A stretch of 64,000 nt of DNA, taken from NCBI GenBank assembly GCA_037042915.1, contig CM073202.1:3038001-3102000 (forward strand), written 5' to 3'. This document shows positions 1-64,000 of this stretch, piece after piece. A model generated the notes under the pieces. It searched no databases. It was not told the DNA's origin and saw nothing but the letters and a program-made list of their open reading frames with translations. Each line of letters opens with the position of its first letter. Within the stretch, counting starts at the first letter, position 1. This DNA comes from Auricularia sp. M13 (lineage: Eukaryota > Basidiomycota > Agaricomycetes > Auriculariales > Auriculariaceae). The translations under genes were made by a program, and so were the position numbers.

Positions 1-362
1 CTGTAGATTTGGATATAACCTTCCTCTTCTGGCTCTTCTGGTGTATCGCTGCTTGTCTGCGGCTGAGGCTCTGGCACTGGGACGGCGAACGTCGCCAGAT
101 TTGAAGAGCGTGGAACCTCTGGCACGTCGAAGAATGCATCGTCGAGTGGCTCGTCGCCGTAAATGCGCGCAAACCCATCGTCCTCGTCGCTGAAGTCTGG
201 ATCAGACTCGGAGTCGCTGTGCAGCTGAGGTGCAAGACGCGCAAGGCGCGCAACGGTCGCAAGATCTCTCTGCTCGCGACAATGCACTGCATTGCCCTGA
301 TGGTGAGCTACAGCTGAGTCCGTTGCGAAGTCACTGCGCAAGCAGTATTCACACGCCGGCAT
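1..362 (-). CDS. C2H2 zinc-finger protein N-terminus, transposase-like, cut by window edge
   Basis: The minus strand is open from an ATG at 362 to the window edge (120 codons, no stop). The first 28 residues hold a zinc-finger-like array: Cys4, Cys7, His20/His21 and His27/Cys28 (C-x2-C-x12-H spacing). An acidic Ser/Asp/Glu-rich stretch (around residues 50-70) and a Pro/Glu-rich stretch follow. This layout (one N-terminal finger, then an acidic linker) is what I know from the N-termini of Plavaka-type (CACTA-like) transposases of Agaricomycetes. The catalytic part would lie outside the window, so the family assignment is inference. It could equally be another zinc-finger protein. Confidence 0.5.
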   Translation of the reverse strand, partial: MPACEYCLRSDFATDSAVAHHQGNAVHCREQRDLATVARLARLAPQLHSDSESDPDFSDEDDGFARIYGDEPLDDAFFDVPEVPRSSNLATFAVPVPEPQPQTSSDTPEEPEEEGYIQIY

Positions 363-477
363 TGTGTGTGGAAATGAGGTTGAGAGGAAGAAAGAGGCCG
401 GGTATAACTGTAAATGACGACACTCAATCGACACTTGGAACTCGGACCATAACATAGCGACCGATACAGGGCCCGTT

Positions 478-519
478 GAATAATCGCCAGAAGATCCTGT
501 AGAATAATCGCCAGAAGAT
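478..519. repeat. 18-bp perfect direct repeat with 6-bp spacer
   Basis: The 18-mer starting GAATAATCGCC occurs at 478-495 and again at 502-519, separated by 6 bp. It lies in the gap upstream of the zinc-finger gene. No function can be assigned. Confidence 0.8.
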
Positions 520-1917
520 AGTATAACGCCACGTACAGCCGGCATACGACTGCGCAGTGACTGCGGAACTGGCCTCTCTGAAATTGGAAGTCCGGGGAAT
601 CTGCTTTATTAGGCGGCCATTACCATCGTACCTACCTACCGTCGACGTCCACATTGACGCGCATCCAGCTCACATTCGCCCGGCATTCTACGGCAACAGC
701 TCGTTGCTCACCGTCCGCCCATCGTTGCTTGCGACTTGCGTCCATGCGCGCTCTGCATCTGCGCCCTCGACACGCGCACTCTCGGTCTTTGCCCTGGACG
801 TGCCCCATAACACTCTCGACGCACTCGACGTTGTGCACAAGGATGTGCTTGCTGCCCCTAGCGACGGCCATAAGATTGCAGCCACAGGCAATGAGCCCGA
901 CCTGGAGTTTGCTCGGCCAGGGACGTCCGGCGGCGTATTCGCTCTCGCACTCACCCATCTCGTTTGTTAACCTTGACGTCGGCACCATTGCGTGCGTCTC
1001 GCCTCGATCTGCCCGTGAGTACTATCAGCTCTAAAATCCGACGTGGTTTGCCTCATGTACAGGTACTGACCGACCTTCCAGGCTTTGTTCAAATTTTGAA
1101 AGGCTGCGGCAGAATTCAGCTCAGCAGCGCGTGCACCTATCCCAGCTCGGCGAAAGTTTTTGAATGGTATGCATTACACCTCAGTCATACTCCGCGTTGT
1201 TCGCTCACGCATTATTTTGGTCATATTGATTAGGACCAAGCTCGCGCTGGCACTCACAGGCAGCGCCGACGCCAAAATCCGGTTCGAGGACAAGCGTTGG
1301 GTGCGTCTGATATACCTTTAACCGTTCAATAGCGCGCACAAAGTATCTGACACTGTCGGCAGCTCGTTTTTTCGCGTTCAACACAGGTTGCTCGCGATCT
1401 CGACGACCACGTCCGGACGCGCAAAGTCACGACTGCTAGAGGTGTACGGCATGCATGCCAAACACCTCCTGTCGTTGAAATCAGGGAGCAAGATGCCGAC
1501 CGGGTGCGGCTGCCTTGCATGCCGTCGTTGTGAATGGAGTCGCGATCAGCCCAACGACGCCTCCGCGCTGCACAGACTCGGTCGGAGGGCAATTCATGGA
1601 TGTACAGGATCCTGCCCTAGTCGTTTCATGGCGCGTCCTCATTGCGCTGTGCGGCTGGCAGCTCGGGTCGGTCGACCGATTCACCTCCCGTCCGAAAATG
1701 GCCGTCGTCTCGCGCAAACAGCGCAAAACCGCGCCATGGATCGCACGGTGAGTACGCTCATGGGGTGCAGCGACCCCTCCCGGCGTGTAAACGTGCATCG
1801 AGCGGGCGCTGAGGCCGCCGACTCGGTGTGTGTGCCGCGCGGAGAGAAACGAGCATACCTCTCGTTCGGCTTTTTATCTCGCTATTTCATGCTGTTATTT
1901 ACACTCAGAGCCCATAA
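520..1917. other. No resolved gene; possible decayed coding sequence
   Basis: Both strands carry open frames that overlap without clear intron-exon structure. On the plus strand there are intron-like gaps (for example GTGAGT near 1012 to an acceptor near 1060). The next piece, about 1061-1310, reads like VLTDLPGFVQIL and later RFEDKRW. That is weakly reminiscent of the middle part of fungal UBR1 proteins, and a clearer UBR1 N-terminal fragment lies just downstream. I cannot build an intact model. Confidence 0.25.
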
Positions 1918-2481
1918 TCCACGCACGCCGGCCGACGGGCTGAACAGGCTGCGCTACGCGCTCAAGATGATGCCGCGCACAAAGGGTACCAGCTCGACCA
2001 CGCGACGATGCGCGCCGACGTGCTCGCCGAGCTGTACGACGCTTTCTGGGGGCCGTACGCCCACTTCTCCCTCCCGCACAACATGCCCGCTATCGCGTCC
2101 AACACGCTGCTCTCCCAGGCGCAGCATCTCGCGCCGCCGGTCACGGAGCAGCCGTCGCCCGTGCACGGCCGGTCGTGCGCGCGCATCCTGGCCAATGGTC
2201 AGTGCTGCTACCGCTGTAAGTGCGCGAACCCAAGCTCGCATCTGGCGCGTTTCTTACACCCCATTGCAGGGCGCCACTGCCAGACCCGCAGTATACCCTG
2301 CACGCCCGCGTGGACTCGCCCGTGCACGCTGCTGACCGGCAGACGGCCGGTTTGGGCTCTGCGTCGTCCAGGTACCGCACCGCCCAGTCGAAGTGTTGCG
2401 GGGCTCGCAACTCGCTCGCGGGGCTGTCCTAGTGCTTGCAACGTCTCACGACGGCGACGAGCCTGTTCTGAATTGCAGTGA
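1918..2481 (+). pseudogene. UBR1-like N-recognin N-terminal fragment, decayed
   Basis: One plus-strand frame reads VLAELYDAFWGPYAHF, then about 60 residues later GRSCARILANGQCCYRC. Fungal UBR1 E3 ligases carry an N-terminal block of this form (LYDxFWGPYAH) shortly before the UBR box, whose first part reads like CGHxFxKGxxCYRCxxC. UBR1 recognises N-degrons and ubiquitinates them. Here the UBR box breaks off: an intron-like GTAAGT follows CYRC at 2216, and the rest of the cysteine array is not found in frame. The upstream sequence has a stop at 1915. I read this as a relic of a duplicated UBR1 gene; the match is from memory of the family. Confidence 0.45.
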
Positions 2482-2737
2482 GTGCGTCGCCGTTGTCTGC
2501 TGTTTTGACACGCCGGTTGCTGACCAAGGGTTCACAGGAGCCATTGCTCTCGCAGCTATAGCAGTGCCGGTCTAGCAGGTGGTTGGTGGGCGAGTCTACG
2601 AGTAGCGTGGGCCACGCGTCGTCGTTGGTGCGATACTGGCAAGTAATTCAAGGCTTGATCTCTTATGTTTGATCTCGTTTTCAGCACGGAACGGTAGATA
2701 TGGGCCTGGTTAACAAAATAGAGAATAAACCACTGGT
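2482..2737. other. Gap without a recognised gene
   Basis: A short frame contains CSECVAVVCCFDT near 2479-2520. It could be a mangled continuation of the UBR-box cysteines. Nothing else is seen. Confidence 0.3.
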
Positions 2738-3165
2738 TTACATTGGATGTGCAAACCCATCCACGTAAAAGCGAATGCTCAGATCGTCCTCTCTGTCCTT
2801 GATCTCCTGGCCGTAAAACGGGAGCTGTCTCAGGAGCCGCCTTGCCCTCTTTGCCATTCTCATTTCCCTTCGGATGTCCCTTTGGAGTCGTCGCTCCATG
2901 CGCGACAGATAGTCCGCAACAAGGAACTGTCGCTCCATGCGACACAGGTAGTCCGCAATCCTAATATCGCTGACGAACCCTCGGAACATAGCCAGCTCGG
3001 GATGGTCCCCAGCGACGATCTGCACTTCAGTAAGTAACATGTGTACAAGTCCTCTGTGCAACTGACGAGCATGACAGGCAGGAGTGAACGCAATTCTTCA
3101 CCACGCCACGCAAACATCGGGCGGGCGACCATCGCAATGTTGTAGCGTTCTGTGTAGTGCTCCAT
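2738..3165 (-). CDS. Hypothetical protein, 123 aa, two exons
   Basis: Exon 1 is 3165-3076 and exon 2 is 3019-2738, joined in phase 0 across a 56-nt GT-AG intron (3020-3075) with a TTACTTAC-like branch region. The ATG at 3165 is chosen because the frame upstream has only non-ATG starts. The product is charged. Its second half has many Arg/Met-rich repeats of the form RMERxxxxADYLxRMER and is probably helical. I do not recognise a family. It faces away from the DUF6532 gene that starts at 3301, so the 135 bp between them is a possible divergent promoter. Expression is unproven; the coherent splice is the main support. Confidence 0.45.
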
Positions 3166-3300
3166 GGGGACAAGGACGATGGCATGGTGCACTGATCTAT
3201 TAAGCTTCGTAGGGATTTCACAACACCGCAAGGTTGTTACTCCGCCCGTCGCAACTCAACCATCGACCACAGGCACCTCATCCCGACGAACCTCTATACC

Positions 3301-5289
3301 ATGTCCCACTCGCAGCGTGGAGCATCCAACGCCTCGCGCGGGGCTTCACAGAAGACGTCGACCTCTCGCCAGACTCGTTCCGCTGGGACGCAACAACATG
3401 AACAGCCAAATACGTCCACCCCTCGTCTTCCAACGTTTGGCAACCTTGCGGCATCCAACGACAATCTGGCTTTGCCATTCATGCACAGTACCGAGTCCTC
3501 GCTACAGATGCCGTTCTTCCCCAACAACGGACAGGATAGCGCCGTACAAGCGGCGTGGAATACCCTTATTAGTACGTCATTCGATTGTCAAAACCCTGAA
3601 CGAAACCATCCCATACTCAATTCTTTCCAGATAGCGGCGTGGATTTCAGTCAAATACGCCCACTACTTCGTACGCAGTGTTGTCCTTATAAGTGATCAGT
3701 CATGACTCGCATGCAGCGTCCAACCGAACAATCATGCAGCCCGACTCGGACGGCAGTTCGATTTTTCACGGCAGCAGCAGCCCAGGACCATGTAAGATAT
3801 ATCTTCCCGTTTCTCGGTTTGCTGATACAGCATCTAGTCCCTCAACCTTCGTCACCCTTGGTTCAAGAGGCGCAACAGACCGACGATGACGACGCTGCGA
3901 TCTTTGACGATGACGATGGCGAGCAGCCGCCGAACTTTGACCCGGAGCAAGCACCCTTGATTCGGGCCTCGCGCAAGCGTCCGCAGGTAGAGGTACGCTC
4001 ACAATTTGCTCTTTTCCTCGTATCAAAGCATTTTAGCTATCGCACTCCGAGTCGCAGCCGATACCCACCGCACGGCCAACTCAGAAGCGCAGGACGCAGC
4101 CGAGCAGCAGTGCGCAGACAACTGCGGCTCCCACTACGCCTCCTCGGACAACCGTCGCTGGCCAGGTTGCACAGCCCGTCACACCGTATGTCAATGTACC
4201 CAACCCCGGCAAGTCCAGCAAACCGCGCGAAAACCTGCAAAGTCCCGCCACCGCCGAAATCATCAAGATTGCAAAGCTGAAATACCGCGCGTGGGTCGTC
4301 ACTAATTGTGGGTTCGCGACGCTCTCTGCTCGCCAGGAGCAAGCGCAGCAGATCGTCGTGAATGTCTGCCAGACCGCCAAGAAGGGCGACTCACGCGCCC
4401 TGCGCTTCAAGGAGGACCCGCTTTATCGTCAGGTCGTGACGAACATTGTACGTATCGTATCGTTCGTGGTTTATGCTTGCCGTAGTAAGTGCTGAAGGAT
4501 GTTTAGATCGTGAACTGCACATCGCAAGTGCGAGGCGAACTCGTTCAGGCGTTCCGCAACATGGTCGGTGTGGGCTTCGACCTTCTGCGCTGGCCTCAGG
4601 AAGATGTCAAGTCCCTGGTTGCCGGCCTCTTCAAGACTGTCGTGACTGGCGTGGAGCTGCATAATAGCTACCACTTCCGCCAGCTCACTCGCCAGGAGCG
4701 GCCGTCAGGAGAAGCGCCTGGCCCCATCATCACAGTTCGCAAATCATTGCTTTTATGGGCAGCGCTGACCACCATGTAGCGCCAAGGGCCGTACCGTAGC
4801 AAGATGCTTGTTGATGCTATACGCGCTCAGTATTTCGCCGAGCACGAGCGCATGGCCACGAACGCGGACAGCAACGCCGAGTTCAACCCAATGCCGCTGC
4901 CTACTATCGCGCTTGCTGCTACTGCCGTGAGTGCATTGTCTATCGGCGTGTCTTTTTTCTGACAGGGCGATAGATGGAGGTTGCCCTGCGTGAGTGGCAG
5001 ACGGGAATCCACTGCAAGGGTACGATCAAGTTCTCTCACGACGAGTACAGCGGGATCTACGAGGCGCATCTCGCGGAGCTCAACAGGATGGCTGCCACCC
5101 ATCCAGGGGACATGTTACGTTGGCGGCGCTCCATGTATGCCGACTGCCGGTGAGCATCTATCCAGGTTCAGCTATGCGTTGGTTGATCTATTTGGCAGGC
5201 GCGGTGTAGCCCCAAAAGGGTCCTCGAAGGCTGCTGACGCTATCGCCATCCCCGCGTCGGAGATGGGTGACTTTAGTGATGTCGTCTAG
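3301..5289 (+). CDS. DUF6532 domain protein, 530 aa, nine exons
   Basis: Exons: 3301-3571, 3631-3669, 3717-3791, 3838-3992, 4037-4447, 4507-4734, 4780-4926, 4974-5149, 5199-5289. Introns are 44-59 nt, all GT-AG, and the joined frame closes (1593 nt). Residues 1-180 are low-complexity, with an acidic run DDDDAAIFDDDDGEQ. Residues from about 245 to the end match the basidiomycete DUF6532 fold as I know it: a helical region, a stretch like RQGPYRSKMLVDAI, then NPMPLPTIALAATA and a final LREWQTG segment. Function is unknown. The family is abundant in mushroom genomes and often sits near mobile elements. The intron at 4735 has an atypical GTTCGC donor but is required to keep the frame. Confidence 0.85.
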
Positions 5290-5642
5290 ACCGTACCGTA
5301 TGTCCCATCACTGCTCCCCCATTCCATGTGCCACTCTGTGCCTCGAGATACTATCCATGTATATTCGCTAAGTTTTTCTCAATGGTATTGCTTGCTGCTA
5401 TTTCTCTGCACTAGCATCCTGGACGGAGGTGGACCGGATTGTCTGCAGCCGATAATCCGGAGTCAATCTGTCGGGAATCCGGGCACAATCCTGGGCACAA
5501 GAGCTAGCATTAAGTGGCACATGAGTTCTGTGAGAGCTCTTCCTTGTTCAATATAGAACTCTCTGAGAGACGAGATACGGCTCTCTAGCGTCTTTCATAG
5601 ACGTGGCTCACCGCTATAAGCCGCTTTGACAGACATAACTCT
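5290..5642. other. Gap with palindromes at the 5' edge of a truncated NLR gene
   Basis: No gene is seen. The segment ends in several short symmetric sequences: TTCATAGACG at 5594-5603 with its exact reverse complement at 5689-5698, and a 10-bp palindrome CGCTATAGCG at 5711-5720. All of these lie just before homology to the other NLR copies begins (about 5730). Confidence 0.6.
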
Positions 5643-8191
5643 ATGCGTCACCGCCGCTATAGAGGGGGGGTTAACTTTGGCATCTATTCGTCTATGAAGT
5701 CGAAGAAGACCGCTATAGCGATGCCTTTTTTTACAGAAGTCATTTCGCACCTGGGATCCCTGCTTTCCGGGGTCGGCGAGCATTCCGTGCCCATCCGACC
5801 GCTTCATACTTCCTTCCGCGACTTTCTCACAAGGGCAGATGTGGTGCACTCCTGGCATGTTCAACCGGGCGATGTTCACGGCGTCATTGCTCTCGGAGCT
5901 CTTTGCGTCTTGAACAATTCCCTCCACTTCGACATGTGGAATTTCCCTTCTTCATATGTGTGGAATGGACACACCAAGGACATTGACGACCGTATGAAAA
6001 TTCTTCCTGCAGGTCTTTTCTACGCCAGCCAGCACTGGAGCTACCATTTGTCCATCTCGAAATCGGCTTCCAGTTTGCAGCTCGAGCTTCGCACATTTCT
6101 CACGCAAAAACTGCTGTTTTGGCTGGAGGTGGCCTCTCTTTGTGGTTTCATGGACAGAGTGGTGTCAGTGTTGCTAGTCGCCGCTTCGTTCTTCAAGGTA
6201 AGCAGCTCACTTGTTAAAGAGACCCATGCTGAGTACGTTTCCGGATAGCAATTTCAAGACGAAGATGTCATCGCGTTTATCAACGACGCCATTCTATTTG
6301 TCCGTCGCTTGATCGAGCCTATGTGTCCCTCGTCTGTGCCGCACATCTACCTCTCTGCTCTGGCCTTCTGCCCGACCACATCGCTGATTCGACGCACCTT
6401 TGTTCGTAGCAGTAATCTCCTCCCCGCCGTCGACGGCTTGGCAGCGGCGTGGCCTGTGTGCCTTTGTCCCTATCGTGTGTCATCTTTTGCATACTCACCC
6501 GACGGCATCCATATGGCACTGGGCTGTCGGGACGGAGATGTACGCCTCGTAGAGGCAGAGAACATGCACAACTCAGTCCTCCAACTCACGCGCGCCCCAG
6601 ACTATCCGCCTTTGTGGATTGCCTCTGTTGCATTTTCGCCTGATGGTCAGATTATTGCTGCTGATGCTGCTATGGGTGACGGCATTTCTGTGATCTTTCG
6701 GTGGAATGCTAAGACCGGAGAGATGCTCGGCATATCACAGGGGCACACTGACTATGTCCACTCTCTATGCTTTTCGCCCGACGGATGCTACATTGTTTCT
6801 GCCTCCTGGGACCGGACAGTTCGCCGATGGGATGCCAAAACAGGACAGCAGATCGGAGACCCACTGCGAGGGCATACCGACGGTATTCTTAACGCTGTCT
6901 GCTCCCTGAACAGCGACTTCATCATTTCCGCCGGTTATGATGCTACCATTCGCATTTGGACCGCGGATAATGGTCAGCAGGATGGCCCACCCATTTCCAC
7001 TCCCGGACGACAACCGATCCGAACGCTCGCTCGATCTCCAAACCGCAATCTCATCGCCGTTGGGTTGGAGTCTGAGGACAGCTCCTCTGTCTGGATCTTT
7101 GATGTGGAGCAACGCTGCTTTGTTCGCGAGCTTCTGCGTCAGCCGCAGAACAGTCTTCAGCGTATTGCTTGGTCCCGCGATGGGCGATTCATTGCATCTG
7201 CATCCAGTGGCATTATCCTATTGTGGGACAGTTTAGGTTCCAGCAGCCGTACCCTTTACACCCGCATGACGTCGACCTACGATATTGAATTTTCACCGAA
7301 CGGTACTCGCATTTGCTCAGCTCTCGGTGGTGATTTTCAGACTGTAGACGTTGCTGCCGCCCAATCGCAGTCATCGAAATACGATAAGGGTCGCGTGGAA
7401 TATGCTGCATACTCTCCCGACGGTCGATTTGTCGCCGTAACTTTCGGCGAGAAGAAAGTCCCCTATGTGTGGGATGCAGAAACCGGAGCATCAATCTCAG
7501 ATGATCGTGTTCTAACGGCCTCACTTGCTTGGTTCAAACCTGCCATGGATGGGCCGTTACAGAGCTATGATTACTCCGATTGGAATGATCGCAAGAAGCG
7601 CCGCCCACATGACATCGTCTCTGCGAACGGTCTTTGCTCCGCTGGAGTTTGGGCTAACGAGATTTCGATCTGGGATTCAACATCTCAAACTCTACTTCGG
7701 CCGAGCATACGCATACCAAGCGGCATGGTCACTTGCGTTGCACTCAGTCCGTCAGGGGACTGTGTTCTGCAAGGCAGTTCCGACGGTACAATTCGCATAT
7801 TTCACGTCGAAAAAAGCGCTGGTGGGCGATATTTCTAAGTATGAGGGAGATGCTGAAATATGCAGCAGACAACACCCCACTATCGGCCAAGGACTTGGCT
7901 TCAGGGAAGCAGTGCTCCCGTAGCCCGGAGGGCGAATATAGAATGTGTTATGTCTGGCCAGAGTGGCTTTGCGACAAGGACGGTCGGCAGATCATCTATA
8001 TCCCCAAGCAATATCGCGCCGGACTCTGGCTTCCGGGGCTGGTGCACATCTTGCACCCCAACCGCGAACCAGCCACACCGGTCAAGATCAACGTCTCTGG
8101 CGTGGCGCTTGGGACCGAGTGGACGAGATGTGCCGGGGCTTTGAGCGTGGTCGGGAACGCCCCCGTGTCCGAGCCTCTTTGGAACCATTGA
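5643..8191 (+). pseudogene. NACHT-WD40 NLR-like gene, copy 1, 5'-truncated (lacks NACHT)
   Basis: Exons 5643-6197, 6249-7821 and 7869-8191 splice to an open 816-codon frame. From about residue 30 it aligns with the two full-length copies downstream, but the whole N-terminal region and the NACHT with its P-loop are missing. Homology starts abruptly near 5730 at the motif HLGSLLSG. The WD40 region (FSPDG...WD units) and the C-terminal extension are open. In the last intron the donor is GTGGGC instead of the GTGAGC of the other copies, and the acceptor is a doubled CAG (7865 or 7868, both in frame). It could be expressed as a WD40-only protein from the ATG at 5643, but truncation by rearrangement is the simpler reading. 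Confidence 0.75.
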
Positions 8192-9249
8192 ACGCTTCAT
8201 GTAGCCCCGGAGCATGATGTTTGGATATGTCTTGCTGCCTGCACATAATTGAGAGTTCGCATAACGACTTTACTCGTCTGTGAAACGACTTTTGACGTTT
8301 GACAGTAAACAGCAAATCCACGCTGTTCGGGGCATTGACACAGAGTGGATACACAGAGTCCGACCTCTTGACGTGTCATGGACGTTCCGCGACTTGAACG
8401 CACCATAAATCTGCGCTCTGATCATGATTGAAACAATTGTGCGATGGGAATCTGAGATGCGCAGATTCCTCTCGGTCGACATGCTGCATGGCCCCATCCA
8501 GCCCCATCCAAGCAGACCCGCGGCCGGCGCGCATGCGTAGGAGATATAGTGGGTCATATATCTAAGCATCAATCCTGTATGCATATTTGCGACAGTTGGC
8601 AGCAAGAATTCGAAGCGAGTGCGACGCGCTGAGTTCGTCGCGAGTCGGCGTCGGGATCCTGAACACATCAAATCTGACGACGTCCACTTGAAGAGCAGGG
8701 CCAGTGATAGCATGTGTAAAAGCATCGAGCGGGAAGCAGACAGTCAGGGGGCAGAGAGCGGAGTGAAAAACAGAGTAAAGAAGCTAGATGACGCGCGTAC
8801 AGGCAGACTGTCGTTCGCCTGGTCCCTGAGGCATATGCACACAAGACCATCGGCGCAAAGCAGAGAAACATTATGTCAATCGGTCATTTCAAGACGGTCA
8901 TGCGGCGCCTTGTTCTCGCGCTGCAGGAGCCAACTCCTAGCGGCTGAGCGTCGCCTGGCCTACGTGGCAACTGATAACGGCGAATGTGTGACGCGCAGAA
9001 GAATGCACATCTCTGCAACTCAGTGGCACGTGGATCAAGGGGTATTGTGCAGGCCGGAGGCTGGTTGGGTCAGGAAAATGTTGAGGAGAAAGGAAGCGAG
9101 AGCGGAGTTCACACCCTGGCCGCAAGCAGATTACCGCGTGAAAGCATGCTTCAGGAATCCTGGTTTAACATCTTCACCAACTCTCATGTTCAGTGTGAGC
9201 CGCGCTACTGTATTGGCTCACGCAGAACCGAAGCATCCTCGCGCGTCAT
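8192..9249. other. Intergenic sequence duplicated at about 23.2-24.3 kb
   Basis: No convincing gene. A 224-codon plus frame (to 9293) is present but shows no domain. Around 8930-9000 the sequence is a diverged copy of 23930-23990 (shared core like GCCTACGTGGCAACTGATAACG versus GCCGACGTTGCGAAAGACAACG). This marks the start of the duplicated unit. Confidence 0.5.
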
Positions 9250-9289
9250 CTACAGTTCCTGACACCCGTGGTAGCGTGAAGCTGGTGTC

Positions 9290-11960
9290 TTGACGGCGCT
9301 CTCACTATCACCAACGCGGTGCATCCAAAGACAACAACAAAATCCATTACCGCCACCGTCGCCGCCCCCAAGCAGCCGACGTCCACTCCAACAGCCGTTC
9401 GACAGCCGACTTCGCGTTAACTCCACTACCAGACTCAGCAGCTGCAACACCGTCACGCACTCCTCCTGCATCGCCGACTGCCGCCCGTTCTCCCTCGCCA
9501 AACGCGACCGCTCCCCCGTCGCCTCGCGCACGATGCGGCTCTTCCCGCCCGCGAGCGCAATGCGGCATATGGGGGAGGTGCATCGCGCCCCCGACACGCC
9601 GGAAGGATTTGCCGACGGTTGCCGCAGCACGCTTGCCCCGACCGGCAGTCGCGTCAGAGTGCGAGTGCGAGCGTCCGCGTCGAGGCGTGCTGAGCTCTTC
9701 GTCCGCGTCGGCGTCTTCGTCTAAGACCTCTGCGGGTCAGGGGAGCGGCGGAGCGAGTGAGTATTTTGAGGATTCCTGCGATGAAATGGACAGGGTCAGC
9801 GCGTTGGAGATGGGATGCGAATCAAGGATCAGCACTGGCACCACGCCGCACGCCGCTCAGAGCAGCATGCTCTCCGCTCCAAGCAGCACACCGCACGCCG
9901 CGCGTCGCATGCCGTTCGTCGCTCGGGGCAGACGCGAGAGAGAGCAGGCGAAACGTCACGCTCGCCGCGGAGTATGCTGTCATCACCCTCACGGGCGTGG
10001 CAGCAGCGAGACAACATACTCTTGCTGGAGCGCGCTGTTGTATTGCTTTCATGGGCGTGAGCCGGCGAGCAGCGCAGAAGCTGCAGTAGCCTGCTTTCAC
10101 ATGATAGAAAGCGTTACTTACTGTACTCCGGGGCGATGCACGTTCCTACTCTCACCGCCGCCGAGCCCGACGCCGGCAGAGGAACGCGAGGCGGCCGGGC
10201 GCGCGGGCGAGTAAGAGAGTCGGCCTATATATGCAGCGAGGACAAAACCAATCAGCCTCTCATTTCACGGCACAAAAACAGCGCAGAAAGTATAGAAATG
10301 AAAAACGCACCTCGCGACTCCGTACTGTACCATTACGACCATATGTTCGTTGTAACGTGTAACGCTGACCTCTGAGAAAAAGGTTAGATACCAGAAATCG
10401 CCTCCGATTACTTATCGGAGCTCCATCAGATAAGATTTTTATGATAAGATGAACAAATGGTCGTAATGGTACAGTACACTGCTCAGATCTAAACTGGTCC
10501 TCGAGCCGCCCGAGACGCTGGGCCCACCTTGCTGTCCGGGCGGGATGTTCGATATGGCAGGCTTCCCGGGACGGGCAAGAGGTGACCGAGCGCGATGGCT
10601 GCCGGCGCGGGAGGGGGCGCGAGTGGAGAGGTGGGCCGCGCGCCGATGTCGAGTGTTACTTGTTGCTGCGGCGGCGTTTGCGCATTCCGGTCTGCGGCGG
10701 CGGCGCATACTAGCCTGCATCGACAAACATAAAGCGTCAGCAGAAGGAGCAAATGAAGGAGCAAGCAGAAGAAAACAAACGAGCGGGGTATATACGATAA
10801 GAGGGGAACATGGGTCAAATGAGGCGCGGAATGCGTCAAGAGTGAATTCAAACAGGATAAGCGGGCCGCGAGGCAACAGGAACGGCCTGAAAAGAGAATA
10901 TAGGGCGAATATGGCGCAGAAATGTCAGGGGGGAGCAAACGCACCCCGCGCCTTCGGCAGTATTAGAGAACTTGGTCTAGGTGGATATCGGGCTGAGCAG
11001 CGGAGCAGAATTGCGGTGAGCAGCCAGCATAGCGCAGATGCAGATTGCGAGGAAGCGGAAGCCGCGGACATGTATCGTACGTGGTTGTTCAGGGTACGGG
11101 TTCGAGGAATGTACGGTATGGGCAGGAGATGGAACAGCAGGCGCGCAACGAGTAATCGTAGCGGGGAACAAGGCTGGTATTTTGCAGACGGGCCATTAGC
11201 ATAAGCGTCATCAGCGGTGACGGCAAGACAAAGAGTGACGGTAGGCAAGGGGTAAAGATAGGATGGGGGCACAAGAGGAAGACGGCAGGGCGCGCGACGA
11301 GAACCGCCGCCTCGTCGGCGAGGACAAACGAGCGGCCGCGAGGTATTAAGGCACCACAGCTGTTGCTGCCACTTGGCCTGGAACTCTTCCTCGTCCTGGC
11401 ACAGACACCACAGACAGAACGGCGCGCGGTCGTTCTGCCAGCCGCAGCGCGAGTAGTCGAACGTCGGCCGGTCGGCGCGCACGAGCGCGGCGTGCGGCAT
11501 CGAGGCCGCAGAGTCGTGAATGCGGATACGCGCGTCGGCATGCGCCTGGTGCAGCAGCAGCGTCAGTTGAAATAGAATGGAAAAATAGACGCGTTCGAGC
11601 GCCCGGCGCGACCGAGTCTGTCGTCGAGAGCAACAGACCTCCCAACGAGCTGCTCCCACGTGCAGACGGCTCGGCGTCGAAATCGCGTCCGCGACCGCGC
11701 GCGCGTGCTACACCGCAGTCGCAACGCGTTTGAGTCGCACTGGCCTTCTGGCCGGTCATGGGCATGAGCAGCTCCAGAGGCCATAGGCTCGCGCTTATTC
11801 GTCGCCACAAGATGTTGTGCAATTTCCGGCGCCCGTCGTAGATATGAACTTAAGGACAATCGCGGTGTATTGCGCCGGCCACATGACGAGGAAGACAGGA
11901 TCAGGAGTGAAGAACGGTTGCAGCTCCGACAACAAACATCTTGCGTCGAAATCTAAAGCG
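9290..11960 (-). pseudogene. Zinc-ribbon family gene, copy A1, decayed
   Basis: Homologous blocks run down the minus strand in the order seen in the intact gene at 61037-62319. A 5' block at about 11830-11930 reads PAQYTAIVLKFISTT. A zinc-ribbon block at 11350-11560 reads RADRPTFDYSRCGWQNDR then FCLWC. A proline block at 10500-10680 reads ALGHLLPVPG. A C-terminal block at 9400-9775 contains RRVGGAMHLPHMP. The first Cys of the Cys4 set is replaced by Tyr, the proline block shifts frame, and the C-terminal block has an in-frame TGA after APPLP. I therefore call it a pseudogene, although the zinc-ribbon block sits in a 244-codon open frame. Confidence 0.6.
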
Positions 11961-12119
11961 GCGCCGCAGCAATTTCACAGCTCAGACGACGGGCTTGGAA
12001 CGGCCGTTCTTGATCTGAATAACTATGTGTTGGTTTAGAAAATGGTTATATGGCGGATTATCTACGTTCCAAGCTGAGGACCAGTTCTTGTATCCAGAAC
12101 GATACATACTACCAGCAAT

Positions 12120-12680
12120 AAAAGCTCTTGCATACAGTCACACGAAACCTGTGTGCATCCAAACCATGCGGCACCGGGCCTCACCGTTGTGCACAGCTGG
12201 CTAAGGTCCCGCCGCGCGGCATGGGCACACCTACTTGCGCTCGGCGAGCCGCTACACCTCGAACACAGACGGCGGCTTGCCCCCACGCTTGGTTTCATCC
12301 GTACAGGGCGGGTTGCCCGCTCGTCGCGGGTTACTCGACGCGCTCGTGCAGGAGTTGGACGCCTCAGACAATTGCGGCTGTACGCTTGCCGTCGGCGACG
12401 TACCCCACGCGCGCGTTCGGGTCCGCGTGCAGACACTCGACGAGTTTTCCACAAAAGAGCAGTCGATGCGCCTGCTCGGCTTTTGCTTTTATCCAGAAGC
12501 CATCTCCACGCCTGGCGTCATGAATAAGCAGGCGAGGCATCACATGAAGACGGACGTACATATTTCGTCTCCGGCGGCTGAGACGCGCGGTCATGCTGGC
12601 CGGAAATCGCGCCCTGGACCCGAGCTGGCGCGCGTGGTACGGCGGCAGCAGCGCGCTCGCGGGTGAAGTCGCAACTTCGT
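12120..12680 (-). pseudogene. RING-family gene remnant a
   Basis: The minus strand aligns with the last exon and the end of exon 2 of the intact RING gene at 37746-39192. The sequence near 12190-12420 matches the RING exon at DNA level (GGCACCGGGCCTCACCGTTG-like start, CTCGGCGAGC, and CGCGCGTTCGGGTCCGCGTG near the first zinc ligands). A piece like PASALLPPYHA near 12640 matches the PPPPQYKRE segment of exon 2. Frames are broken in several places. Confidence 0.5.
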
Positions 12681-12785
12681 TCTAGCGATGCGAGCTGTCA
12701 GGTCGAGAGGCGCGGCACGCCGGAGCCGTACGGGTCTTGCAGCAGTGCGATTCGACCGCGACGCCAATGCGGGCGAGCACCATCT

Positions 12786-13580
12786 TCATGTGGACCGCGT
12801 CATCGGCGGCAAAAGTAGGCGTAGTGGTGGGCGGGGTCGAGGAGCAGAGGATAGTGGGGCGGGCGACGAGAACTGACGTCTAATCGGCGGCGTCTGCGGC
12901 AAGGGACAGACGGGCAACACCGGGGTATTACGGCGCCGCAGCTGGTGCTGCCACTTGGCCTTGCGCCCGCCCTTGTCCTGGCGGTCATCAGAGGTAGAAT
13001 GGCGCGCGGTCGTACAGCGTGGGCAGTCGCACGTCGGCCGGTCGGTGCGCACGAGCGCAGCCGCGTGCGGCAGTAGCGAGTCCGAGTCGTGCATATGGAT
13101 GCACGCCGACGTGAGCTCTTGTTGCAGAAGCAGGTTCATCTCAATAGAATGAAAAGAGAATGAACAAATGGGACGTACCGAGTGCAAGAGCTTCCAGACA
13201 CGTCTGAGCGCGACATCCAAGTCCGTCGTCGATAACAGCAGACGCATGTACAGCAGCTTCGGAATGTAGCTCAACAACCTGCTCATCAGGTGCACATATT
13301 ACGCGGCATCGAGCCCGAGTCTGCCATCGCGCATTCATTTGGCGCCGTCGTCGTCACATGTTAATGTCCGAGCCGCCGCCCTGCTGGCCGGCTATGAGCA
13401 GCTTTTGAGGCTCGTGTATCGCAGTGCAAATCGCGCAACTCGCTTCGAGGGCCGTAGAGATGGACTTGACGGCCGTTACGGTGTATTGTGCGCGGCGCGT
13501 GACGAGGAAGACAGAAGCGAAACTAGCGAAGAGCGGTTGCAGCTCCGAACAAACATCTTGCCCTCTTCCCACGTCGACAT
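12786..13580 (-). pseudogene. Zinc-ribbon family gene, copy A2, fragment
   Basis: The minus strand contains SACIHMHDSDSLLPHAAALV followed by RTDRPTCDCPRC. This is the zinc-ribbon block with the first CxxC pair present but the second pair lost. Upstream, ALRRVWKLLHS precedes an intron-like GTACGT...TTGAG gap, as in the intact gene, and the 5' block RRAQYTVTAVKSIS lies at about 13450-13570. The proline and C-terminal blocks are absent, so this is a partial tandem copy. Confidence 0.5.
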
Positions 13581-13779
13581 TCCGAGTCGGCGTCGCCGCT
13601 TTTCACTACTTTACCGCCCATACGAAGGGCGGAAAAGCGTTCTTGACCGAGATAGCCATCAGCTTGGAGATGATCACAACTGGCGAATTATTTACGTTCC
13701 CGAGCAGCATGTATCAGAGACCAGGTCTCAGTCCCGTACGAGCAACAAACGTGGACTGGAGTCACAGGAACACATGCAT

Positions 13780-14700
13780 GCATTCATATATTATCAGTGC
13801 GGCGCCGGGCTCGCCGTTGTGTACAAGCTGGCTGCAGGAGGCACTCCCGCAGCACGTCGGCTGGTCCGCGCGTTCGCGTTCGGGGAGCACATCCACTTTG
13901 AGCTCTGGCGGCGGCGGGATTGCACTTAGCTTTCAGGTGTCGTCCAGCGCGTGTGGTTGACCAGGCCGCGGCAGGCTGCTGGACGCGCTCGTGGAATCTA
14001 TGAGCGGCGCGAGACTTGCCATCGACGTCGTGCCCGCCCTGTGTCGCCCGCACACGCGTTCTGGTCTCTGCGCAGCGATTCCAACCGTCTGGCGCAGACG
14101 AGCGGCCGTTGCGTCGGCTCGACTCTGTACACTCATTGCTTCACCTGTGCAAGATGAAGTTCAACTGAAGAAGCTTGGAGCAAAGCACAATATGAAGTTC
14201 AACGGAAGAAGCGTAAAGTCAAGCTCCCGTCGCAGAGTCGAACGCGCTAGGCGTCCCTGGCGGCTCGTGCGACGCAAAATCGTTCGTGAGTCGTGAAGTT
14301 GACCGGGCTTGGTGTCTTACTGAATATAGGAACAGTAGCCCGCAATTCGAGCTTGATGCGGGTCGGTTGAGCTGCTTGAAGGTATATTCTTTGTAGCGCT
14401 GCGAGCCGTCCGCACTGAGCACGAAGCTCGGCATGCCAGAGTCGAAAATGAAGCGGATATCGCGCTCGTTCAGGTTGCGCCGCCGTCGCGCCCGACATTA
14501 GGTGTCGGCTGGCGCGGGATGAATCCACCCAACCCGAGGCTGCGCTGCTAGTGCTTGGTTGGATGCGGGATGGGAGGAATGGGTTCTCCGGCGGGTCCGG
14601 CGGAACGCGCTGGAACAGGTCCAATGAGCGGGGTTTCAAGCGCGTTCTCCGCTGGACCATGAACCAGAGACGACTGGCTCTCAAAGCTATCATGCTGTCC
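13780..14700 (-). pseudogene. RING-family gene remnant b
   Basis: Around 14230-14440 the minus strand reads GMPSFVLSADGSQRYKEY and then FKQLNRPAS. This aligns with GMPGLGLDADGWQRYDED and FEQLNQPAA in exon 2 of the intact RING gene. RING-exon homology lies at 13790-14100 with broken frames. It lies directly upstream of the NLR promoter region, as does its counterpart in unit 2. Confidence 0.6.
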
Positions 14701-14759
14701 AGTAGCTCTTTATAAAGCGTCCGACAGCAAGACTCCTCGCGACAGAATATCGCTGTATA

Positions 14760-15544
14760 CCGCTTCGTTCAGTGTATTTCTTTTTCTTTGCGGATTAGTC
14801 TTTTCATTCGACAATTTCAGCAGCACCAAGAGCCATTGTCTCTCGCGCAGCCGTGCGCGAGTCGGATGCACTGCCGTGTTTGGCACCCACGCCGCCCGTA
14901 CGGACCGCGCTGCTGGGCTAACGACCGCGCACACCTTAATTTCAGGTGTCTGTTCCGACGATATGGCGCCGCCTGCTCTGTGCGTCGCATTACCACCGCC
15001 CTTGTTGAGCGCTTAAAACGGTACGAGAACTTCCTTGTAATGCGCATCGTCCAATTTGTCGTTGATCTATATGGCAGCTTGTCACGGTCAGGACGTATGG
15101 CTTCGAATGCAAGCCGACTGCGTGAAGGAGGTCTAAGTACGTCGAACCATCTTCCTCGACTTTTAATTGACCTTGTACAAATATGTAGGTCATTCTCCGG
15201 TAATCGCAGCAGCAGCGATGGGACCGCAGTCATCGCGGTACTGGAAATCGTGCGACCGCTGCTGCGTATACTGTACATAACCGAGCGCGCGGCACTGCTG
15301 CGACAGGATGTGGCGCTCGTGCTGTGCAGACAAGTTCCCGAATACCTCGTGGACCTCGCTTCTAGTCGCGCGTCTCTGAGGCAAGGGTCGCGCGCCTCAT
15401 CAGAGGTGCCACAGCAGCGGTCCTTCAGCAACCGGGAAGCGCTTGCGGCCTTCGCCTTGCCCGCACCTTACCCGCGTGTCCCGCTTTGTTCGTCCATCGT
15501 CCCTCGCCCTCGCCTGCCGCCATCTACAGCCATACTCCATCAGA
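14760..15544 (+). promoter_or_regulatory. Duplicated 5' region of NLR copy 2 with pyrimidine-rich tract before the ATG
   Basis: The 780 bp before the NLR start are shared with 31000-31761 before NLR copy 3. The last 60 bp are CT-rich (CGTCCCTCGCCCTCGCCTG then CCATACTCCATCAGA before ATG), a common fungal promoter feature. Long plus-strand frames exist here in both copies but show no family resemblance, and I treat them as leader sequence. No TATA box was identified. Confidence 0.4.
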
Positions 15545-18500
15545 ATGCCCAAGCTCTCAAAGTGGTTTCGCGGCCTCAAACCGGGCTTGCGGAAGCTCCT
15601 GAACTTTCTCATCTGTCTGTCGCCCTCGCCGAAATCAACGGACGTCGGCGACAGAGCTGAAGCCTTACCGCCTTCTATCCCGGGTTGTGCGGGAACCGAG
15701 GTACGTGCGACGGTACTGAACTTACGGTGCGCGACATTCACACCTCCACGCAGATACCTACGCCGAACGCTCCGGGAACGCACGCGGCGGCGGTAGCAAC
15801 GCCTTCCAACGCGGGTCGCCCAGATGCCGCGCCGACCGCTGCTCCTCCCAAAGATGTTCCTGGAAGCGCAGGTGCTTCCGCGGAGGTGCGCAAATCGCTA
15901 ATACTCAACCTGTCGGTCCGTAACAAATCTTTCAGACCTCAGTATCCCAAGTTCGCCACGAACCGTCAACTCTGGACGCCGATGCGCTCGCGGTGGTCAA
16001 AGATGGCGTCCGCGCGGCAGAGATCGCGCATGCTGGCGCTGATCACATTGGCGAGCGCCCGTCCGACGCCCTGCAGCATGTTGCCGACAGCGCTGCCGGC
16101 GCAGACAAATGGTTCGAGCTCGTCAATGGCCTTTTCGACAAGATCTCTGCGTTCTCCAATTTTGTCTCGGCTATTGGAGAGGTGCGTAGTCATGTGCGAA
16201 TGCGATTCATTGGGTCTAAGTCTGCTGCTCAGGTTCATGAATACGCGAAGATGGCGGCCACTCTCATCCAGGCGGCTCTCAAAGTGAGTTCCCCTTCGTT
16301 CAATGGCTCTGCCTTGGGCTTCTTGCCGATATTTCCTAGCCCATCCTGGCGCAGAAGGCGCGCGACGATGCCTTGAAGGAGCTAATCGACGACATGGCCC
16401 ACGCTTACGACGTCGTCATGGCGCATCAGAATCAGTTCGAAGGCGTTAAAGACGACGAGCATGACCCACGCTGCAAACTGCTCGCACGGTTGGCGCAGCA
16501 AACTGGCGCATGCGCTATGTTCATTCAACAACATTATGATGCCAAGAGTTTCCGTGCGTGTCTCCCTCGATGCCAGCGCTGTCACCTCATCAACATCTGC
16601 AGTGAAACGAGCTTGGAAAACTACTCTCGATTTCGAGGTCGACAAAATGATCGTCGAATACAGAAATGCGTTCAAGAAGCTCGGACAGATGATAACTGCC
16701 CACGATATCCCTCAAATCATTGACATTGTCACGGCCATCAGCATTACCGCATCCCGTATCGGTATGCATCCATGAAAACATTAAATCAGACGTCTGACAT
16801 CGGTTTTACGGTAGAGGCGACCTTGATGCTGCAAGAATTAAAGTACGCCGAGGACATAGGCCGGAAAAGTGGCAAGGCTTGTCTGCCGGGTACTAGGACG
16901 GCCACCATCGACAATCTCGTAGACTGGATCATTGACCCTGATGGTACCCGTGCTCGTTTTGTCATCGGGGTCGCAGGCAGCGGCAAGTCGTCTATCGCAC
17001 ACACCATTGCGTCCCGACTAGAGGCTCTAGGTCAGCTCGGTGCATTCTTCGCGTTTGACCGCAACAACAAAGACCTGGAACCGCGGTCACTGTTCAGTAC
17101 TCTTGCACGTGATCTCGCGGACTGGAACAAGGACTTCAGGCGCGAGATTTGCGCAGTGCTTTCAACAAAGGCTCGCCTGGCAAAGTCGAGCGACGTCATA
17201 GAGCAGTGGGAGAACCTCATTGTAAGGCCTGCTCAGAAGGCCCATTGGGTTGGTCCAGTGGTCATCGTGGTTGATGCATTCGACGAATGCACTGACCTGA
17301 CGGAAACCCCGTCTGCGTTCGCTAGGACGGACCCGGATCTCCTGCGCCAGCGCGAGCACCTGCTGAAGGCCCTGACGGAGCGCGTTGGCGATTTGCCGGC
17401 CAACTTCCGTGTCCTAGTCACATCGCGCCTCGAACCGGACGTTGCCACGGCCCTACGCAACCATTCGAGCACTATCGGCGACAAGACAGCGTCTCTTGCC
17501 TTCGATCACATCGACCTCAGCCTGAAGGAGCACGATCCCACTGAGAGCATATCGGTCTACATTCGTCACGAGACGAAGCCACACTTGGATGACGAGCAGA
17601 TTCGTGCACTTGTCGTTGCAGCAGACGGCCTCTTCGAGTGGGCTGCAACAGTCTGCCGCTTGCTCAGTCCGAAGATCGGCGGTTCAACGGTAGCAGAGCG
17701 GTATAAGAAGTGGTTGGAGGCGCCGTCTGCGTTCTGTAACGTTGGCCTTGACAAACTCGAGACTCTATACGCGGAAATTCTCAGTCAGCAGTTTCCTGAC
17801 GAAATGGGAATCGACCGCTTCCGCTCTGTTATGGCTCAAGTCCTCTATTCCGCAGAGCCTGTCTCGATGGATACCTTAACGAGCCTTCGACGCGGAGCAG
17901 ACGCCAGCGACGGCGCGGTTGAGCTCATAATTCCGCATTTGGGATCCTTGCTCTCCGGCGTTGGCGACCCTTTGGAGCCCATTCGGCCGCTTCATACCTC
18001 TTTTCGAGACTTCCTGACGAGGGCAGATCCTCCCCACGCTTGGCATGTTGCACCTGGCGATGTTCACGGCGTCATGGCTCTCGGGGCTCTTCGCGTCCTG
18101 AACCAATCTCTCCACTTCGACATGTGGAGTTTCCCTTCTTCATATACAACGAATGAATATATCCATGATGTTGACAACCGTATGAAGAAGCTTCCCGCCG
18201 GGCTTGTCTACGCCAACCAGCACTGGACCTACCACCTCTCCATGGCCTCGACATCGGCTGTCACTTTGCAGACAGAGCTTCGCATTTTTCTCACGCAGAA
18301 GCTCCTTTTTTGGCTGGAGGTGGTGTCTCTTTGTGGATTCATGCACAGAGCCGTGCCACACCTGCTCACCGCCGCTTCGTTCTTAAAGGTACGCTGCTCA
18401 CTTGATGAAGATTCCCATACTGAACATCGCGTCCGAATAGCCATTGCATGATGATGATGCCATTGCGTTTATCAACGACGCCGTGTCATTTGTCAACATC

Positions 18501-20400
18501 TTCATCGATCCTATTCGAGACTCCGTGCCGCACATCTACCTATCTGCGCTGGCATTCTGCCCGACCACATCGCTGATTCGACGTACCTTTGTTCGTAACA
18601 GTAGTCTCCTACCCGCTGTCGACGGCTTGGCAGCGGCGTGGCCAGTAGTCCTTTGTCCCTATCGTGTGCAATGCCTTGCATCCTCACCCGACGGCACCCA
18701 TATCGCACTGGGCTGTCTTGACGGAGCTGTGCGCCTCCTAGAGGCAGAGAACATGCACAAGACAGTACTTGAGCTCTCGCGCGCTCCAGGCAGTTCGACT
18801 GGGGTCAGCTCCATTGCATTTTCGCCTGACGGTCAAACCATTGCTGCTGCTGCTGCTACGGGTGACAGCATTCCTGTGATCTTTCGGTGGAATGCTAAGA
18901 CCGGAGAGATGCTCGGCGTATCGCACGGGCACACTGACTGGATCAACTCTCTATGCTTTTCGCCCGACGGTCGAGATTTTGTTTCTGCCTCTGATGACCA
19001 GACAGTTCGCCGATGGGACGCCAACACAGGAAAGCAGATCGGCGACTCACTCCGAGGTCATACAGGTTGGGTTCTCTCCGTTCTCTGCTCCCTGAACAGC
19101 GACTCCATCATATCCGCCGGTGATGATGCTACTATCCGCATATGGAACGCGGATACTGGCCAACAGGATGGCGCATCTATTTATCCTCCCGGACAACGAC
19201 CGTTACGTATGTCGCTCGCCCGATCTCCAAAGAGCAATCTCATCGCCGTTGGGATGATTTCTGAAGACAGCTCCTCTGTCTGGGTCTTTGATATTGACCA
19301 ACGCTGCTTCGTTCGAGAGCTTGCGCGTCGACATCGCATCGGTCTTCCGATTAATGCTTGGTCCTACGATGGGCGACACATTGCGTCTGCATTCAACGAT
19401 GGTACTATCCGATTGTGGGACGGTTTCGATTCCAGCAGCATCGCCCTTTACACCCGGACAACGTCGGTCGAAGCTATTCTGTTTTCACCAGACGGCTATC
19501 ACGTTATTATGAAGCTTTACAGTGGTAATTTGCATACTGTGGACATTTCTGCCGCCCAGTCGCAGTCATCGCAATACGATACGGGTTCCGCGGAATATGC
19601 TGCGTACTCCCCCGATGGTCAATACGCTGCAGTGACTTTCCAGGGGAAGAAATTCCCCTCTGTATGGGATGCAAAGACCGGGGCGTCAATCTCAGACGAT
19701 CGTGTGCTAACTGCCTCACTTACTTGGCTCAAAGAAGCCATGGACAGGTCGTTTCGACACTATGATCAGGATGGTTGGGGCGAACGCAATGCTCACCGCC
19801 CTCATGACATCGTCTCTGCGAACGGTCTTCGCTCCGCAGGAGTTTGGTTTGACGAGATATCTATCTGGGATTCAGCATCCCAAACTCTACTTCGACCGAA
19901 CATACTCATATCAAGCTCCAACGTCACTTGCGTTGTGCTCTCCCCATTAGGAGATTGTGTTCTACAAGGCAGTTCTGACGGTACGGTTCGTATCTTTCAT
20001 GTCGACCAAAGCGCTGGTGAGCAATATTTCCGGGTATGAGGGAGATGGCTGAAGGGTAGACAACATCCCACTACCGGATACGAACTCTGTTGTGGGGAAA
20101 CAGCGCTACCATGTCCCAGAGGGAGAACATAGCATGCCGGTGCTTCGTCCAGGCCGGTTCACGGGGTGGCTTTACGACAACAACGATCAACATATCATCT
20201 ACGTCCCCGAGCAATATCGTGCTCTCCTCTGGCTGCCGGGGCTGGTGCATATCTTTCGTCCCAACGGCGAGCCAGTCACACCGCGTAGGATCGACGTCTC
20301 CGGCGTTGGGCTCGGCACCGAGTGGACCAGATGTGCCGGGGCTTTGAGCGTGGACCTCGGGAACGCACCCATGTCATCCGAGCCTGTTGCGAACGATTGA
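15545..20400 (+). CDS. NACHT-WD40 NLR-like protein, copy 2, 1482 aa
   Basis: Nine exons: 15545-15700, 15754-15885, 15936-16181, 16233-16283, 16340-16553, 16603-16761, 16815-18388, 18441-20016, 20060-20400; the joined frame closes. Residues 1-100 have a basic start (MPKLSKWFRG) and a Pro/Ala-rich linker. Residues 100-320 are a helical region of a type usual at fungal NLR N-termini. The NACHT has the P-loop GVAGSGKSS (about 371-379) and Walker B VVIVVDAFDE (about 468). The WD40 propeller runs from about 845 to 1369, with FSPDG and WD/RRWD units. A C-terminal domain of about 113 aa (VPEQYRALLWLPGLVHI) follows. Fungal NLRs of this architecture act in non-self recognition and regulated cell death; that role is inferred here. 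A minus-strand RING pseudogene faces its 3' end. Confidence 0.9.
16127..18004 (+). repeat. Near-identical tract shared with 32348-34225
   Basis: Read by eye, this 1.88-kb stretch of NLR copy 2 differs from copy 3 at about eight positions, introns included. The flanking exons (residues 50-170 and the WD40 exon) differ heavily. It covers the end of exon 3 through most of the NACHT exon. This suggests recent gene conversion or unequal exchange. Confidence 0.8.
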
Positions 20401-21210
20401 GCACGTCCATGTACGATGTTGTGTACTTATAATCTGGCGGTGGATGTGTCCTGTAGATACCGACGAGTTAGACTCACGATCTCATGACGCAGCAGCCGCG
20501 TCCGTCGCCCCATCATTGAGGATATCCGGAGTGCGACAGTCTTGAGGCGCCGTGAGCCGGACATCCGAGCGTCAGAGTCACAGCTGGGTGCGACTTGCTG
20601 ACACTGCTGCTCTTCATATCAGGGCTCCAGTCGTGACGCGGTGAAAGAGTCAAAGCCGCGGCATACCTGTCAATATGTCCGCATGGCGCAGCGAGCGTAT
20701 TGCGAGCTCGCGCTAGCGTCGAGAGATACAAGCATCGCTGGCAGTGGACCTCAGGAAGATACGAGGAACGTATTCAGCGCCGCCTCAGTACAAGAGCTGA
20801 ATTTCCTTGGATCTCGGAGCACAATCGCATCATGAATTGACTCTCCCGAAATGCAGCAGTGGCACCTGCCGCATATCACAGTGGCCTTGGCCTTCGCAGA
20901 AGAGTGTACTCTGCGTCAAACACCACATCGTAAGGGGCGAGGGCTCAGAGCGCAGCGAGCGGCGTGAGGTCAAGAGATCTGAATGATCGCAGTGGACCCC
21001 CGAACTTCAGAGAGCACGAGGAACGTGCTCGGTGCGACCTCTGCACAAGCACTGAGTTCCGTTAGATCTCAGCACAAGCCACGCGCATCGTCCATACAGC
21101 GGATGCGACACATGGAGCATAGACAGAGCCCCTGTGAACGACGATCGAGAGCCCACGAAACGAGCAAGGCCAGGTGCGTCGCAGTAAACCGAGCAGAGAC
21201 ACACCAGAGC
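20401..21210. other. Intergenic region with a diverged 240-bp repeat
   Basis: No gene is seen. A motif GCAGTGGACCTCAGGAAG near 20740 and a similar GCAGTGGACCCC near 20990 each start a block containing CGAGGAACGT and ending near GGATCTCGGAGCACA or AGATCTCAGCACA. The same block recurs near 37430. The start (GACGCAGCAGCCGCGTCC near 20485) matches 36735. Confidence 0.5.
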
Positions 21211-21327
21211 AGAACTGAACTGAACCAGGAATCTATGTTGGATGTATGTACTGACCCCACGCGGACGAGCAATGTTGACAATTGCAAGAAAGGCAGCAGC
21301 ACCAAGCCCAGGAATCGCACGCAGCGG

Positions 21328-22698
21328 TCACACGAACACCTGAATAGCGCCACAGCCAGCCTTCTGCACCCAGACCGGCGCGGCGCCAGGCTCGCCTTTA
21401 CGCACGAGCTTGCTCCAGTGGGCCTTGCCGCAGCGCGGTACGGGACACGCCCACTCGCGCTCGGCGAGCACCTCCACCTCGGGCTCTGCCGGCGGCTTGC
21501 GCCCGCGCTTAGCCTTGGGCTTTGCACGCCGGGTGGGTCGGCGGGCGGGGGCGGACGGTCGCTGCTCGTCGCCGTCATGTGAATGGGAATGGGAGTAGAG
21601 AAGCTGTGCGTCCTCGGCGAGCGCCGCGAGACACTTGCCGTCGACGACATGCCCGCACCGCAGCGCCCACACGCGCGCCGCGCGCGCATTCTGGTCCGCG
21701 CGCAGCGGGTCGACGCATTTGGCGCATACCAGCAGGCGTTGTGCCGGTTCGGCCTTGCGCTTTCCTTTGTCAATGACTTCTTCGCCTGAAACATCAAAGG
21801 TCTGAGGTCAGCCAAAACTGGAAGAATGCATGTTGAGGCTCTGAAAACGCACCCGGCTCGACGTCGAACACCTTGGGCGCCTCCGGCGGCTCGGGCGGCG
21901 CAAAGTCGCTCGTAAAGCCGGCCGGCACGGGGCGTCTTGAACAGAAACTCGCGCTTGTACTGCGGCGGTGGAGGCGCCGCGGGCTGGTTGAGCTGCTCGC
22001 AGATGTCCTCGTCGGAGCGCTGCCAGCCGGCCACGTCGAGCCCAAGGCCAGGCATGCCAAAGTCGAACATGAAGCGGAAACTGCGGCCGTTACACCCGCC
22101 GGCACCGCGGCCAACGTTCTGCTGAGCCTGGCGCAGAATGAAGCTACCGAGCCCGAGGCCGCAATGTGCGCCGGCCTGGGGCGGCGCTGGGAGCTGCGGG
22201 ACGTGGTGGAAGAGGGGGCGGCGCCGAGGCCGACGGCGTGCGCCCTCAAACGGGTTCATGAACAGGTTGTGCAGGCTCAGGCGCACGTGGGCAGAATGCC
22301 TGGCGCGGGGGGCGGCGGCCCGGCGGCCTACGGCGGCAGCGGGGGCGGCGAGAACAGCGCCCGACGGTGGGAGCGCCGGCGGTCTGCGCGCGGTGTCAGC
22401 GTCCAAGTCGAAGACGGTCAGCAACGCCAGCACGCACGCGCTCGGTGCTGGGCCCTGGGCCAGCACAAAACATAATGTCCTCGTGCGCAGACTCGGAGTC
22501 GAACGGCCCGCTGTTGTCGTCGTCGCCGTCGTCGAGCACGATCGGCTGCCGTGGTGACAGCGGCGACTTGAAGTCGTCGAGATCTATGGCCATGTCGGCC
22601 GACGAGCCCACCGCGGGTTGATGAACAGGTTTTGGAGGCTCAGACGCGGGTGAGCAGGCGGTCGGATAATATGCAAAGGCGCGGAAGCCACCGTCCAT
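21328..22698 (-). pseudogene. RING-family gene copy c, pseudogene
   Basis: This aligns along its whole length with the intact RING gene at 37746-39192 and keeps the same two intron positions. The last exon (21328-21787) is open, with LRCGHVVDGKC and CPVPRC. Exon 2 is dead: a TAG replaces a CAG codon in the proline run near 22330. Small deletions shift frame near 22230-22290, and one extra C (CGCCCCGTGCC for CGCCCGTACC) shifts frame near 21935. Exon 1 may start at 22698 or 22593. It lies convergent to NLR copy 2, as its intact paralog does to copy 3. Confidence 0.8.
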
Positions 22699-24300
22699 GA
22701 GACTCTATAAGGTCCGCGTGAGTCCGAGTAGCCTGTCCAATAGAGCAGTATTGCGTCTGCTCTGCAGGCAGGTGCACGTTCTAGATGAGTGAGCTGAGAG
22801 TATACTGGCAGTAGCGACGTTGAGGCAGACCTTTGTAAGCAGAGTTGCTCGCAGATGGAATAGGTGCCGCCGAACGTGGCGAGCGCGATGAGCTGCGCTG
22901 GCCGGCTGCAGCTGTCTTTTTCATCGCGGGCGTCGCTGTCTTGCTGGCCGGAAGTAAGCGCTTAAGCAGATTTCCAGCATCGCCAAGCGGTGTATCACAG
23001 CGCAAAAATGCACGTCCTCGGGTGCGCGTCGTCTTCAACGACTTGTGGGAGAATGGCCGAGAGAGTCTGCGTCGAGGATGGTGTGAGCGGCATGGCGAGG
23101 TCACGAGGAGGATGATGTAGTTGAAGCTCCGAGCAAGCTCCGACAACACATCGTCACCCGTCGACGCACAAAGGCCCGTTCAGCGTTTATGTACGCGGCG
23201 AGCTACACAAATTCGTATCGCTAAGATGCTTGGTTTTGCGTTAAACACATACCCTACTCGCGTGGACGATTCTCAATCGGCGACTCGGAGCAGCCAATCT
23301 GCGACAGTGGCGCACTGGCCAATCCGAGCTGCTCCCTGATTTCGGTTGAGACATGGCAGTAAAAGTATGCGAACGGGCCCGCGAATTGCTGTATTTCATT
23401 AGCAGGGGTTCTGCTGCTGCAAGCCTGAGCAAGGTGTCCTCCGAGCCAAGCCATATTTATGATACTTCCTCAGCAGCAAAAGCCACGCCAGTGCAGTATA
23501 GCTGCTCAGGGGAGTATCCCAGCCGTTAAATTGAGGTGCATGGTCTCGCCAGCTCGTTTGAAGATCGCAGCGTATACACTGCACTGGAGTGAGGCTCACC
23601 CGATCCTACTTAGACAGGTAAGTCGTATTCGGAGCGCCCAAATTAAAAGCACGAGCGTAGCGAGCACATCAGAAGATTGTGAGAAAGACGCAAAGACGCG
23701 GATTGTATCCCATTCCAGCACGGTTTCAGCAGTGAAGAAACCGGAAGACGTCACGGTGTGTTCGAGAAAAGTCGCGGTCGTCGTTCGTCATATATCGTTG
23801 ATGTCGTTCGGCATATGAATGCCTGTCCAGAATAGCAAGGAAGAGGGGTATCATTTCTATCAGCCGGTTGGATACGGCCACACGGCGCCCGGCTCTCGTG
23901 CTGCAAGTGACACATCCCACTGGCAGCGGCTCAGCATCGCCCGGCCGACGTTGCGAAAGACAACGGCGGTCATGCAACGCGCACTGCCTTGCACATGATG
24001 TCTAGAGACTCAGTGACGCGCGAAGCCGGGGGAATGTACCGTCCGAAACCCAAAGAACACCAGGACAAGGACCGAGAGCGGAGTTGACGCGTAATTGAAG
24101 GTCCGACTTCGATGCAGAAATACAGTACGTAGCACAATGCATGGTGCATTTTGACCTTACCGAGACCGCACCTCACTTGCAATGATGCCCACAGAGTGTC
24201 TCATATTCGAGACGCTATACCGTTGCCTGAGGCATTGAGCTGAAGCGTCCTACCGCTGCTTCTGACACTGGTTTAGCTCACTCTCGAGCGTGGAGCTTGA
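22699..24300. other. No resolved gene
   Basis: A minus frame at 23149-22781 (about 120 codons, no ATG at its start) has a basic, Ser/Ala-rich end (RSPRSAAPIPSAS) and could be an exon fragment. The rest has only short frames. The segment around 23880-24300 is the start of duplicated unit 2. Confidence 0.3.
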
Positions 24301-24323
24301 TGATCACATCTTTAGGGCCACCC

Positions 24324-27130
24324 TCACAACGTCAATGCAGCGCATCCAATGATAACAACAAAAGATCCATTACCGCCGCCGTCGTCTCCCCCAAGCAGCC
24401 GACGTCCACTCCAACAACCTGCCAACACCAGACTTCGCACTAATACCACTACCAGGCTCAGCAGCTGCAACACTGTCACGCAGTCCTCCTGCATCGCTGA
24501 CTGCCGCGCGTTCTCCCTCTCCAAACGCAACCGGTGCCGCGGGCTCCCCATCGTCGTCTCGCGGGGCGCGTCCGCGACCCCGTTGTGGCATATGCGGGAA
24601 GTGCATCGCACCCCCGACGCGTCGGAAGAACTTCCCAACTGCCGCCGTCGCGGCGGCGCGTTTGCCCCGAGTTGCAGTCGCATCCGAGTGCGAGCGTCCG
24701 CGTCCGCGAAGAGAAGCAGGCGTTGCAAGTTCGTCGTCCGCGTCGGCGTCGACGTCTTCGTCTGATATCTCAGCGGGCGACGGGAGGGGAGGTGCGAGTG
24801 AATATTGCGAGGATTCCTGGACGAACGAAGAGGTCAGCAAGCAGTTAGATATAACAGAACGCGGGCCCGCAAATTGCGCGCCGGAGCACTGCGCGGCGAA
24901 CAACATTCCTCGCGACGCACGACGCTGAGAACAATATTCCTCACAACGCACGACGCTGAGAACATCATTCCTCACGACGCACGATGCACGACGCTGGGAG
25001 CATGCCGCAACGCTCTCAGTAACATGGCGTATGCAGCATGACACACCCAGCAGCATGCCGTATGCCGCTCGTAGCAAGCGCGTGCGCGAGTATGCAGCCC
25101 TCAAAGAAGGCTGTTATCACACTCGCGCGCGCGGGAGAAGGACGACAGCACGCTGTTGAGCTCGTGGGCGTGCAGCTGTATGCTCATGATCGGATAAAAG
25201 GATGGGGTACGTACTCCGCGGCGATGCACGCTCCGACTCCTCCCACCGCCGCCGAGCCCGACGCCGGCGGAGGAGCGCAAGGCGACGGACCTTGCTGGAG
25301 AATAGAGCGAGTCTGCCTTATCACACATTTCCCGTCAGCATCCCGTTTCTCAAATAATCAAGCCAAAAGATGAAAGACAGACCTCGCGACTCCGTACAGT
25401 CCGCAAATCCAAACTCGTCCTGGATCCTCCCGCGACACTCGTCCCACCACCGCCACCAGGCGGGACGTTCGATATGCGCAAGCTCCCGGGGATGGGGAGC
25501 AAGTGTCCGAGCGCTATGGCGCCCGGCGCGGGAGGGGGCGCGAGTGGCGACGTCGGCCGCGCGCCGATGTCGAGTGTCACGGCTGCGGCGTTCGCGCATT
25601 CCGCTATGCGGTGCATGCGCGCCTGCGTGCGGGAGTTGTGCATGAGCGAGCGGGAACGAGGAAGTGCGCGCGAGAGAAGATGGACTCAGAACAAGTGGCG
25701 GGCAAGAAGAGGACAAGCGGACGGTCGACGGCGAAAACGAGCCATGGATGCAGTCTCAATGAGATGCGGAAATCAAAGCATTGCGAGGCGGAAATGGGAC
25801 GTGGGAGAAGTGGAATGGGAGACGGTGAGAATGAGGAACGGGGATAAACTGGATGGGTGAGAGACAAGCGATGCGTACAGGGAAAGGACGGGCAAGGGGA
25901 CGCAATGGGAATAGTGAGACTAAATTGGCACGTGCAATTAAGACGAAGGAAAGGCCATAGAAAAGGTGAAAGAATGACGCAGAGAAAGGGGAAACAAGCA
26001 CGGAGACATGAGCAGTAAAACACTCACCTCACGTTCGGCAGTCTTGCGCGAGACATATGCAGAAAACTTAGTGGAAGTCGGGCTGAGCGGCGGAGATTGG
26101 GTCTGGGAAGTCGAAGCGGACGAGGCGGTGGGCGGCCAGGGTAGCGGAGAAGACGGGGCGACGGAGGAAGCGCACGCGGCGGACGGATATCGTACACGGT
26201 TCGTCGTCGAAAGGAGCGGGGAGGAGGGCGGGGTGCAAAGAGCGGGTGCGGCAGGAGAGTTAGTAGTAGTTGCGGTAAGGGTAGTCGTAACGGGGAACGG
26301 GGATGGTATGGACATGTACGTGTTATCAACAACATTTGCAGGTGGGCCATTAGGATTATCGTCATCAGCGGTGGCGGGACAAGTAGGAGTAGTGGTAGGC
26401 GGGGGAGAGATAGGCGGGGCAGTGGGAGCAGAGGAGGACGGCGGAGCAGGCGACGAGAACCGGCGCCTTGCGGGCGGCGTCGGCGGGACGGGACAGACGA
26501 GCGACGGCGAAGTAATGCGACGCCGCAGCGGGCGCTGCCACTTGGCTTTAAACTCGCCCTCGTCCTGGCACAAGCACCACAGACAGAACGGCGCGCGGTC
26601 GTTCTGCCAGCCGCAGCGCCGCGTGCGGCAGCGAGTCTGGCGAGTCGTGAGTCCGGATACGCGCGTCTGCATGCTGGCATCGTTAGTTCGACTTGAAGAA
26701 AAAAAAAAGAAATGGGACGCACTGCGTGTACAGGCTTCCAGACGCGTTTGAGCGCTGGGGCGACAACCAAGTCCGTCGTCGAGAGCGACTGACCTCCCTA
26801 CGAGCTGCTCCTCACGGTACCTACGGCTTGAGGCGTCGAACTCGCGTCTGCGACCACACACGCATTCAGCACCGTAGTCGCAAGGCGTTTGTGTGCTGGT
26901 CGGTCCGCAGCTCGGCGAGAGGCCCGAGGCCCCGGTGCTTATTCGTCGCGACCAGGAATTGCGCAATTTTCAGCGCGCGTCGTGGATATGAACTTGAGGA
27001 CTGTCGCGGTGTATTGCGCCGGGCACATGATCATGACAAGGACAGAAGCGAAGAACGGTTGCAGCTCCGACCACAATCTCTTGCCCTCTTCCCACGGCGA
27101 CACTTGAAGTTCGCGCCGCAGCACTTTCAC
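24324..27130 (-). pseudogene. Zinc-ribbon family gene, copy B, decayed
   Basis: Block order matches the intact gene at 61037-62319. The 5' block is at 27000-27130 (PAQYTATVLKFISTT). ALKRVWKPVHA at about 26740 precedes a short intron-like gap. Then come CGWQNDRAPFCLWC at about 26570-26620, KFSAYVSRKTAER at about 26040, GAIALGHLLPIPG at about 25490 and KFFRRVGGAMHFPHMP at about 24590-24650. A deletion between HDSPDSLPHAAL and RCGWQ removes the first zinc-ligand pair and shifts frame. The acidic segment before the C-terminal block is open, unlike in copy A1. The missing ligands argue for a pseudogene. Confidence 0.6.
24905..24999. repeat. 31-bp tandem repeat, three units
   Basis: Units begin at 24905, 24936 and 24967 with ATTCCTCRCRACGCACGA. 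The third is slightly longer because ACGACGCACGATGC is partly doubled. The corresponding part of unit 1 (about 9840-9910) has a diverged, less regular version. Confidence 0.7.
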
Positions 27131-27249
27131 AGGTTAGACCACGACTGGATTGAAATGCCCGTTCCTGGCCTTAATAACTATGTATTGGCTTAAAGCTGAT
27201 GACGGCAGGCGGATTATCTGCGTCGCGAGCGACATGAGGACCAGTTCTC

Positions 27250-28060
27250 GTATCCAGAACCATATCAGCAATAAAAGTACTTGACTACATCCAGACCTTG
27301 CCGCACCGGGCTCTCCGTTGTGCGCAGCTGGCTGAGGTCCGCCAGCGCAGCACGGGCACGCCTGCTCATGCTCGGCGAGCCGCGACGCCTCGAACACAGA
27401 CGGCGGCTTGTGCCCACACTTGGCTTCAGCCTCAACGTGCCGAGCAAAACGCGTGGCCCGTGGCCGCGGGTTGCTCGACGCGCTCATGCATGAGTTAAAC
27501 GCCCTTGCCGAGCGCGGTTGGACGCTTGCCGGCGGCGATGTGCCCCACGCGCGCGTTCGGGTTCGAGTGCAGCTTCACGACGCACGTGCAACACGATAGC
27601 AGCCCCTGTGCCTGCGCTTTCATCAATATCGCCGCCTGGCGTCATGAAATGAGCAGATGAAGCATCAAGGACGCAGACGAGCGTACCGAAGTCGTCTCCG
27701 CCGGCTGGGGCGGCGCGACGTCGCTCACTCAGCTGGTGGGCAAGCGCTTCTTGAACGCGATCTCGTGCGCGTACTGCGCAGGCAGGAGCGCGCTCGCGGG
27801 TGGAGCCGCTCGAATGTCCCGGGCTGAGCCTGCAGCAGCGCCAGCTGCAGCCGTCGTCGCCGCGCCTGGTATTATGCGCGGGTGTTGCGCGCGGTGAATT
27901 GGTCCGAGGATACAATGCGGTGCGGTTCGGTGATTTGATTGGGCGGGCAGAGGTGCGAGCGGTGATGAGAAGCGCGCCGCACACGTTGGTTGTGGATGTC
28001 CAGGCGATGGGGATCGCGAGAAGCGCGTCAGCTGGGGTAAGCGGCCTGTCACAGATGACT
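27250..28060 (-). pseudogene. RING-family gene remnant d
   Basis: Minus-strand homology to the RING exon (27290-27600) is followed by exon-2 homology near 27680-27800 (AQYAHEIAFKKRLPTS against PQYKREFLFKTPVPAG, then a stop). Frames are broken. The same piece exists in unit 1 as remnant a. Confidence 0.5.
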
Positions 28061-28901
28061 TCAACAGCCGTCAGCAACGCTTGACAATGAAACCGGGAAG
28101 GAACACCCACGCGCGTGTGGCTCGCGCAAAACCCGGGCGCAGCGTGGGTGGGGCTGACGGTAATCACGGCGGCGGGAGAGCGTGTGCATGAGCGCGGAAA
28201 ATCCAACGGCGCGCTGACGGCGCGTATAATCGAGGCGGCGGTCAACACAACGCATCCTGGAAGCGGGGTGCAAGACAACGCCAGCCACCGCGTGCTGCCA
28301 ATATGTGGCGCGCTCGAGCTCCGGCATTGCCAGTGGGAAAAAAAGCGCGTAGTAGGCCGTCCACGTATCGTCGCAGGCAATGGCTAATGTCGCAGGAAAT
28401 TTTCACGCAGATCCAGAGTAGCTGTCATGACTTCGAATATTATGTTAAGGAGAGCTGGATGCGGCGGTATCGATGCTAACCTTTGTCGAACACTCACTGC
28501 GCCCAGTAAGCTGCATTCTGCCGGCCGATGTACCTTGGCTCGCACGCTTCAGAAGAGACTCTATCGCGACAGCACGAGGGCCTGATTTCGTGCGGCAAGA
28601 CGCAAGCAAGACGCAACTGTCCGCTGCGTATTGAGGCCTTCAAGTGACAAGTTCGCCTGAGAAGTCCCCCGAGCAATCACAGTGCCAAACATGGATGCCT
28701 GATGAATGCAGTCCTTCGCCACCACTACCTCGCTCGTCCACCGACCTGGTAGAAAAACTCGCTACTACATCAAGTCATGGATCTATTGTCAACAGGCTCC
28801 GGTGCTTTGAACGCGAGGGCGGCTACTGTCGTCGCAAGCAATTGCGGCACGCGCATCCGAAGTTGCCGTTCAGCTTGGTTGAAGCAACGTTGCCTCCAGC
28901 C
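28061..28901. other. Unassigned stretch before the BTB gene
   Basis: The minus strand is open from 28380 down to 27484 (298 codons from an ATG). It overlaps the RING remnant at its lower end, and I recognise no domain in its upper part. The plus strand also has frames at 28115-28387. Either may be chance in GC-rich DNA. 28388-28901 holds nothing clear. Confidence 0.3.
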
Positions 28902-29962
28902 ATGTCCGCCCAAGTGAACACGATCGACCAGGCCCAGGAGCCTGTCTCCAGCTCAGACGGGAGAACAACCCGAGTCCACGAAGCATTCAACTTTGGGGAC
29001 TCGGATGTGACGCTCCGCTCGAGCGACGGCGTGCTTTTCAAGCTGCATAAATCACATTTGGCCGCGCACTCCGTTTTCTTCAAGGGCATGTTCGACTGCG
29101 GGACACCCACCGCGCCCGAGCTCGCGCGCGGTGTTCCGGTCTCGGAGACTGCTGCAACTCTGGGTGTGCTGTTGCCGATGTGCTATCCAGCGCCGGCCAC
29201 TGGGCCGCCGCCTATCGACCTCGATGCCTTGAATCACGATCAACTGCTGTGCTGCTACGAGGCCAGCTGCAAATACGATATGTGGATGGTCAGCCAGCTC
29301 CTCCGCCGCATCCTCCTGTACGTCCTACAGTGAAAACTACGGGCAGTTACTGAAATGGAACTGGAAATAAAGGCCTCTCGTTAGCAAAGACCCGTTCAGG
29401 CTTGTTTGCGTCGCGGTCGCTGTACGAGACAGAGACCTACAGAATAGGGCAGCCGCGGCTACGCTTTCCATCGACATTCTGCAGAACGTCGATGAGCACC
29501 GTGAGAAAGCAGGATGTGCCTGGCCGGCTCTTGTAAGTTCGACTTTTCCAACTCGACGAAGACGACGCTGAGTGAATATGTACTGCATAGCTTGAATATC
29601 ATATGCGAAGCAAGGCGGAAGTTCAAGAATTCATGCGTAACGAGCTCGCTTGCACTTCAGGCTCGCACAGTGCACGCAAGATACCTTGCAGAAACACATT
29701 ATGCGACGAGCAATACAACCAATCTACGTCAGGTCTCGCGGCTCAGAAAGCGCGTCATGCCCGAGAGCTTGACTGGGAGATGCTCCGGTGGAAACTGGCA
29801 AACAAATCTACAGGCGAGCTTCCCAAAGCAGAGCTGTTACAGTTCATCGAACGCATGCTGGATGACAACAATGTCAGGAATTGTGCTGGTTGTCGATCTA
29901 CTTGGCAGGCTAAGAGGCTGAGTGTGTATAGTTTTCGACCCAATTGTGCTTTCAGTCTGTAA
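28902..29962 (+). CDS. BTB/POZ domain protein, 315 aa
   Basis: Exons 28902-29317, 29373-29532 and 29591-29962 (introns 55 and 58 nt) join in frame. The BTB fold spans about residues 28-130: FNFGDSDVTLRSSDGVLFKL, then HKSHLAAHSVFFKGMF and CCYEASCKYDMW. Exon 2 starts PLVSKDPFRL and exon 3 starts LEYHMRSKAEVQ. The C-terminal part has cysteines (CRNTLCDE, NCAGCRS) that may bind metal. BTB proteins often act as Cul3 adaptors or in protein-protein contacts; the role here is unknown. The ATG at 28902 is chosen over an upstream in-frame extension because it starts just before the domain, as in the two relatives at 53224 and 54582. It sits inside the NLR cluster. Confidence 0.85.
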
Positions 29963-30229
29963 CTTTCCCGTCTTTTGTCATGACTTCTGCCCCACGTTAC
30001 GAAAGAGAACTTTCCAACTTCATACAGTGTTTGGTCTGGAATTTCACCAGGAGAACGTTAGTCTGCTAGCAATATCTCCGCGCGTTCGAGTTGACCGTGT
30101 TGGCATCCTCCAATTTGTCTCGCTAATTCCGCGAAGCCCATCAGAAACAGTAAATATGGACCGGGGCTCTCCCGACCAGGGCACAGAGCTATTAACGACG
30201 GCCTCGAAATGCAAATTAATTGCGAGAGC
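29963..30229. other. Short gap, nothing recognised
   Basis: Only short frames. Likely the 3' flank that came with the BTB block. Confidence 0.4.
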
Positions 30230-31000
30230 AGTCACAGAGCTAGCGCGATGACCGCCGGACTGGGTGCGCCAGCAATTACGGCGCTCAGGTGAGGTTGCCA
30301 GCAAGCGGGTGCAGCTACCCCGAACATTTTATTGTAGCTCTGAAAGTCGCCCTGCCCTTCGAGACCAAGGCCGACCATGCCAAACTTCAAAGAAAGGTAT
30401 ATATCTGCGGCGGCTGGGCTCCTCAAGATGCAGGAAGAGCGCGAGTCCGCCGCGTTCCGGGTGCCGGCGACCCTCGAATGCGAGGCGATGCGGCGCCGCA
30501 GCTGGTCGTCGTGGGAAATCAGAGACAAAGAGCCGTTGGCGCGCTCGAGACGCCGGACGCAGCAGCGAGTCCGAGGTGTGCATCTAAATGCAGGGCGGGA
30601 GCCTCCTTGCGTTGGCCGCCCGTGTGAGCAAGGCTGTGAGCAGTCCGCGTTGAGCACGAAATTCGGCATGCTAGAGTCGAACATGCAGTTGATACTGCGT
30701 CCGTTCTCGTTGCGCCCGGCGCTGCGCTCAACAGTGGGCTGGCGCAGGATGAATTCACCCAGATTAAGGCCGCGGTGCTACTGCTGGGTAGGAGGGTCGA
30801 TGGGTTGGGCAGCGGGTTTGTCGGAATGAGGGTCGGCAGCCAGCGGAACGCGCTGGAAGAGGGTCCAGTGAGCGGGGTTTTAAGCGTGTTCTTGCTGCTC
30901 TTCGACGTCAAGAGCCTACTCTTCCAGCATGAACGGCCACCACGTGGCCGTCGGAGATTGGTCCTCAAAGCTGTTATGCTGTCGATCGTGATTCCTCGTT
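30230..31000 (-). pseudogene. RING-family gene remnant e
   Basis: The minus strand near 30640-30690 reads SSMPNFVLNADCSQ, matching DFGMPGLGLDADGWQ of exon 2. The stretch 30690-30960 resembles the upstream part of exon 2. The RING exon expected at the lower end is missing, and the BTB block begins there. It is the counterpart of remnant b in unit 1 and lies in the same place, before the NLR 5' region. Confidence 0.5.
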
Positions 31001-31761
31001 ATTGAGCGTCCGACCACAAGACTCCTCGCGACAGAACATGGGTTCTTCTGCCCGTACCGGCGGTGCCGCTGCTGGAAACCGCTCCGTTAAGTGTGTTTCT
31101 TTTCTTTGCGGATTGGTCTGTTCGCACGCCCGCGCTGCTGGGCTAACTACTGCGCACACCTTGGTTTCTGGTATCCGTCCCGACGAGCTATGGCGGCGCC
31201 CGCTTGTGGCGTCGCATTACGCCGCCGTTGCTGAGCGCTGAGCGTTTAGAACCGAGGGCGCCGTCCGAGAACCTCCAATGCGCCTGGTCGTTTATGGCAG
31301 CTTGTTACGGACACAACGTATGGCTTCAAATGCAAGCCGTCTGCGCGAGACGAGGTTTAAGTACGTTCAACTATCTTCCTCGATTTTGTATTGACCTTGT
31401 ACAAATATGTAGGTCACTCGCCGGTAATCGCAGCAGCAGCGATGGGATCGCAGTCGTCGCGATACTGGAAATCGTGCGACCGCTGCTGCGTATATAACCA
31501 AGGGCGCGGCACCGCTGCGACGGGATGTGGCGCTCGTGCTGTGCAGACAAGTTCCCGAATATCTCATGGACCTCGCTTCTAGTCGCGCGCCTCTGAGGCA
31601 AGGCTCGCGCGCCTCATCAGTGGTGCCAGAGCAGCGGTCCTTCAGCAACCGGGAAGCGCTTGCGGCCTTCGCCTTGCCCGCACCTTACCCGCGTGTCCCG
31701 CTTTGTTCGTCCATCGTCCCCCGCCCTCGCCTGCCGCCATCTACAGCCATACTCCATCAGG

Positions 31762-34700
31762 ATGTCCAAGCTATCAAAGTGGTTTCGAGATCTCAAGCCG
31801 GGTTTGCGGAAGCTCCTGAACTTTCTAATCTGTCTGTCGCCCTCGCCGAAGTCAACGGACGTCGGCGACAGAGCTGAAGCCTTACCGCCTTCTATTCCGG
31901 GTCGTGAGGGAACCGATGTACGTGCGACGGTACTGAACTTACGGTGCGCGACATTCACACCTCCAAGCAGATACCTACGCCGAACGCTCCGGGAAAGCAC
32001 GCGGCGGCGATAACAACACCGTCCAGCGCGGCTCGCCCGGATGCCGCGCCGACCGCTCCTCCTCCCAAGGACGCTCCTTGCCGCGCCGGTGCTTCAGAAG
32101 AGGTACGAAAAATCGCCAGTCAAGCTCCCGGTTCGTAACAAATTTTTCAGAGCGCAGGACCCCAAGTTCAAGTTCGCGACGAACAGTCGCCTCTGGATGC
32201 CGATGCGCTCGCCGCGGTCAAAGACGGCGTCCGTGGCGCTGAGGCTGCTTATAAAGACGCTAGTCACGTTGGCGACGGTCCTTCCGACGTCGTGCAGCAC
32301 GTTACCGACGGCGCTGCTGGCGCAGACAAATGGTTCGAGCTCGTTAATGGCCTTTTCGACAAGATCTCTGCGTTCTCCAATTTTGTCTCGGCTATTGGAG
32401 AGGTGCGTAGTCATGTGCGAATGCGATTCATTGGGTCTAAGTCTGCTGCTCAGGTTCATGAATACGCGAAGATGGCGGCCACTCTCATCCAGGCGGCTCT
32501 CAAAGTGAGTTCCCCTTCGTTCAATGGCTCTGCCTTGGGCTTCTTGCCGATAATTCCTAGCCCATCCTGGCGCAGAAGGCGCGCGACGATGCCTTGAAGG
32601 AGCTAATCGACGACATGGCCCACGCTTACGACGTCGTCATGGCGCATCAGAATCAGTTCGAAGGCGTTAAAGACGACGAGCATGACCCACGCTGCAAACT
32701 GCTCGCACGGTTGGCGCAGCAAACTGGCGCATGCGCTATGTTCATTCAACAACATTATGATGCCAAGAGTTTCCGTGCGTGTCTCCCTCGATGCCAGCGC
32801 TGTCACCTCATCAACATCTGCAGTGAAACGAGCTTGGAAAACTACTCTCGATTTCGAGGTCGATAAAATGATCGTCGAATACAGAAATGCGTTCAAGAAG
32901 CTCGGACAGATGATAACTGCCCACGATATCCCTCAAATCATTGACATTGTCACGGCTATCAGCATTACCGCATCCCGTATCGGTATGCATCCATGAAAAC
33001 ATTAAATCAGACGTCTGACATCGGTTTTACGGTAGAGGCGACCTTGATGCTGCAAGAATTAAAGTACGCCGAGGACATAGGCCGGAAAAGTGGCAAGGCT
33101 TGTCTGCCGGGTACTAGGACGGCAACCATCGACAATCTCGTAGACTGGATCATTGACCCTGATGGTACCCGTGCTCGTTTTGTCATCGGGGTCGCAGGCA
33201 GCGGCAAGTCGTCTATCGCACACACCATTGCGTCCCGACTAGAGGCTCTAGGTCAGCTCGGTGCATTCTTCGCGTTTGACCGCAACAACAAAGACCTGGA
33301 ACCGCGGTCACTGTTCAGTACTCTTGCACGTGATCTCGCGGACTGGAACAAGGACTTCAGGCGCGAGATTTGCGCAGTGCTTTCAACAAAGGCTCGCCTG
33401 GCAAAGTCGAGCGACGTCATAGAGCAGTGGGAGAACCTCATTGTAAGGCCTGCTCAGAAGGCCCATTGGGTTGGTCCAGTGGTCATCGTGGTTGATGCAT
33501 TCGACGAATGCACTGACCTGACGGAAACCCCGTCTGCGTTCGCTAGGACGGACCCGGATCTCCTGCGCCAGCGCGAGCACCTGCTGAAGGCCCTGATGGA
33601 GCGCGTTGGCGATTTGCCGGCCAACTTCCGTGTCCTAGTCACATCGCGCCTCGAACCGGACGTTGCCACGGCCCTACGCAACCATTCGAGCACTATCGGT
33701 GACAAGACAGCGTCTCTTGCCTTCGATCACATCGACCTCAGCTTGAAGGAGCACGATCCCACTGAGAGCATATCGGTCTACATTCGTCACGAGACGAAGC
33801 CACACTTGGATGACGAGCAGATTCGTGCACTTGTCGTTGCAGCAGACGGCCTCTTCGAGTGGGCTGCAACAGTCTGCCGCTTGCTCAGTCCGAAGATCGG
33901 CGGTTCAACGGTAGCAGAGCGATATAAGAAGTGGTTGGAGGCGCCGTCTGCGTTCTGTAACGTTGGCCTTGACAAACTCGAGACTCTATACGCGGAAATT
34001 CTCAGTCAGCAGTTTCCTGACGAAATGGGAATCGACCGCTTCCGCTCTGTTATGGCTCAAGTCCTCTATTCCGCAGAGCCTGTCTCGATGGATACCTTAA
34101 CGAGCCTTCGACGCGGAGCAGACGCCAGCGACGGCGCGGTTGAGCTCATAATTCCGCATTTGGGATCCTTGCTCTCCGGCGTTGGCGACCCTTTGGAGCC
34201 CATTCGGCCGCTTCATACCTCTTTTCGTGACTTCCTGACGAGGGCAGATCCTCCCCACGCTTGGCATGTTGCACCCGGCGATGTTCACGGTGTCATGGCT
34301 CTCGGGGCTCTTCGTGTCCTGAACACATCTCTCCACTTCGACATGTGGGGTTTCCCTTCTTCATATACAGGTAATAAAGAAATCCAGGACGTTGACTACC
34401 GTATGAAGGAACTTCCTGCTGGTCTCATCTATGCCAGCCAGTACTGGAGCTACCACCTGTCCAAGGCCTCAAGATCTGTCAGTTTTCTGGCTGAGCTTCG
34501 TGTATTTCTCACGCAAAAACTTTTGTTCTGGCTGGAGGTGGCGTCTCTTTGCAAATTTACTCACGGAGCCATGCCAATCTTGATCGCCGCCGCGTCGTTC
34601 TTAAAGGTAGGCACCTCACTTGATGAAGATACCTATACTGAGCTATGCACCCGAATAGCCATTGCATGACGACGATATCATCGCGTTTATCAACGACGCC

Positions 34701-36632
34701 ATTCTATTTGTCCGTGAATTTGACTGGCCTATGGAATATTCCGTGCCGCAGATCTACCTCTCTGCCCTGGCATTCTGCCCGACTGCATCGCTGATTCGAC
34801 GCTCCTTCGTTCATAACAGTAATCTCCTACCCACCGTTGACGGCTTGGCAGCAGTGTGGCCTGTAGTCCTTTGTCCCTATCGTGTGGAATGCCTTGCATA
34901 CTCACCCGATGGCATCTCTGTGGCACTGGGCTGTATGGACGGCGTTGTGCGCCTCGTTGAATCAGAGAACATGCACAAGCCAGTACTCGAGCTCGCGCGC
35001 GACCCAGGCAATCCGATTTCGTGGATCTTCTCGGTTGCATTTTCGCCTGACGGTCAAATCATTGCTGCTGCTGCAAAAACGGGCGACGTCTTTGGGATCT
35101 TACGGTGGAATGCGCAGACCGGAGAGTTGCTCGGCACATCCCACGGGCACACTGACCTTGTCTGGACTGTGCGCTTTTCGCCCGACGGACGCTATATCGT
35201 TTCTACTTCGTGTGACCAGACAGTTCGCCAATGGGATGCCAACACAGGAAAGCAGATCGGCGACTCACTCCGAGGTCATACAGGTTGGGTTCGCTCCGTT
35301 GTCTGCTCCCTGAACAGCGACACCATCATATCCGCCGATGGTGATGCTACTATTCGCATTTGGACCGCGGATACTGGCCAACAGGATGGCGCGCCTATCC
35401 CCCCTCCCGGACAACGACTGTTATGTACTACACTCGCCCGATCTCCAAAGTGCAATCTCATCGTCGTTGGGATGGAGTCTGAAGACAGCTCCTCTGTCTG
35501 GATCTTTGATGTGGACCAACGTTGCTTCATTCGAGAGCTTGTGCATCAGCATCGGAACGGTCTTCCGAGTATTGCTTGGTCCCACGATGGGCGATGCATT
35601 GCGTCTGCATTCGCGGATGGTAGTATCCGATTGTGGGACAGTGTCGGTTCCAGCAGCATGGCCCTTTACACCAGCACGATTCGCGTCATCGCTATTCTGT
35701 TTTCACCAGGCGACAATCGCCTCATTTTGAGACATTCATATGGTGATTTGTCTGCTGTGGATGTCGCTACGGCTCAATCCCACTCACCGGAATACCATTC
35801 GGCTCCGGTGGACTATGCTGCGTACTCCCCCGACGGTCGATTCGGCGCAGTAACTTTCGGTGGGAAGAAAGTCCCCTATGTGTGGGATGCAGGGACAGGA
35901 GTGTCAATCTCAGATGACCGTGTTCTGGCTGCCTCACTTACTTGGCTCAAGCCAGCCATGGAGGCGCGGTTAGAACATTATGATTACCCTGATTGGCATA
36001 ATCGCATGAAGCACCGCCCGCACGACGTCGTCTCTGCGAACGGTCTTCGCTCCGCAGGAGTTTGGAACGGGCTTTGGAACGAGGAGATTTCAATCTGGGA
36101 TTCAGCATCTCAAACTCTACTTGAGCCGAGCATACTCATACCAAGCGCCAACGTCACTTGCGTTGCGCTCTCCCCATTAGGAGATTGTGTTCTACAAGGC
36201 AGTTCTGACGGTACTGTTCGCATATTTCATGTCGACCAAAGCGCTGGTGAGCAATATGCCCGGGTATGAGGGTGATGGCTGAAGTGTTCGGTAGACAACA
36301 CCCCACTACCGGCTGAGGACTCGGCTTCTGGGCAACGGCGCTCCCATGGCCCGGAGGGCAAACGAAGCGTGCCGGTACTTTGTCCAGACATCTTGGGGTG
36401 GCTGCATGACAACGATAATCGCTGGATCATCCACGTCCCCGAGCAATATCGTGCCAATCTCTGGCTGCCGGGGCTGGTGCACATCTTGCGCCCCAACCGC
36501 GAGCCAGCCACACCGCACAGGATCAATTTCTCAGGCGTTGGGCTTGGGACCGAGTGGACGAGATGTGGCGGGGCTTTGAGCGTAGACCTTGGAAACACAC
36601 CCGTGCTCTCCGAGCCTGTTGCGAACGATTGA
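31762..36632 (+). CDS. NACHT-WD40 NLR-like protein, copy 3, 1486 aa
   Basis: Nine exons: 31762-31917, 31971-32102, 32151-32402, 32454-32504, 32561-32774, 32824-32982, 33036-34606, 34659-36246, 36295-36632; closed frame. Architecture equals copy 2: basic start (MSKLSKWFRD), Pro/Ala linker, helical region, NACHT with GVAGSGKSS and VVIVVDAFDE, helical tail, WD40 propeller, and C-terminal domain with VPEQYRANLWLPGLVHI. All intron positions are conserved. The NACHT exons are almost identical to copy 2, whereas the WD40 exon differs throughout, including a four-residue insertion (NGLW) near the last repeats. It ends about 1.1 kb before a convergent, intact RING gene. A role in recognition or cell death is inferred from the family. 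Confidence 0.9.
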
Positions 36633-37745
36633 GCGCTTCCTGTACCATGTCGTGTACTGGAAATCTGGCAATGGCTATGTCTTGGATATTGAAAAATTTG
36701 AATGATGATTTGACTGCCCTCACTCGCCGGCTCGTGACGCAGCAGCCGCGTCCGCCGCCCATCCGAATCATTGACACAGATCGGATATCCGGAGCACGGT
36801 GTCTTCAGGCGTCGTAAGGTACTGAGTGAGGGTGTTCTTGGCACAAAAGATGTCCGGAGGGGGCAGCTCAGTTGCGGCAAGCCTCACATCGAGTTGTGCT
36901 ACTGGTAGCAATCAGGACTTGACCTGCAAGCCGACCAACTGCACATGCGTCCACTTCCAACGATACGCAGCTATAACATTTCGGGGACGCCCCGGGCACT
37001 GTTCGAGGCATTCACCTTCGCGGAGCCACGCACATGTTGACGCGGCTTTCAACAAACATGAACCCGTTGCTGCTCGTGCACATGGTCCAAATGTGCGACC
37101 CCCGGGCTCCAGTCACCGCGCGCTGATAGAGTCGAAGATACGCATAGCCGTCGCTGAGGACGCAGGGCGCATGCCCAGTGAGCCTCGAGATATTCGGTTG
37201 GACGATGGTAATGAATATCCAGACCCCAGAGATCAGCTGCCACTCCACTGCTGCTCGATGGCCTTCTTCAAATCGGCGACTCTCGGGCTCTAGTCACGGT
37301 GCGCTGACGGAGTGAAAGATGCGCAGGGCGCCGGCATAGCCGTCCCACAGTCATATCCATCGCTGAGGCCACAAAGCGCAGCGAGTACATGGCGAGGGCG
37401 CATGAGCTTCGAGAGATCTGTGCTATGGCAATGGACCTCAAGAGTTTTAGGGGCACGCGAGAACGTGCTCAGAGCGACCTCAGGAAGTACAGACACGCAC
37501 TGAACTTCTTCGGATCATCGAGCACAATTGTCATGACGTGCGTAGATTCAGCACAGAGCGCGGAGCACACAGAACGAGCCAGGCCAGACGGGTCGCAGAA
37601 CAGCAAGCGCAGACGGACACACAGCAGAAGAACAGCACCGAACCAGGAATCTATGTTGGATGTATGTACTGAGCCCACGCGGACGAGCAATGTTGACAAT
37701 TGCAAGAAAGGCAGCAGCACCAAGCCCAGGAATAGCACGCAGCGG
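36633..37745. other. Intergenic region of unit 2 with dispersed short repeats
   Basis: Matches 20401-21327. The GCAATGGACCTCAAGAG block near 37430 is the third copy of the repeat described at 20740 and 20990. 37640-37745 is nearly identical to 21220-21327 and forms the 3' flank of the RING genes. No gene is seen. Confidence 0.5.
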
Positions 37746-39192
37746 TCACACGAACACCTGTATAGCGCCACAGCCAGCCTTCTGCACCCAGACCGGCGCG
37801 GCGCCAGGCTCGCCTTTACGCACGAGCTGGCTCCAGTGGGCCTTGCCGCAGCGCGGTACGGGACACGCCCACTCGCGCTCGGCGAGCACCTCCACCTCGG
37901 GCTCTGCCGGCGGCTTGCGCCCGCGCTTAGCCTTGGGCTTTGCGCGCCGGGTGGGTCGGCGCGCGGGGGCGGACGGTCGCTGCTCGTCGCCGTCATGGGA
38001 ATGGGAATGCGAATGGAGGAGCTGCGCATCTTCGGCGAGCGCCGCGAGACACTTGCCGTCGACGACATGCCCGCACCGCAGCGCCCACACGCGCGCCGCG
38101 CGCGCGTTCTGGTCCGCGCGCAGAGGGTCGACGCATTTGGCGCAGACGAGCAGGCGTTGTGCCGGTTCGGCCTTGCGCTTTCCTTTGTCAATGACTTCTT
38201 CGCCTGAAACATCAAAGGTCTTAGGTCAGCCAAAACTAGAAGAATGCATGTTAAGGCTCTGAAAACGCACCCGTCTCGACGTCGAAGACCTTGGGCGCCT
38301 CCGGCGGCTCGGGCGGCGCAAAGTCACTCGTAAAGCCGGCCGGTACGGGCGTCTTGAACAGAAACTCGCGTTTGTACTGCGGCGGTGGAGGCGCCGCGGG
38401 CTGGTTGAGCTGCTCAAAGATGTCCTCGTCGTAGCGCTGCCAGCCGTCCGCGTCAAGCCCGAGACCCGGCATGCCAAAGTCGAACGTGAAGCGGATGTTG
38501 CGGCCGTTGCCCCCGCCGGCGCCGCGGCCGACGTTCTGCTGAGCCTGACGCAGGATGAAGCCACCGAGCCCGAGGCCGCGATGTGCGGCCGCCGCCTGGG
38601 CCTGAGGCGGCGGCGGGAGCGGCGGGCCGTGGTGGAAGAGGGCGGCGCCGAGGCCGACGGCGTGCTGCGCGGCGCCCTCGAACGGGTTCATGAACAGGTT
38701 GTGCAGGCTGAGGCGCAGGTGGCGCAGGCGGTCGGGGATGCCCGGCACGGGCGGCGGCGGCCCGGCGGCCTGCGGCGGCGGCGGGGGCGGCGAGAACAGC
38801 GCCCGACGGTGCGGGCGCCGGCGGTCTGCGCGCGGTGTCAGCGTCCAAGTCGAAGGCGGTCAGCAACGCCGGCACGCACGCGCACGGGTGCTGGGCCCGG
38901 GGCCGGCGCCGAACATGATCTCGTCGTGGGCGGCCTCGGGGTCGAACGGCCCGCTAACGTCGTCGTCGTCGTCGTCGCTGTCGTCGAGCACGATCGGCTG
39001 CCGCGGGATGTTGGACAGCGGCGGCGTCAGCGGCCGACGCCGGCCGCGCCGTGGCGGTCGGAGCGGCGGCGGCGACTCGAAGTCGTCGACATCGATGGCC
39101 ATGTCGGCCGAAGAGCCCGCCGCGGGCACGTCGGGCGCGCGCGAGTTGCGGCCGAGGACGAGGTCTTCGACGAGCGGAGCGGTGGCGGCCAT
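37746..39192 (-). CDS. RING-type zinc-finger protein, 441 aa, intact member of a local family
   Basis: Exons 39192-38880, 38825-38271 and 38203-37746 (introns 54 and 67 nt) close in frame. Residues 1-104 are acidic and disordered (VLDDSDDDDDDVSGPF). Residues 105-290 are Pro/Gly-rich, with a conserved core FDFGMPGLGLDADGWQRYDE. The RING-like end has VCAKC (310-313), LRCGHVVDGKC (333-341) and CPVPRC (403-408). An unusually long basic insert (RRAKPKAKRGRKPP) separates the last two pairs. A KGKRK motif just before the RING may be a nuclear signal. RING proteins are usually ubiquitin ligases; activity is inferred. Five decayed relatives lie in this window, one convergent to the other full-length NLR. 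Confidence 0.85.
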
Positions 39193-39493
39193 GGTCGCAG
39201 CTGCTGGACAAGATGCGTTTTGCTTCCGCTCCGGGTCCTCTTGGCGCGCATGTCGAGATTTGGGATAACACTTGGTAAGATCCTGACTGCCTATAACATT
39301 TGCGATATGTGGTAGTATATTCCACAGGCAGTCCCGCAAGGCTGACTCTGTGGGCCGAGACTGGGAGAGACTGGGATCTGCTTTCAACAAACGGGAGATT
39401 TATAGAATACTTACAATTATAGGTGTTCATTCAAGGTTCCTGGAAGAGCTTACTGTTCATTGGGCAATTAGCCAGCCCCATCTGGTACATACA

Positions 39494-41103
39494 TCAATCT
39501 GGGTGAACGCGACGCCTTCTCTCAATGGTTCTTACCACCAATCTGCGAACCTTAGAGGAAAAACGACTGTAGGGCGTGAAACCTTCAGGCCACTTCCTCC
39601 ATTCCAGGTCTCCCGTCCTCTTCCCAACCGCGGGAAAGAGGCGTCTGTGATACAGCAGTTGGACGACAATGCCCGCAAAGTCGGAGACGACGTCCTGCAG
39701 CAAGTCTGACGCCGTGTCCTCGACGAGAAACGCCACGTCCCGATCTTCGCAGATGTTGATCTTCTCGCCGTCCTCCATAAGCTTGAAACAGTCCCATTGG
39801 CTGTGCGGCTGGCCGTTGCTAATCGCTCTTATCACCGCGAGCAGAGCCTCCGCCGACTCCTCGCGCTTCTTCACCAGATCCTCCCACACTTCGTACGATT
39901 GCAACGGAAACTCTTGCGCGAGAGCGGCCTTGTGTGCCCGAACCATGCTGTTCCAGGTCGTGGATGGGTCTCCGACGGCGTCAACAAGGCGCATGTAGAG
40001 CCTGGCGCTCGCCCGCAGTACGTGTGTGAGATCGGGGGAGACAAAGGAGCCGAATGGCATGGGCTCCTCGACCTTCAAGTATACCGGAGATATAACCACC
40101 GCAAGACCCTCGGGCGACCACGGATCTTCGGCAACATAGAAATGAATGAACGCAGTGCTGCCGTAGCTTTCGTCGTCTCCGAGCGACCATACTGGAGAAA
40201 TCCGCCTGTCGTTTCTGTATATCAGCGGCAAAGCCAATCCTCAACGGTCACATACAGCCAGACCAGTTTGTTCCAAATCAGCGGATTCATCAATGCGTAT
40301 AAATAAGAATTGATGTCCTGGTCGTAGCCAGAGTTGACACCAGCCAGGAGGGCGAACAGGCGCAGGAAGACCTGATGATGTTTTACAACCAGTTCCACAT
40401 GTTTGATAAGATCGTGCTCAGTACTCACCGAGATCGGAAATCTGCCCAGAGGCGCACAGGCCTTGCCTTGACTGTCAAAAAAGCGGAACGGAAGTGACGG
40501 CTCGTCGAAAGTCATTCTTCTGGGCGCCGTTTCGAGCAGAGTCAGAATGCGATCAACTTTGACGCTGTCGGCTTCAGACCGCTGCTCAATCTTCTTGAGA
40601 GAGGATCTGTCATGCAAATTGAGATGGAAGAAAGCGATTTTGCGACAGCGAACCTTCACTCACACGCTGAGAGCACCGAGCATCACCTGGATGACGTCGA
40701 CCTGCTCGTTGAGACGACGCTTGAACGCCTCCACCTCGGCTTTCCCTCCGAGCGCCGTCCAGGCGTAGACGGACCACATGCCCTGCGTCCAGCGCTGCAG
40801 GCGTCGCTTGCGCATCAGGCTGCCCTGAAACGCCTCCAGCTTGTCGTGCATGCGCTTCAGGAGGCCAAAGCAAACCGCGAGGGCGTGGTTGACGCCGTTG
40901 GCGATGGAGGGCTCAGGCCTGGGTCCAAGGGCGGTTTCAGCTGTCTGTAGCACCTGGGAGAACGCGTCAAGATCGTCGATCAGCTCCTGCACCTCGCCAG
41001 CCGCGGCCTTGGCTTCGAGGAGCACTCTTTTCAACTTCCATGCCAGCTCCAGCACGGCCAGGAAGTCACCAAGGGACCCGGCTGTAAAGGCGAAGATGGG
41101 CAT
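39494..41103 (-). CDS. Unknown agaricomycete protein with NLR-like N-terminal helical domain, 503 aa
   Basis: Exons 41103-40664, 40606-40256 and 40214-39494 (introns 57 and 41 nt) close in frame. The start MPIFAFTAGSLGDFLAVLEL and the following helices (EVQELIDDLDAFSQVLQTAE, VNHALAVCFGLL) resemble N-terminal domains that I know from mushroom STAND/NLR-related and ubiquitin-like-domain proteins. The middle contains RMTFDEPSLPFRFFDSQGK, and the C-terminal 240 residues show no known fold. The upstream in-frame ATG at 41166 is possible, but the conserved start favours 41103. No P-loop is present. Function is unknown. It flanks the NLR cluster. Confidence 0.75.
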
Positions 41104-41991
41104 CCAGGAGAATTGTGAGACTGAGGTGAGAGTATTGTGGGAAAATCGATATGGTAGGCGTGCCACGTGCAGAGCGGGACCGACAGCGAGGTCGAAGTAT
41201 TCCCGCTTTCGTGCAAGTGCGTAATGTTTAGTCCATCCTTGTGCCTTCCGGAGCTGCTCAACAGCTACTCAACAGCACAGTGATATCACGGGTGACGGTC
41301 AGTGCCAGCGGTGGTGAAGGAGCCAAAGGCTTGCGAACGATGTGTGACTTCGATCGCACGCATAGCTCCTCAAATCTTTCCACTGTTTGATCCGGTACTG
41401 TGCATCGACTGCTCTCAGCAATCTACATGGGTCTACTCCTAGTCTGGGCGCCAGTTTGCCTTCAACACAATTCTCTTCTACCCAAATACGTCGGCGGCGA
41501 AGCGTTCGTTCTGAATGCTCGCCCAAAACTCCTCGGGCGTCTTCTCGCGTTTCTGGCCGGGTCCGGGTTGCCACTCGTCCATAATCCGGATGATAGGGCT
41601 TCTTTTCCTTTTCCCATGACGGTGGTAACTTTGTGCCACCGTGTGCCGCCCATGGGGGTACCGTCTTCGACGAGCTCGCCTAGTGCTGACTCGCACGAGG
41701 TGCTGGAAGGACTGATTCCAGCCCCGGTACAGCGTCTGCCCCGCGGTTCGGGCAGTACGGTTCAGCGACGAGCCGGCTGTGGCCCGACTGTCGCCAATAA
41801 GTTCCTTGTTCAGCGCCTTTCGAACGAATACAAGGGCATGTCCATTGCAACTTTCAAACAACGAAACAGCAGCCTACATCGAATACAAAGCTAGCGGTAT
41901 ACAGCGGAATCGCGAAAAGGGCCGCGCAAAGGGTACAAACGAGCAGACGACAGCATAGTAATTGACATAACATTACAGACAGGAAGGGTGT
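41104..41991. other. Gap; one short minus-strand frame of uncertain status
   Basis: A minus frame ending at 41478 contains MDEWQPGPGQKREKTPEEFW from an ATG at 41584 and is open upstream without another ATG nearby. The composition looks protein-like, but no intron signals tie it to a gene. Confidence 0.3.
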
Positions 41992-42884
41992 TCAGAGATG
42001 GCCATGAGAACCACGGTGGCGGTGAAGCGCATCCTGGCGCGAGTACGACCTCCCGCACTGGCAGCGGTGGCGCTCGTTCTTGACCGCGGGCGGGAGGTGC
42101 GACTTGAGATGGCGCTTGAGCTGCTCAGCCGTGACGCGCTCCGTGCAGCCAGCGACGGTACACGCGCGCTTGCCGTCCGGGCCCTTCTTCGCGCGCGGCA
42201 TGCTGACGTTCGCGAGGTACTCGCTCTCGTCGATGATGCGCTTGCGGGGGTTGCGAGTAGCCGGCGCGGGGAAACTGGACGCGGACGGAGATGGGGAGCG
42301 CACGGGCGAGCCGGCGATGAGATGAGCGTGGCTGATGTTCTCCAGACGCTGCGACTGGGCTGGTATGGGCTGCGACGGCGCGTGGGAGAGCAGAGAAGGC
42401 GCAATGCCAACAGAGTCGAAAGTTGACGAATCAGGCTCTCCCAGCTCAAGGCCGAGGGTGCTCTGATTGAGGCCCAGGGCGGGCCAGAATGGGGTGTTGT
42501 TCTTCAGTATGGCCGCGGGTATAGGGTACGTCGGCGACGGAGGGAAAAGCGCAGGCGCATACGATGACAGGCCGGGCGGGGTCGAGTCCGGCGACAAGTC
42601 CACGCTGTTATTGAAGAGCGGGAATGCACGCCAAAGCTGATCGTCGCTACTTGTCACGGATGCCCTTCATACAGCGTGAGCAGTTGTGCTATATGATGAC
42701 GACAGCGATGTCGGCTCACGGACCTTGTAATGTCGTTAAAGTTGGAGGCAGGCTGGGAGGCCAGAAACAGGTCGGGAAAGCTGTGAAGCAGTAAGCATAC
42801 AGCGGGCGAAGAATGTTCTGGGCAGCAGACGTACGACACAGGGTAGTCGGGTCCCAGAAACTGGTCGAGAGACGGCTCGAACAT
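41992..42884 (-). CDS. C2H2 zinc-finger transcription factor, 272 aa
   Basis: Exon 1 is 42884-42724 (starts MFEPSLDQFLGPDYPVSY) and exon 2 is 42649-41992, joined across a 74-nt intron with a GTCCGT donor; the frame closes. The C-terminus has two fingers. The first is C217-x4-C222-x11-H234-x3-H238. The second starts C250-x-C252 and ends HRHRGSH. The middle is Ser/Pro-rich, with a basic patch before the fingers (RNPRKRIIDE). An ATG-only reading of exon 2 has no good start, and a TATA-like site lies about 70 bp upstream of the exon-1 ATG; both support the spliced model. It probably binds DNA in the nucleus. The target is unknown. Confidence 0.7.
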
Positions 42885-42947
42885 GAGTCAGTGAGGACTT
42901 GGGGAAGACTGTAGGGTGGTGTACAATACCTAACAGCGCAGGCGCGC

Positions 42948-42963
42948 CGACTTATAAAAGTCG
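42948..42963 (-). promoter_or_regulatory. TATA-like site in a palindrome, 5' of the C2H2 gene
   Basis: The minus strand has CGACTTTTATAAGTCG (perfect 6-bp arms, CGACTT/AAGTCG) 64-79 bp before the ATG at 42884. Position and sequence fit a TATA box. Confidence 0.45.
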
Positions 42964-43997
42964 GGTTGCGCTTCAGGAAGTCTGTGGTTCAGCATGGGCG
43001 ACAATGCACGTCAACAGGGTTCGTGAGGCGTTGATCGGATGGGAACGGACATAAACGCCGCGTACTGTATGATCTAGCCTAGAGCTGGCAAGCAGGCAGA
43101 GCCGTAGTGTACGTCGTTGAGCGTCCATGAGTCGTGGTGTGGAGCTTGGCGACAGCGCCATCGCGGAGAAGGCGGCGGCGCAGTCCTTGCGATTCCGCAG
43201 CTATCGGGTTTGGTGGTATGCTCCGGCGCAATCCTAATGCATGGCCTCGGCCCGCGGACAACGAAGCGTCTGTGGCCACCAGATATGGGTGAGGCGCAGG
43301 CCAGTGCACCGGTCTCAAAAAGCCTGTGATCATGTCGAGGGTCGGATAAACGCCGGTGTTTTTCTTTCCTGATGACGTGTAACCACCCGATCATGCACAC
43401 TCGCTTATCGGGCGCAGGGCTCCACCAGCGCACTCGGGACCGGATGCAGGGCGGGCGATGCTTGATGCTTCCGGGCTCAGCACAGTCGCTTGTGCGCTAT
43501 GCCTCGGCGCGTATGTGCATATATTCCACCTGGCGTGTAGTGCCTTGTGCCGCTCCGTCAAGGTCTCTTCAAGAAAGTCTCTTAGGAATATCAGCCTTAT
43601 GACATCATGGCGAGAGTCAGTGTATTCGATGTTTGTTGCTGTGTTGCTCCGACCTGTTCCTCGACGTCTAAAGCACAAGCAGTGCCCACTGTGCTTTGCA
43701 GCTACGTTTGATCTCACAGTGCATGAGTTGCAGCTGGATGAGTCTGCTCAGCGGCAGAACACGGCCATGGGCATGCAAACTGAGCTAGGGTGACTGGTAC
43801 TTCCTGAGCGTGCAAGACTGCAGGCTCCAGCTCATAAATGTCATGCAAACCAATGCATCCTGGACCCAGGTGTATGTACTGCCATTGGAGTTCACGGTCT
43901 GCGCCACTTGATCTCGCTTGCTGAGCATGGGAATTTTCTGGGTGTTATCCGAGATTTTCCGACGCCGGCGCCTGAGCGTTTCCCATTCTTTCACTCC
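42964..43997. other. No resolved gene
   Basis: Overlapping frames on both strands, none with a domain. Contains one arm of a distant 18-bp inverted repeat (43386-43403). Confidence 0.4.
43386..43403 (+). repeat. Arm of an 18-bp inverted repeat (partner 51376-51393)
   Basis: CCCGATCATGCACACTCG here; its exact reverse complement is at 51376-51393. Sequence beyond both arms is similar but diverged (GCAC/ACTCG-rich). Together they enclose the 8-kb block with the transposase pseudogene. Confidence 0.7.
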
Positions 43998-46900
43998 ATG
44001 GATGTCGACACGCCCACCAACGCCCTTCAAGATCTTATTGTGCTCGTCCTGGACAACACTGACTCCTTGCGTGGTGTCCAGAACTTGTCAGAGGCCGACG
44101 AAGTCAACATTCGTGCTACTTGTCTACTCCTGCGCCGCATTCTTGCCCGTCTGCCATCGAGCTTGGGCAACACGCCTCCTTCGCCACCGCGGACCCTGCC
44201 TTCTGCTACATTTACGCCACACTGTGCGCCTTCCCGCCGGATTGCGGGCCACAGTCGTGCGACACGCCAAAGTACGGTCGAAGCCGTTTACCTCCACACG
44301 CTCGAGTCTGTCATTGAATATCCACAACCGACGAAGGCGGCATCGCGCACATATTTCCTCTCCAAATGCTGCCGGACGCTAAGGGAAAATTATCCTGGCA
44401 CAATCCTGCGCGCGACTTCGTGTATTCCCATACCAATCACAGCAGTAATCGAAACCGCTTATGCCGCGACCTCGTCGAGCTTGTACCAATGCAGAATCCT
44501 CCTGATGAGGTTAAATTCAAATACTTCTCCACACAATGTAAGTCTCATGAACATTGTATATTGAAGTTCACTGCCAATCTCCGTTTACTTACTGTCACTC
44601 AGGCGGCGGCGTGAAAGTGTGTGAGTTCGCCGACGAAGTCTTCAAGACTGCGCCTCATCGATTTTGTACGCCTGAGCTCCTGCGCGAGCGCGTCTCCTAC
44701 CGCGCAACTGCCACTGCTGCAGATAAGCAGCTGTTTGGGAAAACCGTGGCTACGAAAGTTGCTTACGATTCTCGTGGCTGTGGCTCGAAGCTGTCGCAGG
44801 AGGAGGCTGACGCTCTGGGTGTCCAAACCGGGGCTGGCAGGCTGTGCCCAGGCAGTCTCCTTCTGCATCGCGACCGGGAGAACAATCTTTACATTCGGTG
44901 AGTGCTCTCGCATTGTCCATTCTATCATCGACTCACAAGCCCAGTTGTGAATTCTACTCTAAATCCCGTCGCGGCCATCGCAATTCAGCCGTCGGCGACG
45001 TGCACCACGAGCTCCTGGAAGCCCTGTTTGAGGATGACTCGGCCGCAATCGCGTTTTTTGAGTCGCGTGATCGCGATGAGCATAATCCATTGACACCGTG
45101 CAAGTTTGCAGTGAATGCAAATGCTCAGCGCGAGGAATGCGGTACGTTCTCTGCATTATCACATCCCCCTTCGCCGTGCTCAACTCTCAAAGACTCTCAG
45201 CATTTCTTCACTTCTACGGATGATGGTCGGTCCGATCTACGCAAGGGCCGCTTGTCTTTGGCTCCATGCAATGTTCATTTCGTGACGTATATGCCCGAGG
45301 ACGAATATTGCGAGGTCTTTCCATATGCAATCGTCATCAGCCGCGGCGTCCACACTCACCCACTGCCCTTGCCGTCGAAGACGCCCAGACCGATCAGGCG
45401 GCAGCTGGAGGACATTCTCCGCGCAGTTGGCTCTGACCTAGCAGATGCAACTACCCGACGACTTCAGCGCAACGGAATCGTCAAGGCTAAGCTCTCTGCT
45501 CTTCTGCCTGGTGTTCGTAATCCAACGTTTGCCGATCTTCACCCATCTCTCGCAAATCACGACCACGTTGCAAAACTTATCCAGCCCTTAAAAGACGCTG
45601 AATATCCATTTGGCACGGGCTGGGAAGGTGGGATTTCAATTCTGTATGAAGACTGATGCTCACTACTGCGCAGGACTTCGGGACCAGTACGAGCGCGAGT
45701 GCAACGGCTCCCCCGATGACCGCTACATACAGGATATGCACGAGGGCGCAGTCACCTCAGGAGACAAACTACGTTTTGTCATTTGCGCTACTCGTGCACA
45801 GCTCAGGCGCCTGCTTGGAGTCCAATGGCTTACCATTGATACTAGCTTCAAGCGCGCGAGTCCATGGTACGAGTTCGAGCTTTGTACATTCGACAACGGT
45901 CACAGCTCAAGTGCGTCACCCGCTCGACTTACTATTGATAAATCACTGAGATCCTTCCAGGTGATGTTCTTGTTCGAGTTTTTTTCAACAGCCAGTCTGC
46001 CGATGCCCATTTCGAAGTACTAAAAGCCATCCATCGAGTCGTCCACCGTGAAACTGGAGCATACATCCGCTGGCGGCACATCGACTCCCCTTCTATTGAT
46101 GAACCTTGCGGTATCCTTGGTCTCACATTGGACATGCATCCTGGGCAGGCAAAAGGTGCGTAAAAGAGCGCTCCGGCGTGATGTCTGGGAATTGTGACGC
46201 ATTGCGAAGGCACCGGCAAATTCTTCGTTTGGCTCAGCAACCAGCGCCCAACACAGTTGGACCTCTATGAAGCGGAGCGACTCATCGCCTCACTCGACGA
46301 GTGGGATCACTTGTGACGTATGGTTTGTGTTTGTACCTGGCACGTCGGCGAGGAGATCACGAAGAATAAGGCGACCTCCGCGGAGAAGATCCTCATGCGT
46401 CGAATTTTGCGCTCGTCGAAAGAAACGGTGCTGCAATCCCTTGACGAGTTAAAGAAAGGATCAAAGCAAGCCAAGGGTGAGAGCCTTTCCGATGTTAGTG
46501 TATTTCTTTCTCATTTCTTGCCGGCTTCAGACTGGACTGCGCATAAGATAAACTCGAGGTTCATCTTGCCAGCATTGTGCCAAGAGCTCAGCCTCATTCC
46601 CGTTGATATTTGGCGTATTGGAGAGCGGACAAGTGGTCTCTCGGAAAGTGCGCATGCGGACGTGAATCGCGAAGGCACCCGATTGCCTCTTCTTGCGGCG
46701 GTCATGCGCGGCCGTCAGTTCGACATTGCGCGGACGACAGCATTCTCCGTTCTCGACTCTATGGGGATAGATCGCCACTACAAGTCCTTCACGCCCGCTC
46801 GGCGCCAAGCTCATGCAATCGGACGAAGCGGTACGAGCACTTGGTCCCCGTTTACTATACCCTAACGTTCATGCGTGTGCCTGCAGATAAAAAGCATCAT

Positions 46901-47353
46901 TCTCGCCTTCTACGTGAAGACGACGCGAGGATCCAAGCGAACGACCGGATCGCCACACAGCAGTCAATCATCAAAAACGCTGAGATGTGTATTCAACAGC
47001 TCGGTAGTGTCCCCGACGAGAGTGCGCATGCAAATTTAGTAGCTGCGCAAGCAGTGCTGGATGAGCTCGTCGCGTTCGCAAAGGGCCTTCCTCCAGGCAC
47101 AGGTCGGATTCGCACTCTGGGTGTTCCTGAGAGTCCACCTCCCCTGCATTCTCATGCACCCACGACCCAGTGGGAAACTGCACCCATCAATGCTTTCCAT
47201 CGAGCTGGAGGAAAGGAGACGCCTCCTGAAGCTCATCCGTATGATTCTGCCAGCAACGACCTTGCTGTAACGCCCGCTCTCTCCTTGCCGCTGACTAATA
47301 GTTATCCAGTTCTTGCTTACCCGGGAACTAGGATAGACTTGCGCGGCATTTGA
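43998..47353 (+). pseudogene. MULE-like transposase pseudogene
   Basis: A long multi-exon protein typical of basidiomycete Mutator-like elements. Parts seen: an N-terminal part from MDVDTPTNALQDL; a zinc-rich or FLYWCH-like region near 45100-45370 (ends VISRGVHTHPLPLP); the transposase core with LTIDTSFKRASPWYEF (45830-45880) and SQSADAHFEVLKAIHRVV after an intron at about 45911-45960; and HPGQAKG before a second intron (about 46157-46210). The frame then meets an in-frame TGA at 46314 (DEWDHL-stop-RMVCVCTWHVGEE), where the protein clearly continues. The C-terminal part runs GTRLPLLAAVMRGRQFD to a stop at 47353. The stop makes it non-functional. Its N-terminal exons are not resolved. Confidence 0.65.
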
Positions 47354-47394
47354 GATTGTAACAAGACTTGTTCGGATTTGCAATAAAACATTAC

Positions 47395-47465
47395 CCCAGC
47401 TCAGAATCGAACTAATGACATGGTTACAACAATCGGGCAACTTAACCACTGGACCAATAATCCTT
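47395..47465 (-). pseudogene. tRNA-like remnant with A and B box
   Basis: The minus strand has TGGTCCAGTGG (47456-47446, A-box-like, followed by TTAAG) and AGTTCGATTCT (47413-47403, B-box-like) at tRNA spacing. The T arm pairs only partly. The anticodon arm around GTTGTAA does not form a good stem, and the acceptor strands do not pair. I therefore call it a tRNA relic or the head of a tRNA-derived SINE, not a working tRNA. Confidence 0.4.
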
Positions 47466-47710
47466 TGGTATGGGTAGTTCGCGACTTAGCCCAATGCCGT
47501 TGCATCTGCTCGATTGTACAGTCTCAACCCGAAAAACCAACACCGGATCTCGAGCCGGCCGAGGACACGCGTCTGCGTTCGGAAACGGGACGCGCGTCCT
47601 TCGAGCTGCGGATAGCTCGGGACCGATGGAATCGAGGCTGCCGGCGCGGCGCGTATACCCCGGCCGCGGGCCAGCGCGCCGCCGCAGTCGTTATCCTGCC
47701 GTCGGTACCG

Positions 47711-47792
47711 AATATCCCGCCTCTCTAGAGTGCGGGATATGACGAGTACGCCCGGCAGGAGCTATCCCGAGTCATAGAATGACCGGGATAAT
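47711..47792. repeat. Two adjacent stem-loops with a shared TATCCCG arm
   Basis: ATATCCCGC (47712-47720) pairs with GCGGGATAT (47732-47740) across 11 nt. TATCCCG (47763-47769) pairs with CGGGATA (47784-47790) across 14 nt. They lie just upstream of a TATA-like TATAAATA (about 47842) and the next gene. Confidence 0.6.
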
Positions 47793-47973
47793 TGTGGAGC
47801 CCGAGTCAGAGCACAATCCATGACTCTACCTGTATTTTTAGTATAAATATCTGTATTCTAGGACTCTGAGCTCCTCAGTCTGCTTTACAGAGACAATTCC
47901 CATTCATCCTTGAGTGAGAAAAGTCCAAGCAGCCTCTCAAGATTGTCTAAAGGCCCAAAGCCATCGGTGAGTG

Positions 47974-48380
47974 ATGATTCTATTGACTTTCACTATTCAC
48001 TCATGGCCGCTTGGCCTTACACTTGCTCGACTCGACCCGACCCTGGTGTCATTTCCAGCGACCATTACTGCTCCTTCGAACGAACACCACGGAGAGTTCG
48101 ACCATACGCCGTTCCTCTATCATACGAACGCTCCTTACGCATACAACTCAGAACTCCTGAATGCCGCAGCATATAACTGGGACCCCGATCAACCATATGG
48201 CTCATTATTACAATTGGTAAAGTACTTTGTCTATGCAAACACTGCTCTACTCACCAGCCTTCTCAGAATTCTTTTGAAGACTATGTGGAAATGGTAGAAG
48301 CTCCGACGCAGACAATGCCAGTGGGACAGGCTATCGACGAAAACAGCGAGCTCTGCAAAGCTCTCATTGGCTTTTATTGA
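47974..48380 (+). CDS. Hypothetical protein, 121 aa, two exons (3' end uncertain)
   Basis: Exons 47974-48216 and 48258-48380 join in frame across a 41-nt GT-AG intron. The product reads as a plausible protein (NAAAYNWDPDQPYGSLLQL, then PSQNSFEDYVEM). The first 25 residues are hydrophobic (MILLTFTIHSWPLGLTLARL) and may be a signal or anchor segment. Alternatively this start lies in an intron whose donor is GTGAGT at 47968. A further coding-like block, 48430-48609 (NNFLVNRLPDKITFHYDMVS), follows an acceptor at 48429 but cannot be joined cleanly. A TATAAATA lies about 130 bp upstream. Family not recognised. Confidence 0.45.
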
Positions 48381-48429
48381 TTGAATATTCACTCATGTTC
48401 TTACTATCTACGAGATAGGCATTATACAG

Positions 48430-48609
48430 CTACAAGACTCTACCTGTGCTACTTTCCGGACAAGCGCCAATAATTTCCTGGTCAATCGTCTCCCCGATAA
48501 AATAACCTTCCATTATGACATGGTATCTGACAAGAATGAGCTACAGTGGATCGTTTGGGCTCAAGAAAGAGGATTCGATGGCTGGTCACCGGCACCAGCG
48601 AGCTTGTAG
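48430..48609 (+). other. Orphan exon-like block, 59 codons
   Basis: Open in one plus frame after TTATACAG, ending TAG, with protein-like composition (WIVWAQERGFDGWSPAP). Probably a last exon of the gene starting near 47974, but no suitable donor with the right phase was found. Confidence 0.4.
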
Positions 48610-48621
48610 CGCGACGACGAC

Positions 48622-49264
48622 TTGATGTACCAAAACAAAATGCGAGTAGACGAGGGCTGCTTGGGAGTGAAGTGAGTTGTTGATCTTGAGCGCTAGATTT
48701 TGGAGCGGGATGGATCTGCAGAGAGGATAAAAAATGAGCAAAAATGAGCGGTCATCGGTCAGCGAGCGAGGATAATTTGACGTACCGGAAAAGACTACGA
48801 GCAGCCTAAGCATGCCGACAGCATTTCAGCTGCTCGGCAGACAAGGTTCTGTGTTGATCTTGAGTGCTAGGTCATGCGGGAGGTGCATGCCCTGCGACCT
48901 AGATCAAAATTTTGAGAGAGTGGGCGCGGGAAGACGACTTGACATACCGAACGGGGGCGCAGAACCGGACAGTTGCAGTGTGACCGCCAATTGAAATCAC
49001 AACGTCCATTCGGAGGTCCATAATTAGCATGACAGTGTGTCACTGCGCGAGACGGTCAGTGCCAAGTTCTGAGGTTGACTTTAGGACAGCCGGACATACC
49101 ATACGAATTTAGAGCCCATCCGCAAGAGCGGCCTGGCAGTCATCCGCATATGCAGAACCATCGAAGATGGCGAGACGAAGTTGACGTACGGCGACGGTGC
49201 GGGCGGGCGAGCAGCTGTTGGCGTGGTCAGTACCAATCTGGGAGCGAGGACGAGTTGACTTACC
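48622..49264 (-). other. Ladder of intron-donor-like repeats
   Basis: The plus strand repeats TTGAYNTACC at 48622, 48777, 48939 and 49255, with variants near 49090 and 49181. On the minus strand each is a strong donor, G-GTANGTCAA. Several are preceded by acceptors and branch-like CTGACC. Two exon-like stretches share the sequence CTAGCRCTCAAGATCAACA (near 48690 and 48870). This looks like duplicated exon-intron units, but the spliced frame stops early, so I cannot call a protein. Confidence 0.4.
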
Positions 49265-49862
49265 AATAATCACAGCCCCTACTTATTAATCCCAAAGCGA
49301 CATGTCTGAAGGGTTGAGGATGGGTCCGGCAAGGCGAATGCAATCGTAGAGGCGACAGTCAGTGGTGGCATCGAGGTCTGAGGTCTGAGCGAACCATGGT
49401 GACGACTCGGAGTTGACAGAATCGGGATGTGCCGCGTCGCAGGCCGCATCGGTCAGTCATAGGAAAATTCACGTTCTCATGAAATTGTAAGCTAAATAAA
49501 CCAGACAGACTGCTTTGTAGTTAAGCTCTGCATCTATATACGTGGTCTCAAGAAGGCCGGACATTCTGACAGCGAGATAATAGCCTTCCGATTTGCCCGG
49601 CGATTTACCACTGCTTGAATGCACACTCAGAAAGATGGAGATTAGTGTAACTCTTGAGAGTTTGCAGAAAGACTCATTTCCATCCTCTGAACTACTGAGG
49701 ACAATATGGGAGCTTAGCAGGCTGCGCCCCATTGTCAGCGTCAAGATTTAACACCAGACTTCCCACCCGGAGATCGCTGCAGTCAGTTCTGTAAGTATTC
49801 GATTCACACTCAAGTAATTGTTAATTGCTCCACTCTATAAGCTACTTTTACTGCTCTGCAAA
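49265..49862. other. Gap; a possible 87-codon minus frame
   Basis: A minus frame from an ATG at 49732 to a stop at 49469 has Ser-rich and hydrophobic stretches. No intron signals or family. Confidence 0.25.
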
Positions 49863-51049
49863 TCAGACAGAAGTTGAGGCCACATGCATGCTCCCGGACT
49901 GCTTGTGCGACACTCCTGGACCATGAGACGGCGAACCTCCCGATGAGCCAGAAGGTCCACCGCTCTCAGAGTCATGCCGAGTATCCCCGTTGTCGTCGTG
50001 CTCCAAGTCACTCGCAAAGCGGCGACAATTGCCGGTCTCAACATGGTCGCGCATCGCGGCTGGAAGTCCAACAACGTCACAGTAGTTGCAGTACTGCAAA
50101 AGGCGTTGAAGGGTGGCGAGATAGTCGACCTTCAGACCGAAGGGACTGTTCAGCGCCATGAGCGCACGCGTCTCAACGAGCCCCGCACTGTTGTAAGCCT
50201 GCGGAGGCATGAAGGGCATTTCGATCTCAAGCATGCTGAGACCCCGCGGTGCTAGTACACCGCGAAGGTCGTCGTCGCGATCTGGAGTGACTTGCAGGAG
50301 TGAGCTCAAGATGATAACGATACAGCAGGAACAAACGGCGTACAGTATCCAAGTGAGCTCTTCCCAATGTCATCAAACTGGAAGGCTGAAAGCTCATCAG
50401 AACGCAGGCAAGGATATTGAGCGGATATCTTACTAGGACTAAAGACAATGTTGCGCCAGTCCGCCGCCGGCGTACGAGGTAAAGTTACTGTTGGAACGTG
50501 AGACAATGAACTTCTGACCGGCAGTGAAAAGCAAACCTTCGTAGAAGCAGTCATTTTCGGTGCCATGCTTTGCGCAGACAAGCTGGTAGGATGTGGTAGT
50601 TCCATCGCGTTGCGTCAAGATCGTTGTCTGGACTTCATCCCGGGTCGCGAACGCGTTGTTCCTGCCGCAGAGACAAATGGGATATGGGATCTTGTTTTCG
50701 GCCAAGTAAAGACGAAGCCCACTGGGCGCAACGAAAGAACCTGCATGAGGCTGGCGCTGATGCACAGGCCTGGGTGCAGAGTCAATGTGACAATACTGCA
50801 GGCACATCGTTTCAACACTCACCATTGCCAAACACGCAAGTCATTCGCATTGTGCGACCATTCAAGGATGCGGCCATTCTGGGCGGACGACTGGATTCGA
50901 TTGAGGAGGAGATGCAGCGTTGTGTCGCGTTGAGTCGCGAGGAGCATGCGAGCGGTCCGACGCGGCTGGCTCATGATCGCGCCAGCATGGACAACTCGTG
51001 GCCCAGGATAAGCGTGGCCAGAGTACGAGACACGACGGTTCTGAGACAT
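49863..51049 (-). CDS. Protein with GRF-like zinc motif, 348 aa
   Basis: Four exons: 51049-50823, 50769-50489, 50438-50319 and 50281-49863 close in frame. The third intron would be only 37 nt, at the lower limit, so that junction is uncertain. Residues around 95-150 contain PICLCGRNNAF, a run ending YQLVCAKHG, then NDCFYE. This CxCG...C...C spacing resembles GRF-type zinc fingers, which bind single-stranded nucleic acid; the resemblance is loose. Near the C-terminus a second cysteine set (YCNYCDVVGLPAAMRDHVE) looks like a degenerate C2H2 finger, followed by a Ser/Gly/His-rich tail. TATAAA lies 81-86 bp before the ATG. No known family is assigned. Confidence 0.5.
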
Positions 51050-51129
51050 TTCAGGGAGGAGAGGACGAGTAATCGAGCTGTCGACGGCAGCACACGCTGT
51101 GGCGAACTGACGGCGTTGGACTCTCTGGC

Positions 51130-51135
51130 TTTATA
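51130..51135 (-). promoter_or_regulatory. TATA box of the GRF-like gene
   Basis: Minus-strand TATAAA about 81-86 bp before the ATG at 51049, a usual distance. Confidence 0.5.
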
Positions 51136-51849
51136 GCAGCAGCTCACACAGTTACCGAATATTCCAGGTCTTTTTCGTGAGAATTCTGTGCTCATCGCTC
51201 GCATTGAGGAGCCTTGGCCTTGCAGCATGAGCAGACCGGCGCCTGCACACTCGCTTGTGCGTTAGCGTTTCAGCGCTGCCGAGTGTGCGGTTCGGGATCT
51301 ATGACGTCGATGCTGTGCAGCCATCCCGCGGACGAGTGTGCGCTTGGCAGGAGCTCTGCCGGGCGCGCCGGTAGCCGAGTGTGCATGATCGGGAGAAACC
51401 ACCCTGATGACCCCAGATTGCGTTCCTTGATAATCAAGATAGTGACCGCCTTGATAGAGCCATATTGGCGTACTGGTAGAACAGAGTCCTAGTATCAAGC
51501 TGGAGTAGAGACGGTGTCGTGTGCCATGAGCGCGTAGTCGCTGTATTTTGCGCAGAGCATAGTGATTGATGATTTCACACGGCAGCGGGACATTGCATGC
51601 CACTCGCCGGGGAACCTGCTTGAACATGCGCAGAGGCAAGTCGGATTATCCGGCTCAGAGAGTCAGAAGTCCAAGCCATACGCAGGCTAATGAACGGAAT
51701 TGAATAATGGATTAAACATTCGATAACTAGAGGATACAATTGGTCAGTCAATGACAGGCAGAACGCAAGCAGCGCGCGCAGCACGCGAGATAACGATACA
51801 CCAGGGAAACGTCACGGTCGGGAAACGTTCGGTCGTGAGAGGGGTTCAA
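51136..51849. other. No gene seen
   Basis: Holds the second arm of the 18-bp inverted repeat (51376-51393) and the 3' flank of the LPMO gene. Confidence 0.4.
51376..51393 (-). repeat. Arm of an 18-bp inverted repeat (partner 43386-43403)
   Basis: Exact reverse complement of 43386-43403. See that entry. Confidence 0.7.
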
Positions 51850-52937
51850 CTAGTAGTTGCCTAGGCGCAGCCTGCGCCGCTGCGTTTGCTCGTGGGTGCG
51901 CAGAGCCTCCTCGCGGCGGTGGCGCAAGGCGCGCTTGCCAATGACGCGCTTGCAAGTGGTCTTGAGCGGCTTGGCCTCTCCAGTTTTGGCTGGAGCATTC
52001 GTTGCAGTCGGTGTCGACGTTGGCGCGTTCTGCGTGTCAGACGGTGTACTGATAGCGCCGTTATCATCGCCGGTATCATCGTCGGCGCGCCCAACAAAGA
52101 CGGCAGGTCCTGGGAACTGGTACGTGTCGGGGTTGATGTTGCTGTCGAACACGTTGACGTGGATGCCCGGATGCGTCGCGCTGTACGACCCCGGGAACGC
52201 CGCGAGCTCGGCGCCCTGCGCCTTCGCGCTCTTGCTCGCGCCGCCGCCAGTGACGCGCACCTGCGTACAGCTGACGTAGAACTCCGCGCCGCCGACGGGC
52301 TGCGCGATGTGCAGCGAGAGCACCTCGTAGCGCACAAGGTAGTGGCCGTTGGGGATGTTCTTGGGCACCGTGACGGAGATGCTCTTGTTGTTCGGCTTGA
52401 ACATGTCGCCCTGGAACCAGCCATCGCTCTTGTCGCCGCTCTTGAAGCCCTTTTGATCGATCTTGAACCACGCTTCTTCGCCAGCCGCCGGAGGAGCGCA
52501 GCGGTCTGCGGTGGTGCCGTCGGGGCATTGGTACATGTAGGCCATCACTGGGCCCACGTTGTGGGGCCATTCCGTGTGGTCGTCGCCCAAGCGGTAGTGG
52601 TATGTGAGCTTCGAGCCGGCCTCCACGTCGGCGACTAGCGCCGCGGAGTCTGCAGCGCCGCGTCCACAGGTCATGTCGTTCGACTGAGCATCGTTAATTG
52701 GATTGAAACCTCCAAGAAAACTTTTAGAATACACGCCAGAAAAGGAGATGCTTATAGCATACTGCGAATCTGGCGGATGGGGGAGTCAATGTTGGTGACC
52801 GAGCCCTGGTTTGGTCCTTTGTAGGTCACGCCGTTGGCGACTACGAACTCGACAGTGCCGTGCGCATTGACCAAAGACGAGAAAATGGCCACGAGAGTCG
52901 CGGCCGTAAGGAGAGTGGTGCGAGTCACAGACTTCAT
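51850..52937 (-). CDS. AA9 lytic polysaccharide monooxygenase, secreted, 344 aa
   Basis: Exon 1 is 52937-52763 and exon 2 is 52709-51850, with a 53-nt intron. A 25-residue signal peptide ends LVNA, so the mature protein starts with His (HGTVEF), the N-terminal half of the copper His-brace. The second brace His is H108 in EWPHNVGP. The axial Tyr is Y203 in GGAEFYVSC. AA9 enzymes oxidatively cleave cellulose or related glucans outside the cell. The residue two before the Tyr is Glu201, where many AA9s have Gln. After the catalytic domain comes a Thr/Pro/Ala linker and a strongly basic tail (RALRHRREEALRTHEQTQRR), with no cellulose-binding module. It shares a 286-bp divergent intergenic region with the BTB gene at 53224. 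Confidence 0.9.
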
Positions 52938-53021
52938 CGATCGTTCAGCGTCAAGCAGAGGGAAGCGGCGGAATCGGAGAGTTGGGGGAGGAAATAAGAG
53001 TCAATTTGCGGGCCAGGCCAG

Positions 53022-53028
53022 TATATAA
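53022..53028 (-). promoter_or_regulatory. TATA box between the LPMO and BTB genes
   Basis: TATATAA on the plus strand (TTATATA on minus), 85 bp before the LPMO ATG at 52937 and about 200 bp before the BTB ATG. It most likely serves the LPMO. Confidence 0.5.
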
Positions 53029-53223
53029 GCTGCGGCGGCTGCGTGGCGGGCTGTGGCCGTTGTTTCGCGCGTGCGCAAGGGCCACGGTGGAGGACCATCC
53101 CGTTTTGTGTGCGCGTGGAGTGCCAAGACAAGCGGTGGTCGGAGATGAAATTGACGCCGCTTCGCATTGTTCTCCGTGACGACCAAACAAACAATTCGTT
53201 CTGAGCCACATTTTTGCCCGACA

Positions 53224-54164
53224 ATGGCGGAACCAGCTGCACCGACTGTGCACAAGCGCTTCAACTTTACAGACTCGGATATCACCTTCTGCTCCTCGGA
53301 CAACGTCATCTTCTGCGTCCATAAAGCCAACCTGTGTGCATTTTCGGTCGTCTTCAAGGACATGTTCGTCGTTGGGCACGACGCTGCCGACACGACCGCG
53401 GAGCCGATAGCGGTTGCTGAGCGCGCACAGGTGCTTCAGGTCCTGCTTGCCATGTGCTACCCCGCAGCGGATCCCCCATTGGACTTGGGCAAGCTCGCCG
53501 CGAACTTGATTATTGATTGCTACGAGGCGACTGTCAAATACCAGATGTGGGTTGCTGGGCTAGCGCTGCGAAGCTTCGCAATGTACGCATCATTATCCCG
53601 CCGTCCGTGCGCCCTCGACTTACGAGTAGTGTTCGCCAGCCCAATCGTCCACAAAGATCCATTTCCCATCGCCAGGCTCGCCCACAAACTCAACGACTCC
53701 GTCCTCTTGGGCAAAGCCGCAGTGGAAATCCTGAAATACGACTTGCTCGCCAGATCCAGGGAATACTCGAAGAAAGCAGGGCCGGTCTGGCCTACTCTAG
53801 TGAGTCGCCGGCGCTACGAACGGCGCCTGCAATCGCTCAATACCCGCAGCTTGAATTCCACTACCGATGCCGGGCCGAAGTTGTTGATCTCCTTTTCACA
53901 CTTTCTGGCGATACGGCGAAACCTTGCCATCTGACTCCCCCAGCGCACATGGCGCTCACACAAGAATGGCGGAACGCGTGCAAGAAACATCTAGGGGGCT
54001 CAGCTGTGCTCGATACCGCCGCTCTCTTGGCATGCATTAAAAAAATCATGGGCGGCCATGGTACTTCGTGCACAAACCAGCAATGTAGAGAGGCGATGCA
54101 ATGCTGGGACGCCAGGAAAAATAACCTCGCGAACTTCAAGCGCAAGGTGAAGTTCGACGCTTGA
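53224..54164 (+). CDS. BTB/POZ domain protein, 277 aa
   Basis: Exons 53224-53582, 53640-53799 and 53850-54164 close in frame. The first intron is 57 nt, a multiple of three with no stop, so an unspliced read also stays open. The splice is chosen because it restores the alignment to the neighbour (exon 2 starts PIVHKDPFPIARLAHKLNDS). BTB fold at about residues 12-110: FNFTDSDITFCSSDNVIF, HKANLCAFSVVFKDMF and CYEATVKYQMWVAGLALRSF. Exon 3 starts LEFHYRCRAEVVDLL and has C-terminal cysteines (CTNQQCREAMQC). Close paralog of the next gene; together they form a tandem pair. Probably an adaptor; partner unknown. Confidence 0.85.
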
Positions 54165-54581
54165 ATTTCCCCGTTATCTTCGTGTATCTTCGATAAAGCT
54201 GCTAATCACTCCAGGCCCATATATACGAGTTGACATAATTGCGGGTTTCACTGCTGCACTGCTACACTGGGCTGCCGGCGTTTGTTTGCATCCTTCGCTC
54301 TTGCGTCCACCAATGCCGCTCAGGGCACTACATCATTTGGAGCATCCCGCATACACCTTATCACCACCACCATAGCCGTGCCGATGAGGACGAAACGCGT
54401 ATTCCATTGACCTATTGCGTTGCCGCGGTTCTCAGACAGGCTCCTGAAGATTCCAGCTAAGTTTACAGCCTCGAGTTCGCCTCATGGATCCGGTGAGGCA
54501 TGCCACTTCAACCGAGGCTGACGCGTTTAAAGCAGGCTCTGAGTTCGCAGCAATACCAACGCTCTCTGGCTCACTCACACG

Positions 54582-55505
54582 ATGTCCGACACAGCAGAAT
54601 CGGCTCCCGCGCCCACGCCGGCGCCGCACGCACAATTCAACCACCCCAACTCAGACTTGACACTCCTCTCGTCTGACAACGTTCTATTTCACGTCCATCG
54701 CGCGAATCTGTCCGCCTTCTCCGCCGTCTTCAAGAATATGTTCAGCGACAGCGAAGCCCAGTCCGAGCCCGTCCCCCTCTCCGAGACGTCTTCGACCCTC
54801 GCGATTTTGCTCGCGATGTGCTATCCGTCTGAGGAGCCGCCTGTGGACTTCACGAAGCTCGACGCAGAGGTCATCCTGGCGTGCTACGAGGCTACCGTCA
54901 AGTACCAGATGTGGGTCGCAGGCCTCGCCCTGCGCAGCTTCGTCCAGTGCGCATAATCGTACACGTTCTTGTAATGCGACTGACATGAGGCTTGCAAATG
55001 CAGGCCGCTCGTCCACCTCGAGCCCTTTCTCGTCGTCAAGCTCGCATATCGCCTGAACGATTCGGTTCTGATGGCGGCGGCGGCGGAAGAGGCTCTCAAC
55101 TGTGATATATTGGCGAATGCGCGTCAATATGCCGAAAAAGCAGGTCCGGACATGTGGCCTCGCTTGGTAAGTGGCTCTGGAACGTCGCGTGCTTAAGCTC
55201 ATGCAATACCACAGCTTGAATTTCATTATCGACGCAAAATGGAGATCGTCGATTTCGTCTCCACACAGTTAGGAACTGCAGCATATTGCGCTCAATGTCG
55301 CAGGAGACAGCCAAGACGCGAACTACTAAATGATTTGCTTGCTTCGAGGAAAGGAATCATTGATCCTCAACCCCTCCAGAAATTCAATTCAGCTACTGTC
55401 GAGGTGTCACTTTGCGGCTATTGCCCGGACCGCAGCACCGCCGACTTCGCATCCCTGAAGATCATGTTGGCGCAATTCCCTTCTAAATGTAGCTTTACTT
55501 TATAA
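54582..55505 (+). CDS. BTB/POZ domain protein, 272 aa
   Basis: Exons 54582-54946, 55004-55166 and 55215-55505 close in frame with introns of 57 and 48 nt. Exon 1 ends after CYEATVKYQMWVAGLALRSF, a block identical to the preceding gene. Exon 2 is PLVHLEPFLVVKLAYRLNDS, and exon 3 starts LEFHYRRKMEIVDFV with CAQCRRR and CGYC further on. The first donor (GTGCGC after CA) is used because the frame otherwise stops six bases later. Both intron phases agree with the other BTB genes in this window. Tandem duplicate of 53224-54164. Confidence 0.85.
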
Positions 55506-55659
55506 GCATTCCTCACCCGGTAGTTAGCTCCTCCATTAATGTACACTGTGTCGTTCATTTTTGACCCAGTTTGAGGTTCCAACGTCCGTTAGACGCGCTT
55601 TTAAGACTCCGACGCTTTCAGCAACGTTAACTTTCGTCTCTTCGGCTCTCGGTCTACAT

Positions 55660-56123
55660 ATGTCATCGAGCACGCCACAGCCGTTGAAGGTGCCCGCAGG
55701 CACTTCGCCTACTCCTTCGAAACAACCAACGCCAAAGCCGTCCCAAGCGGCGTTGAAGACCGCACCAACCACGCGACCCGAGGACATATCCTCGCCACAT
55801 GAGTTGACAGCCTTTGTAAGTCTACCACATATGGTATTTCACTACTAAATCTACATATCCTCTATTCCAATGATTGGATAGGTCGAAACGCTGCTCGGCC
55901 AGCTCGAAGCCAAGTTCGACGACATGTCGAACCAGTTGCTCGACCGCAGTAAGCATTATGGGTTTTCGCGCGCCGACACCGCACGTGACTGACCTGCGCA
56001 ACGTTTCTAGTGGGTCAGATGTCTTCGCGCGTCGACGCGCTGGAGGCGTCAATACAGGACCTGATCAATACCGACATTGCGGCACCGCCGTCGCCAAAGC
56101 CCGGCACGCCACGCTCATCTTGA
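55660..56123 (+). CDS. Heat shock factor-binding protein 1 (HSBP1) homolog, 111 aa
   Basis: Exons 55660-55815, 55882-55948 and 56011-56123 (introns 66 and 62 nt) close in frame. The core SPHELTAFVETLLGQLEAKF, then DDMSNQLLDRMGQMSSR and VDALEASIQDLIN, is the heptad coiled coil of HSBP1. In animals HSBP1 binds the trimerisation zone of heat shock factor and damps its activity; the fungal role is inferred. The N-terminal 45 residues are a Ser/Thr/Pro-rich extension, and the tail is PPSPKPGTPRSS. A small, single-copy, conserved gene. Confidence 0.9.
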
Positions 56124-57193
56124 CCTTGGACTTTGGCTCGCCGTTCCCAGGCGGCGCATCTCCCACGTACATATCCACAGTTCCTTGCGCTCGATTTGTA
56201 ACACGCTGCGTTCCGTTCTCTGCGAACAGGCCGGGATGCTCAACTCGACAACTCGCCTGAGCAGCCCGCTGCCCCGTCGCGGCGCACCCGGCAAGAACAA
56301 TCTGAGCCAACCTGCGCTTGGCGCAAATTACAGCCAGCTCGACGACCTAGGGATGTTCGGAGATGTCCTATCTCTGTCACAATGCGCGGGCGGCGGGCGC
56401 GTATTCTACTCTTGGCGATATATGGCATGCCTGGAAATCCAGAACGTAACGGTTTCCTGGAATTTATTTCTTAGCAACATGCTCGGGCTACGGTAGAACG
56501 CGTTATTCGGGGTATCAGCCTACGGTGCAAGTAATATACTCGACATTCGGCGCTGGTCCGACGCGGCAAAGCTGAACCTGCTTCCCCATATACTCATGTT
56601 GGTCCCTGAGCGGGCCCCCGCAGAAGTATGCAGCGGCCCGGGGAGTAGACGTGACCACTGGGATATGAGGGCCGCAGTCTTCATTGCCGTCATATTTCCT
56701 TCGCATCAGTGAAGCCCGGCGTTTTCGGACCACAGGACTTCAGAACTGTGAGTTCTTCGGCTTTGAATCTTTCTGAGAACTGACAGTTTCGACTGAGCTC
56801 GAATCCTGGCAGTAGATACGATCTGGGCCAGGCCTATGGACGTCAACTATCATGGCCAATCGCAATCAGATAAACCAGAACTGGCCGATCTTCAGTGGGG
56901 GATGATCACCAGTCATGTCACGGGGTAGCATGCCGAGTAAAAGAAAATAGGGGCGGCGTCCTCGCGGCTCTCCACCGCGTTCGGGGGAGTCGCCACTCTT
57001 TTTGAGTCGCGGCGTGCAATGGCAAACGGTATGCACGTACTCCAGCCCGGCCGGACTTCCATATGCACCTGCCAGTCTCACACGCAATGTGAGCGGGAAT
57101 AGGTCCCAGAGGCTTCGCTTGCGCGTATTTCGCGCCATCCGGCACAGGGCGCACAGATCTCTGAACCGGGCCGGAGAGCCGGGGGCGCAGACG
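56124..57193. other. No convincing gene
   Basis: A 90-codon minus frame from an ATG at 57138 to 56866 and a 139-codon plus frame to 56496 are present, but neither has a recognisable domain or intron structure. Probably intergenic. Confidence 0.35.
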
Positions 57194-57200
57194 CATATAA
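57194..57200 (+). promoter_or_regulatory. TATA box of the DUF1479 gene
   Basis: CATATAA about 90 bp before the ATG at 57288. Confidence 0.5.
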
Positions 57201-57287
57201 GCGGGCGGAGGAATGCCGGAGATTCTCTGTGCTCCTATCGCCCTCTTTCCCCAGCTTCATACTAGCAGTTAGCAGCACTCTGCAACG

Positions 57288-59063
57288 ATGAACATCTCGA
57301 AGAACGCGAGCGATGCCGCCGCCCCCGTGTGGCCGGAGCGCTTTGTGCAGCTCAAGCACGAGATCGCGCAGGGCCACGAGGAGGAGCTGACGCGCTCGTG
57401 GAAGGCCCTAATTGCTGCGCTCAAGGGCAGGACGGACGAGTTCATTAATGTCGGACCGGCGGTACGCCGTGCTTTTTGCTACTGTTGTCGGATATGCTGC
57501 TGACTGCGTCTTGCAGTATATTCCTCAGGTCGATTATAGCGAGCTGCAGAATTTGAGCGCGGAGAAGGTGGCCGAAGTCAAGAAGAAGGGTTGCGTCGTT
57601 ATTAAGAACGTAGTCCCCGATGAGGAGGCTCTTCGTTGGAAGGCCGATCTCAGGAAAATCATTGAGGATAACCCGCAACTCGAGGGTATGCCCGAAGCGT
57701 TCTCTTTGGCACGACTCACATTCGGCTCAGGTCTTCCACTGGACGACAAGCAGTTCTTCTATCTCTAGTACGTGCCATTGATGACTGACATTGACTCCAG
57801 ACTGACATTTACACTAGCTGGTCGAAGCCGCAGGTCGAAGCTCGCGCGCATCCCAACATCCTCAACGCATCGACCTGGCTCAACCAACTCTACACCGGCT
57901 CAGGCGCGGACCCACGCGTGCTGAGCGCTCCGCTCACGTATGCCGACCGCTTCCGCATTCGCAAGCCCGGCCCGTCCAAGTGGGGATTCCACCCGCCGCA
58001 CATTGACGGTGAGCTCTACTCTCAGCACGCCGCTTGTCATGTCTGACTAAGGTCGACCAGGCGGCAGCATTGAGCGCTGGGAGGACCCGGGCTTCCGCTC
58101 AATCTACCGCGACATCCTTTCGGGCGACTGGACCAAGCACGACGCGTTCGACATCGACGGGCGCATCGTCGCCCAGTCCGACTTGTACGACCGTCCGAAC
58201 CAGGCCAGCGTCTTCCGCACCTTCCAAGGCTGGCTCGCCATGAGGTCAGTTCTTCCATTCAGATCTCGTCGTCGAGGCATACCTGACCCACATTGCACGC
58301 TTGCAGCGAGACTGGCCCCGGCGAAGGCACGCTGCGCGTCTACCCCGACATCCAGCTCGGCAACTCCTATGTCATTCTGCGCCCGTTCTTCTCGCCGATC
58401 GACCCGAATGGCGATCTGTACGATCCTGAGAACTGGAAGCTTGGTGCGTGCCGCTTTCGCGGGTTGTTCAATGGAACACGGCACCGATCGCCCCTGGCTT
58501 TCGCAGACCTCTCCAAGCCAGAGTTCCCGGGCATCATCCTGCAGCCTGATGGCAAGTTCCACGGACCGCGCATCAACGACGAGTCGCACCCGCACCTGCG
58601 CACGGGAGAGGCCATGGTCAGCGTGCCGCACGTCTCCCCGGGCGACATGGTCTTCTGGCACAGTGTGCGTTATCTCACTTTCTCATAGAGCTTGTATTAC
58701 AACAATTCAATGATCATCCGCAGGACCTCATCCACTCTGTTGAGGAGGCGCACAACGGCAAGAACGACTCGAGCGTGATGTACATCGCCGCGGTGCCTGC
58801 GACCAAGCAGAACGTAACATACATCGCCAAACAACGAGATGCGTTCCTCAAGGGTCACACTCCGCCGGACTTTGGCAGGTGTGTTGATAAACCTTCTGCT
58901 CTTCCAAAGCATGTTCTGAATCACGTGACGTGGCAGGGACGGCGACGAGAGCGGTGTAAAGGGCGTCGGAAGCGCCGATGATATTCGTAACCCTCTCGCC
59001 AGGAGGGCAATGGGGTTGGACGGCTTTGAGGAGTTGATTCGCGTGGCCGCAGTCGGCGCCTAA
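57288..59063 (+). CDS. DUF1479 family protein (putative Fe(II)/2-oxoglutarate dioxygenase-like), 458 aa
   Basis: Eight exons: 57288-57461, 57517-57767, 57818-58008, 58061-58244, 58307-58443, 58507-58664, 58724-58878, 58937-59063; all introns 50-63 nt, frame closes. DUF1479 proteins (bacterial YbiU relatives) have a jelly-roll fold with an HxD...H facial triad. Here HPPHIDGG and SDLIHSVEEAH fit the first and last metal ligands. Other family marks are CVVIKNVVPDEEAL near the start, ETGPGEGTLRVYPD, and VSPGDMVFWHSD. Substrate unknown. The N-terminal 58 residues are a short helical region in the first exon. Start supported by an upstream TATA box. Confidence 0.9.
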
Positions 59064-59391
59064 AGAAGCAACTCGGAATGTATTGGTCTGTACCCTCTCT
59101 CTTATGCGAATTGTGTCAGAAAATCAATGCCACTGTGGAATCTTCCGTGCCACGCTGCGACCATGGTATTACATGCTGCCGTTAACGACCGTTTAACCTT
59201 GCTTGCTGGTGGGTTCCGCCTCCCAAGATCCACGTGGTGGTCGTTCATCGATGTAACAATCGGAGGTGCTGTTGCCACATGGCCTATTGTTATCATTCTT
59301 CGATATATGCGAGCGCCCTGCCCTGTCAATCGGTCTCCCCTTCAAATCTACCCGCGCCACCAGCTTGCTCGCGCACGCCCTGACAAGTGAC
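59064..59391. other. Short intergenic gap
   Basis: Between the DUF1479 stop and the F-box start. An in-frame 5' extension of the F-box frame (from 59266) crosses it but is probably leader. Confidence 0.4.
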
Positions 59392-60921
59392 ATGTCAAAC
59401 GACGCACCGAGATCTTTTCCTGCCCTCGTCCCCAGAGCAGACCGCTTGCCATGGACGGTTCTCGTGCAGATCTTTCGTCATGCAACCAGGACGAACGACC
59501 CGTCGGCGCCATATCCCTACTTCAGCATAGCTCAGGTAGTCAGGCTCTCTCTTGTCTGCAAGCACTGGCGTGCTGTGGCCACCGGAACCCCGATCTTGTG
59601 GGCGTTTATCTATTTACTGCCGACGGCAGTTTATCGGCTTCTTCGCAACCCCGAACAGCAGAGCGCTCTCAAGGCTCTGGACACTATCTTTCGTCGCTCC
59701 ACTACGTTTACCGTCTACATCCAAGTGGCCCTCATCCCTAAGCACGAGGACATGAGTCTCACCGAGAACCAGCGCCACCAACGACGCTCTCTCGCACTGT
59801 GGCTAATTCTGAGAGTCATCCTGCAACATATCGAGCACGCTCTCTGCATCCACATCAGCGTCGACCACCCCCTTCTCGTCACCCGCGTGCTCACGGAGAT
59901 CGCAAAGAAGAAGAATTCGCCGTCGCCGCTTCGGATGTTCCAGCTCACGTTAGACGATGCGGACCCCAAGGTCCTCTCGCTCGGACCCATGCTTAACGAG
60001 AAGGGCGAACGGCCCATCCTCGCACTTCCCGGGCGCGAACTGCTCAACCTCACGCTCCAAAATGTCGCCTTCGACTGGGACGCGTCTATGTTCGGCCCCA
60101 CCGATAGCCGCGTGCCGTTCCCCAAAGTACGCTTGCTCACCATGCACTACCCGCCGCCGTACCAGGACCCGCAGCGCATCTGGAAGGTGCCGAGCTTCGA
60201 CCGCTTCGCCACGATGCTGATCAGCCTCCCGAACCTCGTCGCGCTCGACTTGACCGTCTTCGGCCCCAACGAGCACACGTTCCCCAAGCTCGGCGCCAAC
60301 TCGTACCTCTGGCTCGACAACCTGCGCAGTCTCAAGCTCAGAGCGATGCGCCCCACGTACATGACGCGCCTGCTGCAGTACTTCAACCTCAGCCGACTCA
60401 CCGAGCTCATGCTGTACCTGGAGCCATCCGTCACCGAGCCATTCGTGCCGATGGGGCTCGGGGAAGACGAGCACGAATGGGCGCCGCTCATCTCAGTTCT
60501 GCGCGGCGCGCACACTATGGAGCGTCCGTGGCTATCCCTAAAGGCGCTGACGACGCTCAAGTTGCACAGCGCAGACGTACCATGGGGAAGACTTGCCGCC
60601 GTGTTCGAGAATACCTCGTCCGTGCGCGACCTCACCATCCCGATTACAGAGGTACCCGCCCTGGCTGCATATACAGACGAAGCAAAGACCACTTGCGTCC
60701 TGCCAGCACTCTCCGTGCTCGCGTTATGCAGCGAGAACGGCGACCCGGCTATTCAGCTGGCGCGGATCGTCCGCAAGGCGCTCCTCCAGCGCGCAAGACG
60801 AATGCCCCCCATAAAGGAACTGTCTGGACCGTCGTGGCTGATAGACTGGTTGTGCGATTTGGGACGTTATGACCTGTACGCCGTAGATATGCATTCCTGG
60901 CCAGAGTGTGACGAGATATGA
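59392..60921 (+). CDS. F-box protein, 509 aa, intronless
   Basis: Starts MSNDAPRSF. The F-box-like motif is at about residues 19-65: LPWTVLVQIFRHAT, then VRLSLVCKHWRAVATGTPILW. This is the usual N-terminal F-box of the large mushroom F-box family (SCF ubiquitin-ligase substrate adaptors that bind Skp1). The rest contains leucine-rich stretches (LLNLTLQNVAFDWD, LDNLRSLKLRAMR, LTELMLYL, LKALTTLKLHSADV) spaced like degenerate leucine-rich repeats, the expected substrate-binding part. The frame extends upstream to 59266, but the conserved layout favours this ATG. Substrate unknown. Confidence 0.85.
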   Translation: MSNDAPRSFPALVPRADRLPWTVLVQIFRHATRTNDPSAPYPYFSIAQVVRLSLVCKHWRAVATGTPILWAFIYLLPTAVYRLLRNPEQQSALKALDTIFRRSTTFTVYIQVALIPKHEDMSLTENQRHQRRSLALWLILRVILQHIEHALCIHISVDHPLLVTRVLTEIAKKKNSPSPLRMFQLTLDDADPKVLSLGPMLNEKGERPILALPGRELLNLTLQNVAFDWDASMFGPTDSRVPFPKVRLLTMHYPPPYQDPQRIWKVPSFDRFATMLISLPNLVALDLTVFGPNEHTFPKLGANSYLWLDNLRSLKLRAMRPTYMTRLLQYFNLSRLTELMLYLEPSVTEPFVPMGLGEDEHEWAPLISVLRGAHTMERPWLSLKALTTLKLHSADVPWGRLAAVFENTSSVRDLTIPITEVPALAAYTDEAKTTCVLPALSVLALCSENGDPAIQLARIVRKALLQRARRMPPIKELSGPSWLIDWLCDLGRYDLYAVDMHSWPECDEI

Positions 60922-61036
60922 CAATCGTAAATGTTCCATTTGTTATTGTGCAACGAGCCGCTGATTCCAAGATGCATCCGGATTACAAGCAAGATAGCAA
61001 GGGAAAGGTGGTTGGGCCATAGTAGTAGTAGTTCGT
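60922..61036. other. Convergent 3' gap
   Basis: 115 bp between two convergent genes. Nothing else seen. Confidence 0.5.
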
Positions 61037-62319
61037 TCATCGCGCTTTACCCCACGTGACAGGGAAGAGCCGTCGTTCCTTAGCGCCGGTGAAGGCGCCG
61101 CTGAGACGCACTGCACTGCTCACGCGCTTGAGCAGTCCGCTGAATCGTTTCGCGGCTTTCTGCTGGTGCGTGGACATAGGCAGGCTGTCGACGTCGTCGT
61201 CGCTCTCGGTATGCGGCGCCAACCCGGTGGTGTAATAAGACTGCGAGATATTCAGGCCGCGGTTAGTGTTTGCGCAGGTACAGGGCAAGGCACGTACGCG
61301 ACGCGTCGAATCGACGCTGGGCCTCACGACGCCATGATCAACGCTAGACCGCGAATGGCCGAAGCTAGACGATGAAAAAGACAATCGAGAGCTTTCGCGC
61401 GTTCCGTCCGTCGTCTGCATCAGAGAGGACAATGAGAAATTTGGCGTGAGCACATCGACGTAACCGGTAGCAACGCAATATACGCACGCTAGCGACGGAC
61501 GTTCTTCTCGACGCAACGGACAGTGCGCCTGGAATTGGCAGTAGAATTCCTAGGGCAATAGCCCCTGGTGTCGGCGCGCGAAGAGGAGGCGTCTCCGGGC
61601 GAGGCGTGTCTACCGCGGCGGCCGATGCCTGGACGGATAGGCGGGCCAACATAGACTATGCAGAGTGAGCGAAGAACAAAGGGAAAAAGGACAATGAAGC
61701 ATCTCACATGGCGTTGTGCTGTTTTCCGGGCGACATAGGCCGCGAATTTAGGCTGACTGTGCGGCGCGCCGGCGTCAGGGGTTGACGGACGCGACGTCAG
61801 GGAGTTGGAGGCGGTGTAAGAACGTGTGTTGGGCCGGTCGGGGTGTTCATGAGCGTGGAATGCAGGTGCAGAATTAGGAGGGTTGTATAAGAAGGAAGCT
61901 TGCATGGGTGATGGGTTGGGCATAGAGGATGGCTTGGAGGTCGTTGCATTATCGAGGAGGGGTATCGTAGTCGTGGAAGCGAGAGAGCAGAGAAGGGGAC
62001 GATTAACTGAGGACGGTGCGCTGATAGTTCGAGGGCGGGGGGCCTTGGCGGCCCAGTCTCGCGCGACTTCGACGTCGCTCCAATGGCACCAAAGACACAT
62101 GGGAAGCCCACGATCATGGCTGAAGCCACAGCTGGCGCATTCGAAGAGCGGGCGACCGTCTCTGAGCAGTTCGCCTAGAGGTAACGAAGGCGAAGTGTGT
62201 ATCCGGGGCTGGCAAATGCGGTAAGGATCGTCTCCAATATCTCAGGATACTCGATCGCTTACTTCGGCAGCGACGCGCGAGGGCGGTATCCACGCGCGTT
62301 TGAGCGCGCGTCGCTCCAT
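61037..62319 (-). CDS. Cys4 zinc-ribbon family protein, intact member C, 367 aa
   Basis: Exons 62319-62263, 62208-61708, 61655-61488 and 61414-61037 (introns 54, 52, 73 nt) close in frame. Exon 1 is basic (MERRALKRAWIPPSRVAAE). Exon 2 begins PRIHTSPSLPLGELLRDGRP and carries C43-x2-C46-x10-C57-x2-C60, with the conserved CGF...DR...CLWC pattern, then a long Ser/Pro/Thr-rich disordered region ending KFAAYVARKTAQ. Exon 3 has PTPGAIALGILLPIPG. Exon 4 has an acidic patch (TESDDDVDS), then QKAAKRFSGLLKRVSSAVRL, a likely amphipathic helix. I know no family name for it. Three decayed relatives occur in the NLR cluster of this window, so it may be the source gene. Function unknown. Confidence 0.7.
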
Positions 62320-64000
62320 ATTAGACGTAGAAAAGCCCGAGCAAACGCGTCCGGACGCGTGTTGAGATGCTGGGTATTAGCACGCTGACGGTATCGGTTC
62401 AAGGAGCGGAGTTAATCGGCCTTAGCCGTCAGAACAATGAGTTTCACCGTCGCCGATTTCAAAGGCTCTTCCCTTTGTAAATGCAAGGCTTTAAGTTACA
62501 GAAATTAGCCTATATATTTTACAACGATGTACTACATTGAGCAGAACATAGTCGTACTTTCTCAGCAAATTCTCAGCAATTCTCACCGCCCCGATCATAT
62601 TAGGTAGAGACTCGAACTGCATTTATGACCACAGGCACTCCCAAGACCCAATATTTCAGTAGTATTAATATGTGAGAGTCCATGAGCTGATCTGTAGTCC
62701 CGTTTCCTCATGTCAAGTCGCTGGTCAGCGTTGACGACGAGCTGAGCCTTGTGATTGAAGCGATAGAAAACTTTGCTTTTTACTGTAGATGTACGATAGA
62801 GAAACTGACAGACTTGGAGGCAACGCTTAAAGACTCTCTTGTCGTCAGCCGTCTTCAACTGGATTACCGCACCCGGAAGATTGAGTCACCGATTCAACTG
62901 GGAGTCAGACACGTCAGAGTCAAACTTAAAGCACTGTATTAAGCATTTACGATGTGACGATACCTATGACGGCGAGCGGCAGAGTCACCTGTACAGAGCC
63001 TGTCAAGCGCACATGTCTTGGACCCGCACGGTCTCACCGCCGCCGCAGGGCGAAAGACAGGACTTCAAGCTTCAAGTGAGCTTTGCAGTTGCACAGTGCA
63101 GCCCAGCTGCGCTGCGGTCACACGGCCAAGCGGCCAAACATTCCCTCGGGTATCACGGTCGCACGGCAAATGAAGACTCAAAAAAAATTGCGCATCGACC
63201 AACATTGAGCATAGCTTCCTTGAAATTGCAGCGATAAATCCGGCTCTGAGATGGCCATGATTGCACAAAAAACCGGGGTTGGAAGGATTGAGCGCGACAT
63301 GCAATAAACCTACAATGAAAGTTGCTGTTAGTGCCGCCATTGAAACATCCGGGACGAGCGTCCGATACGCTGATAGAGCTCTCTCTCTCCCCATGCCCAC
63401 TCCGTCGCCAGGTGTACCGCGCCCTTGTATTCATGGCTCTTTGCCGCTTTGGCTCCTGTGGAGATTGAAGAGCGCCAAGTCTGGTTCCAAAGCGGGAAGA
63501 CGCACGATGGAGGACGCGCGGCGCGGCTCTTCACAGCCGGCGTCCCACCAGGGACAGGCCATTGGGCTATTATAGCAGGTCTTCAGCTCCATGCCTGCTC
63601 ACAGCCGTTGGAACGTGCAGGCTCACCTGGTTCCAGTACCCCACCAGCTCCACGGGCTGAGTCTTCGGATCGACCGCATGGACACAACGCTAGCCGGCAC
63701 CGCGGCGATATCCAGCATCTTTCCTTTGACACTCGACCGCAGTTGAAACGATTCTGACTCAGGATGCCAATTGTCGCCTGTCGTGCGTGTTGCTTTGACT
63801 GGCCATCGTCGTGCGCTCTGGCTGTGTCGACTGGTTGAAGCCTGCACGTGGGGTCCCCCATACTGGTAGTTATATACCGGGACGATTTGCTCTTCTTCAT
63901 GGAGGACTGGTGTGCGCCGCCTGGGGCATGCACTAGATATCAGGTCTGGGCTTAGCGGACGGGTATAACACGTGGAAAGCGTGCTTACTGCTCATTATCA
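62320..64000. other. No resolved gene; possible minus-strand exon near 63600-63850
   Basis: Mostly short frames. On the minus strand about 63600-63850, one frame reads HPESESFQLRSSVKGKMLD and another AVDPKTQPVELVGYWNQV, with a GTGAGC donor at about 63629. This could be the end of a spliced gene running in from the right edge, but it cannot be assembled within the window. Confidence 0.3.

Follow-up and report, generated by a model that had tools for sequence, protein, structure and literature searches.

The stretch of DNA analysed here (the window, 64 kb, C10:3038001-3102000) was found to hold part of a NACHT-WD40 gene cluster which, with a probability that we put at about 0.72, evolves by birth-and-death accompanied by gene conversion acting module by module. 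This evolutionary mechanism, in which modules are converted and copies are lost through inserts or broken frames, is better supported than the function of the encoded proteins as receptors. Coordinates are window positions (C10 position minus 3038000). The data come from one genome only, an assembly of 52,096,326 bases in 14 contigs, in which 224 kb around the locus were examined. Its introns, AA9 enzymes, urease and Plavaka elements would suit a wood-decay basidiomycete.

Extent and organization of the cluster

Eight NLR loci, N1 to N8, were recognized over about 165 kb, arranged in two opposed arms. The first-pass annotation had considered the cluster to be caught within the window, a view that did not hold, since the cluster extends well beyond it:

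N1 to N4, starting at about -16, -5, 15.5 and 31.8 kb, plus strand: left arm
39.2-101.5 kb: 62-kb spacer with ordinary genes (AA9 twice, F-box, BTB, urease and others)
N5 to N8, starting at about 112, 126, 137 and 147 kb, minus strand: right arm

Six-frame searches of the whole assembly with the NACHT exon gave at least 16 matches, ten of them within C10:3023181-3184092; the six found elsewhere, among the matches listed, had identities of at most 41%. The start of the WD40 exon gave at least 12 matches, nine inside the eight loci and the other three at 28-45% identity. At least eight matches were obtained with the zinc-ribbon stretch, all of them in the cluster among the matches listed, and at least 21 matching pieces with the RING exon, 19 in the cluster and two on contigs C1 and C4. 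These two were not located beside NACHT matches, among the matches listed, and the whole-assembly searches revealed no second copy of the cluster, again among the matches listed. A small remnant of an NLR N-terminal part was present beyond N1 (-23266 to -23113, E 0.002).

The NACHT types read, from left to right, A, B, C and C in the left arm, and A-like (exons 1-3 of N5 only), B, C and mosaic (N8) in the right arm. Because an inverted copy should show the types in reversed order, a simple inverted duplication would fit the two arms poorly.

Some further elements were observed in and near the window. Two genes for AA9 proteins (lytic polysaccharide monooxygenases) are located in the spacer, at 51850-52785 and at L004:8798-9652, both on the minus strand, with a 70% match between 52141-52569 and 73059-73481. 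Two BTB-domain frames (53155-53934 and 54543-54956, plus strand) form a small tandem pair, 53444-53578 matching 54808-54942 at 74% over 135 bp. Positions 24898-24984 hold 2.8 copies of a 31-bp tandem repeat. Scans of the 64-kb window for tRNAs and Rfam families gave no hits.

Gene layout and state of the loci

The exons of the N3 gene model were projected onto the alignment to read the other loci. The NLR features of the window are the following:

5739-7838, plus strand: 3' half of N2, with the end of exon 7 and the WD40 exon (tblastn of N3 residues 691-1377)
15545-20039, plus strand: NLR N3, open, 1376 aa, gene model with eight exons (15545-15700, 15754-15885, 15936-16181, 16233-16283, 16340-16553, 16603-16761, 16815-18388, 18441-20039)
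31762-36269, plus strand: NLR N4, open, 1381 aa, eight exons

The eight-exon layout with GT/AG borders was common to the other loci, with exceptions in N8, where the donor after exon 5 is GC and the end of exon 2 is not settled. Exon 7 of N3 matched NPHP3_N (E 1.6e-20) and NACHT (27.1 bits versus a cut-off of 26.7) in Pfam, and the Pfam match to WD40 had an E value of 1.5e-36. The genes thus carry the features of fungal NLRs, a NACHT-type nucleotide-binding domain and C-terminal WD40 repeats. The N-terminal part gave no convincing match in Pfam (N3 and N5 whole), in PDB (N3) or in either (exons 3-6 of six of the eight loci), so that its role is a guess. HeLo and BaMLKL domains were considered for this part and found no convincing match, the best hits being Holin_BhlA (E 0.0069, one of six members) and Alanine_zipper (E 0.014, two members). 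Basidiomycete NLRs commonly carry domains of the BaMLKL type according to the accessible text of PMC9815663, and such an N-terminal domain is a lead only for the present genes.

Three of the eight loci, N3, N4 and N5 (1392 aa), were open throughout. In N1 the reading frame is broken within exon 8, the WD40 exon; exons 7 and 8 of N8 are open; N2, N6 and N7 are split by insertions, and stops in their halves occur only near the gene end. Half of the eight copies therefore look broken, three of them by inserts, as judged from their reading frames. Inactivated and duplicated members coexist in the cluster, and this mixture of open, split and frame-broken loci supports the birth-and-death interpretation given in the first-pass annotation. 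Its list of intact genes in the window was also correct, N3 and N4 being open through eight exons and one RING gene being open (39192-37746). The truncated NLR that it placed ahead of the two duplicated blocks corresponds to the 3' half of N2, which includes the open frame 6249-7838. An NLR 3' half is indeed present there, at about 5.7 kb, but the gene is split by a transposon rather than truncated: the missing 5' half was found to the left of the window, at about -5.4 to -2.9 kb, and ends at -2885.

Inserted elements

The element that splits N2 enters the window from the left:

1-5738: right part of a Plavaka-type DNA transposon (whole insert 8.6 kb, about -2884 to 5738)

Its part left of the window encodes a Plavaka transposase (PF18759, E 8.8e-79) and DUF6830. 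Matching ends, read by eye, are CTTCTGTAAAAA...TTTTTACAGAAG, with a target duplication TC (or GTC with one end base less), and N6 and N8 are uninterrupted at their matching positions. A copy of this transposase with 98% identity on contig C2 suggests that the family has moved recently. The insert in N6 is 1,548 bp long, with perfect 11-bp ends (CATCATGAAAA/TTTTCATGATG) and a 2-bp duplication (AT); in N3 coordinates, it is located at most about 65 bp from the N2 insert. N7 is interrupted by about 0.85 kb; judged by its ends alone (TG...CA, flanked by a 5-bp duplication), this insert is like a solo LTR.

The ends CATCATGAAAA...TTTTCATGATG with a 2-bp duplication are those given for PlavakaB in the accessible text of PMC12730594, and the N6 insert, placed by its ends alone, is alike in both respects. 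The N2 insert is much like PlavakaA of the same text in that its ends include TGT...ACA and its duplication is short, but differs in that its end match runs beyond TGT..ACA (PMC12730594). A large palindrome was also observed about 3 kb from N6, where 979 bp (115793-116771, L009:1793-2771) match their own reverse complement at 87%.

The two blocks of the window

A tandem 15-kb duplication had been described in the first-pass annotation. The two blocks are real, collinear and direct (9.3-22.6 and 24.3-39.1 kb), and self-comparison gave the expected collinear diagonal, well marked along some 8 kb and broken into patches elsewhere; however, they are not simply the product of one young duplication, as detailed below. 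The gene order and strands reported for them were found in both: zinc-ribbon (minus), RING remnants (minus), NACHT-WD40 (plus), RING (minus). Besides the NLRs, they contain:

11321-11449, minus strand: zinc-ribbon remnant, block 1 (tblastn; Tyr replaces the first ribbon Cys)
12219-12657, minus strand: RING-gene remnant (tblastn; two frames and a stop)
13762-14470, minus strand: RING-gene remnant (tblastn)
21328-22617, minus strand: RING gene, block 1 (open frame in the RING exon; sequence upstream of it spread over several frames, with a stop)
26379-26666, minus strand: zinc-ribbon gene, block 2 (without a stretch that includes the first ribbon Cys)
27266-27809, minus strand: RING-gene remnant (tblastn)
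30328-30804, minus strand: RING-gene remnant (tblastn)
37746-39192, minus strand: RING gene, block 2 (gene model, open, 441 aa; exons 39192-38880, 38825-38271, 38203-37746)

No RING domain scored above a curated Pfam cut-off in the block 2 gene (best 16.9 bits versus 27.9, zf-RING_5), only its Cys/His pattern being RING-like. The RING exons of the two blocks differ at 16 of 458 bases with two amino-acid changes, a small number that would fit past purifying selection but could also be due to conversion. The zinc-ribbon copies are degraded in both blocks; unlike them, a right-arm zinc-ribbon gene (101672-102658, L007:7672-8658, plus strand) has kept its CPRC...CLWC motif and an open frame. A weak further zinc-ribbon-like match was observed at 62005-62130 (minus strand, 43% identity, E 0.004). 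The RING and zinc-ribbon genes were probably copied along with the NLR unit; a putative RING-NLR partnership was only considered.

Self-comparison aligned 14905-20556 with 31130-36818 at 87.7% over 5,734 columns and 21149-22554 with 37563-39006 at 90.1%; the other matches were 9312-9778 with 24333-24819 (76%), 10474-10697 with 25394-25611 (77%) and 11181-12672 with 26335-27809 (69%). Read in steps of 200 columns, identity varied from 72% to 100% within 14.9-20.5 kb. It was 59-85% up to 15162, 93-96% at 15163-15762, 81-83% at 15763-16156, 98.5-100% at 16157-17956, 94.5% at 17957-18156 and 76-90% from there through the WD40 exon, and reached 88-98.5% at 21117-22615, in the RING gene. Synonymous divergence between the blocks was equally uneven: the NACHT parts of N3 and N4 were near-identical (dS 0.015), whereas the dS of 0.27 between their WD40 exons was no closer than that of other pairs. 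Given this identity profile and the dS values, we reject one uniform and recent duplication of 15 kb as the only cause.

Near-identical tracts

Two stretches stand out from the surrounding block identity:

16098-18054 with 32319-34275: near-identical tract of N3 and N4 (10 mismatches in 1,957 columns)
21222-21579: second tract, in the RING gene (6 mismatches in 358 versus block 2)

Outside the first tract, N3 and N4 showed 604 mismatches in the other 3,611 columns. The tract scored 1747 versus 129 for the best of 1000 column shuffles, and its longest identical run was 472 versus at most 111, these shuffles ignoring uneven constraint; the second tract was reached by none of 1000 shuffles. N2 and N6, located on opposed arms more than 120 kb apart, shared a 5' fragment (N3 15789-16869) with 18 mismatches in 512 polymorphic sites. 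The N3/N4 tract ends near the NACHT/WD40 border, and the N2/N6 fragment before it. We read the near-identical tracts as probable gene conversion. Since a crossover between opposed arms would invert the spacer, conversion would be favoured over unequal crossing-over.

A less probable history is that the whole 15-kb unit was recently duplicated in tandem and that its flanks were later patched from other members. The identical order and strands of the blocks, both tracts, the 93-96% identity upstream of the longer one and the compatibility of an N3+N4 clade with the WD40 data (p-AU 0.33) are all consistent with such an event. On the other hand, identity drops on either side of the tract, to 81-83% on the left and 76-90% on the right, the WD40 exons of N3 and N4 have diverged like those of other pairs, and beyond the RING gene only patches of 69-77% are left, so that much of the flanks would need to have been replaced. 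This makes it unlikely in our opinion, and the pattern would rather fit N3 and N4 being older duplicates that were patched by gene conversion.

NLR alleles can be very divergent, and two alleles or haplotypes laid in tandem by the assembly, or a false near-identical tract, might be suspected. Such an artefact is very improbable given the six further loci with their own flanks and inserts, the 10 mismatches inside the tract, the absence of any N in the 224 kb examined and a spacer that showed a single self-match, of about 0.4 kb, when these 224 kb were compared with themselves (matches of at least 150 bp).

Different histories of the NACHT part and the WD40 exon

The N-terminal/NACHT part exists in a few old types. 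Eight sequences were compared over the main NACHT part (N3 16815-17929); their synonymous divergence was 0.31-0.56 in the within-type pairs other than N3-N4 (N2-N6, N8 with N2 and N6, N7 with N3 and N4), and 1.0-1.4 between types, near saturation; dN/dS was 0.08 for N3-N4 and 0.19-0.35 for the other pairs. In contrast, all 21 pairs of WD40 exons (seven sequences, N7 being left out and N1 being cut before its frame break) had a dS of 0.24-0.52, with a dN/dS of 0.50-0.68. Genes of different NACHT types thus carry WD40 exons that are not near saturation, the drop in dS from NACHT to WD40 being roughly threefold to fivefold in these pairs; within-type pairs such as N2-N6 showed no drop.

The trees point in the same direction. 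In the 5' tree, introns included, the groups N3+N4+N7, N2+N6 and N1+N5 each had a support of 100/100, while the WD40 tree (18100-20039, intron 7 included) rejected N1+N5 (p-AU 0.0008), N3+N4+N7 (0.002) and N2+N6 (0.022). In steps of 150 bp, the nearest partner of a locus was mostly steady in exons 1-7, with N1, N5 and N8 as exceptions, and switched often past about 18.1 kb, where patches of 98-99% connect, e.g., N1-N6, N1-N4 and N6-N8. The fragment test on polymorphic exon sites placed 11 of the 28 pairs beyond all 1000 shuffles in exons 7b-8, including N1-N6, N3-N5, N3-N8 and N2-N6 across the opposed arms, and eight of 28 in exons 1-7a. The neighbour-incompatibility test gave its floor value (p 0.001) in all four blocks, including exons 1-6, NACHT and WD40; as the first two are among them, exchange is not confined to the WD40 exon. 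N8 is itself a mosaic in its 5' part.

These discordances might be explained with no exchange at all, if the WD40 exon were slow at synonymous sites and the conflict between trees were noise. The propeller framework is under visible constraint, and only two of the five inner branches of the WD40 tree are fully supported, both of which would suit this explanation. It is the least probable of those weighed, because the lower dS of the WD40 exon is accompanied by a dN/dS that is higher than in NACHT, because three of the four groups taken from the 5' part fail the AU test and because the 98-99% patches connect loci of different type. Exchange between family members, preferentially conversion, accounts better for the observations.

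Blades and variable surface of the propeller

The predicted propeller had a mean pLDDT of 67.9, with 76-94 in blocks of residues 121-320, and its Foldseek hits were WD40 propellers and Apaf-1. Blades of the same gene were only distantly alike (mean identity 0.23, maximum 0.50; 216 blade pairs from six sequences), while the same blade compared between genes was 67% identical, which indicates exchange by position and not between repeat units.

Among seven sequences, 21 codons showed five or more amino acids, and seven of these were located at S-5 or at positions adjacent to D, S being the SPDG-like motif and D the conserved D of a blade, relative to which position sets were counted. In the predicted propeller, such sites lie where strand a begins and in the b-c loop, and the S-5/S-7 and D-1/D+1 sets are taken here to form the top face according to WD40 rules. 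Top-face positions were named after the variable sites had been seen, and the following values, obtained by comparison with random position sets, are to be read accordingly. Nonsynonymous differences per codon pair amounted to 1.048 at S-5/S-7 (17 of 18 positions usable; reached by none of 10000 random sets), 0.734 at D-1/D+1 (n=14; reached by 42 of 10000) and 0.906 for both sets pooled (none of 10000), versus 0.410 for all sites. The control sets S-4/S-6 (2177 of 10000) and D/D+2 (7207 of 10000) were not raised. Synonymous differences were not clearly raised in the S set (6571 of 10000) or the pooled set (2212 of 10000), and somewhat raised in the D set (587 of 10000). The pN/pS ratio was 1.69 for the S set, 1.14 pooled, 0.39 for D/D+2 and 0.60 for the rest of the propeller; that of the D set alone, 0.73, was below the 0.94 of the control S-4/S-6. 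Of the two sets, S-5/S-7 thus carries the stronger top-face signal.

Comparison with known systems

The closest counterparts are the HNWD genes of Podospora anserina (het-d, het-e and relatives), which are likewise NACHT-WD40 genes in which WD40 repeats are exchanged and the NACHT part is more divergent; their paired selected surface positions around a conserved residue have much the same layout, as far as the accessible text goes (PMC1805685). According to the part of PMC4986451 available, HNWD repeat units are about 85% alike inside one gene and are exchanged within and between genes. The present cluster differs from them, since its blades stay far below this level within a gene and are exchanged by position, and since its loci share an exon layout and are located in one cluster. 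In the accessible text of PMC12258605, NLR clusters of Sordariales comprise two to five NLRs, 16 of 272 clusters consist of paralogous copies, and diversification of fungal NLRs in clusters by conversion is offered as a suggestion; here, eight paralogous loci are arranged in two opposed arms. Birth-and-death has been proposed for fungal NLRs in PMC4986451, where van der Nest et al. 2014 is cited for basidiomycete het homologs. The evidence in the accessible part of that work is at the level of repertoires, whereas here a single locus displays tracts, breaks and inserts.

A literature search, with most subscription journals outside its scope, found no report of such a cluster in a basidiomycete. 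Among plants, type I resistance-gene clusters (e.g. lettuce RGC2) have chimeric members that result from frequent sequence exchange. They resemble the present cluster in these chimeric members and differ by their LRR sensors and NB-ARC domain, an unrelated architecture.

Proposed mechanism and significance

Judging from domain architecture, the genes most likely encode intracellular NACHT-WD40 receptors. The top face of the propeller would sense a target, NACHT would oligomerise and the N-terminal part would act downstream. Positional conversion in the WD40 exon would spread and recombine sensor variants, the signalling part staying in few types. As a tentative extension, which we consider possible rather than probable, the cluster might constitute an in-situ sensor library: a few signalling modules would be combined with a shared pool of positionally converted WD40 segments across the opposed arms, blade-sized copying would make new receptors, and broken copies might still serve as donors.

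At this one locus the process can be followed base by base, from the module that is exchanged and the points at which tracts stop to the residues that vary and the ways in which copies are broken. Should the pattern be confirmed in other strains, the evolution of sensors in fungal immunity would become directly testable.
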